A stretch of 64,000 nt of DNA from Denitromonas ohlonensis. Its GTDB lineage: Bacteria; Pseudomonadota; Gammaproteobacteria; Burkholderiales; Rhodocyclaceae. Positions within the stretch are counted from its first letter, which is position 1; each line of letters starts with the position of its first letter. The position numbers and the translations under genes are program-made. Under the pieces are notes generated by a model, which searched no databases, had not been told where the DNA came from, and saw only the letters and a list, made by a program, of their open reading frames with translations. Below are positions 1-64,000 of the stretch, one piece after another. The stretch covers positions 62,001-126,000 of the forward strand of contig NZ_VMNI01000004.1 in NCBI RefSeq assembly GCF_007625205.1, given 5' to 3'.

Positions 1-165
1 CGCGGCACGGTCGGCGCGGGCGAGGAACAGGGCCAGCACGCCGAAGGCGATATAGCGCCCGGCCGCCAGCATCACGCCGGAGTAGTCCGGCAACATCAGC
101 GGCACGATGAACACCAGCCCCCACAGCAGCCCGGCGCCAAGGGCGGCGCTCAGACCCGCGAGCAT
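1..165 (-). CDS. DMT/EamA family transporter, N-terminal part (runs off window start)
   Basis: The first about 55 codons of an inner-membrane exporter are present; the rest lies before base 1. The translation begins MLAGLSAALGAGLLWGLVF and has two hydrophobic segments (about residues 4-24 and 32-49) with the small-residue pattern of EamA/DMT proteins. Members export amino acids, metabolites or drugs; the substrate cannot be told here. The start at 165 is the only in-frame ATG before the first membrane segment; another ATG at 197 is in a different frame and soon stops. It lies about 70 bp downstream of an AraC regulator on the same strand, which may control it. Confidence 0.6.
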   Translation of the reverse strand, partial: MLAGLSAALGAGLLWGLVFIVPLMLPDYSGVMLAAGRYIAFGVLALFLARADRAA

Positions 166-237
166 GCGCTCGCCGAAGCGGACAGAAAGAAGGACATGAT
201 CGGCCTGAGGGCTGTGAATGAGCCGTCAGACTAGGGC

Positions 238-1059
238 TTAGCGGCGCGCCGGTCTTGTACCGATTTGCGCTTGATACTCGGCGGGCGTCACGCCGTAGGC
301 CTGGCGAAACCAGCGGGTGAGGTGGCTCTGGTCGGTGAAGCCGGCGTCCAGCGCGACATCCAGCGGTCGCTGTGCGCCGGCCAGCAACTGCTTGGCGCGC
401 AACACCCGGCGCGCCTGCACATAGCGGTGCGGGCTGAGGTGGAAGTGGTTGGCGAAGGCGCGGGCAAAGTGGTGCATCGACAATCCGGCGATGGCGGCGA
501 GCTGTTCGAGGTCCAGCGCCTGGTCGAGATGTGCCTCGATGTAGTCCACCACGCGATCGAAGCGCAGCGCCGCCGGATCGGCCACACGGCGCGCATGGCG
601 GCCGTGGCGCTCGGCGATGCCGAGGATGGCGTCGGTCAGTGCGGTCTGGGCGGCCAGCGGCTCGTCGGCTTGCCACATGCGCACGAAGGCAGTCGAGAGC
701 GCGTGCGCCAGCGCCGCGTCCTTGATCGTGGCCTGCGGAAAGTACACCTGCGGCCCGGCAATTGCGCTCATCGCCGCCGGCTGCAGGTACACCATGTGAT
801 AACGCCAGCCGCCCTCGGAGGCGGCCTCGCCGGTGTGCGGCTCGTCGGGGTTGAGCAGCACCAGCGTGGCCGGATCGGCGATGTGGCCGCTGCCGCGATA
901 GCGGAAACGCTCGACCCCGCTGGCGATCACGCCGACCGAGAAGCCCTCATGCACATGCGCCGAAAAGGCGTGCTCGATCAGCCGCGCGGTGTACAGCTCC
1001 ACGCCCGGCAAAAAGGGCGCCGGGCGGAAGGTGACGAATTCGCCGGGGTGTTCGAACAT
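238..1059 (-). CDS. AraC family transcriptional regulator
   Basis: 273 residues with a cupin-like sensing half (about 10-150; HEGFSVGVIASGVERFRYRG, LLNPDEPHTG) and a two-helix-turn-helix AraC DNA-binding half (about 165-265; LEQLAAIAGLSMHHFARAF and DVALDAGFTDQSHLTRWFRQ, ending YGVTPAEYQ). Length and layout match regulators of the AraC-ligand-binding type often placed next to amino-acid exporters. It is immediately upstream of a DMT exporter gene on the same strand, so control of that exporter is the natural guess. The ligand is unknown. The start at 1059 leaves a normal N-terminus ahead of the cupin strands. Confidence 0.88.
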   Translation of the reverse strand: MFEHPGEFVTFRPAPFLPGVELYTARLIEHAFSAHVHEGFSVGVIASGVERFRYRGSGHIADPATLVLLNPDEPHTGEAASEGGWRYHMVYLQPAAMSAIAGPQVYFPQATIKDAALAHALSTAFVRMWQADEPLAAQTALTDAILGIAERHGRHARRVADPAALRFDRVVDYIEAHLDQALDLEQLAAIAGLSMHHFARAFANHFHLSPHRYVQARRVLRAKQLLAGAQRPLDVALDAGFTDQSHLTRWFRQAYGVTPAEYQAQIGTRPARR

Positions 1060-1107
1060 GGGCGGGGCGTGTTGGGCAGGAGCCCCGATTCTACGCCCCG
1101 CGCCGGG

Positions 1108-1596
1108 TCAGTCGTGCCGGGCGCTCGGGATCGGCGTGCTGAGCCAGCGGCCCAGTGTGGGTGGGTCGATCAGCCCGCTGCGGGCCTGGCGGGGCTGGCC
1201 GGCGGGGTAGAAATAGCTGCGCGGCAGCTCGCCGAACCAGGCGGGGTCGACGCGCTGGCGCAGGCGCTCGGGCTCGCTGGCGTCGAAGGCCCAGTGTTCC
1301 AGATCGGTCAGGCCGAAGCGCTTGAGCAGTACGTCAGCCTCGGCGTGGCGCTCGGGGTCGTCGGTGACGATCAGCACCAGGCGCTGGCGGGCGCGGGCGT
1401 CGGTGAGCGTGCCGAATAGCGCCAACTCCTTGAGGCAGGGGGGGCAGTCCACCGACCACAGCACCAGCACGAAGTCGCTGCCGGCGCGGCGGGCCTCGAT
1501 CTGCGCGAGGCTGTCGGCGCCGAAGGCATTGAACTCGGCCAGCGCAGGGCGCGTGAGCAGGAGCAGGCCGATGAAGAGTGCGGCGAGGCGCGTCAT
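1108..1596 (-). CDS. Secreted thioredoxin-like protein (TlpA/redoxin type)
   Basis: 162 residues. A signal peptide (MTRLAALFIGLLLLTRPALA) precedes a thioredoxin fold with a CPPC redox motif at about residues 51-54 (VLWSVDCPPCLKEL). The open frame extends much further upstream, but the start at 1596 is chosen because it gives the signal peptide and overlaps the stop of the preceding gene by four bases (ATGA coupling). It is the last gene of a three-gene minus-strand operon after a TonB-dependent receptor and a secreted beta-propeller protein that carries a cysteine cluster. A role in reducing or loading that partner in the periplasm is inference. The usual cis-proline region after the active site is weakly conserved, so family placement is firm only at the thioredoxin-fold level. 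Confidence 0.72.
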   Translation of the reverse strand: MTRLAALFIGLLLLTRPALAEFNAFGADSLAQIEARRAGSDFVLVLWSVDCPPCLKELALFGTLTDARARQRLVLIVTDDPERHAEADVLLKRFGLTDLEHWAFDASEPERLRQRVDPAWFGELPRSYFYPAGQPRQARSGLIDPPTLGRWLSTPIPSARHD

Positions 1597-2846
1597 GGTG
1601 CCGGCACCGGGATCAGGCGATAGCCATCGGCCTGGGTTTGCCAGGAGAGGAACAGCTCGCCCTGGCGGACGATCATCAGCGGGTGGTCGGAGCCGCCTGC
1701 GGTGCTGGCCAGCGTGCGCTCGGGCGACCAATGCTGGCCGCCGTCTTTTGATTCGCTGATCAGCAGGACCGTGCCATTTGGCTGCAGGGCTTTCCAGGCG
1801 ACGAAGACCCGACCGTTGCCGAGCGCGCGCACTTGCGGTCGGCTGGCGCCGGGCTGATGGGAGAGGCGGTGGGCGGCGCTGCGTTTGCCGGTGGCCGGGT
1901 CGATGCGGCCGTAGTGCAGGCCGGGCGCTTTGCCGCCGCCGGCGAACCACACCATGTGCGCTTGACCGCCTGTATCGACGCTCAGGTCGGGGCCGTGATG
2001 CGGGCAACCTTCAATCACCCAGCCGTCGTCGGTGGCGCGCATGGGCTCGGCGACGGGAAGCGTGGCGGGGTCGAGTCGGGCGATCGCGTGGTCGCGCTGA
2101 TTGACCGGGAACACATGGCGCCACAGCGCCAGCGGTGGGCGCTCGCCGTCGGTGGCGAGCGCGATGCGGCAGCATTCGCAGCTGTGGTCGGCGAGCTTCT
2201 GGTTGGGGGCGAAGCTGGCGCCGTCGTTGTGGGACGTGGCGGTGTAGATGGCCGCGCCGGCGTAGTCGGTGCCGCTTTGCTTGGCGAGGGCGAGGTCGCG
2301 CTTGTCGATCCACGTCAGGGTGATGCGCCCGGCACCGTCGACGATGAGCGAATCGAAGCGGTGGCTGATCGGTGCGCGGTCGTCGTTGACGGTAATTGGC
2401 GCCTCGAAGCGCCCGCCGCCATCGCTTGAGCGGGCAAAGCGGATATCGCCGGCGTAGGCGCCGGCGATCTTCTGCGTCCAGCTCACCACCAGCGTGCCGG
2501 CGGGGGTGAAGGCGATCTTGGGGCGGTTTTCGCCGTCGCTGTAGATCGACTCGGCCTGCGGATTCACGGCCACGGCGGGGGCAAAGCGGTTTTCACCATC
2601 CTCGCCATGGGTGACATACACATGGCCGCCCTGCACAAAAGCCAGCCACAGCCGGCCTTGCGCGTCGAAGGCCGGGCTGGGCGCGCGGCCGCAGTGGGGC
2701 GAGGGCAGGGCCGCGGCATCCTGACACTGGGCGAGGGTCGGGCCGCCGGCGGCGGCAGCGTGGCCGCCGTGCGAGGCGGCCGTGGCCGTGCCGGCGATCA
2801 GCGGTGAGAGCAGTAGCGCAAGGCGCAGGGCGTTGGGGGCGTGCAT
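1593..2846 (-). CDS. Secreted sialidase-like beta-propeller protein with CECC and CPHH motifs
   Basis: 417 residues: signal peptide (about 1-24), a short SHGGH stretch, then BNR/Asp-box-like repeats (RSSDGGGRF near 140, SKDGGQHWS near 370) typical of a six-bladed sialidase-type propeller. No sialidase catalytic set is evident, so the common label exo-alpha-sialidase is probably misleading. Two unusual clusters stand out: HSCECC at about 222-226 and GCPHHG at about 280-285, plus cysteines at about 41 and 52. These could bind a metal or haem or form disulfides served by the thioredoxin encoded next. The gene follows the TonB-dependent receptor by one base and overlaps the thioredoxin gene, so all three are probably co-translated. 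Function is unknown; a metal or cofactor acquisition role is inferred from context. Confidence 0.7.
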   Translation of the reverse strand: MHAPNALRLALLLSPLIAGTATAASHGGHAAAAGGPTLAQCQDAAALPSPHCGRAPSPAFDAQGRLWLAFVQGGHVYVTHGEDGENRFAPAVAVNPQAESIYSDGENRPKIAFTPAGTLVVSWTQKIAGAYAGDIRFARSSDGGGRFEAPITVNDDRAPISHRFDSLIVDGAGRITLTWIDKRDLALAKQSGTDYAGAAIYTATSHNDGASFAPNQKLADHSCECCRIALATDGERPPLALWRHVFPVNQRDHAIARLDPATLPVAEPMRATDDGWVIEGCPHHGPDLSVDTGGQAHMVWFAGGGKAPGLHYGRIDPATGKRSAAHRLSHQPGASRPQVRALGNGRVFVAWKALQPNGTVLLISESKDGGQHWSPERTLASTAGGSDHPLMIVRQGELFLSWQTQADGYRLIPVPAP

Positions 2847-5131
2847 CAGAAGCTCAGCTTGGCTTCGACATACAGCGTGCGCTGCGGCCAGGGGTGGGCG
2901 ACGAAGGCCTCGTCGTTGAAGAGGTTGTCGATGCCCACCGCGAGGTGGCCGGTTTGGGTGACCCGCCAGGTGGCCTTGAGGTCGACAAACAGGTAGTCGT
3001 CCTGCGCGCCGTACACATTGCTTTCCTTGTCCGAGTTGTCGAGGTTGCCATAGCTGTTGCTGGCGTAGCGCAGGCCGAGCGAGGTGTCGAGCGTGTCGCC
3101 GACATGCCAGGTGGCGAGCAGGTTGGCGCGCCAGCGCGGCATGCGCGGGAAGATCTTGCCCTCGGTGCTCGGGTCGGCGCTGTTCTTGACGATCTTGCTG
3201 TCGGTCCAGGTGATGTTGGCGTTGAGGTCGACCGGCAGGGCGAAGACGCGGTTCTGTTGCAGCACCAGCTCAAGCCCGGTGGTGCGCACCTTGTCGACGG
3301 GCAGGAAGGTGCTCACGCTGTTGATGACGTCGGTCTGGCTCCAGATGGCGTCCTTGACGTTTTCATGGAACAGGTTGGCGCGCACAAAGCCGTTGGCCAG
3401 CATGCGCTCGACCATGAAGTTGTGATGAATGCCGACCTCGGGGCGCAGCTTTGCGTTGGCGATGGTGCTGCTGTTGATCTTCTCTTCGTTGCTGAACAGC
3501 TCTTCGACGATCGGGAAGCGGTAGGCGCGGCCGAGCGAGTAGCGCAGCTGCCACGCGTCTGCGGGCTGGAAGCCGAGCGAGAACTTGGGCGAGAAGCCGG
3601 TGGCGTCGCGGTCTTCGAAGTCGAGCAGGGCGGCGGTCTTGTGCTTGTAGTAGAAGCCGTCATAGGTCTGCCATTGCTCGTAACGCGCGCCGACGGCCAT
3701 ATCCCACTGCGGCGCAAAGTCCCAGCCCCACTGGCCGAACATGGCGTGGGTGCGGGTCTTGCCGCCGGTGGTCTGGTTGTGCACCGACTTGGCGCCGACG
3801 GTGTAGTCGGTGGAGTCGTAGCTGTCGATGGCCAGGCTGTTGCGGTCGAAGTGGTAGCCGGTGACGAAGTTCATGTCGTCGCGGCCGGCGAAGCGGTCGG
3901 TGCGGGCTTTCACATCCAGCGACAGCCAGCCGGTGTCTTCGTAATCCGACACCGAGCCGGCGGTGGTGTAGGTCGGGTCGTCGGGGTTCTTGTTTGAGCT
4001 GCGGGTGTGATCCTTGAGCACATCGAAGTGGCTCAGGTTGGTCTCCAGCGTCCAGCCGCTGTGGCCGAGCGGGCCTTCCAGGCCAAGGCCGAGTTGCAGG
4101 GTCTGGCGGATCTGGTCGCTGACCGCGAAGTGGCTCGAGCTCACGCTGAAGCCGGCGCCGTTATAGACCGCGTTGCCACTCCACACCGTGTTGCCGGCGG
4201 CATCGCGCAGATAGTTGGTGGGGCGGGTGCGCCAGTCGCGGTCTTCATAGGCGACGGTGGCGGTGGCCTGCCATTCGCCCAGGGTGTAGCCAAGCTTGAA
4301 CTTGGTCAGGTCGGTGAGGGTGGCGGCGGGGCCGGAGTCGCCCACCCAGATCACGTCGCTGCTCTGGCTGTCGCGGCCACGGACGGCGCCATCCGTGATG
4401 ACGGTCGCTCCGCCGGCCGGCGTACCCACGCTGCGGCTGCGGAAGGTCTGCGGCTGGCCCTTGTTTTCCAGATGGTTGTGGAACACGAACAGGCGCAGGT
4501 CACCGAAGGCGTCGCCAAAGGCGAGGTATTCGCGGTGGCCCGAGTAGGTCTGGTCGGCGCCGAGGTGGTCGAACTGCTGGTGGAAGCTCGCGGCTTCGGC
4601 GTGCAGCACGCGCTCGGTGGGCAGTTTGGTCTTCATGTTGACCACGCCGCCCATGGCGTTGCCGCTGTATTCGGCGGAGAAGGGACCATAGATGACCTCG
4701 GCCGATTCCAGCTCGTCGGTCGCCACCAGACCCCAGCGCGGCGCGCCCGACCAACGAGTCTCGAGCAGCGAATGCAGCGGCATACCGTCGGCAAAGACCA
4801 TGGTGCGTGCGGTCTGGAACATGTTGGCGCCGCGCATGGCGACCGTGCCGTTGGAGTCGCCGATGTAGCGCTTGCGCACCACCATGCTCGGTTCGTACTT
4901 GAACACATCCTCGACCGAGGTCGCGTTGACCTGCTCGGCCTGCTCGGGGCTGATCAGGACGGACGGGCTGGTGAAGTGGGTGGGCGAATCGACCGTGCCG
5001 GTAACCACCACGTCGCGCAGTTGCGTGACACCGTCGGCCAGGGCGGTCGGGGGCAGGCAGATTACGAGCAAGGCCGCGGTGAGGGTGTGGCGTGGAAAGG
5101 GTGCGGGCAGGGCGTAAGCGCGGATCAACAT
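2846..5131 (-). CDS. TonB-dependent outer-membrane receptor
   Basis: 761 residues. A signal peptide ends near ALADGV; a TonB-box-like segment (LRDVVVTGTV) and plug domain follow (about 40-170; VEDVFKYEPSMVVRKR, MRGANMFQTARTMVFADG, AEYSGNAMGGVVNM), then a beta-barrel ending in a C-terminal aromatic (YVEAKLSF), as expected for OMP assembly. It transports a scarce ligand across the outer membrane using TonB energy. The ligand is not identifiable; Met residues in the plug and the cysteine-rich partner downstream are compatible with a metal such as copper, but this is inference. It is first gene of an operon with the propeller and thioredoxin genes. The upstream region is strikingly AT-rich for this genome. 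Confidence 0.9.
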   Translation of the reverse strand: MLIRAYALPAPFPRHTLTAALLVICLPPTALADGVTQLRDVVVTGTVDSPTHFTSPSVLISPEQAEQVNATSVEDVFKYEPSMVVRKRYIGDSNGTVAMRGANMFQTARTMVFADGMPLHSLLETRWSGAPRWGLVATDELESAEVIYGPFSAEYSGNAMGGVVNMKTKLPTERVLHAEAASFHQQFDHLGADQTYSGHREYLAFGDAFGDLRLFVFHNHLENKGQPQTFRSRSVGTPAGGATVITDGAVRGRDSQSSDVIWVGDSGPAATLTDLTKFKLGYTLGEWQATATVAYEDRDWRTRPTNYLRDAAGNTVWSGNAVYNGAGFSVSSSHFAVSDQIRQTLQLGLGLEGPLGHSGWTLETNLSHFDVLKDHTRSSNKNPDDPTYTTAGSVSDYEDTGWLSLDVKARTDRFAGRDDMNFVTGYHFDRNSLAIDSYDSTDYTVGAKSVHNQTTGGKTRTHAMFGQWGWDFAPQWDMAVGARYEQWQTYDGFYYKHKTAALLDFEDRDATGFSPKFSLGFQPADAWQLRYSLGRAYRFPIVEELFSNEEKINSSTIANAKLRPEVGIHHNFMVERMLANGFVRANLFHENVKDAIWSQTDVINSVSTFLPVDKVRTTGLELVLQQNRVFALPVDLNANITWTDSKIVKNSADPSTEGKIFPRMPRWRANLLATWHVGDTLDTSLGLRYASNSYGNLDNSDKESNVYGAQDDYLFVDLKATWRVTQTGHLAVGIDNLFNDEAFVAHPWPQRTLYVEAKLSF

Positions 5132-5180
5132 CTTCGAGAGTCCTTGACGGTGGGCCGGGGGTGGGCGGGAGGATTTTTAA

Positions 5181-5199
5181 GATACATCAAGAATGCATC
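5181..5199 (-). promoter_or_regulatory. Candidate operator upstream of the TonB receptor operon
   Basis: An imperfect inverted repeat, GATACAT-CAAGA-ATGCATC (6 of 7 positions pair), lies about 50 bp upstream of the receptor start in an AT-rich patch (about 5171-5240) in an otherwise GC-rich window. It does not match a Fur box well. A -10/-35 pair could be drawn in the AT tract but is not convincing. Confidence 0.3.
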
Positions 5200-5285
5200 A
5201 AATAAAAATAAAGATACTTATTGTATGAATCTATTTCCCGAAAACCCGTGATCGCGACGATCCGTCGCAGCGCCGGCGGTGCGCC

Positions 5286-5320
5286 AAAAAACATCGGGCA
5301 GCCCGATGGGCTGCCCGATG
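5286..5320 (-). terminator. Rho-independent terminator of the BI-1 family gene
   Basis: Perfect 13-bp arms, CATCGGGCAGCCC and GGGCTGCCCGATG, separated by GAT (5292-5320), followed on the minus strand by six T (A run at 5286-5291). It lies 36 bp after the stop codon at 5357 and insulates this gene from the TonB operon promoter region. Confidence 0.93.
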
Positions 5321-5356
5321 TGGATGCCAGAAGCCCCGCGCAGCGGGGTGGAGCGC

Positions 5357-6034
5357 TTAGTCGTCGTTCATGAAGCCCAGCAGGTGCAGCAGGCTGGTGA
5401 AGAGGTTGAAGATCGACACGAACAGCGTGACGGTGGCCATGATGTAGTTGGTTTCACCGCCGTGGATGATGTTGGAGGTCTCATACAGGATGAGGCCGGA
5501 CATCAGCAGCACGAAGGCGGCCGACACGGTCAGCGACAGGGCCGGGATGCTGAAGAAGATCGCGCCCAGGCCGGCCAGGAAGGCGACGATGATGCCCACC
5601 ATCAGGAAGCCGCCCATGAAGGAGAAGTCCTTGCGGGTGGTCAGCGCGTAGCCCGACAGACCGAGGAAGATGGCGCCAGTGGCGGCCATGGCAGTCATGA
5701 CGGTTTGCGTGCCGTTGGGCATGTTGAGGTAGTGGCTGATGATCGGGCCCAGGGTGTAGCCCATGAAGCCGGTCAGCGCGAACACGGCGACGATACCGCC
5801 GGCGCTGTTGCGCAGCTTGCTGGTCAGGAACAGCAGGCCGAAGTAGCCGACCAGGGTGATGATCATGCCCGGGTGCGGCAGGGCCAACGCCATCGACACA
5901 CCCGCGGTCAGGGCCGAGAACAGCAGCGTGACCGACAACAGCATGTAGGTGTTGCGGATGACCTTGTTGGTCGCCAGGACCGAGCTTTGCTGGCCGCGAC
6001 CGACGTCGGTGGGGAAGGGGGAAGTGCGGTTCAT
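5357..6034 (-). CDS. Bax inhibitor-1/YccA family inner-membrane protein
   Basis: 225 residues with seven predicted membrane segments and BI-1/UPF0005 family features (NTYMLLSVTLLFSALTAGVS near the first helix, GFMGYTLGPIISHYL, ALSLTVSAAFVLLMSGLILY, a C-terminal charged end FMNDD). Bacterial members (YccA, YbhL) are linked to FtsH-dependent membrane-protein quality control and ion flux; the exact role here is not known. The open frame extends 23 codons upstream, but the ATG at 6034 is preceded by a GGAG ribosome site and starts the conserved MNRTSPF N-terminus. It has its own terminator and is divergent from an NhaR-type regulator. Confidence 0.9.
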   Translation of the reverse strand: MNRTSPFPTDVGRGQQSSVLATNKVIRNTYMLLSVTLLFSALTAGVSMALALPHPGMIITLVGYFGLLFLTSKLRNSAGGIVAVFALTGFMGYTLGPIISHYLNMPNGTQTVMTAMAATGAIFLGLSGYALTTRKDFSFMGGFLMVGIIVAFLAGLGAIFFSIPALSLTVSAAFVLLMSGLILYETSNIIHGGETNYIMATVTLFVSIFNLFTSLLHLLGFMNDD

Positions 6035-6200
6035 GGTGCGCTCCGTATGGTTTCTGATGTTTGTTGCCGGCTGGCGGGTCGCCCGAAGCGAAGCCTCGCT
6101 CAAAAGCCGTTTCTACGCGTTGCAGTGTAGTCGTAGTGATTGGTACGAACAAATCGAATAAAGTTCATGTGTTGTTAGAAAAATCCGAGGTGTTGGTGGC

Positions 6201-7130
6201 ATGGCTACACTCAACTACAAGCATTTGCGCTACTTCTGGATGGTGGCCAAGGCCGGCAGCATTGCCCGCGCCAGTGAGCAGCTGCACCTGACGCCGCAGT
6301 CGATCAGCGGTCAGATCACGGCGTTTGAAGAGCGGCTGGGGGTGGCCTTGTTTCAACGTACCGGGCGACGCCTGGTGGTGACCGAGGCGGGCCAGCGCAT
6401 CCTGCGTTACGCGGAGGAGATCTTCGCGCTCGGTGATGAGTTGCTCGATGTATTGCACGACGCCCATGCCGCGCAGGCGCCGCCGTTCCGGGTCGGTATT
6501 GCCGACTCCGTGCCCAAGCAGATGGCCTACCGGCTGGTGGCGCCGACCCTGACGCTGGAGGCGCCGGTGCGGCTGGTGTGTCGCGAGGGGCGATTGGCGC
6601 CACTGCTGGCGGAGTTGTCGGTGCATCACCTCGACATGGTGATTGCTGACCGACCCATGCCGGCGCGTTACAACGTGCGGGCCTACAGCCACTTGCTGGG
6701 TGAAAGCCGGCTGACCGTGATGGCGACACCGGCGCTGCTCGCCCGGTTTGCCGGCGACTTTCCGCGTTGTCTGGACGAGGCGCCGTTTCTGTTGCCGGGC
6801 GAAGACGTGGCGGTGCGCGTGCCGCTGATGCAGTGGTTCGAGGCGGAGCGCTTGCGTCCGCAGATTGTGGGCGAGTTCGACGATAGCGCGCTGCTCAAGG
6901 CTTTTGGCGGTGCGGGGGCCGGATTCTTTTGTGCGCCGAGCGCGGTGGTGCCCGATGTGCAGGCGCAGTACGGCGTGGCGGCGGTGGGCGAGATTCCGGG
7001 GCTGACCGAACAGACCTACGGCATCACCACCGAGCGCAAGCTGACCCATCCGGCGATTGTGGCCATCAGTGCCGCCACCCAGCCGGCGGGGGCGGTCGCC
7101 CCCGCGCGTAAAAAGCGTCGGGGTGGCTGA
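6201..7130 (+). CDS. nhaR: LysR family transcriptional activator, NhaR type
   Basis: 309 residues. The N-terminal winged helix-turn-helix (about 5-65) reads NYKHLRYFWMVAKAGSIARA and LTPQSISGQITAFEERLG, the characteristic NhaR wording. The effector domain contains PFRVGIADSVPKQMAYRLV and ends KLTHPAIVAISAATQ. NhaR activates a Na+/H+ antiporter in response to Na+ in E. coli; in other bacteria the family also controls other envelope or stress genes. No nhaA lies beside it here, so the target is open; the divergent BI-1 gene or the downstream hyi are possible. The last residues (APARKKRRGG) form a basic tail. Confidence 0.88.
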   Translation: MATLNYKHLRYFWMVAKAGSIARASEQLHLTPQSISGQITAFEERLGVALFQRTGRRLVVTEAGQRILRYAEEIFALGDELLDVLHDAHAAQAPPFRVGIADSVPKQMAYRLVAPTLTLEAPVRLVCREGRLAPLLAELSVHHLDMVIADRPMPARYNVRAYSHLLGESRLTVMATPALLARFAGDFPRCLDEAPFLLPGEDVAVRVPLMQWFEAERLRPQIVGEFDDSALLKAFGGAGAGFFCAPSAVVPDVQAQYGVAAVGEIPGLTEQTYGITTERKLTHPAIVAISAATQPAGAVAPARKKRRGG

Positions 7131-7199
7131 GCGCGGGTTTCGTGCCGCCGGCGCCGCGGTTATGCTGGCGGCGATTGCCTTTATCGCCGGACCGTCGCC

Positions 7200-7973
7200 A
7201 TGCCAAAGTTTGCCGCCAACCTGACCCTGCTGTTCAACGAGCAGGCCTTTCTCGATCGCTTTGCCGCCGCGGCGGACGCGGGCTTTGAAGGCGTCGAGTA
7301 CCTGTTTCCCTACGCCTGGCCCGCCGCACAGCTGGTCGAGGCGCTGCAGACCAACGCACTGGTGCAGGTGCTGCACAACCTACCGCCGGGCGACTGGGAC
7401 GCCGGCGAGCGGGGCATTGCCTGTCATCCGGATCGGGTGGGGGAATTTCAGGATGGCGTCGGTCGCGGCATCGATTACGCGCGGGCGCTGGGCTGCCCGC
7501 AACTCAACTGCCTGGCGGGGATTCGGCCCGAGGGTGTGGACCCCGAGCGCGCGCTGGCGACCTTTGTCGACAACCTGCGCTTCGCCGCCAGCGCCTTGAA
7601 GGCGGCCGGCCTGAGGCTGCTGATCGAACCGATCAATACCTTCGATATCCCCGGTTTCTTCCTCAATCGCACCGAGCAGGCCGCGCAGATCGCCGCCGCC
7701 GTGGGTGTGGACAATCTGTTCATCCAGTACGACATCTACCATGCGCAGCGCATGGAGGGCGAGCTGGCCAATACGTTGTCGCGCTATCTGCCGATGATCG
7801 GCCACATGCAGCTGGCCGACACCCCCGGGCGGCATGAGCCGGGCACGGGCGAGATCAACTTTCCCTTTTTGTTCCGGCACATCGATGCGCTCGGCTACAC
7901 GGGCTGGATCGGTTGCGAGTACAAGCCGATCGCCGACACGCTGAGCGGATTGGGCTGGCGGCCGGCGGAGTGA
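7200..7973 (+). CDS. hyi: Hydroxypyruvate isomerase
   Basis: 257 residues, the usual length of Hyi. It converts hydroxypyruvate to tartronate semialdehyde, linking glyoxylate and glycerate metabolism. Xylose-isomerase-like TIM-barrel signatures are clear: PKFAANLTLLFNEQAFLDRF at the N-terminus, FEGVEYLFPY, LLIEPINTFDIPGFFLN with the catalytic/metal Glu near 141, QYDIYHAQRMEGEL, HMQLADTPGRHEPGTGEINF and GCEYKP with the second Glu near 240. No gcl or glxR is adjacent, but two GlxR-type dehydrogenases occur near 31-33 kb and a D-hydroxyacid dehydrogenase at 56 kb. It sits 69 bp after nhaR on the same strand. Confidence 0.92.
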   Translation: MPKFAANLTLLFNEQAFLDRFAAAADAGFEGVEYLFPYAWPAAQLVEALQTNALVQVLHNLPPGDWDAGERGIACHPDRVGEFQDGVGRGIDYARALGCPQLNCLAGIRPEGVDPERALATFVDNLRFAASALKAAGLRLLIEPINTFDIPGFFLNRTEQAAQIAAAVGVDNLFIQYDIYHAQRMEGELANTLSRYLPMIGHMQLADTPGRHEPGTGEINFPFLFRHIDALGYTGWIGCEYKPIADTLSGLGWRPAE

Positions 7974-8060
7974 TTGTGCCTGCATCCGTCATGCGGGCGC
8001 GCTAAACTCTGCGCTTTCAGTGACGGGACGCGCCGGCCTCATTGGCCGGCCGCATGCCAC

Positions 8061-9056
8061 ATGACTTCATTGCGCTTTCTCGCTCTGTGCGCCCTGCTGC
8101 CACTGGCTGCACAGGCCGCCGAACTGACCACTCGCCCGCTGTCCGAGCTGGCGGTGTATCCGGTCTATCGCGTCAATGCCACGGCCAATGCGCTGGATGA
8201 AGCCCAGCTGGGCATGGCGGTGTCCGGGCGCATCAAGACGCTACCCGTGCGCGTTGGCGAAACCGTCAAGCGCGGATCGACCTTGCTGGCGCTGGATGAC
8301 CGCGAACACCGCATCGAGCGCGATCGCGCCAAGGCGCAGGTGGCGCTGGTGGCCAGCCAGCTGCGGCTGGCCGAATCGCAGCTGGCGCAGAACCGGGCGC
8401 TGGCCAAGCGCGAGTTCCTGAGCGCGGACGCCTTGCGGGTGAAGGAAACCGAGCTGGTGGTGCGCAAGAACGAACTCGCCGCCACCCGGCAACAGCTCGC
8501 CGCGGCCGACCTGGCGCTGTCGCGCACCACGCTCACCGCGCCTTTCGATGGGGTGGTCAAGTCCCGGCTGGCCAGCGTGGGCGATTACGTTTCGCCCGGC
8601 GCGCCGGTGCTGGTGCTGGCCGCGACGGCCACGCCCGAGGTGCGGGCGAGTGTGCCGGTGTCGCAGATTGCCAGCGTACGCGCGGCCAAGGCCTGGGTGC
8701 TCGACGCCGCCGGGCTCGAGGTGCCGCTGGCGCTCCAGCGGGTATCGCCGCTGGTCGACCGCGTGGCCCAGGCGCAGGACGTGATCTTTGCGCCGACCGG
8801 CCCGATGCCGATCGGTCTGGCGGGCGAAGTGCGCTGGCAGGGCGAACGGCCGATGCTGCCGCCGGCCTATGTGCAAAAGCGCGACGGCGTCTTCGGCGTG
8901 TATGTCTTGACCGGCGATGCGCCGGTCTTCCGCGCCCTGCCCGAGGCCCAGCAGGGGCGGCCGGTGCTGGTGCCCACCGACTGGCCGGCGACGCTGCCGG
9001 TGGTCGATGAAGGCCGCTTCCAGATCGGGCTCAAGCCGGTCGGGGCGACGCAGTGA
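8061..9056 (+). CDS. RND efflux periplasmic adaptor (membrane fusion protein)
   Basis: 331 residues. The start at 8061 gives a clean signal peptide (MTSLRFLALCALLPLAAQAA); the open frame reaches 87 bases further up but without a secretion signal. Biotinyl-lipoyl halves flank an alpha-helical hairpin: AVSGRIKTLPVRVGETVKRG and GSTLLALDDREHRIERDRAK, then a coiled hairpin rich in Ala, Leu and Gln to about residue 150, then LTAPFDGVVKSRLASVGDYV. It links the inner-membrane pump to an outer-membrane channel. Its stop overlaps the start of the RND pump gene by four bases. No outer-membrane factor gene is adjacent, so a TolC-type partner must be encoded elsewhere. Confidence 0.9.
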   Translation: MTSLRFLALCALLPLAAQAAELTTRPLSELAVYPVYRVNATANALDEAQLGMAVSGRIKTLPVRVGETVKRGSTLLALDDREHRIERDRAKAQVALVASQLRLAESQLAQNRALAKREFLSADALRVKETELVVRKNELAATRQQLAAADLALSRTTLTAPFDGVVKSRLASVGDYVSPGAPVLVLAATATPEVRASVPVSQIASVRAAKAWVLDAAGLEVPLALQRVSPLVDRVAQAQDVIFAPTGPMPIGLAGEVRWQGERPMLPPAYVQKRDGVFGVYVLTGDAPVFRALPEAQQGRPVLVPTDWPATLPVVDEGRFQIGLKPVGATQ

Positions 9057-12000
9057 TGGGCTTTTACCGCCGCCTGATCGACAACCACCCGCTGGCCAAT
9101 ATCGCGTTTGCGCTGGTGCTGATCGGCGGTGCACTCACCTATGTGTTGATGCCGCGGGCGCAAGACCCGGAGATCAATTTCAACTGGGTGAACATCACCA
9201 CGGTCTTGCCGGGGGCGTCGGCCGAAGACGTGGAGCAGGAGCTGACCTCGCCGCTGGAAGACGCCATCGCGCAGGTAAAGGACATCAAGTATGTGTCTTC
9301 ATCCAGCCGCGAAAACCTGTCGTCGATTCTGGTGCGCTTCAATGAGTTGTCCGAGCGCGAGTTCGACAAGCGCATCGCCGACCTGCGCCGCGAGATCCAG
9401 AACAAGGCCTCGGACGAGTTGCCCGAGGAGGCGACCGACCCGCAGGTGGTGGAGATCACCACCTCCAACGGCTTTCCGACCGCGATTCTGGCGGTGTATG
9501 GCCCGGCGCTGGATGAGCGCCTGCGCCGGGCGGCCTTCGACCTCAAGAAAGACCTCGAACGCCTGCCCGGCGTCGACAAGGTGATCGCCGCCGGTCTGGA
9601 CGATCCGGAGCTGCATGTCGACTTCGACCCGGCGGCGCTGGCCGCGCGTGGGCTGTCGCCGGTGCAGGTGGCCGATTCGGTGCTCGGCTGGTTCCGCAAT
9701 ACGCTGGGCGGCCGGGTGCGCGTGCAGGACCGCGAATGGCTGGTGCGCCTCGAAGGCAAGACCGACGACCCTGACACGTTGGCCGCGACGGCCCTGATCA
9801 CGCCGCAAGGCCGGGTCGCGTTGGGCGAGGTGGCCGAGGTCAGCCGCGGGCATGAGCGCACCACGCAACGCGTCAGCGTGCACGGCCAGCCGGCGGTGAT
9901 GTTGTCGGTGACCAAGCAGAGCCGGGTCAATACGCTGTCGCTGGTCGAAGAGCTGCGCGCCTTCGCCAGCGCCCGCAACCCGCTGCTTGAGAGTCAGGGC
10001 GTGCAGCTGGTGATGCTAGACGACCAGACCGACATGACCCGCAACGCGATCGGCATCATGGAATCCAACGCGCTGCTCGGCCTGATCGCGGTTTTGGTGA
10101 TGTGCTGGGCGTTTCTCGGCCCGCGCATGGCGCTGCTGGTCGGGATCGGCGTGCCGTTTTCGCTGGCGGGCACTTTTCTGGTGGTCAATGCCATCGGCTC
10201 GACGCTCAACCTCACCGTGCTGCTCGGCGTGGTGATTGCGCTCGGCATGCTGGTGGACGACGCGGTGGTGGTGATCGAGGCGATCTACTACCGCATGCAG
10301 CGCGGCGAACCGGCGCGCGAGGCGGTGATCAACGGCGTGCTCGAAGTGGCGGCGCCAGTGACCAGCGCAGTGCTCACCACCATGGCCGCCTTTTTGCCGC
10401 TGATGTTGCTGCCGGGCATTCTCGGCAAGTTCATGTTTGTCGTGCCCTTTGTGGTCACCGTGGCGCTCGGGGTCAGTCTGTTTGAAGCCTTCTGGATTCT
10501 GCCGACCCATGTGTTGAGCATTCGCCCCAAAGCCGGTGGGGGCCAGAGTGCTGGCCAGGCGCGGCGGGTGCGCTTCACCCATTGGGTGCGGCTGCGCTAC
10601 TCGCGCGCGCTGATCCGCGTGATGCGATGGCCCAAGCTGGCGTTGCTGGTGGTCTTGCTGACCGTGGTCGGCGCCGGTGCGATGGTGGGCAGCGGGGTGG
10701 TCAAGCAGCAGTTCTTCGCTTTCGACTCGATGCGGCTCTTCTATGTGAACGTCGACATGCCTGCCGGCATGGCGCTGGAGCGCACGCTCAGTCAGGCGGA
10801 CCGGGTGGCCGATACCATCCGCGAGCAACTCGACCCGGCCGAGATGCGCACCGTCACCGCATACGCCGGCCTCAAATTTACCGAAACCGAGCCGCTCTAC
10901 GGCGACCAGTACGGTCAGGTGCTGGTGTCGCTGGCGCCGCGCCAGACCGATGGCGCCTTCACCGGCGAGATCATCGAGCGCCTGCGCGACGCGGTGATGG
11001 CGCACACCGGAGAGGCCAAGCTGTCTTTTCTTGAGATGAAGGGCGGGCCGCCCTCGGGCAAGCCGATCAGCGTCAAGGTGAAGGCAGACGACTACGCCAC
11101 GCTGCGCGCCGCGTCGGATGCGCTCAAGGCCGAGGTGGCGAAAATTGTCGGCGTGAAGGACCTGACCGACGACGACGTGCCCGGCCGCACCGAAATGCGC
11201 CTCACGCTCGACCGCGAAAAACTCGCCCGCGCCGGCGTGCAGCCGGCCACCGTGGCGCGGCTGCTGCGCCTGTATGGCGAGGGCGAAACGCTGGCCAGCG
11301 TGCGCGTCGATGGCGAGAAGGTCGATCTGATCGTGCGCGCCCAGCCCCAGACGCTGAGCGACATCGACGCGCTGCTCCAGCGCACCGTGCCGCTCGACGA
11401 CGGCCGGCAAGTGCAACTGGGCGAGCTGGTCGACGCCGAGATGCGCATCTCCAAGGGCTATATCCGCCACTATCAGCTGCGTCGGGCGATTACCGTCGAG
11501 GCCGATCTGGCGCCCGACACCACCGACACCGTGACCGCCAACGCGCAGCTCAAGGCCGCCTGGGCCGAGATGCAGCCGCGCTTCCCGACCGTGGCGCTGG
11601 ACTTCTCGGGCGAGCTGGACGACATCCAGGAGAGTCTGGATTCGATGGTCAAACTGTTCACCTTCGGCCTCGGCCTGATCTATCTGATCCTCGCCACCCA
11701 GTTCAAGAGCTACTGGCAGCCGATCCTGATCCTGGTGACCGTACCGCTGGCCTTCACCGGCGTGGTGCTCGGCTTGTTCGTCTCCGGCAACCCGATGTCG
11801 CTGTACACCCTGTATGGCGTGATCGCGTTGACCGGCATCGCGGTCAACAGCGCCATCGTGCTGATCGACGCGGCCAACGACAGGCTGCGCAAGGGCATGA
11901 GCGTGCTGCACGCCGCGGTGTATGCCGCGCGGCGGCGCGTGGTGCCCATTCTCATCACCACTACCACGACCATCGGTGGCCTGTTCTCGCTGGCGGTCGG

Positions 12001-12172
12001 GCTCGGCGGCAAGTCGCTGATGTGGGGGCCGGTGGCGGCCAGCATCGTGTGGGGCCTGGGCTTTTCGACGGTGCTCACCTTGTTTGCCGTGCCGCTGCTG
12101 TACCGCTTGGTGATGCGCGCGCCGAAGCCGTCGGTCGATCTGGATCAAGGTCCGGCGGCGCTGATGGCGTAG
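9053..12172 (+). CDS. RND efflux pump, inner-membrane subunit (AcrB-like)
   Basis: 1039 residues, full length for the family. Twelve membrane segments are arranged as one, large periplasmic loop, five, one, loop, five. Typical stretches include the N-terminal DNHPLANIAFALVLIG, PGASAEDVEQELTSPLEDAI, LDDPELHVDFDPAALAARGL, the TM4 segment GVVIALGMLVDDAVVVIEAI carrying the proton-relay Asp pair, and GVIALTGIAVNSAIVLIDAA near the C-terminal half. It resembles AcrB/HAE-1 type pumps more than CzcA heavy-metal pumps; the substrate is not known. The small secreted Cys-rich, cytochrome c and DUF411 proteins downstream raise the possibility of metal-linked function. Confidence 0.92.
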   Translation: MMGFYRRLIDNHPLANIAFALVLIGGALTYVLMPRAQDPEINFNWVNITTVLPGASAEDVEQELTSPLEDAIAQVKDIKYVSSSSRENLSSILVRFNELSEREFDKRIADLRREIQNKASDELPEEATDPQVVEITTSNGFPTAILAVYGPALDERLRRAAFDLKKDLERLPGVDKVIAAGLDDPELHVDFDPAALAARGLSPVQVADSVLGWFRNTLGGRVRVQDREWLVRLEGKTDDPDTLAATALITPQGRVALGEVAEVSRGHERTTQRVSVHGQPAVMLSVTKQSRVNTLSLVEELRAFASARNPLLESQGVQLVMLDDQTDMTRNAIGIMESNALLGLIAVLVMCWAFLGPRMALLVGIGVPFSLAGTFLVVNAIGSTLNLTVLLGVVIALGMLVDDAVVVIEAIYYRMQRGEPAREAVINGVLEVAAPVTSAVLTTMAAFLPLMLLPGILGKFMFVVPFVVTVALGVSLFEAFWILPTHVLSIRPKAGGGQSAGQARRVRFTHWVRLRYSRALIRVMRWPKLALLVVLLTVVGAGAMVGSGVVKQQFFAFDSMRLFYVNVDMPAGMALERTLSQADRVADTIREQLDPAEMRTVTAYAGLKFTETEPLYGDQYGQVLVSLAPRQTDGAFTGEIIERLRDAVMAHTGEAKLSFLEMKGGPPSGKPISVKVKADDYATLRAASDALKAEVAKIVGVKDLTDDDVPGRTEMRLTLDREKLARAGVQPATVARLLRLYGEGETLASVRVDGEKVDLIVRAQPQTLSDIDALLQRTVPLDDGRQVQLGELVDAEMRISKGYIRHYQLRRAITVEADLAPDTTDTVTANAQLKAAWAEMQPRFPTVALDFSGELDDIQESLDSMVKLFTFGLGLIYLILATQFKSYWQPILILVTVPLAFTGVVLGLFVSGNPMSLYTLYGVIALTGIAVNSAIVLIDAANDRLRKGMSVLHAAVYAARRRVVPILITTTTTIGGLFSLAVGLGGKSLMWGPVAASIVWGLGFSTVLTLFAVPLLYRLVMRAPKPSVDLDQGPAALMA

Positions 12173-12173
12173 C

Positions 12174-12512
12174 ATGAAGCGCATGTGGCGCCGACTCGTC
12201 ATCCTGTTGCTGATCCTGGCTCTCCCGCTGCCGTCGCTGGCCGGCTGGGCCGGTACCTGCGTGGAGGTGCCGGCTACATCGCACGCCATGGCCGACATGG
12301 GCGATGAGGCCGCTGTGCCGTGTTGTCCCGACGACGGGCTGCTCAGCGACTGCACTCAAATCGATTGCGCCTCGGCCGCAATGCACTTCGCCTTGCCGGT
12401 TGTGCGCGCCGATCTGAGCGCTCGCGCGCATGTGCTGAGCGCCGCGCCGATGCCCCGGTTTGCTTCGGTCACGGTCTCCCGTCACGACCGGCCACCCATC
12501 GCCATCGCCTGA
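12174..12512 (+). CDS. Small secreted cysteine-containing protein, unknown function
   Basis: 112 residues, starting one base after the RND pump stop. A basic start and hydrophobic stretch (MKRMWRRLVILLLILALPLP) make a signal peptide. The mature part has Cys at about 29, 50, 51, 61 and 66 (GTCVEV, PCCPDDG, SDCTQIDCAS) and ends with HDRPPIAIA. The pattern resembles short periplasmic proteins encoded beside metal efflux genes (DUF2946/CzcI-like), but I cannot assign a family from the sequence alone. An alternative ATG lies at 12183 (MWRRL). Translational coupling to the pump gene is likely. Confidence 0.65.
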   Translation: MKRMWRRLVILLLILALPLPSLAGWAGTCVEVPATSHAMADMGDEAAVPCCPDDGLLSDCTQIDCASAAMHFALPVVRADLSARAHVLSAAPMPRFASVTVSRHDRPPIAIA

Positions 12513-12574
12513 ATCCGATCCCGTCGGGGCGTATGTTGCCCCGCATTCCCTATCGAGATTTAGGAGTTCACAGA

Positions 12575-13024
12575 ATGAAAACACTTGGATTGGCCATGCT
12601 GGCCAGCGCCGTGTTGGTCGCCTGTGGTGACCCACCCGCGACGGCGACTGCGCCCGCGACGGATGCTGCGCTGGCCCAGGGCGCGACACTCTACGCCGCG
12701 CAGTGCGCCAGTTGTCATGGCGCAAATGGCGAGGGCCAGCCGGACTGGCGCGAGCGCAAACCGGATGGCCGCCTGCCCGCACCGCCGCACGACGCCAGCG
12801 GCCACACCTGGCATCACCCGATGGACATGCTCTTCCAGATGACCCGCGACGGCATGGTGCCGCCGCTGGCGCCCGAGGGCTATCAGAGCGACATGCCGGC
12901 CTTTGGCCACATCCTGTCGGACGACGAGATCCGCGCCGTGCTGGCCTACATCGAGAGCCAATGGCCCGATGAGGTGAAACAAATGCGCGCCGAACGATTC
13001 AAACCCCAGACGAGCGGGCGCTGA
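12575..13024 (+). CDS. Cytochrome c family lipoprotein
   Basis: 149 residues. The start at 12575 follows TAGGAG with a 9-base gap and begins a lipoprotein signal peptide with lipobox LVAC (Cys about 17). A single haem c motif CASCH occurs near residues 46-50, with distal Met candidates at GMVPP and SDMPAFG typical of monohaem class I cytochromes (QMTRDGMVPPLAP, MPAFGHILSDDEIRAVLAYI). Such proteins are often found beside copper-handling genes and DUF411 proteins; electron transfer in the periplasm is the safe call. A GC hairpin (CGGGGC/GCCCCG, 12525-12543) lies just upstream without a T run. Confidence 0.88.
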   Translation: MKTLGLAMLASAVLVACGDPPATATAPATDAALAQGATLYAAQCASCHGANGEGQPDWRERKPDGRLPAPPHDASGHTWHHPMDMLFQMTRDGMVPPLAPEGYQSDMPAFGHILSDDEIRAVLAYIESQWPDEVKQMRAERFKPQTSGR

Positions 13025-13051
13025 GCGCGCCTGCCGAACGAGGAACCGAAC

Positions 13052-13501
13052 ATGAACACCATTCAGATGTTTCGCCAACTGGCGCTGGTCGCCGCTGTCT
13101 CGATGAGTGCCGGCACGGCCTGGGCCGAGCTGCCTGAAGCGACCATGTACAAGGACCCCAACTGCGGCTGCTGCAGCAAGTGGGCCGAGCACATGCGCGC
13201 CGCCGGCTTCTCGGTCAAGGAAGTCCCCAGCCAGGAGATGGGGCGCATCAAGTCGCAACTGGGCGTCCCCGAGGCGCTTGGCTCCTGCCACACCGCACGG
13301 ATCGGCAACTATGTCATCGAAGGCCATGTGCCGGCCGCCGACGTCAAGCAGCTGCTGGCCGAACAACCCGCCGGCGCCCGCGGTCTTTCAGCCCCCGGTA
13401 TGCCGATGGGCTCGCCGGGCATGGAGGGTGGCACCCCGGACCGCTATGATGTGGTGCAGTTTAATGCCGATGGCGGCGAGACCGTGTTCGCGCGCCATTG
13501 A
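13052..13501 (+). CDS. DUF411 periplasmic metal-binding protein
   Basis: 149 residues with signal peptide (cut near AWAELPEA). The DUF411 signatures are present: TMYKDPNCGCCSKWAEHMRA with a CxCC cluster at about 38-41, VKEVPSQEMGRIKSQLGVP, SCHTARIGNYVIEGHVPAAD. The family is found with copper-resistance systems and is proposed to bind copper; direct proof for this protein is lacking. A methionine-rich stretch near the C-terminus (GMPMGSPGMEGG) is compatible with Cu(I) binding. It lies 27 bp after the cytochrome c gene and 24 bp before a small secreted protein, probably one transcript. Confidence 0.9.
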   Translation: MNTIQMFRQLALVAAVSMSAGTAWAELPEATMYKDPNCGCCSKWAEHMRAAGFSVKEVPSQEMGRIKSQLGVPEALGSCHTARIGNYVIEGHVPAADVKQLLAEQPAGARGLSAPGMPMGSPGMEGGTPDRYDVVQFNADGGETVFARH

Positions 13502-13525
13502 GCGAGCACTCGAGGAGGCATGGCC

Positions 13526-13849
13526 ATGAAATCGTTCTGCGGGATGCTGGTGTTGGCGGCGGCGCTGGCCGCGGCCCCGGTCTACGCCCAAGAGGCCGGC
13601 TCGGTCACGGGTGACAAGGCCACCGACATGGCGGTCGATCTCGTGGTGGTGCGACCCCTCGGCTTTGTCGGCGCGGTGATCGGCACGGTCGGCTTCGTGC
13701 TGGCCCTGCCTTTCACTGTGCCCAGCGGCTCGGTGGGTGAAACCGCCGAAGCGTGGATCGGCGAGCCGCTGGAGTACACCTTCAACCGGCCGCTGGGCAA
13801 TTTCGACCAGTGCGGGGCGGATCGGCATCCCTGCGGGAATTCGCCGTAA
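13526..13849 (+). CDS. Small secreted/membrane protein, unknown function
   Basis: 107 residues. The AGGAGG at 13513-13518 favours ATG at 13526 over ATG at 13520, which would be too close. A signal peptide (MKSFCGMLVLAAALAAAPVYA) is followed by a soluble stretch, a hydrophobic segment (PLGFVGAVIGTVGFVLALPF, about 48-67) and a C-terminal FNRPLGNFDQCG. Similar small proteins are widespread in proteobacteria as hypothetical proteins near metal genes. It closes the RND/metal cluster and is followed directly by repeat island A. Confidence 0.75.
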   Translation: MKSFCGMLVLAAALAAAPVYAQEAGSVTGDKATDMAVDLVVVRPLGFVGAVIGTVGFVLALPFTVPSGSVGETAEAWIGEPLEYTFNRPLGNFDQCGADRHPCGNSP

Positions 13850-13937
13850 CGGGATGAGGGGTTGCGCCACGCCTCGATCGGGCTCGGTCAGGTTGTGCGT
13901 TGCCGTTCTTGGGGCGGTGTTGCCTTCGGTGGCCGGA

Positions 13938-14175
13938 CGTTGGCCGGGTCTCGCCCCGGCGGGCGACTCCCTTTCTTGCACGCGCAAGAAAGGAAGCAAA
14001 GAAAGCGCCCCACTGTGCCGCCGGCTTCGCCGGTGCCCTCTCTACGCCCGACGCCGGCGGGTCGTGTCGCAAACTCGCCCTGCTGGCTCAGACAGCGACA
14101 CGACAATTCCCGCCGTCCCCGGGCTCCGTTCGGCGGCACAGAAGGGGAGGGGCATGCGGGCTCGGCTTCGCCGTT
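13938..14175 (+). repeat. Long repeat module, copy A-left
   Basis: It begins with CGTTGGCCGGGT followed by CGCCCCGGCGGGCGAC, then a perfect hairpin at 13971-13992 (arms CTTTCTTGC and GCAAGAAAG, loop ACGC), then AAGCAAAGAAAGCG and CCCCACTGT. Further on come CGCAAACTCGCCCT and CGGCACAGAAGGGGAGG-like text, ending near CTCGGCTTCGCC. Copies A-right, B-left and B-right share the same order of blocks. Confidence 0.85.
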
Positions 14176-14199
14176 GCCCGCTCGGGCGGCGTAGCGTAG

Positions 14200-14259
14200 G
14201 GCGGGTTTCAACCCGCCGTAGGTACTCGTTCGCAAATCATTGGCGGATTTAAATCCGCC
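14200..14259. repeat. Pair of GGCGG-type palindromes (REP/BIME-like)
   Basis: Two related palindromes stand about 24 bp apart: GGCGGGTTTCAACCCGCC (14200-14217) and GGCGGATTTAAATCCGCC (14242-14259). The second is a perfect 18-bp palindrome. The spacer is AT-richer than the surroundings. Short palindromes of this kind are dispersed in many proteobacterial genomes; no REP-associated transposase gene is in the window. Confidence 0.8.
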
Positions 14260-14304
14260 CCACGAAACCCTCAATTTGCTTTGGCGTGGCCGGCTGGCAC
14301 CTCA

Positions 14305-14515
14305 TTCCCCTCTGTCGTGCCGAGCGCAGCAAGTGCGGGGCGGAAAAAGCGGCTTCGCTGTTTGAGTCCGAAGGGCGAGTTTGCGAAGTCGCCCGCCCCG
14401 TGCTTGCGGAGGGAGGGAAGCCCGAAGGGCCACGACAGTGGGGCGTGCTTCTTTGCTTACCTTTCTTGCACGAGCAAGAAAGTAAGTCGCCCGCCGGGGC
14501 GAAACCCGGCCAACG
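14305..14515 (-). repeat. Long repeat module, copy A-right (inverted)
   Basis: This is the reverse complement of the module: reading on the minus strand from 14515 it gives CGTTGGCCGGGTTTCGCCCC, the hairpin (14461-14482, arms CTTTCTTGC/GCAAGAAAG, loop differs by one base from copy A-left), AAGCAAAGAAGCACG, CCCCACTGT, and further on CGCAAACTCGCCCT and ACAGCGAAGCCGC. The outer boundary near 14305 is approximate. Confidence 0.85.
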
Positions 14516-14595
14516 TCCCCTTCCCGAAGCCACGCCCCGCGGAATCGGGCAAAGCGCACCCCAGCGCCGCCCGGATGCCGCAAGCCGCGTCGCGT

Positions 14596-15675
14596 CTACA
14601 GCAGGCCGATCGCCACCAGCCCGGCAAAGGCAAAGAACAGCGCCAGGTGGCTGACCCCTTCGATGGCGTTGGTTTCGCCATTGTGCAGGTTGTTCATGAC
14701 GGCGAGCATGGTCAGCAGCAGCATGCCGCCCTGCATCGGGGTCAGCGCCATGACGATGCGGTCGTCGGTGAGCAGGGCGATGCCCTCGATCACCGGCAAG
14801 GTCAGCAGCACCGTGGCGAGCGAGGCGCCGAGGGCGATGTTGACCGTGGTCTGCATGCGGTTGGCCGCGGCGGCGCGGGCGGCGGTGAGGATCTCCGGGC
14901 TGGCCGAGAGCAGGGCCACCAGCACGGCGGGCAGGCTCTTGGGCAGGTCGCTGCCGGCCAGGCCGGCGTCGAGCAGTACGGAGAGCACTTCGGACAGCAG
15001 GCCGACCAGGACGATGGCGCCAACCATGATCGCCACATGCAGCCACGAGGGGCTGTGCGCGGTGTCGTGGGCCTCTTCATCCACCGCGGCGACATGTTCG
15101 AAGAAGGTGCGGTGCTCGACGGTCTGCAGGCGCAGGAAGGCGGCGTACATCAGCACCATGGTGCCGACACTGAACAACGAATAGGCCTTCCAGTGTTCGT
15201 CGGGCACGAAGTCGGGGATGAACATGCCGATGCCGATGGCGACGATCAGCATGGCCATGAAGGAGTTGGCCGAGTCGAGGTTGTAGCGCGTGGTGCCGTG
15301 CTTGAGGCCGCCGATGATGGCGGCAATGCCCAGGATGCCGTTGATGTCGAGCATCAGCGCGGCGAACACGGTGTCGCGCGCCAGCGTGGGGTTGGGGGCG
15401 CCTTGCAGCAGCACGACGAGGATGACCACCTCGACCGACACCGCGGCGATGGTCAGAATCAGCGTGCCGTAGGGCTCGCCCCAGCGCACTGCCAGCACCT
15501 CGGCGTGGTGGCTGATGCGGAAGGCGACGCCGATGATGGCGGCGAGGATGAGTCCGAGCAATCCCCACAGCATGAAGCCACCGTGCTCGACGGCACCATG
15601 TTCGAGGGCGATGCCGATGGCGAGGACGGCGCCGGCAACAAAGATGGGGGTTTCGGCCTTGAGGGCGAGTCGCAT
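14596..15675 (-). CDS. chaA: ChaA-type calcium/sodium:proton antiporter
   Basis: 359 residues with about eleven membrane segments. The diagnostic ChaA stretches are present: AVRWGEPYGTLILTIAAVSV followed by EVVIL (first alpha repeat), DTVFAALMLDINGILGIAAI, and the second repeat PAVLVALLSASPEILTAARA with the acidic residue, then NIALGASLATVLLTLPVI. ChaA exchanges cytoplasmic Na+, Ca2+ or K+ for protons at the inner membrane. The gene stands alone between repeat island A (stop at 14596) and a divergent unknown gene. Confidence 0.9.
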   Translation of the reverse strand: MRLALKAETPIFVAGAVLAIGIALEHGAVEHGGFMLWGLLGLILAAIIGVAFRISHHAEVLAVRWGEPYGTLILTIAAVSVEVVILVVLLQGAPNPTLARDTVFAALMLDINGILGIAAIIGGLKHGTTRYNLDSANSFMAMLIVAIGIGMFIPDFVPDEHWKAYSLFSVGTMVLMYAAFLRLQTVEHRTFFEHVAAVDEEAHDTAHSPSWLHVAIMVGAIVLVGLLSEVLSVLLDAGLAGSDLPKSLPAVLVALLSASPEILTAARAAAANRMQTTVNIALGASLATVLLTLPVIEGIALLTDDRIVMALTPMQGGMLLLTMLAVMNNLHNGETNAIEGVSHLALFFAFAGLVAIGLL

Positions 15676-15934
15676 GGCAATGGGATGTCGGGCAGAAAGG
15701 AGTTCGATTGTGCCTTGCCACCGCGCATGAAACCACCCGCAACATGTGACGATTCGCGAATTCTCGGCCGGTGCGTGTTTTGTGCGCGGGCTGCGGTGGA
15801 GGGCATGTCGCTTAAAAAATCAAGACCCAATGCGAGGCCGAAGGCGACATCGGCGTCGCGGGGCAAAGCGCTGGTGGGTGGTTAAAATGCTGCGATGATG
15901 CCGGTTCGTGTCGGCGAGACGAGGAGAGTGGTTT

Positions 15935-16849
15935 GTGATTACGCGAGTGGTGTGTCGGGGAGACAAGATCGAGGCCGTGGGGCCGACGATCGAGATCGTG
16001 CTCAAGGAACTGGCGCGGCGCATTTGCGAGCGCGACAGCGCGCTGGATGGCGTGCTTGAGCAGATCGTGGTGGCCGATGACCTTCCCGCGGCGCTGGTGT
16101 CGCTGGGCGAAGCGCCCGCGCCGGCGGGGGCGATCGTGCCGACTGTCGCCCGCACGCTTTACCTCGATGCCGGCCCGGTGCTGGTGCTCGAAGGCGCGCA
16201 GGTGGTGGCGGCGCTGGGCAGTGAGGTGGATGCCATGGCGCGCTTTGTTCATTTGCTGCACGGCGAACTGTGGCGCGTGCGGCTGCATCTGGACGCACTG
16301 GCGGCAGGCCAGGCGGGCTTGGGCGCCTGGCGCGATTCGGTGTTCGACAGCCAGCTGCGGCCGGTGGTGGAGGCCATGCGCGGCGAGTACGCGGTGAGTC
16401 GGCGCACGGTCTGGTCCTTGCCCAACGATGCCGATCTGATGCTCAAGCATTTGCTCGATGTGATCGACGCCTTGCCGGCGGCCACGGCCGAGGACCTGGC
16501 GACCGGCGCTGCCGATCTGGATGGTCTGTTTGTGCGCAGCCTGGGGCGTATTGCGCATCTGCTGCAGACGGCGGCGCATGTGCAGGGCTATCTCGCCGGG
16601 CTGGTGCGGCCGGTGGCGTCCATCAGTCCCGAGATGGCGGCGGCGATCGAGGCGAGCTTTTTTGGCCCGCATTGGGTCGCGCTCGGGCGTCAGCTCGATG
16701 CGCTGTTCCATGCCAGCGCGCCGTCGGCGATCGAAGCGGCACGCAGCGAGATTCAGCACACGCTGCTGGCGGTGTTCGGCAGCCTAGGCCTGCAACTGCG
16801 CCGCGCCGAAGATGGCGGCGTGTGGCTGGCGCCGGGCGTGGCGGGCTAA
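15935..16849 (+). CDS. Predicted helical cytoplasmic protein, unknown function
   Basis: 304 residues. A GAGGAG at 15921-15926 with 8-base spacing supports the GTG at 15935; an upstream in-frame GTG at 15908 lacks a ribosome site. The sequence is Ala/Leu-rich and mostly helical (VLKELARRICERDSALDGVL, ALGSEVDAMARFVHLLHGEL, YAVSRRTVWSLPNDADLMLK). No signal peptide or membrane span is evident and I do not recognise a domain. The CorA-like helical feel is not backed by a GMN motif. It ends three bases before azlC, so it may be co-transcribed with azlCD, but a shared function is unproven. Confidence 0.72.
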   Translation: MITRVVCRGDKIEAVGPTIEIVLKELARRICERDSALDGVLEQIVVADDLPAALVSLGEAPAPAGAIVPTVARTLYLDAGPVLVLEGAQVVAALGSEVDAMARFVHLLHGELWRVRLHLDALAAGQAGLGAWRDSVFDSQLRPVVEAMRGEYAVSRRTVWSLPNDADLMLKHLLDVIDALPAATAEDLATGAADLDGLFVRSLGRIAHLLQTAAHVQGYLAGLVRPVASISPEMAAAIEASFFGPHWVALGRQLDALFHASAPSAIEAARSEIQHTLLAVFGSLGLQLRRAEDGGVWLAPGVAG

Positions 16850-16852
16850 GGC

Positions 16853-17557
16853 ATGAATCGCCGCTTTCTGGCCGGCGCCCGGTCCGGGTTCCGCATCTTT
16901 CTGCCGCTGTCGATCGGCCTGATTCCGTGGGCGTTGGTCACCGGCGTGGCGCTGACCTCGGCCGGGCTGAGCGTGGTCGAGGCCATGGGCATGAACCTGA
17001 TGGTCTATGCCGGCGTGGCCCAGATTGCCACCTTGCCGCTGATTGTGGCCGGGGCGCCGCTGTGGCTGATCGGGTTGACGGCGCTGGCGCTCAACCTGCG
17101 CTTTCTGATTTTCAGCGCCGCCATTGCCAAGGGTTTCCACGACGTGCCGCTCAAGCTCCGCATTCCGTCGGGCTATCTGCTGATCGACGGGGTGTTTGCG
17201 GTGTGTACCGAACGCATGCTGTCGGTGCGCGACCGGCATTGGCGCTTCGGCTATTTTCTGGGGCCGTCGCTGTGGGGCTGGGGCCTGTGGCAGTGCTTTG
17301 TGCTGACCGGTGTGCTGGGGGCGGGTGCCTTGCCGCAGGACTGGTCGCTGGAGTTCATGGCGACCATCGCGCTGATGGTGATTCTGGTGCCCTTGTCAAA
17401 GAACCGGGCCATGTTGGTGGCCGCGCTGGTGGGGGGCGTGTCTTCGGTGCTGTTGCGCGGCATGCCACTCAAGCTGGGCGTGATCGTGGCGATCGTGATC
17501 GGCATTATTGCCGGTTTTGTGGCCGGCCGAGTGCTGCCTGAGCGCAAGGAGGCATGA
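16853..17557 (+). CDS. azlC: AzlC family branched-chain amino acid exporter, large subunit
   Basis: 234 residues, several membrane helices. AzlC features: AGARSGFRIFLPLSIGLIPW, the region NLMVYAGVAQIATLPLIVAG, LTALALNLRFLIFSAAIAKG, and SGYLLIDGVFAVCTERM. With the small AzlD subunit it exports branched-chain amino acids or analogues such as azaleucine in characterised systems. The stop overlaps the azlD start by four bases, the standard azlCD arrangement. The upstream neighbour is the unknown helical protein. Confidence 0.9.
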   Translation: MNRRFLAGARSGFRIFLPLSIGLIPWALVTGVALTSAGLSVVEAMGMNLMVYAGVAQIATLPLIVAGAPLWLIGLTALALNLRFLIFSAAIAKGFHDVPLKLRIPSGYLLIDGVFAVCTERMLSVRDRHWRFGYFLGPSLWGWGLWQCFVLTGVLGAGALPQDWSLEFMATIALMVILVPLSKNRAMLVAALVGGVSSVLLRGMPLKLGVIVAIVIGIIAGFVAGRVLPERKEA

Positions 17558-17880
17558 TGGACGGTATCTGGTTGTGGATCAGTTTTGCCCTGGTGTCGAT
17601 GGCGACCCATCTCCCGCGCGGCAGTTTCATCGTGCTCGGGCAGCGGGCGAGCCTGCCGCCGGCGGTGCAGGGCGCGCTGCGCTATGCGCCGGCTGCGGCG
17701 CTGGCGGCAATCGTGGCACCCAGTGTTTTTGTGGTGGACGGCGCGGTGCAGCCCTTCAACCCCAAGTTCGCCGCGGCGGTGGTGGTATTGATGATCGCGC
17801 TGCGCTGGAAGAACCCGTGGTTGCCGTTCATCATCGGCATGGGCGTGCTGCTTGGCTTGCGCAAGGGGTTGGGGTTCTGA
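17554..17880 (+). CDS. azlD: AzlD family small exporter subunit
   Basis: 108 residues with about four short hydrophobic segments (WLWISFALVSMATHLPRGSF, ALRYAPAAALAAIVAPSVFV, AAAVVVLMIALRWKNPWLPF, GMGVLLGLRKGLGF). Size, position directly after azlC with ATGA overlap, and the ALRYAPAAALAAIVAP motif identify AzlD. It works as the obligate partner of AzlC in the inner membrane. Nothing like a terminator is obvious in the 143 bp before the frameshifted kinase. Confidence 0.88.
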   Translation: MMDGIWLWISFALVSMATHLPRGSFIVLGQRASLPPAVQGALRYAPAAALAAIVAPSVFVVDGAVQPFNPKFAAAVVVLMIALRWKNPWLPFIIGMGVLLGLRKGLGF

Positions 17881-18023
17881 GGCGCGCAGAGCTGCGACAC
17901 CTTGTCCGGGCCACCGCTTACGGCTCGTGAGCAGTGCCAATCGGCGCAACAATCGGGGCGAAGTTACCCTAACGTCGAGCGTCTAGGCTGGCGCATGTTC
18001 GCTGCCCAGAGGGGAGTCCGGCC

Positions 18024-19230
18024 ATGCAGTCCGCTACTCTGCCTGCCAACGAGGCTCATCGACGCTGGGCGCTACGCCAATACGATGTGCTCGATTCGGC
18101 GCGAGAGGCGCTGTTCGACGAGGTGACCTCGTTGGCTGCGTGTGTGCGAGGCGCCGATTGCGCTGATCTCTTTGATCGATACCTCGCAAGTGGTTCAAGG
18201 CCTGTGTGGGGCTGGAGGCCTTGGAGACGGCGCGTAGCGTTTCGTTTTGCGCGCACGCCATTCTCCAGCCGGGTGTTTTCATTGTTCCCGACACGCTGGC
18301 CGCCCCGCGTTTTGCTGACAACCCGCTGGTCATCAGGCCGCCGAATATCCGCTTCTATGCGGGGACGCCCTTGTTCACCGCCGAGGGCCATGGCCTCGGG
18401 ACCTTGTGCGTGATCGACACCAAGCCGCGCGAGCTCAGCGAGATGCAGAAAGATGCGCTGCAGTTGATGCGCAACCCTGCGCTCAGATTGTTTGACGTCC
18501 GCCTCAAGACGCGTGAGCTGGCGGAGCTCAACCAGGCGCTCGATGCCTACAGTTATGCCGTGTCGCACGACCTGCGGGCGCCGGTGCGCACGGTGGCGGG
18601 TTTCAGCCATTTGCTGCGTGTCGAGCACGGCGAAAAGTCGACGAAGACGGTCTCGAGCTGATCTCCGACGTGGAAGACGCGGCCAAGCGTATGGCGCGGC
18701 TGATTGATGATTTGCTGTATCTGTCGCGCGCCGTGCGCGCGCCGATCTCCAAGGCGTCAGTCAATTTGTCCGCGCTGGCGGATGAGTCCGTCGCGCGTTG
18801 CCGGCGCGACAATCTGGACTCGGCACTGACCGTGAGCACTCAGCCCGACATGCGCGTCCGGGGCGATCCGCGTCTGATCCGGCTGGCGCTCGACAACCTG
18901 ATCGGCAACGCCTGGAAGTTCAGCGCCAACGCGGGTACGCCGCGCATCGACATCGGCAGCGAAACCACCGGCGACGGCACGCGCTTTTTCGTCCGGGATA
19001 ACGGCGTGGGATTTGACATGCTTTACGCGGGCAAGCGGTTTGAGCCCTTCTCGCGGCTGCATTCGGCTGAGACCTATCCCGGCACGGGCATCGGATTGGT
19101 GACCGTGAAGCGGGTCATCGAGCGTCATGGTGGAAAGGTCTGGGTTGAGGCCGAGGTCCAGCGCGGCGCTTGTTTCTACGTCACCTTGCAGGTGGATTCG
19201 CCGCAAGAAGGCGGCGAACATGCGGATTAG
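18024..19230 (+). pseudogene. GAF-domain sensor histidine kinase, disrupted by three frameshifts
   Basis: Read across frames this is one kinase: LRQYDVLDSAREALFDEVTS, then VCEAPIALISLIDTS in another frame, then WFKACVGLEALETARSVSFC (GAF domain), the H-box YAVSHDLRAPVRTVAGFSHL, and after another shift VDEDGLELISDVEDAAKRMA and the HATPase boxes NLIGNAWKFSA and VRDNGVGFDM. Shifts lie near 18141, 18188 and 18638. The catalytic boxes themselves are intact, so decay looks recent, or the shifts are assembly errors; three in 1.2 kb, in a window otherwise free of them, favours a true pseudogene. The end overlaps the stop of the convergent PAS kinase gene by four bases. Confidence 0.85.
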
Positions 19231-21056
19231 TCCGCCGCTGGCGTGCGCTCGGCATCCGGCTGCTGGATGGGCAAGGTGACGTGAAAGGTCGTCCCTTCGC
19301 CGGGCGTGGAGTCGATGTCGATGCGGCCGTGGTGATTCTGAACGATACCGTAAGACAGTGACAGTCCCAGCCCGGTGCCCTTGCCGACCCCCTTGGTGGT
19401 GAAAAAAGGCTCGAAGATGCGCGCCTTGACGGCCTCCGGGATGCCGCAGCCGGTGTCGGCAATGCTGACCCGCACATGCTCGGCGTCGGGCTGCGAGGTG
19501 GTGATCGTGATGGTGCCCGGCGCTTCGATGGCATGGGCAGCATTGACCAGCAGGTTCATGAACACCTGGTTGAGCTGCGAGGGCATGCACTGAATGGCCG
19601 GGATCTCGGCGTAGTGGCGCGCCACGCTGGCCTTGTATTTGACCTCGTTGTTCACCACGTTCAGGGTGCTTTCGATACCCTTGACGATATTGGCCCACAC
19701 CCATTCCTGGGTTTGATCGGCATGCGAGAAGTCTTTCAGGTCGGCGACGATCTTGCGTACGCGTGAGGCGCCTTCCTCGCTCTCGCGCAGCAGCGCCGGC
19801 AGGTCTTCCTTGAGGAAATCAAAGTCGACTTCCTGCTTGAGCTTTTGCACGGCGAGCAGCGCGGGGTCGTCGGGCGCGCGACCCGCTTCGAGCGCCTCGA
19901 AGCTGTCGAACAGGCGAAGCAGATCATCGAGATAGCCGCCCAGGCTGGTGATGTTGGAGAGCACATAGCCGATCGGATTGTTGATTTCGTGCGCCACGCC
20001 AGCGGCGAGCTGACCGATGGAGGCCAGCTTTTCGGACTGCACGAGCTGTTCCTGCGCATCGTGAAGCTGGCAGTTGAGCTCGGTGAGTTCGATATAGCGC
20101 TTGAGTAGCTCCTGCTCGGCGGTCTCGCGCTGGTCGATGTCTTCGGCGAGCCGGGCATTGGCCTCGGCGAGCTCACGGGTGCGGTCCGCGACGATCGCTT
20201 CAAGGCGTTCGTTGGTCAGGGCCAACGCGTTTTCGGCGGTCTTGCGCTCGGTAATGTCTTGCAGGGTTTCGATGGCGCCGATGATGCTGCCGTCGGCGCC
20301 ACGCAGGGGCGCGGCCAGGAAGTAGATCCAGCGGCCGGATTCGCCGAGGCTGGGATAGAAGCCCTCGGCTTCGATTGCGTCGGGCGTGTGGGTCGAGCGC
20401 TGCCAGCTGCCGGGGTAGAGGCGTTCGAGCGTGTCGGCGTCGGCATGGTCGAGGATCATGTCAGCCATGACCGGGCGGGGGGCATCGAAGAAGGCGCGCC
20501 AGGGGTCGCGGGTGCCAATCAGGCGCGGGGCTGTGATGCCGGAAATGCGCTCGCAGGCCATATTCCAGTGAGTGACGCGATGCTCGGTGTCGAGGATGAA
20601 GGCGGCAATGGGCAGCTCGCGGATGATCTGATCGAGCACGGCGCGTGTCGATGGGTCGTGTGTCGGCGCGGCGTTGGTACGCTCGATGAAGACATGCAGC
20701 ACCTGCGGTCCGGCCGCGTCTTCGAGCCGGCGCGCGCGAACTTCAAAGTGGCGTACAGCACACGGGGGCTGGCCGGTGGTGATGTCAACCGGTGCCGCGT
20801 CGCGACCCGCCAGGCAGGCTTCGCCTTGCTGGCGCAGTCGCTCGGCGCTGTTGGCATCGTCGAGCGCATGAAAGGGACGGTCATACAAGGCAGAGAGCGT
20901 GCAGCCCAATTGCTCGGCCAGTGTGGCGTCGGCCCATACGGGGTGCTCGCCCCGGTGCAGCAAGGTGCCATGGCCGGCCAGCGCGAGGGCGTCGCACCAG
21001 AGCTCGGTCGGCGGCGATGGGCGGAGGGCGGCGACCCCGTCAGGCATCGGCTTCAA
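19227..21056 (-). CDS. PAS-domain sensor histidine kinase
   Basis: 609 residues, no membrane segment, hence cytoplasmic. There are two PAS-like regions (about 20-125 and 135-270; the second ends GAIETLQDITERKTAENALA), a coiled coil (about 272-345), and a HisKA/HATPase core of the NtrB-like class: EKLASIGQLAAGVAHEINNP with phospho-acceptor His about 356, N-box NLLVNAAHAI near 501, G1 DTGCGIPEAV near 534, and FFTTKGVGKGTGLGL. It is the last gene of a four-gene operon whose first two products have receiver domains and lack a kinase of their own, so it probably phosphorylates one or both. Start at 21056 overlaps the HDOD gene end by 17 bases. Confidence 0.9.
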   Translation of the reverse strand: MKPMPDGVAALRPSPPTELWCDALALAGHGTLLHRGEHPVWADATLAEQLGCTLSALYDRPFHALDDANSAERLRQQGEACLAGRDAAPVDITTGQPPCAVRHFEVRARRLEDAAGPQVLHVFIERTNAAPTHDPSTRAVLDQIIRELPIAAFILDTEHRVTHWNMACERISGITAPRLIGTRDPWRAFFDAPRPVMADMILDHADADTLERLYPGSWQRSTHTPDAIEAEGFYPSLGESGRWIYFLAAPLRGADGSIIGAIETLQDITERKTAENALALTNERLEAIVADRTRELAEANARLAEDIDQRETAEQELLKRYIELTELNCQLHDAQEQLVQSEKLASIGQLAAGVAHEINNPIGYVLSNITSLGGYLDDLLRLFDSFEALEAGRAPDDPALLAVQKLKQEVDFDFLKEDLPALLRESEEGASRVRKIVADLKDFSHADQTQEWVWANIVKGIESTLNVVNNEVKYKASVARHYAEIPAIQCMPSQLNQVFMNLLVNAAHAIEAPGTITITTSQPDAEHVRVSIADTGCGIPEAVKARIFEPFFTTKGVGKGTGLGLSLSYGIVQNHHGRIDIDSTPGEGTTFHVTLPIQQPDAERTPAAD

Positions 21057-21879
21057 GCACGTTCGCCAAGGCGTCGGCCTCGGCGATCACCGCCGCCAGC
21101 GCGGCGGTGTCGGGTAGAGGCGTGTCGCCCATTGCGCAGGCAATCCACGGCGCCAGGGTGGCCGGAGGGAAGTCTTCCGTGCCGTCGAGCGGGATGTCTG
21201 CCAGCTGGTCGGCCAGGCCAATCAAAGCGCACAGGGGCGGCAAGGTGTCAGGCGGCTGGTGGTGACGGCCGGCCGCTTCGCACAGGGCCTCGGGAAACTT
21301 CCAGTGACGCAACAGGATCTGCCCGGCCTCTGCGTGGTCGGTGCCAAAGGCGGCGCGCTCGGCGATGGTGTCGCTATGCAGAATCCAGTCGCTTGTCGTG
21401 CCGTGTTCTGGCGTTTGGACGGGCTCGGTCTGGGCCAGCAAGATTTTTCCGACGTCGTGGAGAATGCCGGCCGTGAAGGCTTCTTCGCCTGCCGATCCGG
21501 TTTTTTCGGCCAGCAGCCGGGCGAGCATGGCGCAGCGGGTGCTGTGCCGTAACAAATGCCCCATCGATGCGCGCAGCGCGGGCGGCAGGTGCATCAGCTG
21601 GGCTGAACCGACCGCCAGTGCCAGCATGCGCAGCGCCCGGAAGCCGAGGATGGCGATCGCATCGTGGACCGTGGAAATACGCTTGCTGAGGCCGTAGAAC
21701 GGCGAATTGGCGACTTTGAGCGTACGCAAGCTGAGTGTCAGGTCGGACGCGATGGTGTCGGCAATGCTGCGGGCGTCGACATCGGTGCGGGAAAACAGCG
21801 CCAGCAGGTCGGTCATGACCTTGGGTGGCGGCGGGAGCTGCTCGGCGTTGCGGACGATTTGTTCAGCGCTCAGGGACAT
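21040..21879 (-). CDS. HDOD domain signalling protein
   Basis: 279 residues. The HDOD domain occupies most of the protein: LPPPPKVMTDLLALFSRTDV, ASDLTLSLRTLKVANSPFYG, ISTVHDAIAILGFRALRMLA, then CAMLARLLAEKTG and AGILHDVGKILL with an HD pair, and DHAEAGQILLRHWKFPEALC. HDOD proteins act in bacterial signal transduction, often with c-di-GMP, chemotaxis or stress modules; catalytic activity is usually absent. Here the LHDVGK pair is kept, which is not universal in HDOD proteins. It lies three bases after the preceding gene in the operon. Confidence 0.9.
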   Translation of the reverse strand: MSLSAEQIVRNAEQLPPPPKVMTDLLALFSRTDVDARSIADTIASDLTLSLRTLKVANSPFYGLSKRISTVHDAIAILGFRALRMLALAVGSAQLMHLPPALRASMGHLLRHSTRCAMLARLLAEKTGSAGEEAFTAGILHDVGKILLAQTEPVQTPEHGTTSDWILHSDTIAERAAFGTDHAEAGQILLRHWKFPEALCEAAGRHHQPPDTLPPLCALIGLADQLADIPLDGTEDFPPATLAPWIACAMGDTPLPDTAALAAVIAEADALANVLEADA

Positions 21880-21882
21880 GGC

Positions 21883-22683
21883 TTACGTCCCCTCGTTGGC
21901 GGCGCGAAAAGTGCTTGCGTCGAGCAGGGCCAGCAGATAGCCGCGGCTGGTTGAGCGCTGACCGAGCCGGGTTCGAGACACCAGGAGGCGTTTGTCGCCG
22001 AGTTGGAGGCTGCCCGCCTCGTTCAGCAGTTCGGCCGGCAGGTTCTCGCGGGCGGCCATTCCCAGACCGACGGGATAGCCCTCGAGTTGAGCGACCGCGG
22101 TGCTGTTGCAAAAGGCGATGACGCCTTCGTCGTCGACGCCGATCACACCGACGGGCAATGCCTCTAGCGCTTCATGGAATACACCGAGGGCCTCCGAGCG
22201 GATCTGAACCTGATCCGAGCGTTCGGCCAGCAGTTCCTGAAGTTGGGTGTTCTTGACTTCAAGTTCCTGTGTCAGTCGACGGTTTTCATCGGCCATGCGG
22301 CGGCGCGCGAAGGCTTCAGCGATATTCGCCTTGAGATGGGCGTCGTCCCACGGTTTGCATAGAAATTTGTAGATGGCCCCGTCGTTGATGGCCGAGGTGA
22401 CGGCCTGCAACTCGGTGTAGCCGGACAGCACGATGCGAACGCATTCGGGCTGCATGTCTTTGGCGATGCGCAGCAAGTCCACCCCGGCCATGCCCGGCAT
22501 GCGCTGGTCGGACATCACGACTTCGACAGTTTCTGCCTTGAGCAGCTCAATCGCCTCAGCGCCGCTGTTGGCGGTGAGGATGCGATACCCCTCCGTGCGC
22601 AGCAGCCGGCGCAGCGCGGACAGGATGTTCTGCTCGTCGTCGACCAGCAGGAGCGTGGGTTGATGCGTGTCGACTTCAGTCAT
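21883..22683 (-). CDS. Response regulator with receiver and PAS-like domain
   Basis: 266 residues. The start at 22683 gives ATGA overlap with the upstream gene. The receiver domain (about 8-125) has acidic pair DDE near 15-17, phospho-acceptor Asp about 59 (VVMSDQRMPGM), LSGYTELQAVTSAINDGAIY and the Lys of KPWDD. A coiled coil (about 130-165, ENRRLTQELEVKNTQLQELL) leads to a small PAS-like domain (EALEALPVGVIGVDDEGVIA). There is no DNA-binding or enzymatic output domain, so it probably signals by protein contact, for example with the HD-GYP regulator or the HDOD protein of the same operon. Confidence 0.86.
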   Translation of the reverse strand: MTEVDTHQPTLLLVDDEQNILSALRRLLRTEGYRILTANSGAEAIELLKAETVEVVMSDQRMPGMAGVDLLRIAKDMQPECVRIVLSGYTELQAVTSAINDGAIYKFLCKPWDDAHLKANIAEAFARRRMADENRRLTQELEVKNTQLQELLAERSDQVQIRSEALGVFHEALEALPVGVIGVDDEGVIAFCNSTAVAQLEGYPVGLGMAARENLPAELLNEAGSLQLGDKRLLVSRTRLGQRSTSRGYLLALLDASTFRAANEGT

Positions 22684-24005
22684 GTGGATGCTCCCCGCGG
22701 GCTGTCCTCGACCTGCACGGTGATGTTGCGGCTGCTGGAAGTCTCCAGGCGGCGCAATTGAATGATCGTATCTTCGTCGCAAACATGCCCTTTGGGCAAC
22801 AGCAGGTAGCCATCGGGATGCAGTAGATCTTGCACCAGGCGCATGCCCTGCTTGAGCATGCCCGGGCGCAGGCTGATACCGTCGGCGGGTCGGCCGCTGG
22901 CCTCAGACACCATGCGGACGAAGGTGTTGGCCAGTTCGGGGTTGTAGCGTTTGCCGGCGTTTTGCGAGATGTAGACCAGTGCTTCGCGTGCGGGCAGCGG
23001 GCGGGCCGTCAGATGGCCTTGCATGAGGCCGTCGTAGTCATTGGCGATGGCCAGAATCTGCGCGCCGAGCGGAATGGCCAGGCCGGTGAGCTTGTCCGGA
23101 AAGCCCGTGCCGTCCCACATCTCATGATGGTGGCGCACCAGCTTGCAGACCGCCTTGAGCTGACTGACCGCGGTCAACGCGGCTTCTCCGCGCTCGGCGT
23201 GGCGGATGTAGAGGCTGCGCTCTTCGGGCTTGAAGGTGTTGTAGGGCTTGCCGAGCAGATCGTCGGGCAGGCCGATCTTGCCGATGTCGTGGAGCAGGCC
23301 GGCGAGCATGATGTTTTGCGTGGCGGCATCGTCCAGGCCAGACGCTTTCGCCAGCTGGCGGGCGTGCTGTGCGACCCGGCGGCTGTGTCCGGCCATGTGC
23401 CCGCTGCGCATCTCGACCAGATCGCTGAAAACCCGGACCGTGGTGAGGAAGTTCTGTTTGAGCGATTCGTTAGCTTCCTTGATCTTGCCAATCGCGGTTT
23501 GCAGGTCGCGGGTGCGCGCCAGCACACGGGCCTCCAACTCGGTGTTCATGTTCTTGAGCTTGGCGTTCTGGTCGGCGGTGAGCGCATGCAGGCGGGTCAC
23601 TTCGGCCTGCAAGCGGCCGCGATTGACCGCGTCTTTGACCGTGGTCAGGATCTCGTGGTCTTTCCAGGGCTTGTTCAGATAGCGCGAGATGCCGCCATCG
23701 TTGACCGCCGAAACGGTCGATTCCATGTCGGCGAAGCCGGTCAGCAAGATGCGTTCAATCTGCGGGTGGCGCTCGCGGACCGCTTTCAAAAAGGCCGCGC
23801 CGTCCATTTGCGGCATGCGCATGTCCGAGACGACGACATCCACGGTTTCGGTGTCGAGCAGATTCAGCCCGTCCTGGCCGCTGGGCGCCGTCAGCACGCG
23901 AAAGCCGGTGGGGCGGAAGAGGCGTTTGAGCGAGCTCAGGATATTGGGCTCATCGTCTACAAAGAGCACCGTGCCTGGGCTGGCGGTTGTTTCGGTTTGT
24001 GTCAT
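22680..24005 (-). CDS. HD-GYP domain response regulator (c-di-GMP phosphodiesterase type)
   Basis: 441 residues. The start at 24005 places the receiver at the N-terminus (GTVLFVDDEPNILSSLKRLF; Asp about 61 in VVVSDMRMPQMDG). A coiled coil (about 145-195) leads to the HD-GYP domain: MAGHSRRVAQHARQLAKA, AGLLHDIGKIGLPDDLLGKP, and HHHEMWDGTGFPDKL. The signature GYP triplet reads GFP here, a mild departure; the HD and HHE residues are kept, so hydrolysis of c-di-GMP is plausible. A C-terminal extension carries LLPKGHVCDEDTIIQLRRLE. It is first in the four-gene signalling operon. The open frame continues upstream of 24005 but without recognisable protein. Confidence 0.9.
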   Translation of the reverse strand: MTQTETTASPGTVLFVDDEPNILSSLKRLFRPTGFRVLTAPSGQDGLNLLDTETVDVVVSDMRMPQMDGAAFLKAVRERHPQIERILLTGFADMESTVSAVNDGGISRYLNKPWKDHEILTTVKDAVNRGRLQAEVTRLHALTADQNAKLKNMNTELEARVLARTRDLQTAIGKIKEANESLKQNFLTTVRVFSDLVEMRSGHMAGHSRRVAQHARQLAKASGLDDAATQNIMLAGLLHDIGKIGLPDDLLGKPYNTFKPEERSLYIRHAERGEAALTAVSQLKAVCKLVRHHHEMWDGTGFPDKLTGLAIPLGAQILAIANDYDGLMQGHLTARPLPAREALVYISQNAGKRYNPELANTFVRMVSEASGRPADGISLRPGMLKQGMRLVQDLLHPDGYLLLPKGHVCDEDTIIQLRRLETSSSRNITVQVEDSPRGAST

Positions 24006-24133
24006 CGAGGGTCGTCCGGGAAAGACGTATGTACCTCCCTTACGGACGATGCTGGCGAAACTTGAGGCGATGTCGCGCCGACGATCACCAGTGGTGGCGG
24101 GCGGCCTGGCCTCGCCGGGGCATGATGCGCTTG

Positions 24134-24164
24134 CCGGCGCACCGGCGCACCGGCGCACCGGCGC
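24134..24164. repeat. Short tandem repeat, 8-bp unit
   Basis: Nearly four consecutive copies of CCGGCGCA (24134-24164) lie just past the stop codon of the KefB-type gene, between two operons on the same strand. Copy number may vary between strains by slippage. Confidence 0.8.
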
Positions 24165-24168
24165 GTCG

Positions 24169-25998
24169 CTAGCTGGCCGGGCGCGGCGCGGTGGCGGTGT
24201 CCGAGGCCGCATCGTCCGGCGACGGACTCTCCGGCAGCGCGTCTCCGAGTTCCTGTTCGAGGATCAGGCTGAGTTCTTCGGTGGCCTCACGAGCGCTTTG
24301 AATCAGCTGGTGTTCGTCATGGTAAAGCGCCTGTTCGCGCTTGAGCAGCTCGCCGTCGTGCTCGGCGAAGCGGTCGACAATCTGCTGCGATTTTTCGGGT
24401 GTTTTGCCGAGCACCTCGAAGATCATGCGCGTCATGTCGAGGCTGGAGCGGAAGGTCTCGCGCATCAGCAACTCGACCCCCAGATCCATCAGCCGGTAGG
24501 CATGAAAGCGGTTGCGGGCGCGGGCGACGATGGTGACCTGCGGGAAATGCTTGCGCACCATCTCGGCGCAGCGCAGCGAGGTCTCGATGTCGTCGATGGC
24601 CAGCACGAAGACTTTGGCGTCCTCGATGCGCGCGGCATGCAAGACTTCAAGGTGCGCGGCGTTGCCGTAGTAGGCCTGGATGCCGAAGCGCTTCATGGTC
24701 TTGACCTCTTCGTGGTCAATGTCCAGCGCGGTGAAGGGCACGTTGCGGGCCAGCAGCACGCGCCCGACGATCTGGCCGACACGGCCGAAGCCGGCCATCA
24801 CCACCGGGTTGGGCAGGTCGGGCATCTCTTCGGCCTCAGGTTCCGTGGTCGCGGTGGCGGCCGCTTCGCGGGCATTGAGGCGATCGGCCAGGATGAACAG
24901 CAGCGGCGCGGTGGCCATCGAGAGCGCAACAGACAGATTCAGCTGCGCGACGACTTCCGGCGCCAGCAGCTGGTTGGCCTGCGCGACGCCAAACAGCACA
25001 AAGGCGAATTCGCCGCACTGCGCCAGCGCCAGCGCCTGCATGCGCGACACCTGTTTGCTGCCGCGGGCCAGCCGGCGCAGCCCATACATGCCGCCGCCCT
25101 TGACCAGGATCAGCGCGATGGTGAGCCCCAGCACATTGATCGGATGTTCGACGATCATGCCCAGGTTGATGGTCATGCCGACGGCGATGAAGAAGAAGCC
25201 CATCAGCAGTCCCTGGAAGGGCGCGATCGAGGCTTCGAGCTCATGCCGGAAGTCCGAGTCCGACAGCAGGACGCCGGCCACAAAGGCGCCCAGTGACATC
25301 GACAGGCCGCCCAGTTGCAGCAGCAGCGCCAGGCCGAGCGCGGTCGCCAGCGCGGCGGCGGTGAACATTTCGCGGCTGTTGATGCGGGTGACATGGCGAA
25401 AGATGGCGTCCAGCACCGGTCGGCCGATCAACACCACCACGGCGAGAAAGCCGAGGCCCACCAGGGGCGAGACATCGCCCTCCGAGCGCGCGGCGCCGAG
25501 CAGCGGCAGCAGCGCCAGCAGCGGGATCACCATCAGATCCTGAAACAGCAGGATGGCGAAGGTTTCGCGCCCGTAGCGGCTGTGCAGTTCGTGACGCTCG
25601 CCCAGCGTGGGCAGCACGAAGGCGGTGGAGGACAGCGCCAGGGTGAGGCCGATCATGATGGCGATGGGCCAGTCAAAACCGAGCAGCCAGGCGCCGGCGA
25701 TCAGGAAGCTTCCCACGCCAAAAAACTGCAGGCCGCCCAGGCCGAACACCGGTTTGCGCAGCGCCCACAGACGCGAGGGCTGAAGCTCCAGGCCGATGAT
25801 GAATAGCAGCAGCACCACACCCAGTTCGGCGGTGTGCAGCAGGTTCTCGCCGTCGGTGACGACGCCGAAGCCCGAGGGGCCAATGAGGACGCCGGCGGCA
25901 AGGTAGCCAAGGACGGTGCCCAGGCCGGCACGCTTGAACAGGGGGACCAAGAGCACGGCCACAGCCAACAGGGCCGCGAAGGTGGCAACGGATTGCAT
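24169..25998 (-). CDS. CPA2 family cation:proton antiporter (KefB/KefC type)
   Basis: 609 residues: about twelve membrane helices in the first 380 residues (LGYLAAGVLIGPSGFGVVTD, AELGVVLLLFIIGLELQPSR, the core ETFAILLFQDLMVIPLLALL with the conserved QD pair, SMSLGAFVAGVLLSDSDFRH), then an RCK-N domain (about 400-520) with Rossmann motif MAGFGRVGQIVGRVL and MKRFGIQAYYGNAAHLEVLH. The last 80 residues are charged and coiled. Family members export K+ or Na+ for H+ under glutathione or nucleotide control. No kefF/kefG ancillary gene adjoins. It lies 136 bp downstream of nasA in the same direction but is probably a separate unit. Confidence 0.92.
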   Translation of the reverse strand: MQSVATFAALLAVAVLLVPLFKRAGLGTVLGYLAAGVLIGPSGFGVVTDGENLLHTAELGVVLLLFIIGLELQPSRLWALRKPVFGLGGLQFFGVGSFLIAGAWLLGFDWPIAIMIGLTLALSSTAFVLPTLGERHELHSRYGRETFAILLFQDLMVIPLLALLPLLGAARSEGDVSPLVGLGFLAVVVLIGRPVLDAIFRHVTRINSREMFTAAALATALGLALLLQLGGLSMSLGAFVAGVLLSDSDFRHELEASIAPFQGLLMGFFFIAVGMTINLGMIVEHPINVLGLTIALILVKGGGMYGLRRLARGSKQVSRMQALALAQCGEFAFVLFGVAQANQLLAPEVVAQLNLSVALSMATAPLLFILADRLNAREAAATATTEPEAEEMPDLPNPVVMAGFGRVGQIVGRVLLARNVPFTALDIDHEEVKTMKRFGIQAYYGNAAHLEVLHAARIEDAKVFVLAIDDIETSLRCAEMVRKHFPQVTIVARARNRFHAYRLMDLGVELLMRETFRSSLDMTRMIFEVLGKTPEKSQQIVDRFAEHDGELLKREQALYHDEHQLIQSAREATEELSLILEQELGDALPESPSPDDAASDTATAPRPAS

Positions 25999-26134
25999 CG
26001 GGGGGTCTCCTTGCGTGCCGCCCTGCGCTGCAGTGGCGCGGGCGATCTTGTGTCCCCCCGCGATGTCGGTGCAGGGCCGGCCGACGGCGGGGCCTTCGAT
26101 GCCCTGCCGTGGCCTAGTTATATCATTTCCGCCC

Positions 26135-28843
26135 TCACGACCGTGCGGCGAGTCGCTTCAGCTCGGGCAGACAGGAGCCGCAGTTGGTGCCGCACCGGGT
26201 GCGTGTCTGCAGTTGTTCGAGGCTTTCGCCAGCATGGAAAGCGGTGACGATGGCCTCCTCCGACACATCAAAGCAGTTGCACACCACTTTGCCGCGCGCG
26301 GGCTGGCCGGCTGGCGGCTGGGTGAGCGGGGCGAGCAGCCAGGGGCGCACCGGGGCGGCGGGCTCGCCGCGCACCATCAGTTCGGTCAGCCACTCGGCGG
26401 CGCGGGTCTCGCCCGACAGTCGCACCGCATTGAGAATGTCGTCGTCGACCCGGGCGCGCTTGGCCACATCGCGGTGGGCATCGGCATACACCAGGGTGTG
26501 CGCCGGGTCGTCCAGGCCCATGGCGGCGTCGACCGCGTCGAGCAGCGCGGTGTCGGCTTCGTCGGCGCGTGCCTTGAGCACCACCACCGGCACCTCGCGC
26601 CCGGCCAGCGTCAGGCTGGCGTAGGGCAGATCCTTCATCTGCGCGCGCAGCGCTTCGAGCACGTCGAAGGCGCTGGTGTCGGTAATCCGGCGCATGGCCA
26701 TCAGCGCGTGGCCGGCGGCCAGTTTTTCGACCTGTATGGCGGCGTGCTTGAGTTCGGGTTGTTTCGAGGTTGGATCGGTGACGGACGGGGTCAGGGCGTT
26801 GATGCCCAGCGTGCCGGCCATGGTGTTGCCGCCCCAGTGCATGGGCAAAAAGCTCTGGCCCTGGCGGACGGTGTCGCTGGCGATGACCTTGAGCACCACG
26901 GCACCCTGACGGGAGCGCACGCGCACGATGTCGCCGTCGGCCAGATCGCGCCGCGCCAGATCCTCGGCGTGCATGTGCAGCTGCGGTTCGGGTTCATGGT
27001 TGTACAAGCGTGGCACGAGACCGGTGCGGGTCATGCTGTGCCACTGGTCGCGCAGGCGGCCGGTGATCAGGTGAAGCGGGTAGCGCGCGCTCGGGCTCTC
27101 GGCAGTGACCACGTAGTCGGTGGCGACAAAGCGCGCCTTGCCGGAGGGCGTGGGGAACACGCCGTCTTCATACAGGCGCACCCGGCCGGCGGTGGCGCCG
27201 TCGGGGAAGGGCCATTGCTGCGGGCCGTCGGCGTCGAGTTTGGCGTAGCTCAGGCCGGTGATGTCCAGATCGCGCCCGCGGGTGCTTTCGCGGTGCTCCT
27301 GCCAGACCGCTTCCACCGAGTCGAAGCCGAACTGGGCATAGGCCTGCGCGCCCTTGCCGATGCGCGGGCCGAGGCGGTGGGCGAAGTCGCAGGCGATCTC
27401 CCAGTCGTGCCGGGCCTCGCCGATCGGCGGCACGGCGGCGTGGGTGCGGCTGATGCGGCGCTCGGAGTTGGTGACCGTGCCGTCCTTTTCGCCCCAGCCG
27501 CTCGCTGGCAGCAGCACGTCGGCGTAGGCCGCGGTTTCGGTGTGGCGGTAGGTGTCTTGCACCACCACCAGTTCGGCGGCTTCGAGCGCGGCGTGGACCA
27601 TGGCCTGGTCGGGCAAGGACTGGGCCGGGTTGGTGGCAGCAATCCACACGGCCTTGATCTCGCCGTTCTTCAGCGCTTCGAAGAGTTCAACCGCCGGTTT
27701 GCCCGGTGCCGACGGCACTTCGGGCACACCCCACAGGCGCGCCACTTCGGCGCGGTGGGCGGGGTCACTCATGTCGCGATGGCCGGACATCAGGTTGGCC
27801 AGGGCACCGACTTCGCGCCCGCCCATGGCGTTGGGCTGGCCGGTGAGCGAGAAGGGGCCGGCGCCGGGGCGGCCGATCTGGCCGGTGGCCAGGTGCAGGT
27901 TGATCAGTGCGGCGTTCTTGTGGGTGCCCGAGGCGTACTGATTGAGGCCCTGGCAGTACATCGACAGCGTGGCCGGGCGGGTGGCAAACCATTCCGCCGC
28001 CTGTTCGATGTCCCGCTTGGGCACGCCGCACACGGCCGCGGCCATGGCCGGGGTGTATTCGCGCACCAGACGCTTGAGCGCGTCGAAGCCTTCGGTGTGC
28101 TCGGCGATGTAGTCGCGGTTGAGCCAGCCCTCCCACAGCATGACGTGGAGCATGGCGTTGAACAGCGCGATGTCGGTGCCCGGCAAAATCGGCAGGTGCA
28201 GGTCGGCGGCTTCGGCGGTGTCGGTGCGGCGCGGGTCGACCACCACCAGTTTCATGTCCGGATTGGCCTCGCGCGCGGCCTCGATGCGCCGGAACACGAT
28301 GGGGTGGGCAAAGGCGGTGTTGGAGCCGGCGATGAACAGGCAATCGGTGGCGTCGATGTCGGTGTAGCTGCACGGCGGGGCGTCCGCGCCCAGGCTCAGC
28401 TTGTAGCCGGCCACTGCGCTGGACATGCACAGGCGCGAGTTGGTGTCGAGGTTGTTGGTGCCGATCAGGCCTTTGGCCAGCTTATTGAAGACGTAGTAGT
28501 CCTCGGTCAGCCATTGGCCGGAGCCGTAGAAGGCGACGGCGTCGGGGCCGTGTTCCCGAATGATCGCGGCAAAGCGGTCGGCGACATGATCGAGCGCGGT
28601 GGCCCAGTCGGTGGGCTGGCGCGTGGCGCTGCGGTCGGTGCGCAGCTCGGGTGTGTGCGCGCGTTGCGAGCGGGTGTCGGCGGCGACCGTCAGGTGCAGC
28701 GTGGCGCCCTTGGTGCACAGCCGGCCGAAGTTGGCCGGGTGGTCGGGGTCGCCGCGCACGCCGGTGATCTGGCCGGCATCGTGTTCGACGATGAGGCCGC
28801 AGCCGACGCCGCAGTAACAGCAGGTGGATTTCGTCTCGGACAT
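26135..28843 (-). CDS. nasA: Assimilatory nitrate reductase, catalytic subunit with C-terminal [2Fe-2S] domain
   Basis: 902 residues. It reduces nitrate to nitrite in the cytoplasm for nitrogen assimilation. The N-terminal [4Fe-4S] cysteines are in STCCYCGVGCGLI and GRLCTKGATL; Mo-bis-MGD domains follow (YGSGQWLTEDYYVFNKLAKG, NTNSRLCMSSAVAGYKLSLG with the Mo-ligand Cys region, TGQPNAMGGREVGALANLMS), and the C-terminal beta-barrel (HLITGRLRDQWHSMTRTG). The last about 55 residues form a BFD-type [2Fe-2S] module (VCNCFDVSEE and RCGTNCGSCLPELKRL), found in NasA but not NapA. There is no signal peptide. No nirB/nirD or nitrate transporter is adjacent. A sigma-54 promoter lies just upstream and AAGGAG precedes the ATG. 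Confidence 0.95.
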   Translation of the reverse strand: MSETKSTCCYCGVGCGLIVEHDAGQITGVRGDPDHPANFGRLCTKGATLHLTVAADTRSQRAHTPELRTDRSATRQPTDWATALDHVADRFAAIIREHGPDAVAFYGSGQWLTEDYYVFNKLAKGLIGTNNLDTNSRLCMSSAVAGYKLSLGADAPPCSYTDIDATDCLFIAGSNTAFAHPIVFRRIEAAREANPDMKLVVVDPRRTDTAEAADLHLPILPGTDIALFNAMLHVMLWEGWLNRDYIAEHTEGFDALKRLVREYTPAMAAAVCGVPKRDIEQAAEWFATRPATLSMYCQGLNQYASGTHKNAALINLHLATGQIGRPGAGPFSLTGQPNAMGGREVGALANLMSGHRDMSDPAHRAEVARLWGVPEVPSAPGKPAVELFEALKNGEIKAVWIAATNPAQSLPDQAMVHAALEAAELVVVQDTYRHTETAAYADVLLPASGWGEKDGTVTNSERRISRTHAAVPPIGEARHDWEIACDFAHRLGPRIGKGAQAYAQFGFDSVEAVWQEHRESTRGRDLDITGLSYAKLDADGPQQWPFPDGATAGRVRLYEDGVFPTPSGKARFVATDYVVTAESPSARYPLHLITGRLRDQWHSMTRTGLVPRLYNHEPEPQLHMHAEDLARRDLADGDIVRVRSRQGAVVLKVIASDTVRQGQSFLPMHWGGNTMAGTLGINALTPSVTDPTSKQPELKHAAIQVEKLAAGHALMAMRRITDTSAFDVLEALRAQMKDLPYASLTLAGREVPVVVLKARADEADTALLDAVDAAMGLDDPAHTLVYADAHRDVAKRARVDDDILNAVRLSGETRAAEWLTELMVRGEPAAPVRPWLLAPLTQPPAGQPARGKVVCNCFDVSEEAIVTAFHAGESLEQLQTRTRCGTNCGSCLPELKRLAARS

Positions 28844-28866
28844 TGAATCTCCTTTGTCCGGACAGT

Positions 28867-28882
28867 AGCAACCGCCATGCCA
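28867..28882 (-). promoter_or_regulatory. Sigma-54 (-24/-12) promoter of nasA
   Basis: Read on the minus strand the site is TGGCATGGCGGTTGCT, a full match to the consensus TGGCAY-R-N4-TTGCW with the right GG-GC spacing. The predicted start is near 28857, only about 14 bases before the nasA ATG, leaving room for the ribosome site AAGGAG. Control by NtrC under nitrogen limitation is what this family of promoters usually means for nitrate assimilation. Confidence 0.82.
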
Positions 28883-28932
28883 TGCCCCGAATAAGGGCTT
28901 GGCTTAAATTTGCTCTGAATCAAGATTGCAAA

Positions 28933-28960
28933 TGGTGCGGCGCGCAAAACGCCCGCACCA
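28933..28960. repeat. Inverted repeat between ybiB and nasA
   Basis: Arms TGGTGCG and CGCACCA pair perfectly around a 14-base interior that can itself pair further (GGCG/CGCC type). It is 10 bp past the ybiB stop and about 50 bp upstream of the nasA -24 element. It may be the ybiB terminator (no T run follows) or supply half-sites for an enhancer protein; the half-site order is opposite to the usual NtrC site. Confidence 0.45.
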
Positions 28961-28970
28961 GTTTGGGGCG

Positions 28971-29891
28971 TCAGTCGCCGTGCGCGAGCCGGATCAGGGC
29001 GTCCACCTGGGTGCGGATCGGTGCCGGCACCGGCGTGGTGCCGTCGAGCATGGCGCGGATCAGTTGCGCATTGCCGGCGACATCGGGCAGGTCGGGCACC
29101 TGTGGGTTGGGCGGCGCGCCGCCGCCTTCGCCTTCCATCGTCTCGGCCGCGCCGGTGCCCTTGTAGAGCGCCATGGTCGGGCGGCGTCGCGGGTTGGCGT
29201 AGCCCTCGCCTTCGGTGCCGCGCATCAGCATCGCGCAGCCGCCGTCGACTTGCAGGAACTCGTCCATCCGCACCAGATACTCGGGGTGGGTCACCGCCAC
29301 CACGCGTACGCTGCGCCCCGGCATCGGGTCGAGCAGCTTGGCCAGCGTGTGGCCGCTGTTGCGCACGCCCAGGCGCGGGCGCAGGGCGAGCAGGCGGTCG
29401 AGGCCGGGTAGCAGCGCCTCGAGCGAGAGCGCGGCAATCTTGTGTGAGCCCAGCGCGGCGCTGGCGGCCGCGGCGTCGGCGCGCAGCGGGACGTCGAGCG
29501 CGGCGAGCAGGTCGAAGGGGCTGACCCGGCTGTCGAAGTCATGCCGGCCCTGAATCAGCACCGGCACGCCCTCGCGCGCCAGCAGCAGCGCGACCAGCGG
29601 CATCAGGTTCGGCTGTCGACGGGCGCCGTTGTAGCTGGGCAGCAGCACGCAGCGCGGGCCGTCGGGTAGCGTGAGCGTTGCGTTGCGGGCGTCCATGGCG
29701 CGCTTGAAGCCGACCAGCTCGTCGAGCGATTCGCTCTTGATGCGCAGCGACAATATGATCGCGCCCAGTTCCAGATCGGGCACGCGGCCGTCGAGCATGT
29801 CGCCAAACAGGCTGGCGGCCTGGTCGACGGTGAGCGGCTTGGCGCCTTTGGCGCCGCGGCCGATTTCCTTGATAAACGGGGCGTAGGTCAT
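28971..29891 (-). CDS. ybiB: YbiB/TrpD2-family DNA-binding protein
   Basis: 306 residues related to anthranilate phosphoribosyltransferase. An N-terminal helical domain (PLTVDQAASLFGDMLDGRVP, ELGAIILSLRIKSESLDELV) precedes a glycosyltransferase-like fold (LPSYNGARRQPNLMPLVALL, GVPVLIQGRHDFDSRVSPFD, RLGVRNSGHTLAKLLDPM, LMRGTEGEGYANPRRRP). In E. coli YbiB (TrpD2) binds nucleic acid without sequence preference and is LexA-linked, and lacks TrpD activity. It is commonly encoded beside assimilatory nitrite/nitrate reductase genes in betaproteobacteria. It is divergent from a COG0523 GTPase, with a short hairpin (GTGGCCG/CGGCCAC, 29927-29944) between them. Confidence 0.9.
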   Translation of the reverse strand: MTYAPFIKEIGRGAKGAKPLTVDQAASLFGDMLDGRVPDLELGAIILSLRIKSESLDELVGFKRAMDARNATLTLPDGPRCVLLPSYNGARRQPNLMPLVALLLAREGVPVLIQGRHDFDSRVSPFDLLAALDVPLRADAAAASAALGSHKIAALSLEALLPGLDRLLALRPRLGVRNSGHTLAKLLDPMPGRSVRVVAVTHPEYLVRMDEFLQVDGGCAMLMRGTEGEGYANPRRRPTMALYKGTGAAETMEGEGGGAPPNPQVPDLPDVAGNAQLIRAMLDGTTPVPAPIRTQVDALIRLAHGD

Positions 29892-29962
29892 GGCGCGGAT
29901 TATGGCAGGCTTCCGGGTGGCCGGCGACGGCCACGCATCGTGATTATGACCAGGATCAAACC

Positions 29963-31045
29963 ATGACTGACACTGACCGCCGGATTCCGGTGACCGTGCT
30001 GACCGGCTTTCTCGGCGCCGGCAAAACCACCGTACTCAACCACCTGCTGCGCCACCCCGGCGCCGAGCGGGTGGCGGTGCTGATCAACGAGTTGGGCGAT
30101 GTCGGCGTCGATCACCATCTGGTCGAGCAGGTCGATGAAACCCTGATCGTGCTCGACGGCGGCTGCGTGTGCTGCAGCGTGCAGGGCGATCTGGTGGCGG
30201 CGCTCAAGCGCTTGTTCATGCAGGCATTCCGCAAGGAGATCCCGCCCATCGACCGCGTGCTGCTCGAAACCACCGGCCTGGCCGATCCGGCGCCGGTCAT
30301 CCACACGCTGATGGAAGAACCCTTCATCGCCGACCGCTACCGTTGCGACGGCGTGGTCACCGCCGTCGACGTGACCCACGCCGCCGGCCAACTCAAGGCA
30401 CACCGCGAAGCCATGCGCCAGGTGGCGATGGCCGACCGCCTGCTGCTCACCAAGTGCGACCTCGCCGCGCCGGCCGATATTGCCGCGTTGCAAACGACGC
30501 TCGCCACGCTCAACCCCGGCGCGCGGCAGATTCCGGTGTCGCAAGGCGTGGTCTCGGTCGATGCCTTGTTTGGCTGCGGCTTGTACACCGCCACCGGCAA
30601 GCTGCCCGAAGTCGCCGACTGGCTGGGCGAGGCGCAGGTCCGTGCCGCCGCCGCGGCGGTGCCATCGTGGCGCAAGCCCGGCAAAGCGGCGCCGACCGGC
30701 CCGGTGACGTATCACACCGACGGCGTCGAAAGCTATGTGCTGCGCTTCGACGCGCCCCTGCCGTGGTGGGAGTTTTCCGATGGGCTGAACCTGATCCTGC
30801 AGGCCTATAGCAACCGCATCCTGCGGATCAAGGGCGTGCTCAATGTGCGCGGCGATCCGCTGCCGCGCGTCATCCAGTGCGTGCAACACAGCATCTACCC
30901 CGCGGTCAGCCTGCCGGCCTGGCCCGACACCCCCCCCTTTGACGATCGCTGCAGCCGGCTGGTGTTCATCGTGCGTGGCCTGCCGAGCGAGACCGTGATG
31001 CAGACCTTGAGCGAATTCACCGGCGTGGGCGTCAGCGTGCTGTAA
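29963..31045 (+). CDS. CobW/COG0523 family GTPase (metal chaperone type)
   Basis: 360 residues. It has P-loop [20 protein letters not shown], the metal-binding [11 protein letters not shown] (CxCC), Walker B-like [20 protein letters not shown], guanine specificity TKCD, and a C-terminal CobW_C domain ([40 protein letters not shown]). COG0523 GTPases insert or deliver Zn, Co or Ni ions or support metal homeostasis; the metal here is not determined. The sequence between this gene and ybiB shows no clear Zur box. It stands as a single gene followed by 68 bp before the dehydrogenase pair. Confidence 0.92.
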
Positions 31046-31113
31046 CGTCCCCTGACCAATCGACGGGCCCGCACGCGTAGAATCGACGGATCGGATCTGC
31101 TCGGAGTGCGTGC

Positions 31114-31983
31114 ATGAACATCGGTTTTATCGGTCTGGGCCTGATGGGACGGCCCATGGTGCTCAATCTGCGCAAGGCCGGTTTCCCGGTCAGCGTGTGG
31201 GCGCGGCGCGAGGCCTCGCTGGCGGCGGTGACGGCGGCGGGCGCGGTGGCGCGGGCGAGTATCGCCGAGGTGGCGGCGGCGTCGGACGTGGTGTTCTCCT
31301 GCGTGCCGGATGCGCCACAGGTGGCTGAGGTGGCACAGGCGGTGGCCGACGGCGCGCATGACGGCCTGGTGTTTGCCGACATGAGCACCATCGCCCCGGC
31401 GGCGGCGCGCGATATCGCCGCGCAACTCAAGTCGCGCGGCGTGAGCATGCTCGATGCGCCGGTCTCGGGCGGCGAGACCGGTGCCATTGCCGGCACGCTG
31501 ACCATCATGGTTGGTGGTGAGCAAGCCGCGTTTGACACCGCTTTGCCGGCCTTTCAGGCCATGGGAAAAAGCGTCACGCGGGTGGGCGAGTCGGGCGCCG
31601 GTCAGGTGACCAAGGCCTGCAACCAGATCGTCACCGGCGTGGGTGTGGCTGCCGTGGCCGAAGCCTTCAACTTTGCGCAGATGAGTGGGGTCGATCCCGC
31701 CCGTGTGCGCGAGGCGCTGCTCGGCGGTTTTGCCAACAGCCGCATCCTCGACAACCACGGTCAGCGCATGATCGACCGAAAATTCACCCCCGGTTTCAAG
31801 GCCTGGATGCACCAGAAAGACCTGCGCATCGTCATGGAAGAAGCGCATGCGCACGGCCTTGCCTTGCCTGCCGCCGCGGCCACGGCGCAGCTCTTCAATG
31901 CGCTGGTCGGCCGTGGCATGGGCGAGGACGACTCGGTCGCCATGCTCAAGCTGTTTGAGGCGATGAGCGGAGGCGCGGCATGA
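31114..31983 (+). CDS. NAD(P)-dependent beta-hydroxyacid dehydrogenase, copy 1 (GlxR/GarR-like)
   Basis: 289 residues. Rossmann motif MNIGFIGLGLMGRPMVLNLR, substrate loop LDAPVSGGETGAIAGTLTIM, catalytic Lys in GAGQVTKACNQIVTGVG, and a C-terminal helical domain (KFTPGFKAWMHQKDLRIVME) identify the 3-hydroxyisobutyrate/tartronate semialdehyde reductase superfamily. A tartronate semialdehyde reductase role would fit the distant hyi gene, but substrate specificity cannot be read from the sequence. It overlaps the start of a second, paralogous dehydrogenase by four bases. Confidence 0.9.
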   Translation: MNIGFIGLGLMGRPMVLNLRKAGFPVSVWARREASLAAVTAAGAVARASIAEVAAASDVVFSCVPDAPQVAEVAQAVADGAHDGLVFADMSTIAPAAARDIAAQLKSRGVSMLDAPVSGGETGAIAGTLTIMVGGEQAAFDTALPAFQAMGKSVTRVGESGAGQVTKACNQIVTGVGVAAVAEAFNFAQMSGVDPARVREALLGGFANSRILDNHGQRMIDRKFTPGFKAWMHQKDLRIVMEEAHAHGLALPAAAATAQLFNALVGRGMGEDDSVAMLKLFEAMSGGAA

Positions 31984-32870
31984 AGATCGGCTTTATTGGT
32001 TTGGGCGATATGGGCCAGTCGATGGCCCGCCACCTCATCGGTGCGGGGCATGAGCTGGCGGTTTGGGCGCGGCGTGAAGCGTCGGCGTCTGCGCTGCTTG
32101 CCGAGGGCGCCGCCTGGTGCGCGTCACCTGCCGAACTGGCCGCGCGCAGCGAGTTGGTGATCACTATGGTCGGCGGCAGCGCCGATGTGGACGATCTGGT
32201 CTTGCGCAGCGATGGCCTGCTCGCCGGCTTTGCCGCCGGCGCAGCGCATGTCGACATGAGCACCATCGCGCCGGCGACCGCCCGGCAACTCGCCGCCCGC
32301 TACGCCGAGCGCGGTATCGACTGGCTGGATGCGCCGGTCTCCGGCGGGCCCAAAGGCGCGCTCGAGGCGACGCTGGCGATCATGGTCGGCGGCGACGCGG
32401 CCACGCTGGCGCGGCTGCAGCCGGTGCTGGCGGTGCTGGGCAGTCGCATCGTGCACATCGGCGAGGCCGGTGCCGGTCAGGTGGCCAAGGCCTGCAATCA
32501 GATGATCATGGTCGCCGCGATTGAAGCGAGCGCCGAAGCCCTGCACCTGGCCGCCGCCAACGGCGTCGATGTGGCCAAGGTGCGCACCGCCCTGATGGGC
32601 GGCTCGGCGGGTTCGCGGGTGCTCGAGGTGATGGGCGAGCGCATGGTCACCGGCGATTTCGACAAAGGCGTCGACGCCCGGCTGCACCACAAGGATTTCG
32701 GCCTCATCATGGCCGACGCCCATGCCCTCGGCGCACCGCTGCCCATCGCCGCCGCCGTCGGACAACAGCTCAATGCCCTGATGGCCCGCGGCGGCGCCCG
32801 GCAAGACACCGCCGCGCTGATCACCGTGCTCGACGCCATGGCACCGCAGGACAGGAGGACGACCGAATGA
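31980..32870 (+). CDS. NAD(P)-dependent beta-hydroxyacid dehydrogenase, copy 2
   Basis: 296 residues with the same motifs as its neighbour: MKIGFIGLGDMGQSMARHLI, LDAPVSGGPKGALEATLAIM, catalytic Lys in GAGQVAKACNQMIMVAAIEA, and GDFDKGVDARLHHKDFGLIM. The two are clearly paralogous along their whole length but well diverged, so the duplication is old or one copy was acquired. ATGA overlaps on both sides place it in an operon with copy 1 and the LEA-14-like protein. Confidence 0.9.
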   Translation: MKIGFIGLGDMGQSMARHLIGAGHELAVWARREASASALLAEGAAWCASPAELAARSELVITMVGGSADVDDLVLRSDGLLAGFAAGAAHVDMSTIAPATARQLAARYAERGIDWLDAPVSGGPKGALEATLAIMVGGDAATLARLQPVLAVLGSRIVHIGEAGAGQVAKACNQMIMVAAIEASAEALHLAAANGVDVAKVRTALMGGSAGSRVLEVMGERMVTGDFDKGVDARLHHKDFGLIMADAHALGAPLPIAAAVGQQLNALMARGGARQDTAALITVLDAMAPQDRRTTE

Positions 32871-33358
32871 AGCCCATCACTCGCCGCACCGCACTCGTCG
32901 CATTGGCCACCCTCGGCCTGGCCGCCTGCGCCAGCTTGCCGCTCAATATGAAACCGCCCGAAGTCTCGGTGTCGGATTTGCGCCTGATCGATGTCGGCCT
33001 GCTCGAGCAGCGCTTCGGCCTCAGCCTGCGGGTGCTCAACCCCAACGACGCCGAGATCCCGGTCGATGGCCTGAGCTTCACCGTTGAACTCAACGGCAAA
33101 CCCTTCGCCAAGGGCGTCAGCAACCAGACCGTCACCGTGCCGCGGCTGAGCGAAGCGATGCTGGAGGTGGAGGCCGTCAGTTCGCTCTCCGGCCTGCTGC
33201 GCCAGTTCGGCGCCATGGCCAAGGGGCAGGAGCGCATTGACTACCGGATTCACGGCACGCTTTACACCGGTGGGCTGTTCGGCGGCGTGCCCTTCGACCA
33301 GAAGGGCGAGGTGGATTTTGCGGATCTGGGGGTGCCGGCGGGGACGAGTCGGTTCTGA
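32867..33358 (+). CDS. LEA type 2 (WHy domain) family lipoprotein
   Basis: 163 residues. The N-terminus is TRRTALVALATLGLAACASL, a lipoprotein signal with lipobox LAAC. A WHy/LEA-14 immunoglobulin-like domain follows (VSVSDLRLIDVGLLEQRFGL, SLRVLNPNDAEIPVDGLSFT, VELNGKPFAKGVSNQTVTVP, a final GEVDFADLGV). Bacterial members are small periplasmic lipoproteins of unknown function, sometimes linked with desiccation or stress. It is coupled by ATGA to the second dehydrogenase; the functional link is unclear. Confidence 0.87.
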   Translation: MKPITRRTALVALATLGLAACASLPLNMKPPEVSVSDLRLIDVGLLEQRFGLSLRVLNPNDAEIPVDGLSFTVELNGKPFAKGVSNQTVTVPRLSEAMLEVEAVSSLSGLLRQFGAMAKGQERIDYRIHGTLYTGGLFGGVPFDQKGEVDFADLGVPAGTSRF

Positions 33359-33603
33359 TGTTGCTGCCGCGTAAGCGCAAGAGTCACCTGCCCGTGAGCG
33401 TCATGGTTACCGTGGTTTTCGTTGGTGTGATAGCACTGCTCTTTTTGGCTTCATATCTACTTAAGGAGGTGCCGAGCGAGGCCGCTGCGTGCGTGTCGCG
33501 ATGTGCCGCCGAGAATCGTGCTGGCCGATTGGTGGATAACTACGCCGCTAGTCAAACGGCGGGGATGCGAGGGCGAGGAACGTCACGGTGTGAGTGCTAC
33601 TGA
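33358..33603 (+). CDS. Small single-span membrane protein, unknown
   Basis: 81 residues beginning on the last base of the preceding stop codon. A basic start (MLLPRKRKSHLP) precedes one membrane span (VSVMVTVVFVGVIALLFLAS) and a short Cys-containing tail (ACVSRCAAEN, RCECY). The GC content is lower than that of the upstream genes and the coding signal fades in the last third, which runs into repeat island B. It may be real or partly eroded; no family is recognised. Confidence 0.45.
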   Translation: MLLPRKRKSHLPVSVMVTVVFVGVIALLFLASYLLKEVPSEAAACVSRCAAENRAGRLVDNYAASQTAGMRGRGTSRCECY

Positions 33604-33629
33604 CTCGGGGTTTGCGGATTGCGGCGGTT

Positions 33630-33775
33630 CGTTGGCCGGGTCTCGCCCCGGCGGGCGAGTGACTTCTTTGTCGCGACAAAGAAGTCACCAAGAAAACGCC
33701 CCCGCTGTACCGCCGGCTTCGTTCGGCGGTACAGAAGGGGAGAGGCCCGCGGGCTCGGCTTCGCCATCGCCTTCT
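33630..33775 (+). repeat. Long repeat module, copy B-left (short form, altered hairpin)
   Basis: It starts CGTTGGCCGGGTCTCGCCCC like copy A-left. The hairpin that follows (33659-33688) is a perfect 30-bp palindrome with arm GTGACTTCTTTGTCG, so the stem sequence differs from the other copies on both arms while pairing is complete. The central block present in A-left (about 90 bp) is missing; its edges fuse to give another inverted repeat, GTACCGCCG and CGGCGGTAC. The shared text resumes with ACAGAAGGGGAG and CGGGCTCGGCTTCGCC. Confidence 0.85.
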
Positions 33776-33850
33776 TTGAGAGGCCACGGTGCTACGCCGC
33801 AGGGTTAGCGGCTTGCCGCCCACCATCGTGCCTCACGACAAACGCCGCTT

Positions 33851-33873
33851 GGTGGGCAGCAAAGCTGACCACC
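33851..33873. repeat. Stem-loop between the island B modules
   Basis: Arms GGTGGGCAGC and GCTGACCACC pair at 9 of 10 positions around AAA. It is followed by CCTACGCCCCC, so read on the minus strand it gives GTAGGGTGG, like the TAGGGCGG next to the island A palindromes. It may be a relative of the same short palindromic repeat class. Confidence 0.6.
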
Positions 33874-33934
33874 CTACGCCCCCAATGGTCGAGTCGGGTG
33901 CGATCGATCCGCCCTCTGCCGCGCCAACCGGAGG

Positions 33935-34119
33935 ATGTGCCGGGCGGAAAAAGGGGCTTCGCTGTTTGAGCCCGCAGGGCGAGTTCGCGAAGCACCCCGC
34001 CCGGGGCGTCCGGAGGGCGGGAACCCCGCAGGGGCGCGAAAGCGGGCTGTGCTTCTTTGCCTAGCTTTCTTGCACAAGCAAGAAAGTAGGTCGCCCGCCG
34101 GGGCGAAACCCGGCCAACG
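33935..34119 (-). repeat. Long repeat module, copy B-right (inverted)
   Basis: On the minus strand from 34119 it reads CGTTGGCCGGGTTTCGCCCC, then the hairpin at 34065-34086 (arms CTTTCTTGC/GCAAGAAAG, loop differing from both island A copies), GCAAAGAAGCACAG and, further on, CGCGAACTCGCCCTGCGG and CAAACAGCGAAGCCCC. The outer boundary is approximate. Confidence 0.85.
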
Positions 34120-34165
34120 GAACGTCGAAGCGTAGGCCACATGACTTCGCGCAGCCAAATGCGGC

Positions 34166-34642
34166 TTATTGGATATCTTTGGCGTCTTTTCGCCGTGAAG
34201 AGGCTCTTAGTAGCGTTTGAACGCGTGCTTGGAAACGCTGGCGGTGGTCGCCGAAACTCGCGGCGCAGGCCTTTGCGTTTACGGATGCAGTTACGCTCCA
34301 ACGCGAGAACTTGTCTTTGAGAAGATCCGATGTTTGTCTCAGGGAGCTAAACACGAAATCGTCGTGAATACGAATTCGCTCGTCTTCGGCCCGCTTCTCT
34401 CCCAAGGCGGCCGCCGCATAGGCGCCCAAGATTGAGGACGTCTCGCGTAGCGTTCGCTTCTGGCCGGGACTCTTGGCCAGGAATTCTTCTGCTAAGCGAG
34501 CCTCTTCCGCGCACCTGGCCCATTGCCGACCGAGATCTTCATCGGTTGTTTGTGCTGTTGCGAACACGGATGCGCTGACAATCCATAGTGATAGCGAGCG
34601 TTTAGCAAAACGTGACAGTCCGTAAGGGGGCCGGTCACCCAT
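34166..34642 (-). CDS. Secreted protein, unknown function
   Basis: 158 residues. An N-terminal basic stretch and hydrophobic run (RSLSLWIVSASVFATAQ) suggest a signal peptide; the rest is hydrophilic and helical (EDLGRQWARCAEEARLAEEF, ILGAYAAAALGEKRAEDERI). Two Cys are spaced far apart. The base composition is visibly lower in GC than that of neighbours, and it lies right against repeat island B, which hints at acquisition. The start overlaps the end of the GGDEF/EAL gene by 8 bases, supporting translation from the same transcript. No domain recognised. Confidence 0.6.
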   Translation of the reverse strand: MGDRPPYGLSRFAKRSLSLWIVSASVFATAQTTDEDLGRQWARCAEEARLAEEFLAKSPGQKRTLRETSSILGAYAAAALGEKRAEDERIRIHDDFVFSSLRQTSDLLKDKFSRWSVTASVNAKACAASFGDHRQRFQARVQTLLRASSRRKDAKDIQ

Positions 34643-37385
34643 TCCCCATCTCCGGCAAGCCGCACAAGCGCGCTGCCCGCAATCCCTTCAGCAATGCGTT
34701 CATGTCATCCGCGGGCAGCGGTCGGCTGCACAGGTAGCCCTGGTAGGCGTCGCAGGCCCAGCCGCGGAGCATGCGTAGCTGGCCGACGGTTTCGACGCCT
34801 TCGGCGAGGACCTGGATGCGCAGGGTGTGGGCCATGGCGATGATGGTTTCGGCGATGGCGGCGTCGTCGGGTTCGGTTTCGATGTCGGCGATGAAGGAGC
34901 GGTCGATCTTGAGCCGGTCAATGGGGAAGCGTTTGAGGTAGGCGAGGCTGGAGTAGCCGGTGCCGAAGTCGTCGACGCCGATCATGACGCCCAGCCGTTT
35001 GGCGCCGTCGAGGACGTCGGCGGTGAGTTCGGGGTTGCGCATGATCAGCGATTCGGTCAGTTCGAGTTCGAGGCGATCGGCGGGGAGGCCGGTGTCTTCG
35101 AGGACCTCGGCGACGGTGTCGAGCAGGCTGGCTTCGTCGAACTGGCGGGCCGAGAGGTTGACGGCCACGGGGACGTCGATGAGGTGTTTGCGGCGCCAGG
35201 CTTCGGCCTGGGCGCAGGCGGTGCGCAATACCCAGGCGCCGATGGGGACGATGAGGCCGCTGTCTTCGGCAATGGGGATGAAGGTGTCGGGTTCGACCGG
35301 GCCTTCGTCGGGGTCGTTCCAGCGCAGCATGGCTTCGAGGCCAATGAAGTCGCCGGAGGCGATGTCGACCTGAGGCTGATAATAGAGCTCGAACTCTTGC
35401 CGCTCGAGCGCCCGGCGCAGCCGGTTTTCGAGGGTAAGTCGGGTGGACACCAGCGTGGACAGGCGCGATTCGTAGAACTGGTAGTTGTTCCGGCCGGCGT
35501 CCTTGGCGTGGTACATGGCGGCGTCGGCGTGCTGGATGAGCGTATCGGCGGTGCTGCCGTCTTCGGGGTAGATGGCGATGCCGATGCTGGGGGTGACGGT
35601 GAGGCGGTGACCTTTGATGTCGAAGGGCGCGCTCAGGGCTTCGACGATGCGCTCGGCCACTTCGGCGGCCTGCTCCCGGCTTTCGAGTTCGGGCAGCACC
35701 ACGATGAACTCGTCGCCCCCCATGCGGGCGACGGTGTCCTGTTCGCGCACGCAGTGCTGGAAGCGTCCGGACACGGCTTTGAGCAGGGCGTCGCCGGCCT
35801 GGTGGCCGAGGGAGTCATTGACATTCTTGAAGCGGTCGAGATCGAGGAAGAGGACGCCGAGCGATTGCTCGAAGCGACCGGCGGCTTCGAGGGCGGACTC
35901 GAGTCGCACGCCGAGCAGGCTGCGGTTGGGCAGCTCGGTGAGCGGGTCGAAATGGGCCAGATGCAGGATGCGGGTTTCGGCAGCCTTGCGGTGGGTGATG
36001 TCGGAGGCGATGGTGAGGTAGCCGGTGATGCGGCCGTCTTGCGCGTCGATGAGCGGGGAGATCGATACGGCGGCCGGGATGTTGCGGCCGTCGGCGCCGG
36101 TCAGCTCCACTTCGACCGGTTCGTTGGTCGACAGGCCGCGCGCGGTGTCGAGCACGGCGGCAAAACCGCGCTTGCCGGTGGCGCGCTCCATGCGCGCCAT
36201 GGCGGCGGTGTTGATGAAGTCGATGGGGGTGCGCTTGTCGACCACCAGGTCGGCGGCGCAGCCGAGCATGTTTTCGGCGGCGGGGTTGAAGACGCGGATG
36301 ATGCCGTCGGTGTCGGTGAGCACGATGGCGTAGTCGGCGCTGTGCAAGATGGCTTGCTGCAGCGTGGTGCTGGTGCGCAGGGCGGCTTCGGAGGCGGTGC
36401 GCTGGGCGACCTCGGCCTGCAGTGTGGCATTGGTGTCGGCCAGGATGCGGTTGGTCTCGGCCAGTTCGGCGGTGCTGCTGCGCACGCGATCGCGGATGAC
36501 GGCGTTGCGGGTTTGCAAGAAGGCGACCAGCAGCGCGGCGAGGAGGGTGATGGCCCAGCCGGTGGCGCGCTGGCGCTCGATGGATGCGGCGGGCGCCAGT
36601 TCGAAGTGGTTGGGCGTGGGGGTGGCGATGATCAGCCAGCGCCGGGCGGCGAACTCGATGACCTCAACGTAGGCGGTCTCGAAGTTGTCACCGATGGTGT
36701 CGCGGTACACCTCGGGCGCGCTGCGCGGGTCGGTGGTGGTGTCCAGAATGGTGAAGGCCATGTTGCGCGCGTCGGGGTCCATGCCGGCCCAGAGCGTGCT
36801 TTGCGCAAGCTCGCTCAGGTGCATGTAGATCCCGAGCACATGCTGGCCCGCACGCGAGAACAGGCGGATGCCTTCACCGTTTTCGGCTTCAGGGCTGAGC
36901 AGCGGGGTGGCTATGATGGCGCCGGTGCGCAGCGCGGCCTGGACGGCTTCCTGCGCTTGCAGGCCTTCCATGGCCAGATCGGTGCCGCGCCTGGGCCAGG
37001 CGGCGCGGGTGGCGACATGGCGGGCGGGGAAGCGCAGCGGGGGGGTGACGCTGTTGTCGACGTCAGCCAGTGCGATGGCCTTGATGAAGGTGTGCACCCG
37101 CATCAGCGAGCCGCTGATCTGCTCGAAGTCTTTTGCGCTGCCGGCGCCGGCCACGTCGACATGGTCGCCCAGCAGGTGCTGCAGATCGAGTACGGCTTCG
37201 ACGCGTTTGCGCAGGGTGCCGATGTGCTGACCCGCGGCGAGCTGGAATTCGGCGTAGACGCGGTCGCGCTGCGCATCGAGCGCATTCTTGTAGACCGCCT
37301 CGGTGGCCGCAGCGAGGACGCCCGCCAATAGCATGGCGAGGCCGAAGTGCTTCAGGAGTCGGCGAAGGGGCCGGATCACGCGCAT
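34635..37385 (-). CDS. Membrane GGDEF/EAL protein with CHASE-like sensor and PAS domain
   Basis: 916 residues: a membrane helix near the N-terminus (about 14-30), a periplasmic CHASE-like sensor (about 35-270), a second helix (about 275-295), PAS (about 345-465, ending ITGYLTIASDITHRKAAETR), GGDEF (about 475-635; FDPLTELPNRSLL, LGVLFLDLDRFKNVNDSLGH, ARMGGDEFIVVLPE) and EAL (about 650-900). The EAL signature reads GLEAMLRW (EAM), but VNLSARQF, ELTESLIM, DDFGTGYSSLAYLKRFP and LAEGVET are intact, so phosphodiesterase activity is likely; cyclase activity is also possible as GGDEF is intact. It turns over c-di-GMP in response to an external signal. Confidence 0.93.
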   Translation of the reverse strand: MRVIRPLRRLLKHFGLAMLLAGVLAAATEAVYKNALDAQRDRVYAEFQLAAGQHIGTLRKRVEAVLDLQHLLGDHVDVAGAGSAKDFEQISGSLMRVHTFIKAIALADVDNSVTPPLRFPARHVATRAAWPRRGTDLAMEGLQAQEAVQAALRTGAIIATPLLSPEAENGEGIRLFSRAGQHVLGIYMHLSELAQSTLWAGMDPDARNMAFTILDTTTDPRSAPEVYRDTIGDNFETAYVEVIEFAARRWLIIATPTPNHFELAPAASIERQRATGWAITLLAALLVAFLQTRNAVIRDRVRSSTAELAETNRILADTNATLQAEVAQRTASEAALRTSTTLQQAILHSADYAIVLTDTDGIIRVFNPAAENMLGCAADLVVDKRTPIDFINTAAMARMERATGKRGFAAVLDTARGLSTNEPVEVELTGADGRNIPAAVSISPLIDAQDGRITGYLTIASDITHRKAAETRILHLAHFDPLTELPNRSLLGVRLESALEAAGRFEQSLGVLFLDLDRFKNVNDSLGHQAGDALLKAVSGRFQHCVREQDTVARMGGDEFIVVLPELESREQAAEVAERIVEALSAPFDIKGHRLTVTPSIGIAIYPEDGSTADTLIQHADAAMYHAKDAGRNNYQFYESRLSTLVSTRLTLENRLRRALERQEFELYYQPQVDIASGDFIGLEAMLRWNDPDEGPVEPDTFIPIAEDSGLIVPIGAWVLRTACAQAEAWRRKHLIDVPVAVNLSARQFDEASLLDTVAEVLEDTGLPADRLELELTESLIMRNPELTADVLDGAKRLGVMIGVDDFGTGYSSLAYLKRFPIDRLKIDRSFIADIETEPDDAAIAETIIAMAHTLRIQVLAEGVETVGQLRMLRGWACDAYQGYLCSRPLPADDMNALLKGLRAARLCGLPEMGNG

Positions 37386-37454
37386 CGTGCGCGTCGCGAA
37401 TTCATGCGATGCAGCTTCCAGTGTGTGCCGCCGGGCCTTGTGGGCATACGGCGG

Positions 37455-38528
37455 TCATGGGTGTTTGCTGCCGTGGCGGGTCACGACGGCAGTCATCATC
37501 ATCAGCAGAAACACGCCGATGGCAGCGGCGTTGCCCAGCGCGCCATCGGCACGCAGCCCGTGGTGTTCGAACAGGTCGCCGGCCACGCGCAGGACTAGGC
37601 TCAGGTGCAGCAGGGCCAAGGGTACATAAAAACCGCGGTGATATGGCAACCGAACGCGCAGCACCGCCGGCAGGATGATGGGCGCGTGGCCGAACACCAT
37701 GGCAAACACGAAGCCGACCATCAGGCTGTGCAGCGCGGTGTCCCAGCCGATGCTGCCGGCGCCGGGGGCCAGCACGGCGAGCACCGCGCCGCCCAGCGCC
37801 AGCCACAGGTAGCCCGAGAGCAGGCACACGGCGATGTAGCGGGTGAGGCCGGTGGTTTTGACCGTGCGGCGGGCGACATCCTGCTTGAGCAGCCAGATCG
37901 CCAGGCCGATCGCGCCGAGGCCGAACAGGTGCGGGCCGACGGGGAGCGCGGCGAGCGAGGCGCCGGCAATCAGCAGGCCGATCAGGGCGATGAAGATCTG
38001 CTGCATGCGCGGGCTGACCCGCATCAGGCGCGACAGCTCCAGCCGCTCGCCGGCGATGGTGACGATCAGGAAGGCGGCCCACCACCACAGCGCCAGGTCG
38101 ACCGTGCCGGTGAGCGCCCACACCAGCACACCGACCAGCCAGGCCGCCGCGCCGAGGGTCAGCACGCGGGCGTGCAGGGCGGGTGCTTTGCGCTGGGCAT
38201 GTAGCGAGGCGAGCACCAGCACGATGCCACCGGCGATGAAGCACACGGTGGCCATGGCGGGCGCGATGCCGCTGATCAGCAGCGCGCTGCCGAGGCCGCC
38301 GCCCAGCGGGCCCAGATAGGCCCAGCGCTGGCCGACGGCGACGGCGCGTTCGAGTGAAATGAGGGTGCCGAAGAAGGCGCACATCATCAGCGCGCCATGC
38401 GGCGCACCGGCGACGAAGTCGGGCGTGGGCCAGGCGAGGCGCCACAGGCCGGCGAGCACGCCGGTGATCAGCCCCGCAAAGCCGAGTACCAGCAGCGGCG
38501 CGCGCTGCCAGGGGGGCAGATCAGACAT
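37455..38528 (-). CDS. Multi-span membrane protein, NnrS-like
   Basis: 357 residues with about ten to twelve membrane helices. The stretches SDLPPWQRAPLLVLGFAGLI, GAPHGALMMCAFFGTLISLE and TALHSLMVGFVFAMVFGHAP (followed by IILPAVL) recall NnrS proteins, haem-containing membrane proteins linked to nitric-oxide stress in denitrifiers. Conserved His in the HG, HS and GHAP motifs could ligate haem. The match is partial, so I call it NnrS-like only. It overlaps the DUF59 gene by 8 bases at its start, part of the mtnA-aldolase-DUF59 chain, and is 69 bp upstream of the GGDEF/EAL gene. Confidence 0.6.
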   Translation of the reverse strand: MSDLPPWQRAPLLVLGFAGLITGVLAGLWRLAWPTPDFVAGAPHGALMMCAFFGTLISLERAVAVGQRWAYLGPLGGGLGSALLISGIAPAMATVCFIAGGIVLVLASLHAQRKAPALHARVLTLGAAAWLVGVLVWALTGTVDLALWWWAAFLIVTIAGERLELSRLMRVSPRMQQIFIALIGLLIAGASLAALPVGPHLFGLGAIGLAIWLLKQDVARRTVKTTGLTRYIAVCLLSGYLWLALGGAVLAVLAPGAGSIGWDTALHSLMVGFVFAMVFGHAPIILPAVLRVRLPYHRGFYVPLALLHLSLVLRVAGDLFEHHGLRADGALGNAAAIGVFLLMMMTAVVTRHGSKHP

Positions 38529-38841
38529 CGCCGGCTTGCCAGCCGAAGTGGGCCTTGGCCGTGTCGCTCATCATGGCGGGGGTCCACTCGGGTTGCCAGA
38601 CCAGTTCGACGGCAGGGGTGTGGTCGGGGGCGAGGCGGCGCAGTGTCGCCTCGACATCATCCATGATCATCTGACCCATCGGGCAGGCCGGGCTGGTCAT
38701 GGTCATCTCGACGGTGATCTGCGTGTCGGTGAGCGCGACGGTGTAGATCAGGCCGAGGTCGACGATGTTCATGCCGACTTCGGGGTCGAGGACTTGCTTG
38801 AGGGCGTCGCGTACGGCGGCTTCGTCGAGGGCGGTGTTCAT
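38521..38841 (-). CDS. DUF59/MIP18 family Fe-S assembly-type protein (PaaD/SufT-like)
   Basis: 106 residues. Signatures: LKQVLDPEVGMNIVDLGLIY, TVEMTMTSPACPMGQMIMDD with the conserved Cys, and a C-terminal WQPEWTPAMMSDTAKAHFG. The family helps mature Fe-S or metal centres. The frame is open far upstream, but the ATG at 38841 overlaps the stop of the aldolase gene (ATGA) and starts the conserved domain. Placement after a Zn/Fe-type aldolase and before an NnrS-like protein could mean it serves either, or be incidental. Confidence 0.88.
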   Translation of the reverse strand: MNTALDEAAVRDALKQVLDPEVGMNIVDLGLIYTVALTDTQITVEMTMTSPACPMGQMIMDDVEATLRRLAPDHTPAVELVWQPEWTPAMMSDTAKAHFGWQAGDV

Positions 38842-39512
38842 TGCGGGGCGTCCGGGTCGGCGTCGAGGGGGCGCGGGCGGCCATACCAGCGGAACTGCAC
38901 CAGCGCTTCGCGCATTTGGGCGTCGTCGAGGCAGGGCGGCTCGCCAAGGCAGCGGGCGCGCCAGTAGTGTTCGCAGAGCATTTCGAGTTCGATGGCGCGG
39001 TCGAGCAGGGTGGCCAGGTCGGGCGCCAGTACGATCATGCCGTGGTTGGCCATGAGCGCGGCGCAGCGGTTTTCGAGGGCCTTGACGGTGGCGTCGGACA
39101 GCGCCTGGGTGCCGAAGGTGGCGTAGCTGCCGCAGCGCACGCTGTCGCCCCCGAAGCGCGCCACCATGTAGTGAAAGGCGGGCACGTCGAGGCGGTGGCA
39201 GGCCAGTGCAGTGGCGAAGGGCGCATGGGCATGCAGGATGGCGCCGACGTCGGGCCGCGCGGCGTAGATGTCGCGGTGCAGGCGCCATTCGCTGGAGGGC
39301 GCGCGACGCCCGTGGGCGGAGCCGTCGGCGCTCACGTGGGTCATGTCGGCGGCCTCGCAGCGCTCGGGCACCATGCCGGAGGGCGTGACCCAGAAACCGT
39401 CGGCCGCGTCCGTGTTGTCGCGCACGCTGACATTGCCGGCGGTGCCCACCGACAGGCGGGCGGCGGTCATGCCGCGGGCGACGGCGAGCAGGTTGTTGGC
39501 GAGTGCGCTCAT
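38838..39512 (-). CDS. Class II aldolase/adducin family protein, candidate (methylthio)ribulose-1-phosphate aldolase
   Basis: 224 residues. Family signatures are LLAVARGMTAARLSVGTAGN with NVSVR, PSGMVPE, SSEWRLHRDIYAARPDVGAI, the metal-binding HAHAPFATALACHRLDVPAF, and NHGMIVLAPDLATLLDRAIE. The family includes fuculose-phosphate aldolase, MtnB dehydratase and the aldolase of the DHAP shunt. Directly upstream is mtnA, with ATGA overlap, and no mtnC or mtnD follows, so cleavage of 5-deoxy- or 5-methylthioribulose-1-phosphate to DHAP plus an aldehyde is the better guess than MtnB. That choice is inference from gene order. Confidence 0.8.
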   Translation of the reverse strand: MSALANNLLAVARGMTAARLSVGTAGNVSVRDNTDAADGFWVTPSGMVPERCEAADMTHVSADGSAHGRRAPSSEWRLHRDIYAARPDVGAILHAHAPFATALACHRLDVPAFHYMVARFGGDSVRCGSYATFGTQALSDATVKALENRCAALMANHGMIVLAPDLATLLDRAIELEMLCEHYWRARCLGEPPCLDDAQMREALVQFRWYGRPRPLDADPDAPQ

Positions 39513-40576
39513 GGGGCGAGTGTGGCCAGCGCGTGGGGCGCCATGACCCCGTGTTCGGTGATGATGCCGGTGATGCGCGCGGCCGGCGTGACATCGAAGG
39601 CCGGGTTGCCGGTGGCGGTGTCGGCCGGGGCGATGCGTAGCTGCGCCGTGGCGCCGATGGCATCGCGGCCATGCAGCACGCGCACTTCCTCGCCGTCGCG
39701 GTCTTCGATCGGAATCGCCGCGCCGTTGGGGCAGGCGAAGTCGATGGTCGACACCGGCGCAGCAATATAGAAGGGCACGCCGTTGTCGGCGGCGGCCAGC
39801 GCCTTGAGATAGGTGCCGACCTTGTTGGCGGTGTCGCCGTTGGCGGCGACGCGGTCGGCGCCGGTGATGACCAGATCGACCTCGCCGCGCATCATCAGCA
39901 GACCGGCGGCGTTGTCGGCGATCAGGCGATGGGCGACGCCGGACTCGCGCAGCTCCCAGGCGGTGAGCAGGCCCTGGTTGCGCGGGCGGGTTTCGCTCAC
40001 CCACACCTCGACGTCGATGCCCGCCGCCTGTGCGGCATACACCGGCGACAGCGCCGTGCCGTGGCCGAGCGTGGCCAGCCAGCCGGCGTTGCAGTGGGTC
40101 ATGACGCGCACGGGGCCGTGGCGCTTGGCGGCAATGTCGGCGATCAGCGCGAGGCCGTGCTGGCCGATGGCCGCGTTGGTGGCGATGTCTTCGGTGATGA
40201 TGGCGTCGGCTTCGCGTTCGGCGGCGGCGAGGCGTTCGGCCGGCGGCAGCGGGCGCAGCACGCGGGCCATGCGCGCGAGCGCCCAGTGCAGATTCACCGC
40301 CGTCGGGCGGGTGGCGCCGATCTCGGTGAGTGCGTGTTCCAGCGTGGCGTCGTCGGCCGCCGTCTGTAGCGCCAGCGCGACACCGCAGGCGGCGGTGGCG
40401 CCGATCAGCGGGGCGCCGCGCACCTGCATGGACCGGATCGCATGGGCGACGGCATCGAGGCTGTCGAGCGCGAGCGTGACGCGGTGATGCGGCAGGGCGG
40501 TCTGGTCGAGGATGCGCACACGGGCGCCGTCGCGGATCAGGGTGGGGGCGGGGATGGGAACACTCATGGCCGCCAT
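39509..40576 (-). CDS. mtnA: S-methyl-5-thioribose-1-phosphate isomerase
   Basis: 355 residues, eIF2B-related fold. It isomerises methylthioribose-1-phosphate (or 5-deoxyribose-1-phosphate) to the ribulose form. Motifs: AIRSMQVRGAPLIGATAACG, the catalytic Cys region VMTHCNAGWLATLGHGTALS, VSETRPRNQGLLTAWEL, and the catalytic Asp in VITGADRVAANGDTANKVGT. Start may be 40576 or the second ATG at 40567; neither has a strong ribosome site. It heads an overlapping chain with an aldolase, DUF59 and an NnrS-like gene and is divergent from a methionine-type aminotransferase. Confidence 0.92.
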   Translation of the reverse strand: MAAMSVPIPAPTLIRDGARVRILDQTALPHHRVTLALDSLDAVAHAIRSMQVRGAPLIGATAACGVALALQTAADDATLEHALTEIGATRPTAVNLHWALARMARVLRPLPPAERLAAAEREADAIITEDIATNAAIGQHGLALIADIAAKRHGPVRVMTHCNAGWLATLGHGTALSPVYAAQAAGIDVEVWVSETRPRNQGLLTAWELRESGVAHRLIADNAAGLLMMRGEVDLVITGADRVAANGDTANKVGTYLKALAAADNGVPFYIAAPVSTIDFACPNGAAIPIEDRDGEEVRVLHGRDAIGATAQLRIAPADTATGNPAFDVTPAARITGIITEHGVMAPHALATLAP

Positions 40577-40656
40577 TGTATCGCTGACGCGGCTTTGCTT
40601 GGCGTGCCGGAGGCGCTCTGCGAGAATCGGCTTTTGCCTTTGCTGCCTGGATTGTC

Positions 40657-41814
40657 ATGCCCGCTTGCGCCGTTACCGTTTCGTCCCGCCTGCCAAATGT
40701 GGGCACCACCATTTTTACCGTGATGTCGCGCATGGCCGCCGAGGCCGGGGCAATCAATCTGTCGCAAGGCTTTCCGGACTTCAATGCCGAGCCGGTGCTG
40801 TTCGAGCGGGTGTCGCACTGGATGCGTGAGGGCTACAACCAGTACCCGCCGATGGCCGGGGTGACGGTGCTGCGCGAGGCGATCGCGGCCAAGGTGGCCA
40901 ACCTGTACGGCACGGCCTACGACCCCGAGACCGAGGTGACGGTCGTCGCCGGTGCGACGCAGGGCTTGTTCACCGCCGTCACGGCGCTGGTGCACCCGGG
41001 CGACGAGGTGATCGTCTTCGAGCCGGTGTACGACGCCTACGCGCCGGCCATCGAGTTGCAGGGCGCCCGCGTGGTGCGCCTGGCCTTGCACGCGCCCGAC
41101 TACCGGCCCGACTGGGCGGCGGTGGCTACCGCCATCACCCCGCGCACCCGCATGATCATGATCAACAGCCCGCACAACCCGACCGGCAGCGTGTGGTCGG
41201 CCGAGGACATGACGCGTCTGGCCGAGCTGGTGCGTGGCACCGACATCGTGATCGTGTCGGACGAGGTGTACGAGCACATCGTCTTCGACGGCCGCCGGCA
41301 CGAGAGCTGCGCCCGCCACCCGGCGCTGGCCGAGCGCAGCGTGATTGTGTCCGGCTTTGGCAAGACCTATCACATCACCGGTTGGAAGATTGGCTACGTG
41401 GTGGCGCCCGCGGCGCTGATGGCCGAGTTCCGCAAGGTGCACCAGTTCAATGTGTTCACCGTGAACACGCCGATGCAGTACGCGTTGGCCGATTACATGG
41501 CCGACGCTTCGCGTCACCTCGGCCTGGCCGCCTTCTACCAGGCCAAGCGCGACCGTTTCCGCGCCGCCATGGCCGACTCGCGCTTTGAGCTGCTGCCGTG
41601 TTCGGGTACCTACTTTCAGCTGGCGCGCTACCGCGCGATTCGCGACGAGTCCGACATGGCCTTCGTCGAATGGCTGACTCGCGACAAGAAAGTGGCGGCG
41701 ATTCCGGTGTCGGCCTTTTCGGCCGCCGCCGAGGATGAGGGCGTGGTGCGCTTCTGCTTCGCCAAGCATGACGACACGCTGGATGCGGCTTGCGAACGGC
41801 TGGTCGCGCTTTGA
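40657..41814 (+). CDS. Class I/II aminotransferase (methionine aminotransferase, YbdL/MtnE-like)
   Basis: 385 residues. The N-terminus SRLPNVGTTIFTVMSRMAAE and INLSQGFPDFNAEPVLFERV is typical of the YbdL/KAT branch. PLP-site features: NSPHNPTGSVWSAEDM, VSDEVYEHIVFDGRRH, and the Schiff-base Lys in SGFGKTYHITGWKIGYVVAP. YbdL transaminates methionine and aromatic amino acids; MtnE does the last step of methionine salvage. The divergent mtnA-aldolase operon, 80 bp away, supports a sulfur-amino-acid role but the other salvage genes are missing. Confidence 0.88.
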   Translation: MPACAVTVSSRLPNVGTTIFTVMSRMAAEAGAINLSQGFPDFNAEPVLFERVSHWMREGYNQYPPMAGVTVLREAIAAKVANLYGTAYDPETEVTVVAGATQGLFTAVTALVHPGDEVIVFEPVYDAYAPAIELQGARVVRLALHAPDYRPDWAAVATAITPRTRMIMINSPHNPTGSVWSAEDMTRLAELVRGTDIVIVSDEVYEHIVFDGRRHESCARHPALAERSVIVSGFGKTYHITGWKIGYVVAPAALMAEFRKVHQFNVFTVNTPMQYALADYMADASRHLGLAAFYQAKRDRFRAAMADSRFELLPCSGTYFQLARYRAIRDESDMAFVEWLTRDKKVAAIPVSAFSAAAEDEGVVRFCFAKHDDTLDAACERLVAL

Positions 41815-41882
41815 ACCAAGCGCGGGGCGCGTGCCGCCTCGCGTGCTAAACTTTTTCGCTTCCATCGCGGCGCACCGAGATC

Positions 41883-42140
41883 GTGTCGAAACTCCTCGTT
41901 TTCCTCCTCGTCCTGTTTGCCATTTACTGGGTTCGCCGCATGTTGAGCAAACCCAAGCATCCGCCGGGCGCCGGCCCTCAGTCGGGTGCCTCGCGCGATC
42001 GCGCGGGCCAGACGCAGGCCTCGACCCGGATGCTCTCCTGCCAGCGCTGCGGTGTGCATGTGCCCGAGAGCGAAGGCGTGCGCGTCGGCGGTGTGTTCTT
42101 TTGCTGCGAAGCGCACGCGCGCGGCCGCGACGAAAGCTGA
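41883..42140 (+). CDS. PP0621-type small membrane protein with CxxC-type cysteines
   Basis: 85 residues. A short N-terminal membrane span (LLVFLLVLFAIYWVRRML) precedes a Pro/Ser-rich linker and a C-terminal MLSCQRCGVHVPESEGVRVG with FFCCEAHAR, a small putative zinc-knuckle. This matches the PP0621 family, commonly found directly upstream of pilS-pilR or two-component genes in beta- and gammaproteobacteria. The function is unknown. It lies three bases before pilS, so it is very likely co-translated. Confidence 0.83.
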   Translation: MSKLLVFLLVLFAIYWVRRMLSKPKHPPGAGPQSGASRDRAGQTQASTRMLSCQRCGVHVPESEGVRVGGVFFCCEAHARGRDES

Positions 42141-42143
42141 GAT

Positions 42144-43697
42144 ATGGTCGTCACGGAGAGCTTCGAGGATATCTCCGCCGATCTGGCGCGCCGGCGCTCC
42201 CTGCGCTACCTGAATCTGTTCCGCCTGACCATGGCGGCGATCTTCCTGTTCTTCGGCAAGAGCATCGGCCTGGGCGAAGAAGCGCCCGGGCTGTTCCTGG
42301 CCTTTGCCGCGTTCTACCTGTTTGGTGTGCTGGCGCTGGGTTTTCCCGACGCGGTGCAGCGGCTCGGTTTCAATCGGGTGGTGACCCTGCAGATGCTGCT
42401 GGATATCGCCGCCTTGACGATGATGATGGCGGTCAGCGGCGGCACGCGCGGCGGCCTGCCGATGTTGCTCACGGTCTTGCTGGCCGGGGGTGGTCTGGTC
42501 GGTTACGGGCGCTGGGTGCTGTTTTACGCGGCGTCGGCGACGGTGGCCGTGCTGGCCGAGAACAGCGTGCGCTTCCTCAATCGTGGCGAGGCCAACGACT
42601 TTTTCGTGGTCGGCATGGTGTGCATCGGGTTCTTCGGCGTCGCACTGACGGCGCGCCTGCTGGCAACGCGTGCGCTGACCAATGAACTGCTGGCACGCAC
42701 GCGCGGCGCGGATCTGGCCCGTCAGCAGGCCATCAACGAGCGCATCATCGAGGACATGCACGACGGCGCGATCGTGCTCGACGCCAATCTGCGCATCCGT
42801 CAGGCCAACCCGCAGGCTGCCGCCTTGCTCGGCGCGCCCTTGCCGATTGGCGAGGTGATGAGTGATCTCTTTCCGGCGCTCACCGGCGCGCTGGCGGACC
42901 CCGCCGCGGCCAGTGAGGGGCATCAATGCCTCCCCGAGGGCGGCAAGCCGCTGCGCTGCCGCGTCGTGCGCGCCGAGGGCGACGCCGGCCACACCGTCAT
43001 CTATTTGCAGGATCTCGACGAAATCCAGGCGCAGGCACAGCAGATCAAGCTCGCCGCGCTGGGGCGGCTGACCGCCAGCATTGCCCACGAAATTCGAAAT
43101 CCGCTCACCGCCGTCACGCAAGCGGCCGAGTTGCTGGGCGAGGAGAAGCGCGCCGAAAGTCAGGCGAAGCTGATCCGCATCATCAATAACAACGCGCTGC
43201 GCATTGAGCAACTGGTGCGCGACGTGCTCTCGCTGGGGCGTCGTGATCGTGCCTTGCAGGAGGCTTTGCCTTTGCATGCCTTCGTCGTCGAACTGCTCGA
43301 TGAATTCACCTTGCACGGCGAGGCCGACAAGGCGCAAGTGGTGGTCGATATCCCTGAATCGCTGACGCTCGCCTTTGATCGGGCGCACCTGCACCAGATC
43401 CTGTGGAACCTGTTGGTCAACGCCCGACGCTACGCGCCGCCAACGCCGGGGGCGATCCGTGTGTCTGCCGATAGCGACGGGGGCCGTACACGTTTGAACA
43501 TTGAAGACGACGGGCCAGGCATCAGCGCCGAACACCGGGTGCACCTGTTTGAGCCTTTCTTTACCACGCATGCCAAGGGAACCGGCCTGGGGCTGTATAT
43601 CGCGCGCGAACTGGCAGACGCCAACCGGGCCACGCTGGCCTTGCGCGATAGCGCGGCCGGCGCGCACTTCTGCCTCACCGGAATGAGCCAGCCATGA
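42144..43697 (+). CDS. pilS: Sensor histidine kinase PilS
   Basis: 517 residues. Six hydrophobic segments in the first 190 residues (RYLNLFRLTMAAIFLFFGKS onwards), a PAS domain (about 205-305, EDMHDGAIVLDANLRIRQAN), then HisKA (GRLTASIAHEIRNPLTAVTQ, His about 317) and HATPase (NLLVNARRYA, EDDGPGISAEHRVHLFEPFF, HAKGTGLGLYIARELAD). PilS senses pilin levels in the membrane and controls PilR, which drives sigma-54-dependent type IV pilin transcription. It overlaps pilR by four bases. The pilA gene itself is not in this window. Confidence 0.93.
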   Translation: MVVTESFEDISADLARRRSLRYLNLFRLTMAAIFLFFGKSIGLGEEAPGLFLAFAAFYLFGVLALGFPDAVQRLGFNRVVTLQMLLDIAALTMMMAVSGGTRGGLPMLLTVLLAGGGLVGYGRWVLFYAASATVAVLAENSVRFLNRGEANDFFVVGMVCIGFFGVALTARLLATRALTNELLARTRGADLARQQAINERIIEDMHDGAIVLDANLRIRQANPQAAALLGAPLPIGEVMSDLFPALTGALADPAAASEGHQCLPEGGKPLRCRVVRAEGDAGHTVIYLQDLDEIQAQAQQIKLAALGRLTASIAHEIRNPLTAVTQAAELLGEEKRAESQAKLIRIINNNALRIEQLVRDVLSLGRRDRALQEALPLHAFVVELLDEFTLHGEADKAQVVVDIPESLTLAFDRAHLHQILWNLLVNARRYAPPTPGAIRVSADSDGGRTRLNIEDDGPGISAEHRVHLFEPFFTTHAKGTGLGLYIARELADANRATLALRDSAAGAHFCLTGMSQP

Positions 43698-45073
43698 GCA
43701 AGACTGAACGACGCAACCGCCCACCCGGCCCCGATGTGCTGGTGGTCGACGACGAAGAAGATATCCGCGAACTGCTGGAGATGACGCTCACTCGCATGGG
43801 CCTGGGGTCCCACTCCGCCGGCTCGGTGGCCGAGGCGCGCGAGCTGCTATCCAAAAACAAATACCGCCTGTGCCTGACCGACATGCGCCTGCCCGATGGC
43901 GAGGGCTTGGAGCTGGTGCGCTATATCAACGAGCACTGTGCTGACCTGCCGGTGGCCGTCATCACCGCCTACGGCAGCATGGAAAACGCGGTCATCGCGC
44001 TCAAGGCCGGCGCCTTCGATTACCTGGCCAAGCCGGTGTCGCTCGAGCAACTGCGGGCGCTGATCAAGTCGGTGTTCCGCCTGCCCGACGCGGCCAATGA
44101 AGAAACCCGCAAGGACGCCAGCGCCTTTCTGATCGGCGAATCGCAGGCCATGGAGCAGGCGCGTCAGCTGATCGAAAAGCTCGCCCGCAGCCAGGCGCCG
44201 GTGTATGTGTCGGGCGAATCCGGCAGCGGCAAGGAGCGCGCGGCGCGCGCCATTCATGGCCTGGGGCCGCGGGTGGCGGGGGCGTTTGTGGGGGTCAACT
44301 GCGGCGCGATCCCCGAAAACCTGATGGAGAGCGAGTTCTTCGGCTATCGCAAAGGCGCGTTTACCGGCGCCGACAGTGACCGCGATGGCTTCTTTCAGGC
44401 CGCCAACGGCGGCACCTTGTTTCTGGATGAGGTCGCCGATCTGCCGCTGTCGATGCAGGTCAAGCTGCTGCGCGTGATCCAGGAGAAGCGCGTTCGCCGG
44501 ATTGGCGACACCGCCGAGCAGCCGGTGGATGTGCGCATCGTCAGCGCCACGCACCAGAACTTGCGTGTGCTGGTCGAGGAAAACCGCTTTCGGCAGGACT
44601 TGTTTTACCGCCTGAATGTCATCGAACTCAAGATGCCGGCGCTGCGCGAACGGCGCGAAGACATTGGCTCGCTGGCCGAGGCCTTGCTTGCCCGCCTGGC
44701 CGAAGAGGCCGGCATGCCCTTGCCGCGCTTGTCGACGCAAGCGATCGAAGCGCTGTGCGGCTATAGCTTCCCCGGCAACGTGCGGGAGCTGGAAAACATT
44801 CTCGAGCGGGCGTTGGCGCTGTCATCCGGCGACATCATCCATGTCGAGGATCTGGCGCTGGAGCCGCTGATCGGCAGTGAGCCCACGGCGGGAAATGGCC
44901 ATGGCGACGCCATGCGCACCGGCTTGCAGGATTATCTCGACACCGCCGAACGCCAGGCCATTGTCGAAGCGCTGGCCGAAACCGAGGGCAATCGCACCGC
45001 CGCGGCGCGCTTGCTGAAAGTGACCTTCCGCTCTTTGCGCTATCGCATGGAGCGGCTGGGCATGAAGGACTGA
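43694..45073 (+). CDS. pilR: Sigma-54-dependent response regulator PilR
   Basis: 459 residues. Receiver domain with DDEED and phospho-acceptor Asp in CLTDMRLPDGEGLELVRYIN; AAA+ domain with Walker A VSGESGSGKERAARAIHG, the sigma-54 contact loop RKGAFTGADSDRDGFFQAAN, GTLFLDEVADLPLSMQVKLL and VRELENILERALAL; and a C-terminal Fis-type HTH (EGNRTAAARLLKVTFRSLRY). It activates sigma-54 promoters such as pilA on phosphorylation by PilS. The ampD gene follows after 5 bases. Confidence 0.94.
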   Translation: MSKTERRNRPPGPDVLVVDDEEDIRELLEMTLTRMGLGSHSAGSVAEARELLSKNKYRLCLTDMRLPDGEGLELVRYINEHCADLPVAVITAYGSMENAVIALKAGAFDYLAKPVSLEQLRALIKSVFRLPDAANEETRKDASAFLIGESQAMEQARQLIEKLARSQAPVYVSGESGSGKERAARAIHGLGPRVAGAFVGVNCGAIPENLMESEFFGYRKGAFTGADSDRDGFFQAANGGTLFLDEVADLPLSMQVKLLRVIQEKRVRRIGDTAEQPVDVRIVSATHQNLRVLVEENRFRQDLFYRLNVIELKMPALRERREDIGSLAEALLARLAEEAGMPLPRLSTQAIEALCGYSFPGNVRELENILERALALSSGDIIHVEDLALEPLIGSEPTAGNGHGDAMRTGLQDYLDTAERQAIVEALAETEGNRTAAARLLKVTFRSLRYRMERLGMKD

Positions 45074-45078
45074 CCCGC

Positions 45079-45621
45079 GTGCGCCAACTCGACGCCGCGG
45101 GCTGGCTCGATGGCGCGCGCTGGATCGCTTCGCCCAATTTTGATCGCCGCCCGGCCGGCCAGGTGGCGCGGCTGCTGGTGGTGCATGCGATCAGCCTGCC
45201 GCCGGAGCAGTTCGGCGGCGACGGCGTGCTCGCGTTGTTTGGCAACCGGCTGGACCCGGCGGCGCATCCCTACTTTGCGGACATTGCGCATCTGCGCGTG
45301 TCGGCGCACTTTTTCATTCGCCGCGATGGCGAGCTGATTCAGTGCGTGCCGACGCATGCGCGGGCCTGGCATGCGGGCGTCAGCACCTGGCGCGACTGCG
45401 AGCGCTGCAATGATTTTTCGATTGGCGTCGAACTCGAAGGCTCGGATACCCAGCCGTTCAGCGAGGCCCAGTACGCGCAACTCAACGCGCTGATCGACGA
45501 CCTTGCCCGCCAGCACCCGATTGAAGACGTGGTCGGCCACAGCGACATCGCGCCGGGTCGCAAGACCGATCCGGGCCCGTGTTTCGACTGGTCGCGCGTG
45601 GTCATTCCGCTGCTGCGTTGA
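45079..45621 (+). CDS. ampD: 1,6-anhydro-N-acetylmuramyl-L-alanine amidase AmpD
   Basis: 180 residues, GTG start close behind pilR. It cleaves the amide bond of anhydromuropeptides in cytoplasmic peptidoglycan recycling, and so keeps ampC-type induction off. Zinc and active-site residues appear in LLVVHAISLPPEQFGGDGVL (first His), AHFFIRRDGELIQCVPTHAR, AWHAGVSTWRDCERCNDFSI and VVGHSDIAPGRKTDPGPCFD (second His, the conserved Lys and the Asp ligand). Size and motifs match AmpD rather than AmiD. Confidence 0.93.
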   Translation: MRQLDAAGWLDGARWIASPNFDRRPAGQVARLLVVHAISLPPEQFGGDGVLALFGNRLDPAAHPYFADIAHLRVSAHFFIRRDGELIQCVPTHARAWHAGVSTWRDCERCNDFSIGVELEGSDTQPFSEAQYAQLNALIDDLARQHPIEDVVGHSDIAPGRKTDPGPCFDWSRVVIPLLR

Positions 45622-45725
45622 GTGTTACGTTTGTTGTCCCGGCGTGCACGTGTCATGTGGGTGCCGTATAAAGTGGCCTGAGCCGGGCAATGGCCGGAAT
45701 CGATTGACCAACTGCAGGAGGTGTT

Positions 45726-46229
45726 ATGGGACTGTTCAACTTCATCAAGGAAGCGGGCGAGAAGCTGTTTGGCACGGGTGAGGCCAAGGCCGCGCAAGAG
45801 GCTGCCGCCAAGGATCCGTCCGCCGACAAGCTGGCTGCAGCGAACGCGAAAGCGGCCGAGGCGATCGCCAACTATGTGCGCACGCTGAATCTGCCAATCG
45901 AAGGGTTGAGCGTGGTGTTCGACGGCGCGGCCGGCGTGGTGTCGGTCGGCGGGACAACGCCCGATCAGGCCACGCGCGAGAAAGTGCTGCTGGCGGCGGG
46001 CAACGTGGCGGGCGTGGGCGAGGTGCAGGACACCATTGTGGTGACCAACCCCGAGCCGGAGGCCAAGTTCCACACCGTGGCGCGTGGCGACACCTTGTCG
46101 GCGATTGCCAAGACCTACTACGGCAGTGCCAACAAATACATGGTCATTTTCGAGGCCAACAAGCCGATGCTGTCGCACCCGGACAAGATCTATCCGGGTC
46201 AGATGCTGCGGATTCCGGCGCAAGGCTGA
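45726..46229 (+). CDS. BON-LysM domain protein (YgaU/Kbp family)
   Basis: 167 residues. It begins MGLFNFIKEAGEKLFGTGEA, the standard Kbp start, then has a BON domain (about 35-108, VRTLNLPIEGLSVVFDGAAG, ATREKVLLAAGNVAGVGEVQ) and a LysM domain (about 113-165, FHTVARGDTLSAIAKTYYGS, KIYPGQMLRIPA). E. coli Kbp (YgaU) is a cytoplasmic potassium-binding protein; no signal peptide is seen here either. It has AGGAGG-type ribosome site, a TATAAA element at 45667-45672 upstream, and its own strong terminator, so it is probably a single-gene unit. Confidence 0.9.
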   Translation: MGLFNFIKEAGEKLFGTGEAKAAQEAAAKDPSADKLAAANAKAAEAIANYVRTLNLPIEGLSVVFDGAAGVVSVGGTTPDQATREKVLLAAGNVAGVGEVQDTIVVTNPEPEAKFHTVARGDTLSAIAKTYYGSANKYMVIFEANKPMLSHPDKIYPGQMLRIPAQG

Positions 46230-46258
46230 GCGACAGAAAACCCTGCTAATTGCATGGG

Positions 46259-46289
46259 AAAAAAACGGAGCCTCGGCTCCGTTTTTTTT
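46259..46289 (+). terminator. Rho-independent terminator after the BON-LysM gene
   Basis: A stem CGGAGCC/GGCTCCG (46266-46281) is flanked by seven A and eight T, so the stem can extend to 14 bp. It lies 30 bp after the stop codon at 46229 and would work in both directions. Confidence 0.93.
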
Positions 46290-46366
46290 CGCCGCCGGAA
46301 GCCGCGCCGCTGCTGGCGCGCCGCCATATTTGTGGTATTTTTGCCACCGTTTTGAGCGGTGCAAAA

Positions 46367-46395
46367 TTGACAAAATCCATATGAATCAATAGAGT
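46367..46395 (+). promoter_or_regulatory. Sigma-70 type promoter of the lytic transglycosylase gene
   Basis: A -35 TTGACA at 46367-46372 and -10 TAGAGT at 46390-46395 are separated by 17 bp, in an AT-rich stretch. The predicted start is near 46402, leaving a leader of about 235 nt before the coding start at 46636. Confidence 0.7.
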
Positions 46396-46401
46396 GCGAT
46401 C

Positions 46402-46635
46402 CGTGCTGCGTTGCAGCATGTGCGTGGCGATCGCTCCCTGACCTGGTGGGATCGTCAAATCGAGTGAGTGCGTGATCTTACCGGTCACGCGGGACACCAC
46501 TGGCGACCCGACTCTCCGAGGATTCGCTGCTCCGGCCGGCTGACAAGCCATCCGGGCGGACTGGATCCACGCTGTACCGACGTTCTCCATGACGGCGGCA
46601 CTGGTGAGCAGAGGCGGGCCTCTTGGAGGACCACC
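46402..46635 (+). other. Long untranslated leader of unknown function
   Basis: About 234 nt separate the predicted transcription start from the ATG at 46636. The region is GC-rich and can form several hairpins, the first being TGCTGC-GTT-GCAGCA near 46404. I do not recognise a known riboswitch class. A GTG-started frame from 46468 runs in phase with the gene but lacks coding character and would bury the signal peptide. Confidence 0.45.
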
Positions 46636-47367
46636 ATGAAGAACGCAACGGTCATGAAGCGCGCCATCTGTCATAGCGGCGCATTTCTGAAGCATTTTGC
46701 TCACGGCAGTCTGATCGCCCTGGGTCTCCTGTCGGCAGCGGCCCTGGTGGCCTCTGTTATCGAACCTCAGTCAGCCGCCCGCGGCTTGCCGATCGTCAGT
46801 CTGGCGCAAGCCCATGCTGAAGCCGTGGTGCCGGTGCGCCCCACGGTCGAGCTGGCTGATGAACCCGAAGCCCTGTTGCAGGCGCCGCCAGTCGTGGCCA
46901 CGGCCGATGCCGAGTTGTCACCCGAGCTGGAGCGCGTGCGCAGCTACGTGGCACGTCGTTACCGGGTGTCGCAAACGGCCTTGCTGCGCCCCTTGGCCCG
47001 TGCCGAGCAGTCGGCCGAAGAGCTGGGCCTGGATCCGCTGCTGATCGTGGCGGTGATGGCGATTGAGTCGAGCTTCAACCCGATGGCCGAAAGCACCGTG
47101 GGGGCGCAAGGTCTGATGCAGGTGATTCCGCGTTTCCATCAGGACAAGATCGGCCCGGACGCGACGCCCGAGTCTTTGTTTGACCCCGTGACCAATGTGC
47201 GGGTCGGGGCGCTGGTGATCCAGGAAGGGCTGCGCCGCTACGGCTCGCTGCAGTCCGCCTTGCAGTACTACGGTGGCGCGCTACGCGACGAGAACGCGCG
47301 CTACGCCAAGAAGGTGTTGTCGATGCAGGCACGCCTTGCTGAGGTGGCGGCGAAGTCCGACGCCTGA
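46636..47367 (+). CDS. Lytic transglycosylase, SLT domain
   Basis: 243 residues. The ATG at 46636 is preceded by TGGAGGA. An N-terminal hydrophobic segment (about 21-42, GSLIALGLLSAAALVASVIE) acts as signal/anchor. The SLT domain (about 125-225) has the catalytic Glu in IVAVMAIESSFNPMAESTVG, GAQGLMQVIPRFHQDKIG, DPVTNVRVGALVIQEGLRRY, and a YYGGA variant of the usual YNAG motif. It cleaves glycan strands of peptidoglycan in the periplasm. Downstream lies a strong terminator. Confidence 0.9.
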   Translation: MKNATVMKRAICHSGAFLKHFAHGSLIALGLLSAAALVASVIEPQSAARGLPIVSLAQAHAEAVVPVRPTVELADEPEALLQAPPVVATADAELSPELERVRSYVARRYRVSQTALLRPLARAEQSAEELGLDPLLIVAVMAIESSFNPMAESTVGAQGLMQVIPRFHQDKIGPDATPESLFDPVTNVRVGALVIQEGLRRYGSLQSALQYYGGALRDENARYAKKVLSMQARLAEVAAKSDA

Positions 47368-47383
47368 GTATCAAGGCTTCAAG

Positions 47384-47414
47384 AAAAGGACGGCTATTGC
47401 GCCGTCCTTTTTTT
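47384..47414. terminator. Bidirectional terminator between convergent genes
   Basis: Arms AAAAGGACGGC and GCCGTCCTTTT enclose TATTGC, with a T run on the plus side and the complementary A run on the minus side. It serves the lytic transglycosylase (plus) and the aminotransferase (minus), whose TAA stop overlaps the T run. Confidence 0.93.
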
Positions 47415-48582
47415 ACGCCAGTATGCGGCGGATCCGCTCGGCGGCTTCGGCCAGTCGGGACTGGCTGGTGGTGTAGGCGAAGCGCAGGTGCTGGCGCGGG
47501 CGGTTGTCGCCAAAGTCGATGCCCGGCGTGGCGGCGACGCCGGCCTCTTCGATCAGCCGGCGGGCGAGGGTTTCGCTGTCGTCGGTGAGCGCGCTGACAT
47601 CGCTGTAGATATAGAAGGCGCCCTGCGGTTCGGACGCGACCTTGAAGCCGAGATCGCGCAGTGCTGGCAGCAGGATGTTGCGCCGTTCGGCGAAGGCCTG
47701 GCGGCGTGATTCGAGGATGTCGAGACAAGCCGGGCTGAACGCGGCCAGCGCGGCTTGCTGGGCAATGGTCGAGGCGGAGATAAAGAAGTGCTGGGCGAGG
47801 CGTTCGATCTCGCGCGCATAGCCTTCGGGCGCGACCAGCCAGCCGAGCCGCCAGCCGGTCATGCCGAAGTACTTGCTGAAGCTGTTGACCACGAACACGT
47901 CGTCCATGCTCTGCAGCGCGGTGCTCGAATCCACGCCATAGGTCAGCCCCTGATAGATCTCGTCGACGATCAGGTGGCCGCCGCGCGCTCGCACGGACTG
48001 GCGCAGCGCCTCGATCTCGGGCTGGGTGAGCAGGGTGCCGGTCGGGTTGGCGGGCGAGGCCACGATCAGGCCGCGGGTGTTGGGCTGCCAGGCGGCTTCG
48101 ACCGCGGCGACCGTCGGCTGATAGGCGCTGTCGGCATTAACCGGCACGGCGCGGGCGACGCCCTCGAAAGCGCGTACCAGATGCCGGTTGGACGGATAGG
48201 TGGGGTCGGGCAGCAGCCAGCTGTCGCCGGGGTTGGTGGTGGCGGCCAGGGCCAGCATCAGGGCGCCCGAGGCGCCGGGGGTGACGACGATGCGCTCGGG
48301 GGCGACATTGGCACCGAAACGGTCCTGGTAGAAACGTGCGATCGCTTCGCGCAGCGGGGCGATGCCCAGCGCCGGCGTGTAGTGCACATCGCCACGCGCC
48401 AGAAAGCGGGTGGCGGCTTCGACCACCGGCGGCGGGCTGGGGAAGTCCGGCTCGCCGATTTCCATGTGGATGATGTCGCGGCCCTGGGCTTCGAGTTCGC
48501 GGGCGCGGCGCAGCAGCTCCATTACATGGAAGGGGCGGATGTCGGTCATGCGGTCGGCGAGGGACAGGGGCGAGCGTGTCAT
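47413..48582 (-). CDS. Class I/II pyridoxal-phosphate aminotransferase
   Basis: 389 residues. Signatures: DIIHMEIGEPDFPSPPPVVE, HYTPALGIAPLREAIARFYQ, VTPGASGALMLALAATTNPG, VASPANPTGTLLTQPEIEAL, VDEIYQGLTYG and the PLP Lys in VNSFSKYFGMTGWRLGWLVA. It belongs to the AspC-like Ib group of aminotransferases; the substrate pair cannot be told. It is a single minus-strand gene convergent with the lytic transglycosylase and downstream of pckG by about 120 bp across a hairpin. Confidence 0.9.
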   Translation of the reverse strand: MTRSPLSLADRMTDIRPFHVMELLRRARELEAQGRDIIHMEIGEPDFPSPPPVVEAATRFLARGDVHYTPALGIAPLREAIARFYQDRFGANVAPERIVVTPGASGALMLALAATTNPGDSWLLPDPTYPSNRHLVRAFEGVARAVPVNADSAYQPTVAAVEAAWQPNTRGLIVASPANPTGTLLTQPEIEALRQSVRARGGHLIVDEIYQGLTYGVDSSTALQSMDDVFVVNSFSKYFGMTGWRLGWLVAPEGYAREIERLAQHFFISASTIAQQAALAAFSPACLDILESRRQAFAERRNILLPALRDLGFKVASEPQGAFYIYSDVSALTDDSETLARRLIEEAGVAATPGIDFGDNRPRQHLRFAYTTSQSRLAEAAERIRRILA

Positions 48583-48640
48583 TGGGGAGTTCCGGGGCGG
48601 GGTCTTGCCATCATAGAGCGCGCGGGGCGGCGTGAAAACG

Positions 48641-48669
48641 CAACAAGCGCCGACCGGCGGCGCTTGTTG
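48641..48669 (-). terminator. Probable terminator of pckG
   Basis: Perfect 11-bp arms CAACAAGCGCC/GGCGCTTGTTG with a 7-base loop lie 38 bp after the pckG stop; on the minus strand the hairpin is followed by CGTTTTC, a short T tract. A second small hairpin (GCCGCC/GGCGGC) lies between it and the gene. Confidence 0.65.
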
Positions 48670-48706
48670 GTGCGACGAGCCGCCGTGAGGCGGCCGGTGG
48701 TGCGGC

Positions 48707-50548
48707 TTAGGCCGACAGGGCCAGCTGGAACAGCTCGCGCTTGAGGAGCATCTGGCGCGGCAGGCGATCTTGCAGCTTGTCGAACCACTCCTTGTGCATC
48801 TCGAGCTCTTTCTTCCAGGCGTCGGCGTCGATGGTGGTCAGGGCGTCGAACTCGGCCTTGGTGACGCCGGCGTCAGTCCAGTCCATATCCTCGAAGCGCG
48901 GCATCCAGCCCAGCGCGGTTTCCTTGGCGGCAATGGTGCCTTTGCAGCGATCGACGATCCACTTGAGCACGCGCATGTTTTCGCCAAAGCCCGGCCACAT
49001 GAATTCGCCTTTCTCGTTCATGCGGAACCAGTTCACGCAGAAGATCTTCGGCGTGTTCTCGACCACATGACCCATCTTCAGCCAATGGTTGAAGTAGTCG
49101 CCCATGTGGTAGCCGCAGAAGGGCAGCATGGCGAACGGGTCGCGACGCACCACGCCCTGCGCGCCAAAGGCGGCGGCGGTGGTTTCGGAGCCCAGGGTGG
49201 CAGCCATGTAGACGCCGAAGTTCCAGTTGAAGGCCTGGTACACCAGCGGCACGGTGGTGGCGCGACGGCCGCCGAAGATGAAGGCCGAGATCGGCACGCC
49301 GGCGGGGTCTTCCCAGTTGTCGTCGATCGACGGGCACTGGCTGGCCGGGGCGGTAAAGCGCGAGTTCGGGTGAGCGGCCTTGCGACCGGTTTCCTTGGCC
49401 ATCGCAGGCGTCCAGTCCTTGCCCTGCCAGTCGATCAGGTGGGCGGGGGCTTCCTTGCTCATGCCTTCCCACCACACATCGCCGTCGTCGGTCAGCGCGA
49501 CGTTGGTGAAGATGATGTTTTCCTTCAGCGTCGCCATGGCGTTGAAGTTGGTTTTTTCGGAAGTGCCGGGGGCCACGCCGAAGAAGCCGGCTTCGGGGTT
49601 GATGGCGTAGAACTTGCCATCCTTGCCCGGTTTGATCCAGGCGATGTCGTCGCCGACGGTGGTGATCTTCCAGCCATCGAAGCTCTTGGGCGGGATCAGC
49701 ATGGCGAAGTTGGTCTTGCCGCAGGCCGACGGGAAGGCGGCCGCCACGTAGGTTTTTTCGCCTTCGGGCGACTCGACGCCGAGGATCAGCATGTGTTCGG
49801 CCAGCCAGCCTTCGTCGCGGGCCATGGTCGAGGCGATGCGCAGGGCGAAGCACTTTTTGCCCAGCAGCGCATTGCCGCCGTAGCCGGAGCCGTAGGACCA
49901 GATCTCGCGGGTCTCGGGGAAGTGCACGATGTACTTGGTGTCGGGATTGCACGGCCAGCGGGCGTCTTTTTCGCCATGCGCCAGCGGGGCGCCAACCGAG
50001 TGCACGCAGGGCACGAACTCGCCGTCGGTGCCGAGCACGTCATACACAGCCTTGCCCATGCGCGTCATGGTGCGCATGTTGGTGACCACGTAGGGGCTGT
50101 CGGTGATTTCGATGCCGATGTGGGCAATCGGCGAGCCCAGCGGGCCCATCGAGAAGGGCACCACATACATGGTGCGGCCGCGCATCGAACCCTTGAACAG
50201 GCCGCTGAGCGTGCCGCGCATGACGGCCGGATCTTCCCAGTTGTTGGTGGGGCCGGCGTCGCCCTTGTCGGCGGAGCAGATGAAGGTGCGGTCTTCGACC
50301 CGGGCAACGTCGGACGGATCTGAGAAGGCGAGGTAGGAATTTTTGCGCTTTTCCGGGTTGAGCTTGATCAGCATGCCGGAGTCGACCATTTCAGCGCAGA
50401 GGCGGTCGTATTCTTCCTGCGTTCCGTCGCTCCACTCAACCCGGTCGGGTTCGGTCAGGGCGGCAATTTCAGCGACCCACTGTTTGAGCTTTTCTTGGCG
50501 GACGTAGTCCGGAGCGGCAGACAGAGCGGCCTCGGCGAATTGGTTCAT
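48707..50548 (-). CDS. pckG: Phosphoenolpyruvate carboxykinase (GTP)
   Basis: 613 residues, the standard length of GTP-dependent PEPCK. It converts oxaloacetate to PEP in gluconeogenesis. Motifs: the substrate loop [20 protein letters not shown], the P-loop-like kinase-1a [20 protein letters not shown] with the hyper-reactive Cys, kinase-2 [20 protein letters not shown], and [20 protein letters not shown]. The frame continues 39 codons upstream, but the ATG at 50548 gives the usual N-terminus [20 protein letters not shown]. It is divergent from maeB across 388 bp. Confidence 0.96.
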
Positions 50549-50936
50549 GGCGCGGAATTCTCCAGGATTGCAGGTTGTAAACCGTAACGCCCGCCACCGG
50601 CAATACAGCCGTGGCGAGCGGTCCTCTCGGAGCGCATCTGAACGAGCGTCGCGGCCGTTGGGCAAAAAACGCGAGCGTCAGGTGCTACCCCTGAAGTGCA
50701 CGCCACAAGCGGTGGTGCGCACATGTGGAAACCACGAAGCGACAAGGCCGCTTCCGAAAGCCTATGATTATGCCACGTCAGCCCCCGACGAGAAAATCCT
50801 GGTGCGGGAAAAGTGCACATCAAGAAAGGATTTTGTCGATTTGGGGGTGGTAGCGACATGGAAATGAAAGCTTATTCCAATAATAGGGTGAAACCCTAGG
50901 GGTAGTACCTGCTGCCCCAATGACCAGGAGATGAGG
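50549..50936. other. Divergent pckG/maeB control region (388 bp, no gene)
   Basis: No gene is seen. A possible pckG -10 element (CATAAT on the minus strand, 50767-50772) lies in the middle without a good -35. The maeB side is AT-rich and holds an inverted repeat at 50884-50898 and a second, imperfect one (GGGGTAG/CTGCCCC, 50899-50918) immediately before the AGGAG ribosome site. This is the natural place for control of the PEP-pyruvate-oxaloacetate node. Confidence 0.6.
50884..50898 (+). promoter_or_regulatory. Candidate operator upstream of maeB
   Basis: Perfect inverted repeat TAGGGT-GAA-ACCCTA, 39 bp before the maeB start, next to a GGGGTAG/CTGCCCC partial repeat. It is placed where a repressor would block transcription or where an mRNA hairpin would form in the leader. 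The cognate protein is unknown. Confidence 0.4.
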
Positions 50937-53219
50937 ATGCCCATGGACGATTCGATTCGCGAAGCCGCGCTGGACTACCACCGCTACCCGCGCCCGGGAA
51001 AGATTTCGGTCACGCCGACCAAGGCGCTGACCAACCAGCAGGATTTGTCGCTGGCCTATTCGCCGGGTGTGGCGGCGGCATGTGAGGCGATTGTCGAGTC
51101 GCCCGCCGAAGCGGCCAACCTGACCTCGCGCAGCAACCTGATCGGTGTGGTCACCAACGGCACGGCGGTGCTCGGCCTGGGCAATATTGGCCCGCTGGCG
51201 GCCAAGCCGGTGATGGAAGGCAAGGGCGTGCTGTTCAAGAAGTTTGCCGATATCGATGTGTTCGACCTGGAAATCAACGAGCCCGACGCCGACAAGCTGA
51301 TCGACATGATCGCCGCGCTGGAGCCGACCTTCGGCGGCATCAACCTGGAAGACATCAAGGCGCCGGAGTGCTTCTATATCGAGAAGAAGCTGCGCGAGCG
51401 GATGAACATTCCGGTCTTCCACGACGACCAGCACGGCACGGCGATTGTGGTGGGCGCGGCGGTGCTCAACGGCCTGCACCTGCAAGGCAAGGATCTGAAA
51501 ACCGTCAAGCTGGTGACCTCGGGCGCCGGTGCCGCGGCGCTGGCGTGTCTGGAACTGCTGGTGATGCTCGGCGTGCCGGTCGAAAACATCTGGGTGACCG
51601 ACATCGAAGGCGTGGTCTATGAAGGGCGCACGACGCTGATGGACCCGATCAAGGCCCGTTACGCCAAGCCGACGGAGGCGCGTACGCTGGGCGAGATCAT
51701 CGAAGGGGCCGACGTGTTCCTCGGCTTGTCGGCCGGTGGTGTGCTCAAGCAGGACATGGTCAAGAAGATGGCGCCCAACCCGCTGGTGCTGGCGCTGGCC
51801 AACCCGCGGCCCGAGATTCTGCCCGAGGATGTCAAAGCGGTGCGCGACGACGCGATCATCGCCACCGGCCGCTCGGACTACCCGAACCAGGTCAACAACG
51901 TGTTGTGCTTCCCTTTCATCTTCCGCGGCGCGCTGGATGTGGGTGCGACAACGATTACCGACGAAATGAAGATGGCCGCCGTCAAGGCGATTGCCGAGCT
52001 GGCGCGTGCCGAGCAAAGCGACATCGTGGCTGCGGCGTATGGCGAAAAAGTGGCCGGCTTCGGTCGCGAGTACATCATTCCGCGTCCCTTTGACCCGCGC
52101 CTGATCGTGCTCATCGCGCCGGCGGTGGCCCGCGCGGCCATGGAATCCGGCGTGGCGACGCGGCCGATCACCGACTGGGACGCCTACACCACGATGCTCA
52201 ACGGCTTCGTGTGGCGCTCCGGCCTGATCATGAAGCCGGTGTTTGCAGCGGCCAAGCGCAACCCGAAGCGGATCATCTTCAGCGAAGGCGAATCCGAGCG
52301 CGTGCTGCGTGCGGTGCAAATCGTGGTCGACGAGGGGCTGGCGCGGCCGATCCTCATCGGCCGCCCGGCCGTCGTGGCCAATCATATCGAGCGTTTCGGC
52401 CTGCGCCTGCAGGCCGGCACGGATTTCGATCTGGTGAATCCGGACTCCGACCCGCGCTACGACAGCTTGTGGAAGCACTACCACGGGCTGATGGAGCGCA
52501 GCGGCGTGTCGGTGGAGTACGCCAAGCGGGAGGTGCGCCGCCGCTCGACCTTGATCGGCGCCTTGCTGCTCAAGTTCGGCGATGCCGATGGCCTGATCTG
52601 CGGCACCTACGGGATGCACCAGCTGCACCTCAAGTTCATTGACGATGTGCTCGGCCGCAAGCCCGGGGTCAGCAAGTGCTACACGCTCAACCTGATCAAC
52701 CTGCCGGGGCGCACGGTGTTCATGGCCGACACCTATGTCACTTACGATCCGACGCCGGCGCAGCTGGTCGAGATGACCGTGATGGCGGCCGAGGAGATGC
52801 GCCGCTTCGGCGTCGAACCCAAGGTGGCGCTGCTGTCGCATTCGAGCTTCGGCTCGGACGACTCGCCGACCTCAGCCAAGATGCGCGAGGCGCTGCGCCT
52901 GCTGCACGAACAGCATCCCGACCTCGAGGTGGAGGGCGAAATGCACGGCGACGCGGCGCTCGACGCCACCACGCGCATGCAGGTCTTCCCGAATGCGCGC
53001 ATGAAGGAAGACGCCAACCTGCTGATCTTCCCGACGCTGGACGCGGCCAACATCGCGTTCAATCTGCTCAAGACGGCCTCGGGCGAAGGCATGACGGTCG
53101 GACCGATCCTGCTGGGGGCGGCCAAGCCGGCGCATATCCTCACCCCGACGGCGACGGTGCGACGCATCGTCAATATGACCGCATTGACCGTTGTCGAGGC
53201 GATGGCCGAGCAGGCCTGA
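50937..53219 (+). CDS. maeB: NADP-dependent malic enzyme with phosphotransacetylase-like C-terminal domain
   Basis: 760 residues. It decarboxylates malate to pyruvate with NADP+. The malic-enzyme N-terminal domain (about 1-165; [70 protein letters not shown]) and NAD-binding domain (about 165-420) are followed by a PTA-like domain (about 430-755; [40 protein letters not shown]) which in MaeB is regulatory, not a transferase. AGGAG at 50926-50930 favours the ATG at 50937 over those at 50931 and 50943. Divergent pckG supports a role in C4/C3 balance. Confidence 0.95.
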
Positions 53220-53223
53220 GCGC

Positions 53224-53260
53224 TCTCCCCGCCGGGTGATGACTTCGCCCGGCGGGGAGA
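53224..53260 (+). terminator. Strong hairpin after maeB
   Basis: Perfect 13-bp arms TCTCCCCGCCGGG and CCCGGCGGGGAGA with an 11-base loop start 5 bp after the maeB stop. No T run follows, so it may be a 3-prime stability element or a rho-assisted terminator. Confidence 0.6.
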
Positions 53261-53332
53261 TGCCCGCGGCAATAGCCCTAAAGCTTGAAGCCCCCTGCGC
53301 CGTAGTGAGCGGTATCGGGTCGGAGGGGTGAC

Positions 53333-54463
53333 ATGACGACAGAGAAGGCCGCGCTGGTGTTGACGGGAGGGGGCGCGCGTGCGGCCTATCAGGTTGGCGT
53401 GCTCAATGCGATTCGGGAGCTGTGGGGGCGGCGCCCGGGCAATCCCTTCCCGATTCTGTGTGGCACCTCGGCCGGTGGCATCAACGTCGCCTCGCTGGCC
53501 GTGTATTCCGATAATTTTCCGATGGCCGTGCGCAAGATGTCCTACATCTGGCGCAATTTCCATGTGGATCAGGTGTATCGCACCGATTTTCCCGCCTTGG
53601 CCGGCACCGGTGCGCGTTGGGGCTCGGCCTTGCTGACCGGCTGGTTGTACCGCCAGACCCCGCGCTCGCTGCTCGACAACGCGCCGCTGGCGCGCCTGCT
53701 GGAGAGCGTGCTCGATTTCTCCGCGATCGGCCGGGCGATTCGCGATGGTCACCTGCATGCGGTCAGTGTGAGCGCCTCGGGCTACACCTCGGGCGAGAGC
53801 CTGGCCTTTTTTCAGGCGGCCGACGGGGTGTTGCCCTGGCGGCGTGCGCAGCGGCTGGGGGTGCGCACCGAGCTGTCGGTGCCGCATTTGATGGCTTCAA
53901 GCGCGATCCCGTTTGTCTTTCCCGCCGTTCGCATCCACCGCGAGTATTTTGGCGACGGCTCAATGCGCCAGCTCGCGCCGATCAGCCCGGCGGTGCACCT
54001 GGGCGCCGACCGTATCCTGGTGATTGGCTCGGGCCGGCTGGAGGAAGAGGGGCGTCAGCAAGGGCACACCTATCCGTCGTTGGCGCAGATTGCCGGTCAC
54101 GCCATGTCGAGCATTTTTCTGGATAGTCTGGCGGTCGATCTGGAGCGGCTCGAACGCATCAACACCACGCTTGGCGCCTTCACCGCCGAGCAGCGCCAGG
54201 CCGCGGGCCTCACGCTGCGACCGATTGAAACCCTGGTGATCGCCCCCTCGCGGCGGATCGACGCGATCGCCGGCCAGCACCGGCACAGCCTGCCACCCCT
54301 CTTGCGGGCCGTGTTGCGCGGGGTCGGGGCGATGCGCCCGAGTGGCTCGACGCTCTTGTCCTACCTCTTGTTTGAGCCGGCCTTTACGCGCGCGCTGATC
54401 GCCCTGGGCTACGAGGACACGATGGCGCGTCGTCAGGCGGTGGTCGATTTCCTGCGTTTGTGA
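53333..54463 (+). CDS. Patatin-like phospholipase
   Basis: 376 residues. The oxyanion loop LVLTGGGARAAYQVGVLNAI, the nucleophile elbow CGTSAGGINVASLAVY (Ser about 46) and the Asp in YFGDGSMRQLAPISPAVHLG are all kept, so a Ser-Asp acyl hydrolase is expected. There is no signal peptide; it is likely cytoplasmic or peripheral to the membrane, acting on lipids. The C-terminal third (about 240-376) is helical and typical of the longer bacterial patatin group. GGAGGGG precedes the ATG. It stands alone between maeB and pbpG. Confidence 0.92.
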   Translation: MTTEKAALVLTGGGARAAYQVGVLNAIRELWGRRPGNPFPILCGTSAGGINVASLAVYSDNFPMAVRKMSYIWRNFHVDQVYRTDFPALAGTGARWGSALLTGWLYRQTPRSLLDNAPLARLLESVLDFSAIGRAIRDGHLHAVSVSASGYTSGESLAFFQAADGVLPWRRAQRLGVRTELSVPHLMASSAIPFVFPAVRIHREYFGDGSMRQLAPISPAVHLGADRILVIGSGRLEEEGRQQGHTYPSLAQIAGHAMSSIFLDSLAVDLERLERINTTLGAFTAEQRQAAGLTLRPIETLVIAPSRRIDAIAGQHRHSLPPLLRAVLRGVGAMRPSGSTLLSYLLFEPAFTRALIALGYEDTMARRQAVVDFLRL

Positions 54464-54548
54464 ATCCAGGTGGCAAATGGCGAGATTTTTCTTTAGAAAA
54501 GCCGCCTGAGTGCCGGATTTTTATGGATAATTTGCGAAACAACTTGCG

Positions 54549-55472
54549 GTGAATGCAATGAAGCTTGGACGACTCTTCGTCGCGTGGTGTTGTGCTGCCA
54601 GCCTGATCGGCCTGGCGAGTGCTGCGCCACCCGAGCGGGTGGGCGTGGCAAAAATAGTCGCGACGCCCTTGCTGGCCGAGGCGGCGCGCGCCGATAGCCC
54701 CGAGCTGCGCTCCGAGAGCTTTCTGATCGTCGATCAGCGCAGCGGTGAAGCCTTGCTGGCACGGAACGCGGATCGTGTTGCCCCGGTGGCATCCATCACT
54801 AAACTGATGACCGCGATGGTCGTTCTCGATGCCCGCCAGCCGTTGTCCGAGATGCTCACCGTGACGGAAGATGACCGCGATCGTCTGCGCAAGAGTCGCT
54901 CACGCTTGCCGATTGGTAGCCGCGTCAGCCGTGAAGATCTGCTGCGCCTGGCCTTGATGTCCTCTGAAAACCGGGCGGCAGCAGCGCTGGCCCGGCATTA
55001 CCCGGGCGGGGACAAGGCCTTCACCAGGGCCATGAACGACAAAGCGCGCAAGCTGGGCATGACCCGCAGCCGATTTGTCGAAGGCACCGGCCTGAGCGCG
55101 GGCAATGTATCGACCGCCAGGGATCTGTCGCTGATGCTCAAGGCGGCCTCGGGTTATCCGCTGATTCGCCAGTTCTCGACCGATAGCCAGCACACGGTGG
55201 CGCTGGCGCGGGGGGCGCGCGAATTCCGTAATACCAATCCGCTGGTGAAGGATCCGAACTGGGAAATCAGTCTGTCCAAAACGGGTTACATCGAAGAGGC
55301 GGGGCGTTGCCTGGTCATGCAGACCTGGATGCGCGGCCGTCCGGTGCTGGTGGTGCTGCTCGATTCCTTCGGCTCGCGCACGCGCACGGCCGATGCCCGC
55401 CGCCTGCAGAAGTGGCTGGCGCAGCGGCCGTGGGATGCGCTGGTGATGGCGCGCAAGGGCGCAGCGGGCTGA
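54549..55472 (+). CDS. pbpG: D-alanyl-D-alanine endopeptidase (PBP7/8 type)
   Basis: 307 residues. Signal peptide (LGRLFVAWCCAASLIGLASA). The three peptidase S11 motifs are present: SITK (Ser about 82, PVASITKLMTAMVVLDARQP), SEN (LALMSSENRAAAALARHYPG) and KTG (SLSKTGYIEEAGRCLVMQTW). It cleaves D-Ala-mDAP cross-links in the periplasm. A second ATG at 54558 (MKLGRLF) may be the true start; neither has a clear ribosome site. It is convergent with an iclR gene 13 bp away, with a small CTGAGC/GCTCAG inverted repeat at the junction. Confidence 0.92.
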   Translation: MNAMKLGRLFVAWCCAASLIGLASAAPPERVGVAKIVATPLLAEAARADSPELRSESFLIVDQRSGEALLARNADRVAPVASITKLMTAMVVLDARQPLSEMLTVTEDDRDRLRKSRSRLPIGSRVSREDLLRLALMSSENRAAAALARHYPGGDKAFTRAMNDKARKLGMTRSRFVEGTGLSAGNVSTARDLSLMLKAASGYPLIRQFSTDSQHTVALARGAREFRNTNPLVKDPNWEISLSKTGYIEEAGRCLVMQTWMRGRPVLVVLLDSFGSRTRTADARRLQKWLAQRPWDALVMARKGAAG

Positions 55473-55485
55473 GCGCCCGCCAGGC

Positions 55486-56280
55486 TCAGGCGGCGTCGCG
55501 CGGGCGGTAGCCCAGGGCGCGAGAAATCTGTCGGGCGGTTTCCAGGATCAGCGGGGCCCAATCGGGGTTGAAGCGTTCGGCCGGTGTCGACAAGGACAAG
55601 CCGGCGACCAACTCACCCGTGTCGTCACGAATGCCTGCCGCAATGCACCGTACGCCGGCCTCGACTTCTTCCATGTCGTAGGCCACTTCATGGCGGCGGA
55701 CCTTGTCCAGTTCTTTCTCCAGCGCCGCCGGATCGCGGATCGACGTGGCGGTAGAGCCAGGCAGGCCGGTGCGTTTGGCGTAGTCGCGGATTTTTGGCAG
55801 ACCGTCGTCGGCAAGAAACAGCTTCCCCGTGGCGGTGGTGTGCAGGGGCGCGCGGGCGCCGACGATGTGCACCACGCGTACGGACGAGCGGCCGCTTGAG
55901 GTGCGCTCGACATACACGATCTGATCGCCGTCGCGGATGCCGAGATTGACGCTCTCGCCGGTGCGCTGATGCAACTCGAGCATGGAGATGAGCGCGGTTT
56001 CGCGCAGCGAAATGCGCGATTTGACCAATGAGCCGAGTTCGAGCAAGCGGATGCCGAGGCGATAGATGCCGTTCTCGGTGCGCTCGACGAAGCCGCTGGT
56101 GGTCATGGCGGCCAGAATGCGGTGCGCCGTAGACGGGTGCAGTCCGGTCTGCGCGGCCAGCAGTTTGAGCGAGACGGGGTCGGGGTGCTTGGCCAGCACA
56201 TCGAGCAGCGACATCATGCGTTCGATGACCTGGATCGAGGTTTTGGATTCTGGAGCGTTGGGGTCTTTCGGTATCTTCAT
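55486..56280 (-). CDS. IclR family transcriptional regulator
   Basis: 264 residues. N-terminal winged HTH (about 15-80: SIQVIERMMSLLDVLAKHPD, VSLKLLAAQTGLHPSTAHRI, AAMTTSGFVERTENGIYRLG) and C-terminal GAF-like effector domain (SVNLGIRDGDQIVYVERTSS, VGARAPLHTTATGKLFLADD, GVRCIAAGIRDDTGELVAGL, SLSTPAERF). The divergent D-hydroxyacid dehydrogenase gene is the probable target, with a candidate operator between them. IclR proteins often sense small organic acids such as glyoxylate or pyruvate. Confidence 0.92.
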   Translation of the reverse strand: MKIPKDPNAPESKTSIQVIERMMSLLDVLAKHPDPVSLKLLAAQTGLHPSTAHRILAAMTTSGFVERTENGIYRLGIRLLELGSLVKSRISLRETALISMLELHQRTGESVNLGIRDGDQIVYVERTSSGRSSVRVVHIVGARAPLHTTATGKLFLADDGLPKIRDYAKRTGLPGSTATSIRDPAALEKELDKVRRHEVAYDMEEVEAGVRCIAAGIRDDTGELVAGLSLSTPAERFNPDWAPLILETARQISRALGYRPRDAA

Positions 56281-56322
56281 TGCGGCTTTCCCTAGTAGGC
56301 GAATGGTACTTGACTCCCGTAG

Positions 56323-56339
56323 ATTTCGCCTAGTGAAAT
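56323..56339. promoter_or_regulatory. Candidate IclR-type operator between iclR-like gene and dehydrogenase
   Basis: Inverted repeat ATTTCGC-CTA-GTGAAAT, 6 of 7 positions paired, in the middle of the 104-bp divergent region. A TTGACT (-35, 56310-56315) with TGAAAT (56334-56339) at 18-bp spacing would read toward the dehydrogenase and would be covered by a protein bound here. Confidence 0.45.
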
Positions 56340-56384
56340 ACCGTATCGTGGCATAGCAAGGACATTCACTGGAGGTAGGGCGGT

Positions 56385-57335
56385 ATGGAACCGAGGATCG
56401 TTTTTCTGGAGCGGGATTCGGTCAAGGCGGCGTTTTCGCGGCCCACGGTGGCGCACTCCTGGGTGGACTATCCGGATACCCGCCCGGCGGATGTGGTCGA
56501 GCGCCTGCGCGATGCGCAGATTGCGGTCATCAACAAGCTGCGTATCGATGCGGCGGTGCTTGCGCAGTTGCCGGCGCTGCGCATGATTGCGTTGGCGGCC
56601 ACCGGCTCGGACAACGTTGATCTGGCGGCGTGTCGCGCGCGCGGCATTGTGGTCAGCAATGTACGAGGGTATGCCGACACCACCGTGCCGGAGCATGTGA
56701 TCAGCCTGATGCTCGCCTTGTCGCGCAATCTCATGGCCTATCATCAGGATGTGCGCGCCGGTCGCTGGCCGCAGTCGCGCCATTTCTGCTTTCTGGATCA
56801 TCCGATTCGCGATCTGCGCGGTGCGACGCTTGGTCTGGTCGGGCAGGGCAGTCTGGGCGGCGGTGTGGCGCGTCTGGCCGAGGCCTTTGGCATGCAGGTG
56901 CTGTGGTCGGAGCGGCCCGGCGCCGACCGCGTGCGTGCGGGGCGTGTGGCCTTTGGCGAGGTGCTGAAGCGGTCCGACGTGTTGTCGCTGCATTGCCCGC
57001 TGGATGCGAGTACCCGCGGCATGATCGATCGGGCGGCCTTGCAGGCGATGAAGTCGAGTGCCTTCCTGATCAACACGGCGCGTGGCGCGCTGGTCGATGA
57101 GGCGGCCTTGGCCGATGCCCTGCGCCAGGGCCTGATTGCCGGCGCCGCGATCGATGTGCTGTCTGCCGAGCCGCCCCCGTCAGACCACCCCTTGCTGGCG
57201 CCCGACATCCCCAACCTGATCGTGACGCCACATGTGGCGTGGGCGTCGGGCGAGGCAATGGCGGCGATGGCGGCGCAGGTGGTGCAAAATATTGACGCGT
57301 TTGTGCGCGGTGCGCCGAGAAACTGTCTTCCTTGA
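56385..57335 (+). CDS. D-2-hydroxyacid dehydrogenase (glycerate/hydroxypyruvate reductase type)
   Basis: 316 residues. Rossmann motif GLVGQGSLGGGVARLAEAFG; catalytic Arg in LINTARGALVDEAALADALR, Glu in DVLSAEPPPSDHPL and His in IVTPHVAWASGEAMAAMAAQ. The HVAW form of the catalytic His motif is typical of hydroxypyruvate/glycerate dehydrogenases (HprA group). It reduces a 2-oxoacid with NAD(P)H; hydroxypyruvate is the leading guess, which would relate it to hyi and the two GlxR-like enzymes in the window, though they are not linked. Likely controlled by the divergent IclR protein. Confidence 0.9.
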   Translation: MEPRIVFLERDSVKAAFSRPTVAHSWVDYPDTRPADVVERLRDAQIAVINKLRIDAAVLAQLPALRMIALAATGSDNVDLAACRARGIVVSNVRGYADTTVPEHVISLMLALSRNLMAYHQDVRAGRWPQSRHFCFLDHPIRDLRGATLGLVGQGSLGGGVARLAEAFGMQVLWSERPGADRVRAGRVAFGEVLKRSDVLSLHCPLDASTRGMIDRAALQAMKSSAFLINTARGALVDEAALADALRQGLIAGAAIDVLSAEPPPSDHPLLAPDIPNLIVTPHVAWASGEAMAAMAAQVVQNIDAFVRGAPRNCLP

Positions 57336-57390
57336 ACCATCAAAAAACTGGATCCAATCAGGCTTCGGAAGACCAAAAAAACTAAAAATC

Positions 57391-57418
57391 GAGACAATTT
57401 GATCCAAATATGTATAAA
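57391..57418 (+). promoter_or_regulatory. Possible promoter of the Mrp-like operon
   Basis: GAGACA (57391-57396) and TATAAA (57413-57418) with 16-bp spacing lie in an AT-rich stretch. The -35 is weak (4 of 6). Two copies of GATCCAA (57351-57357 and 57401-57407) flank the region. Confidence 0.35.
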
Positions 57419-57432
57419 CTCGTCTGCTTCAA

Positions 57433-57449
57433 GTCGAATGACATTCGAC
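57433..57449 (+). promoter_or_regulatory. Perfect palindrome upstream of the Mrp-like operon
   Basis: GTCGAATG-A-CATTCGAC has perfect 8-bp arms with a one-base centre, about 15-30 bp after the putative -10 element and about 80 bp before the first gene. It looks like a dimeric repressor site; no regulator gene is adjacent, other than the IclR gene 1.2 kb upstream. Confidence 0.55.
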
Positions 57450-57488
57450 GTTGGACGTGGCTTTCTGACACACTAGCCGCTCAAAGCG

Positions 57489-57519
57489 ACCACGGCGCCG
57501 TTCCCGCCGTGGTGTTTTT
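57489..57519 (+). terminator. Terminator-like hairpin immediately upstream of mrpE
   Basis: Arms ACCACGGCG and CGCCGTGGT around a 7-base loop are followed by GTTTTTC, ending 11 bp before the mrpE start. It may end transcripts from the dehydrogenase gene or act as an attenuator on the Mrp-like transcript. Confidence 0.75.
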
Positions 57520-57530
57520 CTCGCGTTTCG

Positions 57531-58028
57531 ATGGGCCATAGGCATATGCACAGGTTTCATTCGATCAGCGTTGTCATCTCTTTGTTTGTTTTCTGGCTGG
57601 TGCTGTCCGGCTATTTCACGCCGTTTCTTGTGACGGTGGGCTTGGTGTCGTCCGTGCTGGTCGTGTTGTTTGCGCATCGCATGTCGGTGATCGATCGCGA
57701 AGGGCATCCGCTGGAGTTTCGTGCCGGCGTGTGGTCGTACTGGCCGTGGCTGGTCGTCGAGATCGTGAAATCGGCGTGGACCGTCTCCAAGCTCATCGTG
57801 CATCCGCGCCTGCCGATCACCCCGACCATGACGCGCGTCAAGATGAGCCAGACGAGCGCGGTCGGGCAGGTGACGTACGCCAATTCCATCACTTTGACGC
57901 CCGGCACGATTTCTGTTGCGATTGAGGGCGATGAAATCCTGGTGCACGCCCTGACTCAGGCCGGCGCCGAGGACCTCGCGGGAGGCGAAATGGATCGACG
58001 GGTCAGTGCGTGTGAGGCGCGCGCATGA
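57531..58028 (+). CDS. mrpE: Mrp-type Na+/H+ antiporter subunit E
   Basis: 165 residues (160 if it starts at the second ATG, 57546). Two membrane segments near the N-terminus (FHSISVVISLFVFWLVLSGY, FLVTVGLVSSVLVVLFAHRM) precede the conserved SYWPWLVVEIVKSAWTVSKL and VTYANSITLTPGTISVAIEG with DEILVHALT, all typical of MrpE. It is the first gene of a ten-gene plus-strand operon. The two possible starts lack good ribosome sites, perhaps because of the terminator hairpin close in front. Confidence 0.9.
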   Translation: MGHRHMHRFHSISVVISLFVFWLVLSGYFTPFLVTVGLVSSVLVVLFAHRMSVIDREGHPLEFRAGVWSYWPWLVVEIVKSAWTVSKLIVHPRLPITPTMTRVKMSQTSAVGQVTYANSITLTPGTISVAIEGDEILVHALTQAGAEDLAGGEMDRRVSACEARA

Positions 58029-58315
58029 TGTACGCGGTGGTGGTCGGCGCTTTGTTGGTGTCGTTGTGCTTGCTGCTGGTGCGGGCCTTGCTCGGACCGA
58101 CCGTTTTTGATCGGGCGCTGGCGGGGAATGCCGTCGGGACCATGGCGATGTTGCTGCTGGCGATCTTCCAGTTTGTGTCCGGCCGCCCGGAGTTTGTCGA
58201 TCTGGCGCTGGTGTACGGGCTGCTGAATATCGTCGGTACCATCGCGGTCCAGAAATTTTTCCGTTACGGCGATCTGGGCGAGCCCGGAGTGGCGGACGAG
58301 GAGCACCGGCTGTGA
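58025..58315 (+). CDS. mrpF: Mrp-type antiporter subunit F
   Basis: 96 residues with three membrane helices. MrpF features: LVRALLGPTVFDRALAGNAV, FVDLALVYGLLNIVGTIAVQ and KFF. It is a small structural subunit at the cation-path side of Mrp complexes. ATGA overlaps couple it to mrpE and mrpG. Confidence 0.9.
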   Translation: MMYAVVVGALLVSLCLLLVRALLGPTVFDRALAGNAVGTMAMLLLAIFQFVSGRPEFVDLALVYGLLNIVGTIAVQKFFRYGDLGEPGVADEEHRL

Positions 58316-58644
58316 GCGCGGCAATCGATATCCTCAGCATGATCCTGATGGGCGCGGGCGGCGTGTTCTGCGTGATCGGCGCGTTTGGCGTGCTGCGCAT
58401 GCCGGGCTTCTACACACGCATGCATGCGGCCAGCGTCATCGATACGCTCGGCGCCAGCCTGATCATTGTCGGCTTGGTGTTGCAGTCGGGCTTCACGCTG
58501 GCGAGCGGCAAGCTGCTGATTCTGTGGCTGCTGATTTTCTTCTGCTCGCCGACCGCTTCGCACTCGCTGGCGAATGCAGCGCATCGGCGTGGGGTCACCC
58601 CGTGGCAACCGGATCAAGGAGCGAAATCATCCTCGAAGAACTGA
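58312..58644 (+). CDS. mrpG: Mrp-type antiporter subunit G
   Basis: 110 residues, GTG start overlapping the mrpF stop. Three helices, with GAGGVFCVIGAFGVLRMPGF, YTRMHAASVIDTLGASLIIV and LLIFFCSPTASHSLANAAHR typical of MrpG. The C-terminal tail overlaps the start region of the following DUF4040 gene. Confidence 0.9.
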   Translation: MSAAIDILSMILMGAGGVFCVIGAFGVLRMPGFYTRMHAASVIDTLGASLIIVGLVLQSGFTLASGKLLILWLLIFFCSPTASHSLANAAHRRGVTPWQPDQGAKSSSKN

Positions 58645-59195
58645 CTGCCGTCGTGTTGCTGACACTCATGGGCGCTGCCGCCATCGGCATGGCGCGTCAG
58701 CGCAACCTTTACGGTGTGGTGCTGCTCAGCGGCATCTATAGTTTTTTGATGGCTACCGTCATGGTGGTGCTCGACGCTGTCGACGTGGCCATGACCGAGG
58801 CCGCCGTCGGCGCGGGGATTTCGACCGTGCTGCTGTTCGGCGCCATTCATCTCACCGGCGGCACCGAGTCGAAGCCCATCCACCGGCCGTGGCTGCCCTT
58901 GCTGGTGGTGGCCGCCACCGGCGCAATGCTGGTCTACGGCACGCTGGGGCTGCCGGCATTCTCCGATCCCGGCGCGCCCATCCACCAGCACGTGGCACCG
59001 CGCTACCTGACCGAAGGCCCGGTGAAAACCGGTGTGCCCAACGTGGTGACGGCCGTGCTGGCAAGCTATCGGGGCTTTGATACGCTCGGCGAGACCTTTG
59101 TGGTGTTTACCGCCGGCATTGGCGTGATCGCCCTGTTGGGGCGCCGCCGACCGAGGCGGCCGATCGACAAGGCCGGTGAGGAGAACAAGGAATGA
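58602..59195 (+). CDS. DUF4040 / MrpA C-terminal-like subunit
   Basis: About 190 residues, with six helices. ELTAVVLLTLMGAAAIGMAR, LLSGIYSFLMATVMVVLDAV and DVAMTEAAVGAGISTVLLFG form the DUF4040 (MrpA C-terminal/MbhD) domain; PNVVTAVLASYRGFDTLGET with FVVFTAGIGVIALL is the MbhE/MrpB-N part. In Bacillus-type Mrp this is fused to MrpA; here it is a separate gene. The start is uncertain: GTG at 58602 is the nearest standard start, but the AAGGAG at 58616-58621 points to ATC codons at 58626 or 58629, where homologous proteins would be expected to begin. Confidence 0.85.
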   Translation: MATGSRSEIILEELTAVVLLTLMGAAAIGMARQRNLYGVVLLSGIYSFLMATVMVVLDAVDVAMTEAAVGAGISTVLLFGAIHLTGGTESKPIHRPWLPLLVVAATGAMLVYGTLGLPAFSDPGAPIHQHVAPRYLTEGPVKTGVPNVVTAVLASYRGFDTLGETFVVFTAGIGVIALLGRRRPRRPIDKAGEENKE

Positions 59196-59629
59196 GACTG
59201 GACATCATTCTTCGTGTGCTGGCCAAGCTGCTGATCCCCTTTGCGCTCGTGTTTGGCCTGTATGTGCAGTTTCACGGCGACTACGGCCCCGGTGGCGGGT
59301 TTCAGGCGGGCGTGATCGTGGCCGCCGCGGTGATCTTTTACGCCCTGATCTACGGCCTGCCGGCGGCGCGACGCGTTGTTCCTACCGAGGTGGTTCAGAC
59401 CTTGATGGCGGTCGGCGTGCTGCTGTACTCCGGCGTGGGTATCGCGTCCATTTTGCTGGGCGGCAACTATCTCGACTACTTCGTGCTCGGCGCCGATCCG
59501 GTGTCCGGACAGCATCGTGGCATCTTCTGGGTCGAGATGGGGGTGCTGATTACCGTGGCGTCGGTGATGCTCAAGATTTTCTATGTGTTTGCCGGGCGTC
59601 GTCGTGATGCCGAGGAGACTGAGGAATGA
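59192..59629 (+). CDS. mrpB: Mrp-type antiporter subunit B
   Basis: 145 residues, four helices. The MrpB motif LYVQFHGDYGPGGGFQAGVI and AVGVLLYSGVGIASILLGGN, GIFWVEMGVLITVASVMLKI are conserved. The GPGGGFQAG loop is the family signature. Overlaps of four bases on both sides. Confidence 0.92.
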   Translation: MRLDIILRVLAKLLIPFALVFGLYVQFHGDYGPGGGFQAGVIVAAAVIFYALIYGLPAARRVVPTEVVQTLMAVGVLLYSGVGIASILLGGNYLDYFVLGADPVSGQHRGIFWVEMGVLITVASVMLKIFYVFAGRRRDAEETEE

Positions 59630-60012
59630 CCTTGGCCAGTCATTTCAGCTACTGGGTCACGGTCCTGCTGTTGATGGTCGGGCTGTTCATCGTCATGGCA
59701 CGCGAGAACCTGATCAAAAAAATGATCGGCCTGGGCATTTTCCAGACGGCGGTGTATTTGCTCTACATCGCGCCGGGCAAGCTGATCGGTGGCGTGGCGC
59801 CGATTGTTGGCGGGCAGTTCGCGGTGTATTCCAACCCGCTGCCGCATGTGCTGATTCTCACCGCGATTGTGGTCGGTGTGGCAACGCTGGCCCTCGGGCT
59901 GGCGCTGGTCGTGCGGATCAAGGAGGCCTACGGCACAATCGACGAGGACGAAATTCTCTTGATGGATGCGCGGGACGACACCTCGCCCGAACCCGAAGCT
60001 AAGGACGGCTGA
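59626..60012 (+). CDS. mrpC: Mrp-type antiporter subunit C (NuoK-like)
   Basis: 128 residues, three helices homologous to NuoK: YWVTVLLLMVGLFIVMAREN, LIKKMIGLGIFQTAVYLLYI, LPHVLILTAIVVGVATLALG. Followed by an acidic tail. In Mrp and complex I this subunit connects the antiporter-like subunits to the membrane arm. Confidence 0.92.
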   Translation: MTLASHFSYWVTVLLLMVGLFIVMARENLIKKMIGLGIFQTAVYLLYIAPGKLIGGVAPIVGGQFAVYSNPLPHVLILTAIVVGVATLALGLALVVRIKEAYGTIDEDEILLMDARDDTSPEPEAKDG

Positions 60013-60015
60013 CCC

Positions 60016-61506
60016 GTGCTGACACAGCATTTTCCCGCCTTGTTGGTGGTGGTGCCGCTGATGGCCGCGCCACTCATCGTGTTTGCCCGACGATCGCTGG
60101 CAAGCTGGCTGATCGCCTTGCTGGCCACGGCGATCACCTTTGGCATCGCAGCCAGCCTGCTGGCTCAGACGATGTCCGAAGGCACCCTCGTTTATGCCAT
60201 GGGCAGCTGGGAGGCGCCGCTTGGCATCGAATACCGCATCGACGCGGCCGGCGCCTTTGTGGCGGTGATCGTGGCCGCGATGGGGTTGATCGTGATGCCC
60301 TACAGCCGTGTCGGCATCGCCGCCGAAGTGCGCAGCGAAGAGCACTATCTCTACTACGCGCTGATGATGCTGTGTCTGGCGGGTCTGCTCGGCATTCTGG
60401 TCACCGGCGACGCCTTCAACGTGTTTGTGTTCCTCGAGGTGTCTTCGCTGGCCACCTATGTGCTGATCGCCATGGGACGAGACCGGCGGGCCTTGGTCGC
60501 GGCGTATCAATACCTGTTGATGGGCACCATCGGCGCGACCCTGTACGTGGTCGGCGTGGGTTTGCTCTATCTCGAAACCGGCACGCTGAACCTCGCCGAC
60601 ATGGCGACGCGTCTCGTTGATGTCGGCGATTCGCGCGGCGTGCTGGCCGCGCTGGCCTTCATCACCGTCGGCATTTCGCTGAAGATCGCGCTGTTCCCGC
60701 TGCATCTGTGGCTGCCCAACGCCTATGCCTACGCGCCGTCGCCGGTGTCGGCCTTCCTGGCGGCGACCGCCACCAAGGTGTCGATCTATGTGCTGATGCG
60801 CTATTTCTTCACCATCTTCGGCGCGACCGAGGTGTTCGACGCGCGCGCCACTGGCGCGATCCTGCTCGGGCTGTCGCTGGCGGCCATGTTCATCCCGGCC
60901 GTGGTGGCGATTTTCCAGCACGACATGAAGCGGCTGCTGGCGTATTCCAGCGTGTCGCAAATCGGCTACATCACGCTCGGTATCAGCCTGGATTCGGTTG
61001 AGGGCCTGATGGCCTCGGCCATGCATTTGTTCAATCACGCGCTGACCAAGGGCGGGCTGTTTCTGGTGCTCGGCGGGGTGGTGCTGCGCTGTGGTGGCGC
61101 CGGGTTTGACCGGCTCGCGGGGCTGGGTCACACCATGCCGGTGGCGGCCTTTGCCATGGTGGTCGGCGGCCTGAGCCTGATCGGCGTGCCGGGCACGGCC
61201 GGTTTCATCAGCAAGTGGTATCTGGTCAGTGCGGCGATGCACGACGGGCAGTGGTGGCTGGTGGGCGCGGTGCTGGCCAGCTCGCTGCTGGCGGTGATCT
61301 ACGTCTGGCGCTTTGTCGAAGTGGCGTACTTCCGCGCACCGCCGGCCGATCATCCGGCACCGGGCGAGGCGCCGCTGTCGATGCAACTGCCCGCGCTGGC
61401 GATGATTGCCGGCTGCGTCTATTTCGGCATTGACGCCACCTGGTCCAGCGAGGTTTCCATGCGCGTGGCCGAGGTGCTCATGTACAACCCGGGTGTCGGC
61501 CAATGA
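60016..61506 (+). CDS. mrpD: Mrp-type antiporter subunit D
   Basis: 496 residues, GTG start 3 bases after mrpC. Fourteen helices of the proton-translocating NuoL/M/N family (PF00361). The lysine/glutamate relay is visible: VFVFLEVSSLATYVLIAMGR (Glu), LKIALFPLHLWLPNAYAYAP and ATKVSIYVLMRYFF (Lys residues), HALTKGGLFLVLGGVVLRC. It most resembles MrpD among the three large subunits here. Confidence 0.92.
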   Translation: MLTQHFPALLVVVPLMAAPLIVFARRSLASWLIALLATAITFGIAASLLAQTMSEGTLVYAMGSWEAPLGIEYRIDAAGAFVAVIVAAMGLIVMPYSRVGIAAEVRSEEHYLYYALMMLCLAGLLGILVTGDAFNVFVFLEVSSLATYVLIAMGRDRRALVAAYQYLLMGTIGATLYVVGVGLLYLETGTLNLADMATRLVDVGDSRGVLAALAFITVGISLKIALFPLHLWLPNAYAYAPSPVSAFLAATATKVSIYVLMRYFFTIFGATEVFDARATGAILLGLSLAAMFIPAVVAIFQHDMKRLLAYSSVSQIGYITLGISLDSVEGLMASAMHLFNHALTKGGLFLVLGGVVLRCGGAGFDRLAGLGHTMPVAAFAMVVGGLSLIGVPGTAGFISKWYLVSAAMHDGQWWLVGAVLASSLLAVIYVWRFVEVAYFRAPPADHPAPGEAPLSMQLPALAMIAGCVYFGIDATWSSEVSMRVAEVLMYNPGVGQ

Positions 61507-62987
61507 CTGAAGACATCCAACTGATCAGCCTGCTGCTCACGCCGTTGGTCGGCATGTTGCTGCTGGCGCTGGCCGGGCGCTGGCCGAACCTGCGCGAAGC
61601 GATCACCCTGATCACCGCCGTCGTGCTGTTCTCCGAGTCGATTCAGCTGGCGGTCGATGTGCTCGGTGGTGCGCGCCCCGGGCTGACGCTGATCGAGATG
61701 CTGCCGGGGCTGACTCTGCGCCTCGCGGTTGAGCCGCTAGGGGCGGTGTTTTCGGTGATCTCCTCGGGCTTGTGGATCATCAGCACCCTGTATTCGATCG
61801 GCTACATGCGCGGCAACAAGGAGAAGAAGCAAACCCGCTTCTTCGTGTGTTTTGCCGGCGCCATCTTTGCCGCCCAAGGCATTGCGCTGGCCGGCAACAT
61901 GCTGACCTTGTTCATGTTCTACGAGGCCATGACGCTGATCACCTATCCGCTGGTGACGCACCATGGCACCGATCACGCGCGCAACTCGGCCCGTACTTAC
62001 CTTGGCGTGTTGCTGGGCACCTCGATCGCGTTCCTGCTCTCCGGCCTGCTGGCCACCTGGGTGATCGCCGGCACGCTCGATTTCCGCCAGGGCGGCATCC
62101 TCGCCGGCCATCTCGGTGCGACCGGCACGGCGCTGTTGCTGGTGCTCTACATGTTCGGTATCGGTAAGGCGGCGTTGATGCCTTTCCACCGTTGGCTGCC
62201 GGCGGCGATGGTGGCGCCCACGCCGGTGTCGGCCCTGCTGCATGCGGTGGCGGTGGTCAAGGCGGGTGTGTTCACCATCGTCAAGGTGATCGTCTATATC
62301 TTCGGCACCGACAACCTGATGTCGCTTGGCAGTGCCGACTGGGTGCCCGTCATTGCCGGCTTCAGCATCCTCTCGGCGTCCATCGTGGCCTTGCGGGCCG
62401 ACAACCTCAAGCGTCGGCTGGCCTACTCGACGGTCAGTCAGCTGTCGTATGTCACGCTCGCCGCGACCTTGCTGGCCCCGATTTCCATTGTTGGTGCCGT
62501 GATGCATATCGCGGCCCACGCGCTGGGCAAGATCACGTTGTTTTTTGCGGCCGGCTCGATCTACACCGCCGCGCACAAAACCGAGGTCAGCCAGCTCGAC
62601 GGCATTGGCCGGCGCATGCCCTGGACCATGGTGGCCTTCTCGATTGGCGCGCTGTCGATGATCGGCCTGCCGCCGGCGGCCGGCTTCGTGTCGAAGTGGT
62701 ACATCCTGTCGGCGGCGATGAGTCTGGAGCACTGGCTGGCGGTGGGGGTGCTGGTGCTCAGCACCTTGCTCAACGCCGGCTATTTTCTGCCGATTGTGTG
62801 GCGTGCCTTCTTCCGTGAGCCGCCCAGCGACGCTGATGATCACCACGACGAACCTCATGCCGCCCATGGCGAGGCGCCGCTGCTGATGGTGTTTGCGCAG
62901 ACCACAACGGCGGCGATGACGATCGGCCTGTTCTTCTATCACGAGCCGGTGTTGCGACTGGCGCGCGCCGTGGCGGGGGCCTTCTGA
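61503..62987 (+). CDS. Proton-conducting antiporter-like subunit, NuoL/MrpA-N like
   Basis: 494 residues. The stretch LMPFHRWLPAAMVAPTPVSA, LLHAVAVVKAGVFTIVKVIV resembles NuoL/MrpA N-terminal halves (HRWLPxAMxxPTPVSALxHA). FYEAMTLITYPLVTHHG carries the helix-5 Glu and RRLAYSTVSQLSYVTLAATL the broken helix region. Together with the separate DUF4040 gene it may do the job of a split MrpA. A His/Asp-rich loop (DADDHHDEPHAAHGE) lies near residue 445, possibly metal-binding. ATGA overlap with mrpD. Confidence 0.9.
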   Translation: MTEDIQLISLLLTPLVGMLLLALAGRWPNLREAITLITAVVLFSESIQLAVDVLGGARPGLTLIEMLPGLTLRLAVEPLGAVFSVISSGLWIISTLYSIGYMRGNKEKKQTRFFVCFAGAIFAAQGIALAGNMLTLFMFYEAMTLITYPLVTHHGTDHARNSARTYLGVLLGTSIAFLLSGLLATWVIAGTLDFRQGGILAGHLGATGTALLLVLYMFGIGKAALMPFHRWLPAAMVAPTPVSALLHAVAVVKAGVFTIVKVIVYIFGTDNLMSLGSADWVPVIAGFSILSASIVALRADNLKRRLAYSTVSQLSYVTLAATLLAPISIVGAVMHIAAHALGKITLFFAAGSIYTAAHKTEVSQLDGIGRRMPWTMVAFSIGALSMIGLPPAAGFVSKWYILSAAMSLEHWLAVGVLVLSTLLNAGYFLPIVWRAFFREPPSDADDHHDEPHAAHGEAPLLMVFAQTTTAAMTIGLFFYHEPVLRLARAVAGAF

Positions 62988-63220
62988 TGCGACAGAACGC
63001 ATTGTTTTCTCCGGGCAAACGTCTGTGGCACACGCTGTTGGCGGCCTTGCTGCTGATGCTGGTCGCCGGCCTGTTTGTTGAGTCGCACCCGCATTTCGGC
63101 ATTGATGCCGTGCCGGGCTTCAATGCCTGGTTCCCGATGCTCGCTTGCGCGGTGCTGGTGGTGTTGGCGCGTGGCCTGGGTCGCATTTTCGGACCGCGGG
63201 AGGATGAAGATGGACGCTGA
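62987..63220 (+). CDS. Small two-span membrane protein of the Mrp-like operon
   Basis: 77 residues. Two hydrophobic segments (LLAALLLMLVAGLFVESHPH and AWFPMLACAVLVVLARGLGR) and a charged C-terminus (FGPREDEDGR). It sits between two large antiporter-like subunits, overlapping both (one base before, 11 after), so it is probably a complex subunit. I do not recognise a named family. Confidence 0.75.
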   Translation: MRQNALFSPGKRLWHTLLAALLLMLVAGLFVESHPHFGIDAVPGFNAWFPMLACAVLVVLARGLGRIFGPREDEDGR

Positions 63221-64000
63221 ACTCCTCCACCATCCTGCGATCTGGCTGATTCTCGGCGGCATTGTGATGGGCTTCCTGCGCGGTGCACCGCGGGTGCTGC
63301 TGTCGCTGAGCCTGCCGCTCGCCGCTGCGTGGCTGCTGTGGCAGATGCCGGAAGGCATCTACGGCGGCGTGCCTTTCCTCGATTACACGCTGGATGTGCT
63401 GCGGGTCGACCGCCTGGGCCGCCTGTTTGCGCTGGTGTTCGTGCTGGCCTTGTTTGTCGGCAGCGTGTATGCAATGGGTCAGCGCAGCCGGCTCGAAGTG
63501 CCGGCCGCCTTTGTGTATGGTGGCGCGGCAGTGGGCGCGGTGCTGGCGGGCGACTGGATCACCTTGTTCCTGTTCTGGGAGCTGATGGCGATCGGCTCAA
63601 CGCTGGTGATCTGGGCCGGCGGCCGTGAAGCCTATCCGGCGGCGATGCGCTACCTGATGGTGCACCTGTTCGGCGGCGTGGTGTTCATGGCCGGCATCAC
63701 CGCGCATCTGGTGGGCGGCGGCAGCCTGCGCATCGAGCCGCTGGCGCTCGAGGGCGTCGCGCACTGGCTGATTCTCGCCGGTGTCCTCATCAACGCCGGC
63801 GCCTTCCCGTTCTGGTCGTGGATTCCTGACGCCTATCCGCGCGCCTCGTGGAGTGGCATGGTGTTCCTCTCGGCCTTCACCACCAAGACGGCGGTGTATG
63901 TGCTGATGCGCGGCTTCCCCGGCGCCGAGGTGTTGATCCCGATCGGTCTGCTGATGGCGGGCTACGGCCTGATCTACGCGCTGATCGAAAACACCGCTCG
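63210..64000 (+). CDS. Third antiporter-like large subunit (NuoN/MrpD-like), truncated by window end
   Basis: 263 codons are present; the gene continues beyond base 64000. GGGAGG at 63198-63203 supports ATG 63210. Membrane helices with family features: WITLFLFWELMAIGSTLVIW (helix-5 Glu), LIGAGAF-like LINAGAFPFWSWIPDAYPRA, and LSAFTTKTAVYVLMRGFPGA (helix-7/8 Lys). This is the third NuoL/M/N-type subunit in the same operon, more than standard Mrp (two). Confidence 0.9.
   Translation, partial: MDAELLHHPAIWLILGGIVMGFLRGAPRVLLSLSLPLAAAWLLWQMPEGIYGGVPFLDYTLDVLRVDRLGRLFALVFVLALFVGSVYAMGQRSRLEVPAAFVYGGAAVGAVLAGDWITLFLFWELMAIGSTLVIWAGGREAYPAAMRYLMVHLFGGVVFMAGITAHLVGGGSLRIEPLALEGVAHWLILAGVLINAGAFPFWSWIPDAYPRASWSGMVFLSAFTTKTAVYVLMRGFPGAEVLIPIGLLMAGYGLIYALIENTA

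Follow-up and report, generated by a model that had tools for sequence, protein, structure and literature searches.

Integron attC is a recombination site that acts as folded single-stranded DNA and bounds exchangeable gene cargo. IscB omega RNA and HEARO are long structured RNAs that are linked to mobile elements and also stand alone, and RIT (recombinase-in-trio) elements are defined by their three recombinase genes. Among palindromic intergenic repeats, BIMEs are proposed as non-autonomous elements in one report (PMC2817692). The R178 repeat of P. fluorescens is described in another as a 101 bp intergenic sequence with an internal 11 bp inverted repeat in 9–28 copies (PMC2718517).

Here we analyze a family of apparently unnamed folded intergenic DNA modules, starting from a 64,000-nucleotide stretch of the Denitromonas ohlonensis genome (the window; contig NZ_VMNI01000004.1, positions 62,001–126,000, forward strand). 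We tentatively propose, with a probability of roughly 45%, that a pair of modules acts, through folding at the DNA level, as the bracket of a non-autonomous slot for cargo resident in the chromosome.

Four modules in two islands

A first-pass annotation had placed four modules with a common head in the window. All four are present in the sequence and matched by the covariance model, and all heads read CGTTGGCCGGGTYTCGCCCCGGCGGGCGA. In island A, a type A module on the + strand (13938–14178, head outward left; model match 13940–14148, 188.7 bits) faces a type B module on the − strand (14305–14515, head outward right; model match 14305–14513, 206.4 bits). Island B comprises a type A module with an internal deletion (33630–33771, + strand; model match 33632–33741, 104.8 bits), from which ~100 nt of the central arm are missing, and a type B module (33909–34119, − strand; model match 33909–34117, 197.5 bits), whose start lies near 33909 and not at 33935 as annotated earlier. 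Outward of the module, a further 20–60 bp of sequence is common to many modules. The interiors (14179–14304 and 33772–33908), enclosed by both module tails, hold hairpins that resemble REP with a GTAG-type head, a head given for REP in PMC2817692. Covariance-model E-values extend down to ~1e-50, and the four-copy repeat is beyond chance.

The hairpin reported for these copies, here termed H2, was likewise confirmed. In the left module of island A it spans 13970–13993 on the + strand (CCTTTCTTGC ACGC GCAAGAAAGG, with CCTTTCTTGC/GCAAGAAAGG as stem) and is followed at 13997–14008 (+) by a mirror linker, CAAAGAA, and then by a pseudoknot strand, GCGC, which complements the H2 loop. In the deleted copy of island B, H2 (33659–33688, +) has 15 bp and a different stem sequence, and the linker CAAGAAA (33689–33695, +) fits this differing stem (CTTCTTT).

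A module family across the class

Searching the own genome for more copies extended the family well beyond these four, to at least 22 copies of ~210–245 bp at 13 places; island B as BLAST query gave 88 own-genome matches, many of them short, overlapping or confined to the REP part. A covariance model built here detected the module in 73 of the 274 genomes sampled from the class (Gammaproteobacteria), with 4–38 matches per genome in six genomes. The heads read are of the types CGTTGGCC, GAAGCC or ATTGCC, and some modules are single or lie in same-direction arrays.

Rfam yielded no match at or above the gathering score in the window, and a permissive search (E up to 5) of a 1901-base stretch with three modules returned chance-level matches only; a strongly conserved 210–245 nt fold in about a quarter of the sampled class genomes is without an Rfam match. 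A blastn search with a single B module, which more distant modules would escape, matched one plasmid record out of 72,556, a Variovorax replicon of 2.48 Mb, and none of 50,697 phage records. The open-access literature contained no description of the module among the matches listed, and one may exist elsewhere; by sequence string, the head strings were absent and hairpin or linker strings appeared, among the matches listed, only in two animal papers.

One fold with a mirror linker

The module is organized into an H1 hairpin, the H2 hairpin, a purine linker, a long closing stem, a side hairpin and a long arm capped by AACTCG...CTCARACA, and the H2 loop pairs with a downstream strand to form a pseudoknot. 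The first-pass annotation had taken paired stem change as a sign of a conserved fold, which is borne out by compensatory changes on fitted and unfitted alignments. In the model-fitted alignment (148 distinct rows), both sides change in 53/59 pairs, with a covariation score of 0.395 vs 0.119 when shuffled and ≤0.081 when slid; the sequence-only alignment gave 43/60 pairs and 0.356 (0.135 shuffled, ≤0.158 slid). Covariation was supported both in relatives and with distant genera added, the latter giving 55/59 pairs and a score of 0.489 (0.129 shuffled, ≤0.087 slid). Two of the alignments, A2 and A3, had been fitted to the structure, and three odd modules were left out of the starting alignment. 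Both sides of H2 change in 11/13 pairs across relatives. For the pseudoknot, the mean longest match between loop and strand was 4.41 vs 3.29 when permuted (0/5000; 76 unique combinations). Conservation of one fold across the module family is strongly supported.

In a loop-anchored count, the purine linker is the mirror of the H2 3′ arm in 273 of the 288 modules tested, with 15 failures; 45 of 333 pooled modules, in which a five-base run of pyrimidines or purines was not found, were excluded. Among these fits, 254 have asymmetric cores, which fall into 12 sequence classes, and a direct copy fits 19 modules, all of which fit the mirror too. The permutation control belongs to a separate longest-run count, the loop-anchored count being without its own: the mean mirror run was 6.28 vs 5.37 permuted (0/2000). 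Among 95 modules, the mirror was longer in 61, and the direct copy was longer in 13 or tied in 21 because long purine runs permit both. A looser count, whose pattern overran the arm, gave 167/235.

Covariation could also arise in a fold that is not used, if the modules were selectively neutral relics of an old non-autonomous transposon (MITE/REP-like) whose imperfect palindromes are repaired by template switching as the DNA replicates. Such an origin would suit modules that are intergenic and dispersed, with internally deleted copies and fused-head scars among them, and templated repair would also leave few wobble pairs. Template switching, however, produces inverted, not mirror, repeats, so the mirror rule, held over the 12 asymmetric classes, counts against it. 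Pairing and the capped arm also recur in distant genera, where a partner module is present at 11/19 loci, each of the 11 with a heads-out pair, and the cap motif is kept, by eye, in 17/19 of the matches listed. We regard this origin as improbable. The combined constraint of mirror and pseudoknot demands an explanation even if the proposed bracket role is wrong.

Wobble pairs and the DNA or RNA level

Pair cells of the modules contain 1.9% G-U and 3.1% A-C, compared with 11.7% and 1.9% in 30 6S RNAs; G-U is thus about six times rarer than in this control, which represents one family. The G-U/A-C ratio was 0.62 in A3, 1.37 in the well-paired columns of A3 and 1.06 in A1 with RNAalifold's own structure, vs 6.2 and 5.0 in 6S RNA, with differing well-paired cut-offs (0.85 and 0.75). 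No clear G-U excess over A-C was found on either module strand. The rarity of G-U pairs points to DNA, and the fold looks more DNA-like than RNA-like.

A structured RNA, with the pair serving as a bidirectional terminator, as a processing or stability signal from flanking-gene read-through, or as a small RNA, would account for the complex fold, the pseudoknot and the conserved AACTC/CTCARACA motif. It would also suit the strand asymmetry, the H2 5′ arm being pyrimidine-rich in nearly all modules read, and the gene context, in which convergent genes flank 14 of 30 places, co-directional genes flank 16 and divergent genes none. Set against an RNA role are the scarcity of G-U, the absence of an Rfam match and the linker, whose sequence tracks H2 as a third strand would in a purine-motif DNA triplex; we consider an RNA role rather doubtful. 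Together, the mirror rule and the scarcity of wobble pairs open a DNA-level role to direct testing.

Facing pairs at shared places

The facing layout around a stem-loop, described earlier for both islands, recurs as heads-outward pairs, and the stem-loops look REP-like. Neighboring modules ≤400 bp apart are arranged heads-out in 65 cases, in the same direction in 15 and tails-out in 4; these counts exclude the overlapping own loci L001–L030 and come from redundant loci, so they are not independent (e.g., L074/L079 and L042/L072 overlap). Genome G016 has 14 heads-out pairs among its 33 matches, and G036 has 8 among 20. Most pairs read now hold just REP-like hairpins or short spacers.

Of the 13 own places, 12 are common to at least three of four compared relatives, and true empty places are under-counted because places were fetched for carrying modules. 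Of 107 complete modules, 64 have their nearest neighbor at the corresponding place of another species, a count restricted to those starting by model position 4. The places are old in the genus, copies within it look mostly vertically inherited, and active transposition within it is unsupported by this sharing of places. The idea that island B is a recent copy of island A was rejected, as both places exist separately in relatives. The outcome that would have undone the original observation (four copies only, no covariation and a single duplication) is therefore excluded.

Pairs also change orientation. That of island B is inverted relative to its flanks in G005 and G009 compared with the own genome and G001, and that of place C4 is inverted in G006 compared with G001, G005 and G009. 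Ordinary homologous recombination would also be expected to invert DNA lying between facing repeats.

Genes between module tails

At places C2 and C31, a gene lies between the module tails in each of five species (10/10 interiors). Within each slot, blastn matches across the five species occur only in border stretches of ≤208 bp, and blastp at E 0.01 matched none of the 10 main proteins to another. The cargo consists of unrelated AT-rich genes, with TIR, HNH and PDDEXK-like proteins among the products. Cargo at C22 in G006 includes a type II methylase, and the C28 pair holds an IS3-type insertion. In 9/9 interiors, of which one bears an IS and two belong to a single locus, G+C is below that of the sequence outside, and in 3/3 distant interiors it falls under the locus mean; AT-rich interiors also occur in G015, G026 and the distant loci L281, L288 and L291. 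PADLOC matched 4/10 cargo proteins of C2 and C31 vs 1/10 control proteins, a difference that does not establish defence enrichment; 4/10 other cargo proteins matched, three of them from one interior. Genes between modules may have arrived by unrelated means.

Some pairs thus enclose foreign-looking genes and may mark sites of small gene-cargo swapping. The cargo could instead be incidental, with foreign genes accumulating at pairs by ordinary means because insertions at gene ends do little harm. The lack of any pair between divergent genes among the 30 places and the IS3-type insertion agree with this, as do cargo homologues elsewhere that have no modules nearby. Such accumulation sits poorly with a gene between the tails in all 10 C2/C31 interiors of five species and with AT-rich interiors recurring in two further genomes and three distant loci, and we hold it to be improbable. 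Joint travel of a cargo gene with its modules was not seen: at 0/10 other loci carrying a homologue of the C31 cargo gene from the own genome did a module lie within 1.5 kb.

Mobility and candidate enzymes

The first-pass annotation had likened the layout to a non-autonomous mobile element. The pair layout recurs, and cargo and inversion are seen, but mobility was not borne out: no target-site duplication, clean empty site or dedicated transposase was found. Target duplications and empty sites were sought at two places against module-free relatives, where the sites are remodeled; at C32, neighboring genes are rearranged, and G005 carries an apparent fused-head scar there.

No enzyme was tied to the module family in a genome search covering the Y1 transposase (PF01797). 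This transposase is present in 56/73 module genomes vs 130/201 others (p 0.079), a weak association, and was undetectable in 17/73 module genomes, for which incomplete assemblies or later loss are possible. The two Y1 genes of the own genome have other REP families, with GTAG heads, on their flanks; the module heads read lack the GTAG type, which occurs instead on separate hairpins within the pair. REP/RAYT was therefore rejected as the main explanation, given the 17 genomes without Y1 and the other REPs flanking the own Y1 genes. A search for IscB (RRXRR) matched 0/12 genomes, and 14 control genomes were likewise silent.

A proposed bracket and its relation to known systems

In the proposed bracket, the module fold would act at the DNA level, on single-stranded DNA exposed during replication or recombination, with the purine linker lying on H2 as a third strand. 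Two modules would bracket a non-autonomous chromosomal element whose interior is a REP cluster or a captured gene, and this interior could be inverted or exchanged by a recombination enzyme, or by homologous recombination via module and border sequences. Facing pairs offer recognizable addresses for seeking incoming genes, candidate defence genes included, and if the proposal is true they represent a new route of gene exchange. A bolder version, which we think unlikely, is a widespread DNA element family that folds one strand into a three-stranded pseudoknot, made of the hairpin, a purine third strand that mirrors its arm and a strand docking on the loop, and whose facing pairs are fixed chromosomal slots exchanging small AT-rich, often defence-like genes, that is, a cassette system with its own enzyme, distinct from integrons and transposons.

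Of the P. fluorescens intergenic repeat families R178 and R200 (PMC2718517), R178 shares with the modules, by its description, an intergenic position and an internal inverted repeat. Like REP/BIME sequences (PMC2817692), the modules are intergenic, palindromic and arranged in inverted pairs with many copies, and REP-like hairpins fill many interiors; they differ in their 210–245 bp length, the pseudoknot and mirror linker, the absent GTAG head and the 4–38 matches per genome. With MITEs and the enterobacterial RU/ERIC repeats they share being short, non-coding, dispersed and probably non-autonomous, whereas target duplication was not found, the fold is kept across many genera and some pairs hold cargo. 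Length, structure and standalone copies recall IscB omega RNA and HEARO, from which the modules are set apart by the lack of an Rfam match over the 1901-base stretch searched permissively. Inverted ends around a unit are shared with RIT elements. The likeness to attC, a folded-DNA site that bounds cargo, is for the modules a proposal by analogy; unlike integron cassettes, two facing modules bracket one interior, and the pairs are scattered through the chromosome.

Family and distribution

Both islands of the window (A, 13938–14515; B, 33630–34119) carry two facing modules, as the first-pass annotation had described, and a search of the whole source genome counted 22 modules at 13 places, those four copies included. 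BLAST with island B gave 88 matches in this genome, many short or overlapping, with the best 40 of 82 initial candidates scored; the module-bearing stretches were read as 11 type A (~245 bp) and 11 type B (~210 bp) modules, a count that is a lower bound. At 8 of the 13 places A and B face each other with heads outward, and REP-like hairpins are present in many interiors, the DNA between the two module tails. A covariance model built from 36 diverse modules returned 163 matches across 83 sources; within the class Gammaproteobacteria, with 8 candidates scored per genome under strict filters, 73 of 274 genomes and 64 of 222 genera matched, the source genome included. Among the matches listed, the exact head pattern occurs in Denitromonas, Zoogloea, Hydrogenophaga, Rhodoferax, Comamonas, Polaromonas, Cognatazoarcus and others, and an AACT(C/T) cap motif was visible by eye in 17 of the 19 distant matches displayed. 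Rfam gave no match for the window, and for a 1901-base stretch with three modules, at E up to 5, chance-level hits only. The module family is well supported, as are its fold and its frequent use in pairs.

Fold, pseudoknot and mirror linker

Each module has hairpin 1 (H1, loop of ~6 bases) and hairpin 2 (H2), followed by a linker of purines and the strand that completes the pseudoknot. Next come the long stem that closes the fold, a side hairpin and an extended arm whose end reads AACTCG-stem-CTCARACA. The conserved structure proposed from the window was borne out by covariation. In a model-fitted alignment (A2), both partners varied in 53 of 59 pairs, and paired cells made up 88.5%, versus 67.7% when shuffled and 43–49% when slid. 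The slide control is somewhat favourable to this structure, since it was hand-drawn from a single sequence plus the cap stem of a second. Alignment by sequence alone (A1) gave 43 of 60 pairs and 83.7% versus 68.6% shuffled; a fitted alignment with distant genera added (A3) gave 55 of 59 and 87.7% versus 62.7%.

The H2 loop is complementary to a strand 3′ of the linker, forming a pseudoknot (GTACG/CGTAC, TCGCC/GGCGA, GCAGCC/GGCTGC and GGCGACC/GGTCGCC, among others). Across 76 unique combinations, some matching over just 2 or 3 bases, the longest match averaged 4.41 versus 3.29 permuted (0/5000 permutations). The linker itself mirrors the 3′ arm of H2 or, equivalently, complements the 5′ arm in parallel orientation, as in CTTTCTT/CAAAGAA, CTTCTTT/CAAGAAA, CTTTTCTTT/CAAAAGAAA and CTTTCTCTT/CAAAGAGAA. 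With the comparison anchored on the loop, 273 of the 288 modules that could be scored obey the mirror rule, and the core is asymmetric in 254 of these (12 classes); a direct copy fits 19 modules, all of which the mirror fits as well. A separate longest-run count (n = 95) found the mirror longer in 61, the direct copy in 13 and a tie in 21, with a mean mirror run of 6.28 versus 5.37 permuted (0/2000). A purine third strand running antiparallel to a purine arm is the triplex geometry that would yield such a rule, and the linker, if it lay in this way along the H2 purine arm, would produce it.

Probably DNA rather than RNA

RNA helices are usually rich in G-U pairs. In a 6S RNA control (30 from the class), G-U made up 11.7% of cells, six times commoner than A-C; in the module on A3 it made up 1.9%, 0.62 times A-C. 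The G-U/A-C ratio was 1.37 in well-paired A3 columns and 1.06 on A1 with RNAalifold's own structure, with a clear RNA signature on neither strand; folding with RNA parameters gave the opposite strand the greater stability (RNAalifold –39.5 versus –25.5). Rare G-U and the lack of an RNA-like strand therefore favour DNA, within a comparison that uses a single control family, a fitted A3 and differing well-paired cut-offs (0.85 and 0.75). The module likely acts as DNA.

Pairing and genomic setting

Neighbouring modules within 400 bp were heads-out in 65 cases, in the same direction in 15 and tails-out in 4 (loci partly redundant). Match positions indicated 14 heads-out pairs among 33 hits in one further genome (G016) and 8 among 20 in another (G036); in distant genera a partner was visible at 11 of 19 loci, in a heads-out pair each time. 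Exceptions are the lone modules at places C25, C32 and C38 and the one-way array of Cognatazoarcus described below. Flanking genes at 30 places were convergent in 14, co-directional in 16 and divergent in none, versus 5, 38 and 6 gene neighbours in the window at large, a comparison resting on a rough gene caller.

Individual loci vary in layout. Cognatazoarcus halotolerans (L168, ~1500–3500) carries, in place of facing pairs, five whole or partial modules that all point one way, several of them ~380 bp apart; L271 (G008:C1:594500–600000) has two tandem pairs (+ – + –), the second partner of each with a divergent head. Three Burkholderiales contigs (L101, L104, L179) share one setting, with the pair placed between two genes that resemble the urea-transporter genes urtD and urtE.

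History within the genus

For 12 of the 13 places, three or more of the four relatives compared also carry modules at the corresponding position, between flanks 79–99% identical. The nearest neighbour of 107 complete modules was orthologous for 64, in the same genome for 16 and elsewhere for 27, so the modules are mostly inherited vertically, and some exchange occurs. Judged against the flanking DNA, the island B pair is inverted in G005 and G009 versus the source genome and G001, and the C4 pair in G006 versus G001, G005 and G009. Module type differs among species at C28 and C38, place X202 holds a pair in G001 and REP hairpins alone in the source genome and G005, and G005 has two apparently fused heads near its C32 counterpart. 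Between the island B right module and the next gene lie ~500 bp (34120–34634) with a small reading frame (34166–34642); the corresponding gap is <100 bp in G005 and G009.

Cargo between modules

At C31 and C2, interiors span 0.8–1.9 kb with a G+C of 0.43–0.57 versus 0.66 for the window. Within each slot, those of five species share short border stretches alone (≤208 bp), some common to both slots, and the ten main cargo proteins gave no cross match at E 0.01; the outer flanks, in contrast to these unrelated interiors, are 87–95% identical at both places. AT-rich interiors also occur in other genera, both in G015, G026 and G010 and at three further loci, where G+C against the locus is 0.44 versus 0.56 (L281), 0.36 versus 0.46 (L288) and 0.45 versus 0.58 (L291). 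C22 interiors are partly common to several species, that of G006 holding a type II methylase adjoining a gene without family assignment.

C2/C31 cargo includes a TIR protein (Pfam TIR_2; PADLOC TIR-TM, E 1e-60), two HNH-type proteins and one PDDEXK-like protein; a source-genome cargo protein has a below-threshold putAbiC match (E 0.059), and five of the ten had no family match in either library at default cut-off. PADLOC matched 4 of 10 C2/C31 cargo proteins and 4 of 10 other cargo proteins, three of these from a single interior, versus 1 of 10 controls; defence-like annotation is frequent and may be enriched. The source-genome C31 gene occurs sporadically, in 10 of 249 family genomes (its own included), with no modules within 1.5 kb of its homologues elsewhere.

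Other interiors differ in kind. In the source genome, the pair at C28 is split by an inserted IS3-type sequence (L036:2755–4287), recognized by eye and carrying two transposase reading frames. The interiors L135:514–1036 and L189:527–1087 resemble degenerate short tandem coding-like repeats, unlike REP interiors.

The pair as a proposed bracket, and known systems

The reading that best joins these facts is that a module pair would bracket an interior that is inverted or exchanged. Pairs inverted between species fit this reading; no enzyme or directly observed exchange was found for the proposed bracket, nor a clean empty site at the two places set against module-free relatives. Of the element suggested earlier, the conserved fold and the recurring layout are supported; it may be mobile, its copies in the genus looking mostly vertically inherited.

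The source genome has two Y1 transposase genes (L070, G000:C1:22912–26175; L071, G000:C39:224344–227646), and a GTAG REP family particular to each gene flanks it (GTAGGGTGCAATA... and GTAGGTTGGGTTGAGC...). REP/BIME repeats are among the closest kinds to the module family, which lacks the defining REP/BIME features tested and is not identified with them. By way of working, the closest would be attC, by analogy as a folded single-strand recombination site.
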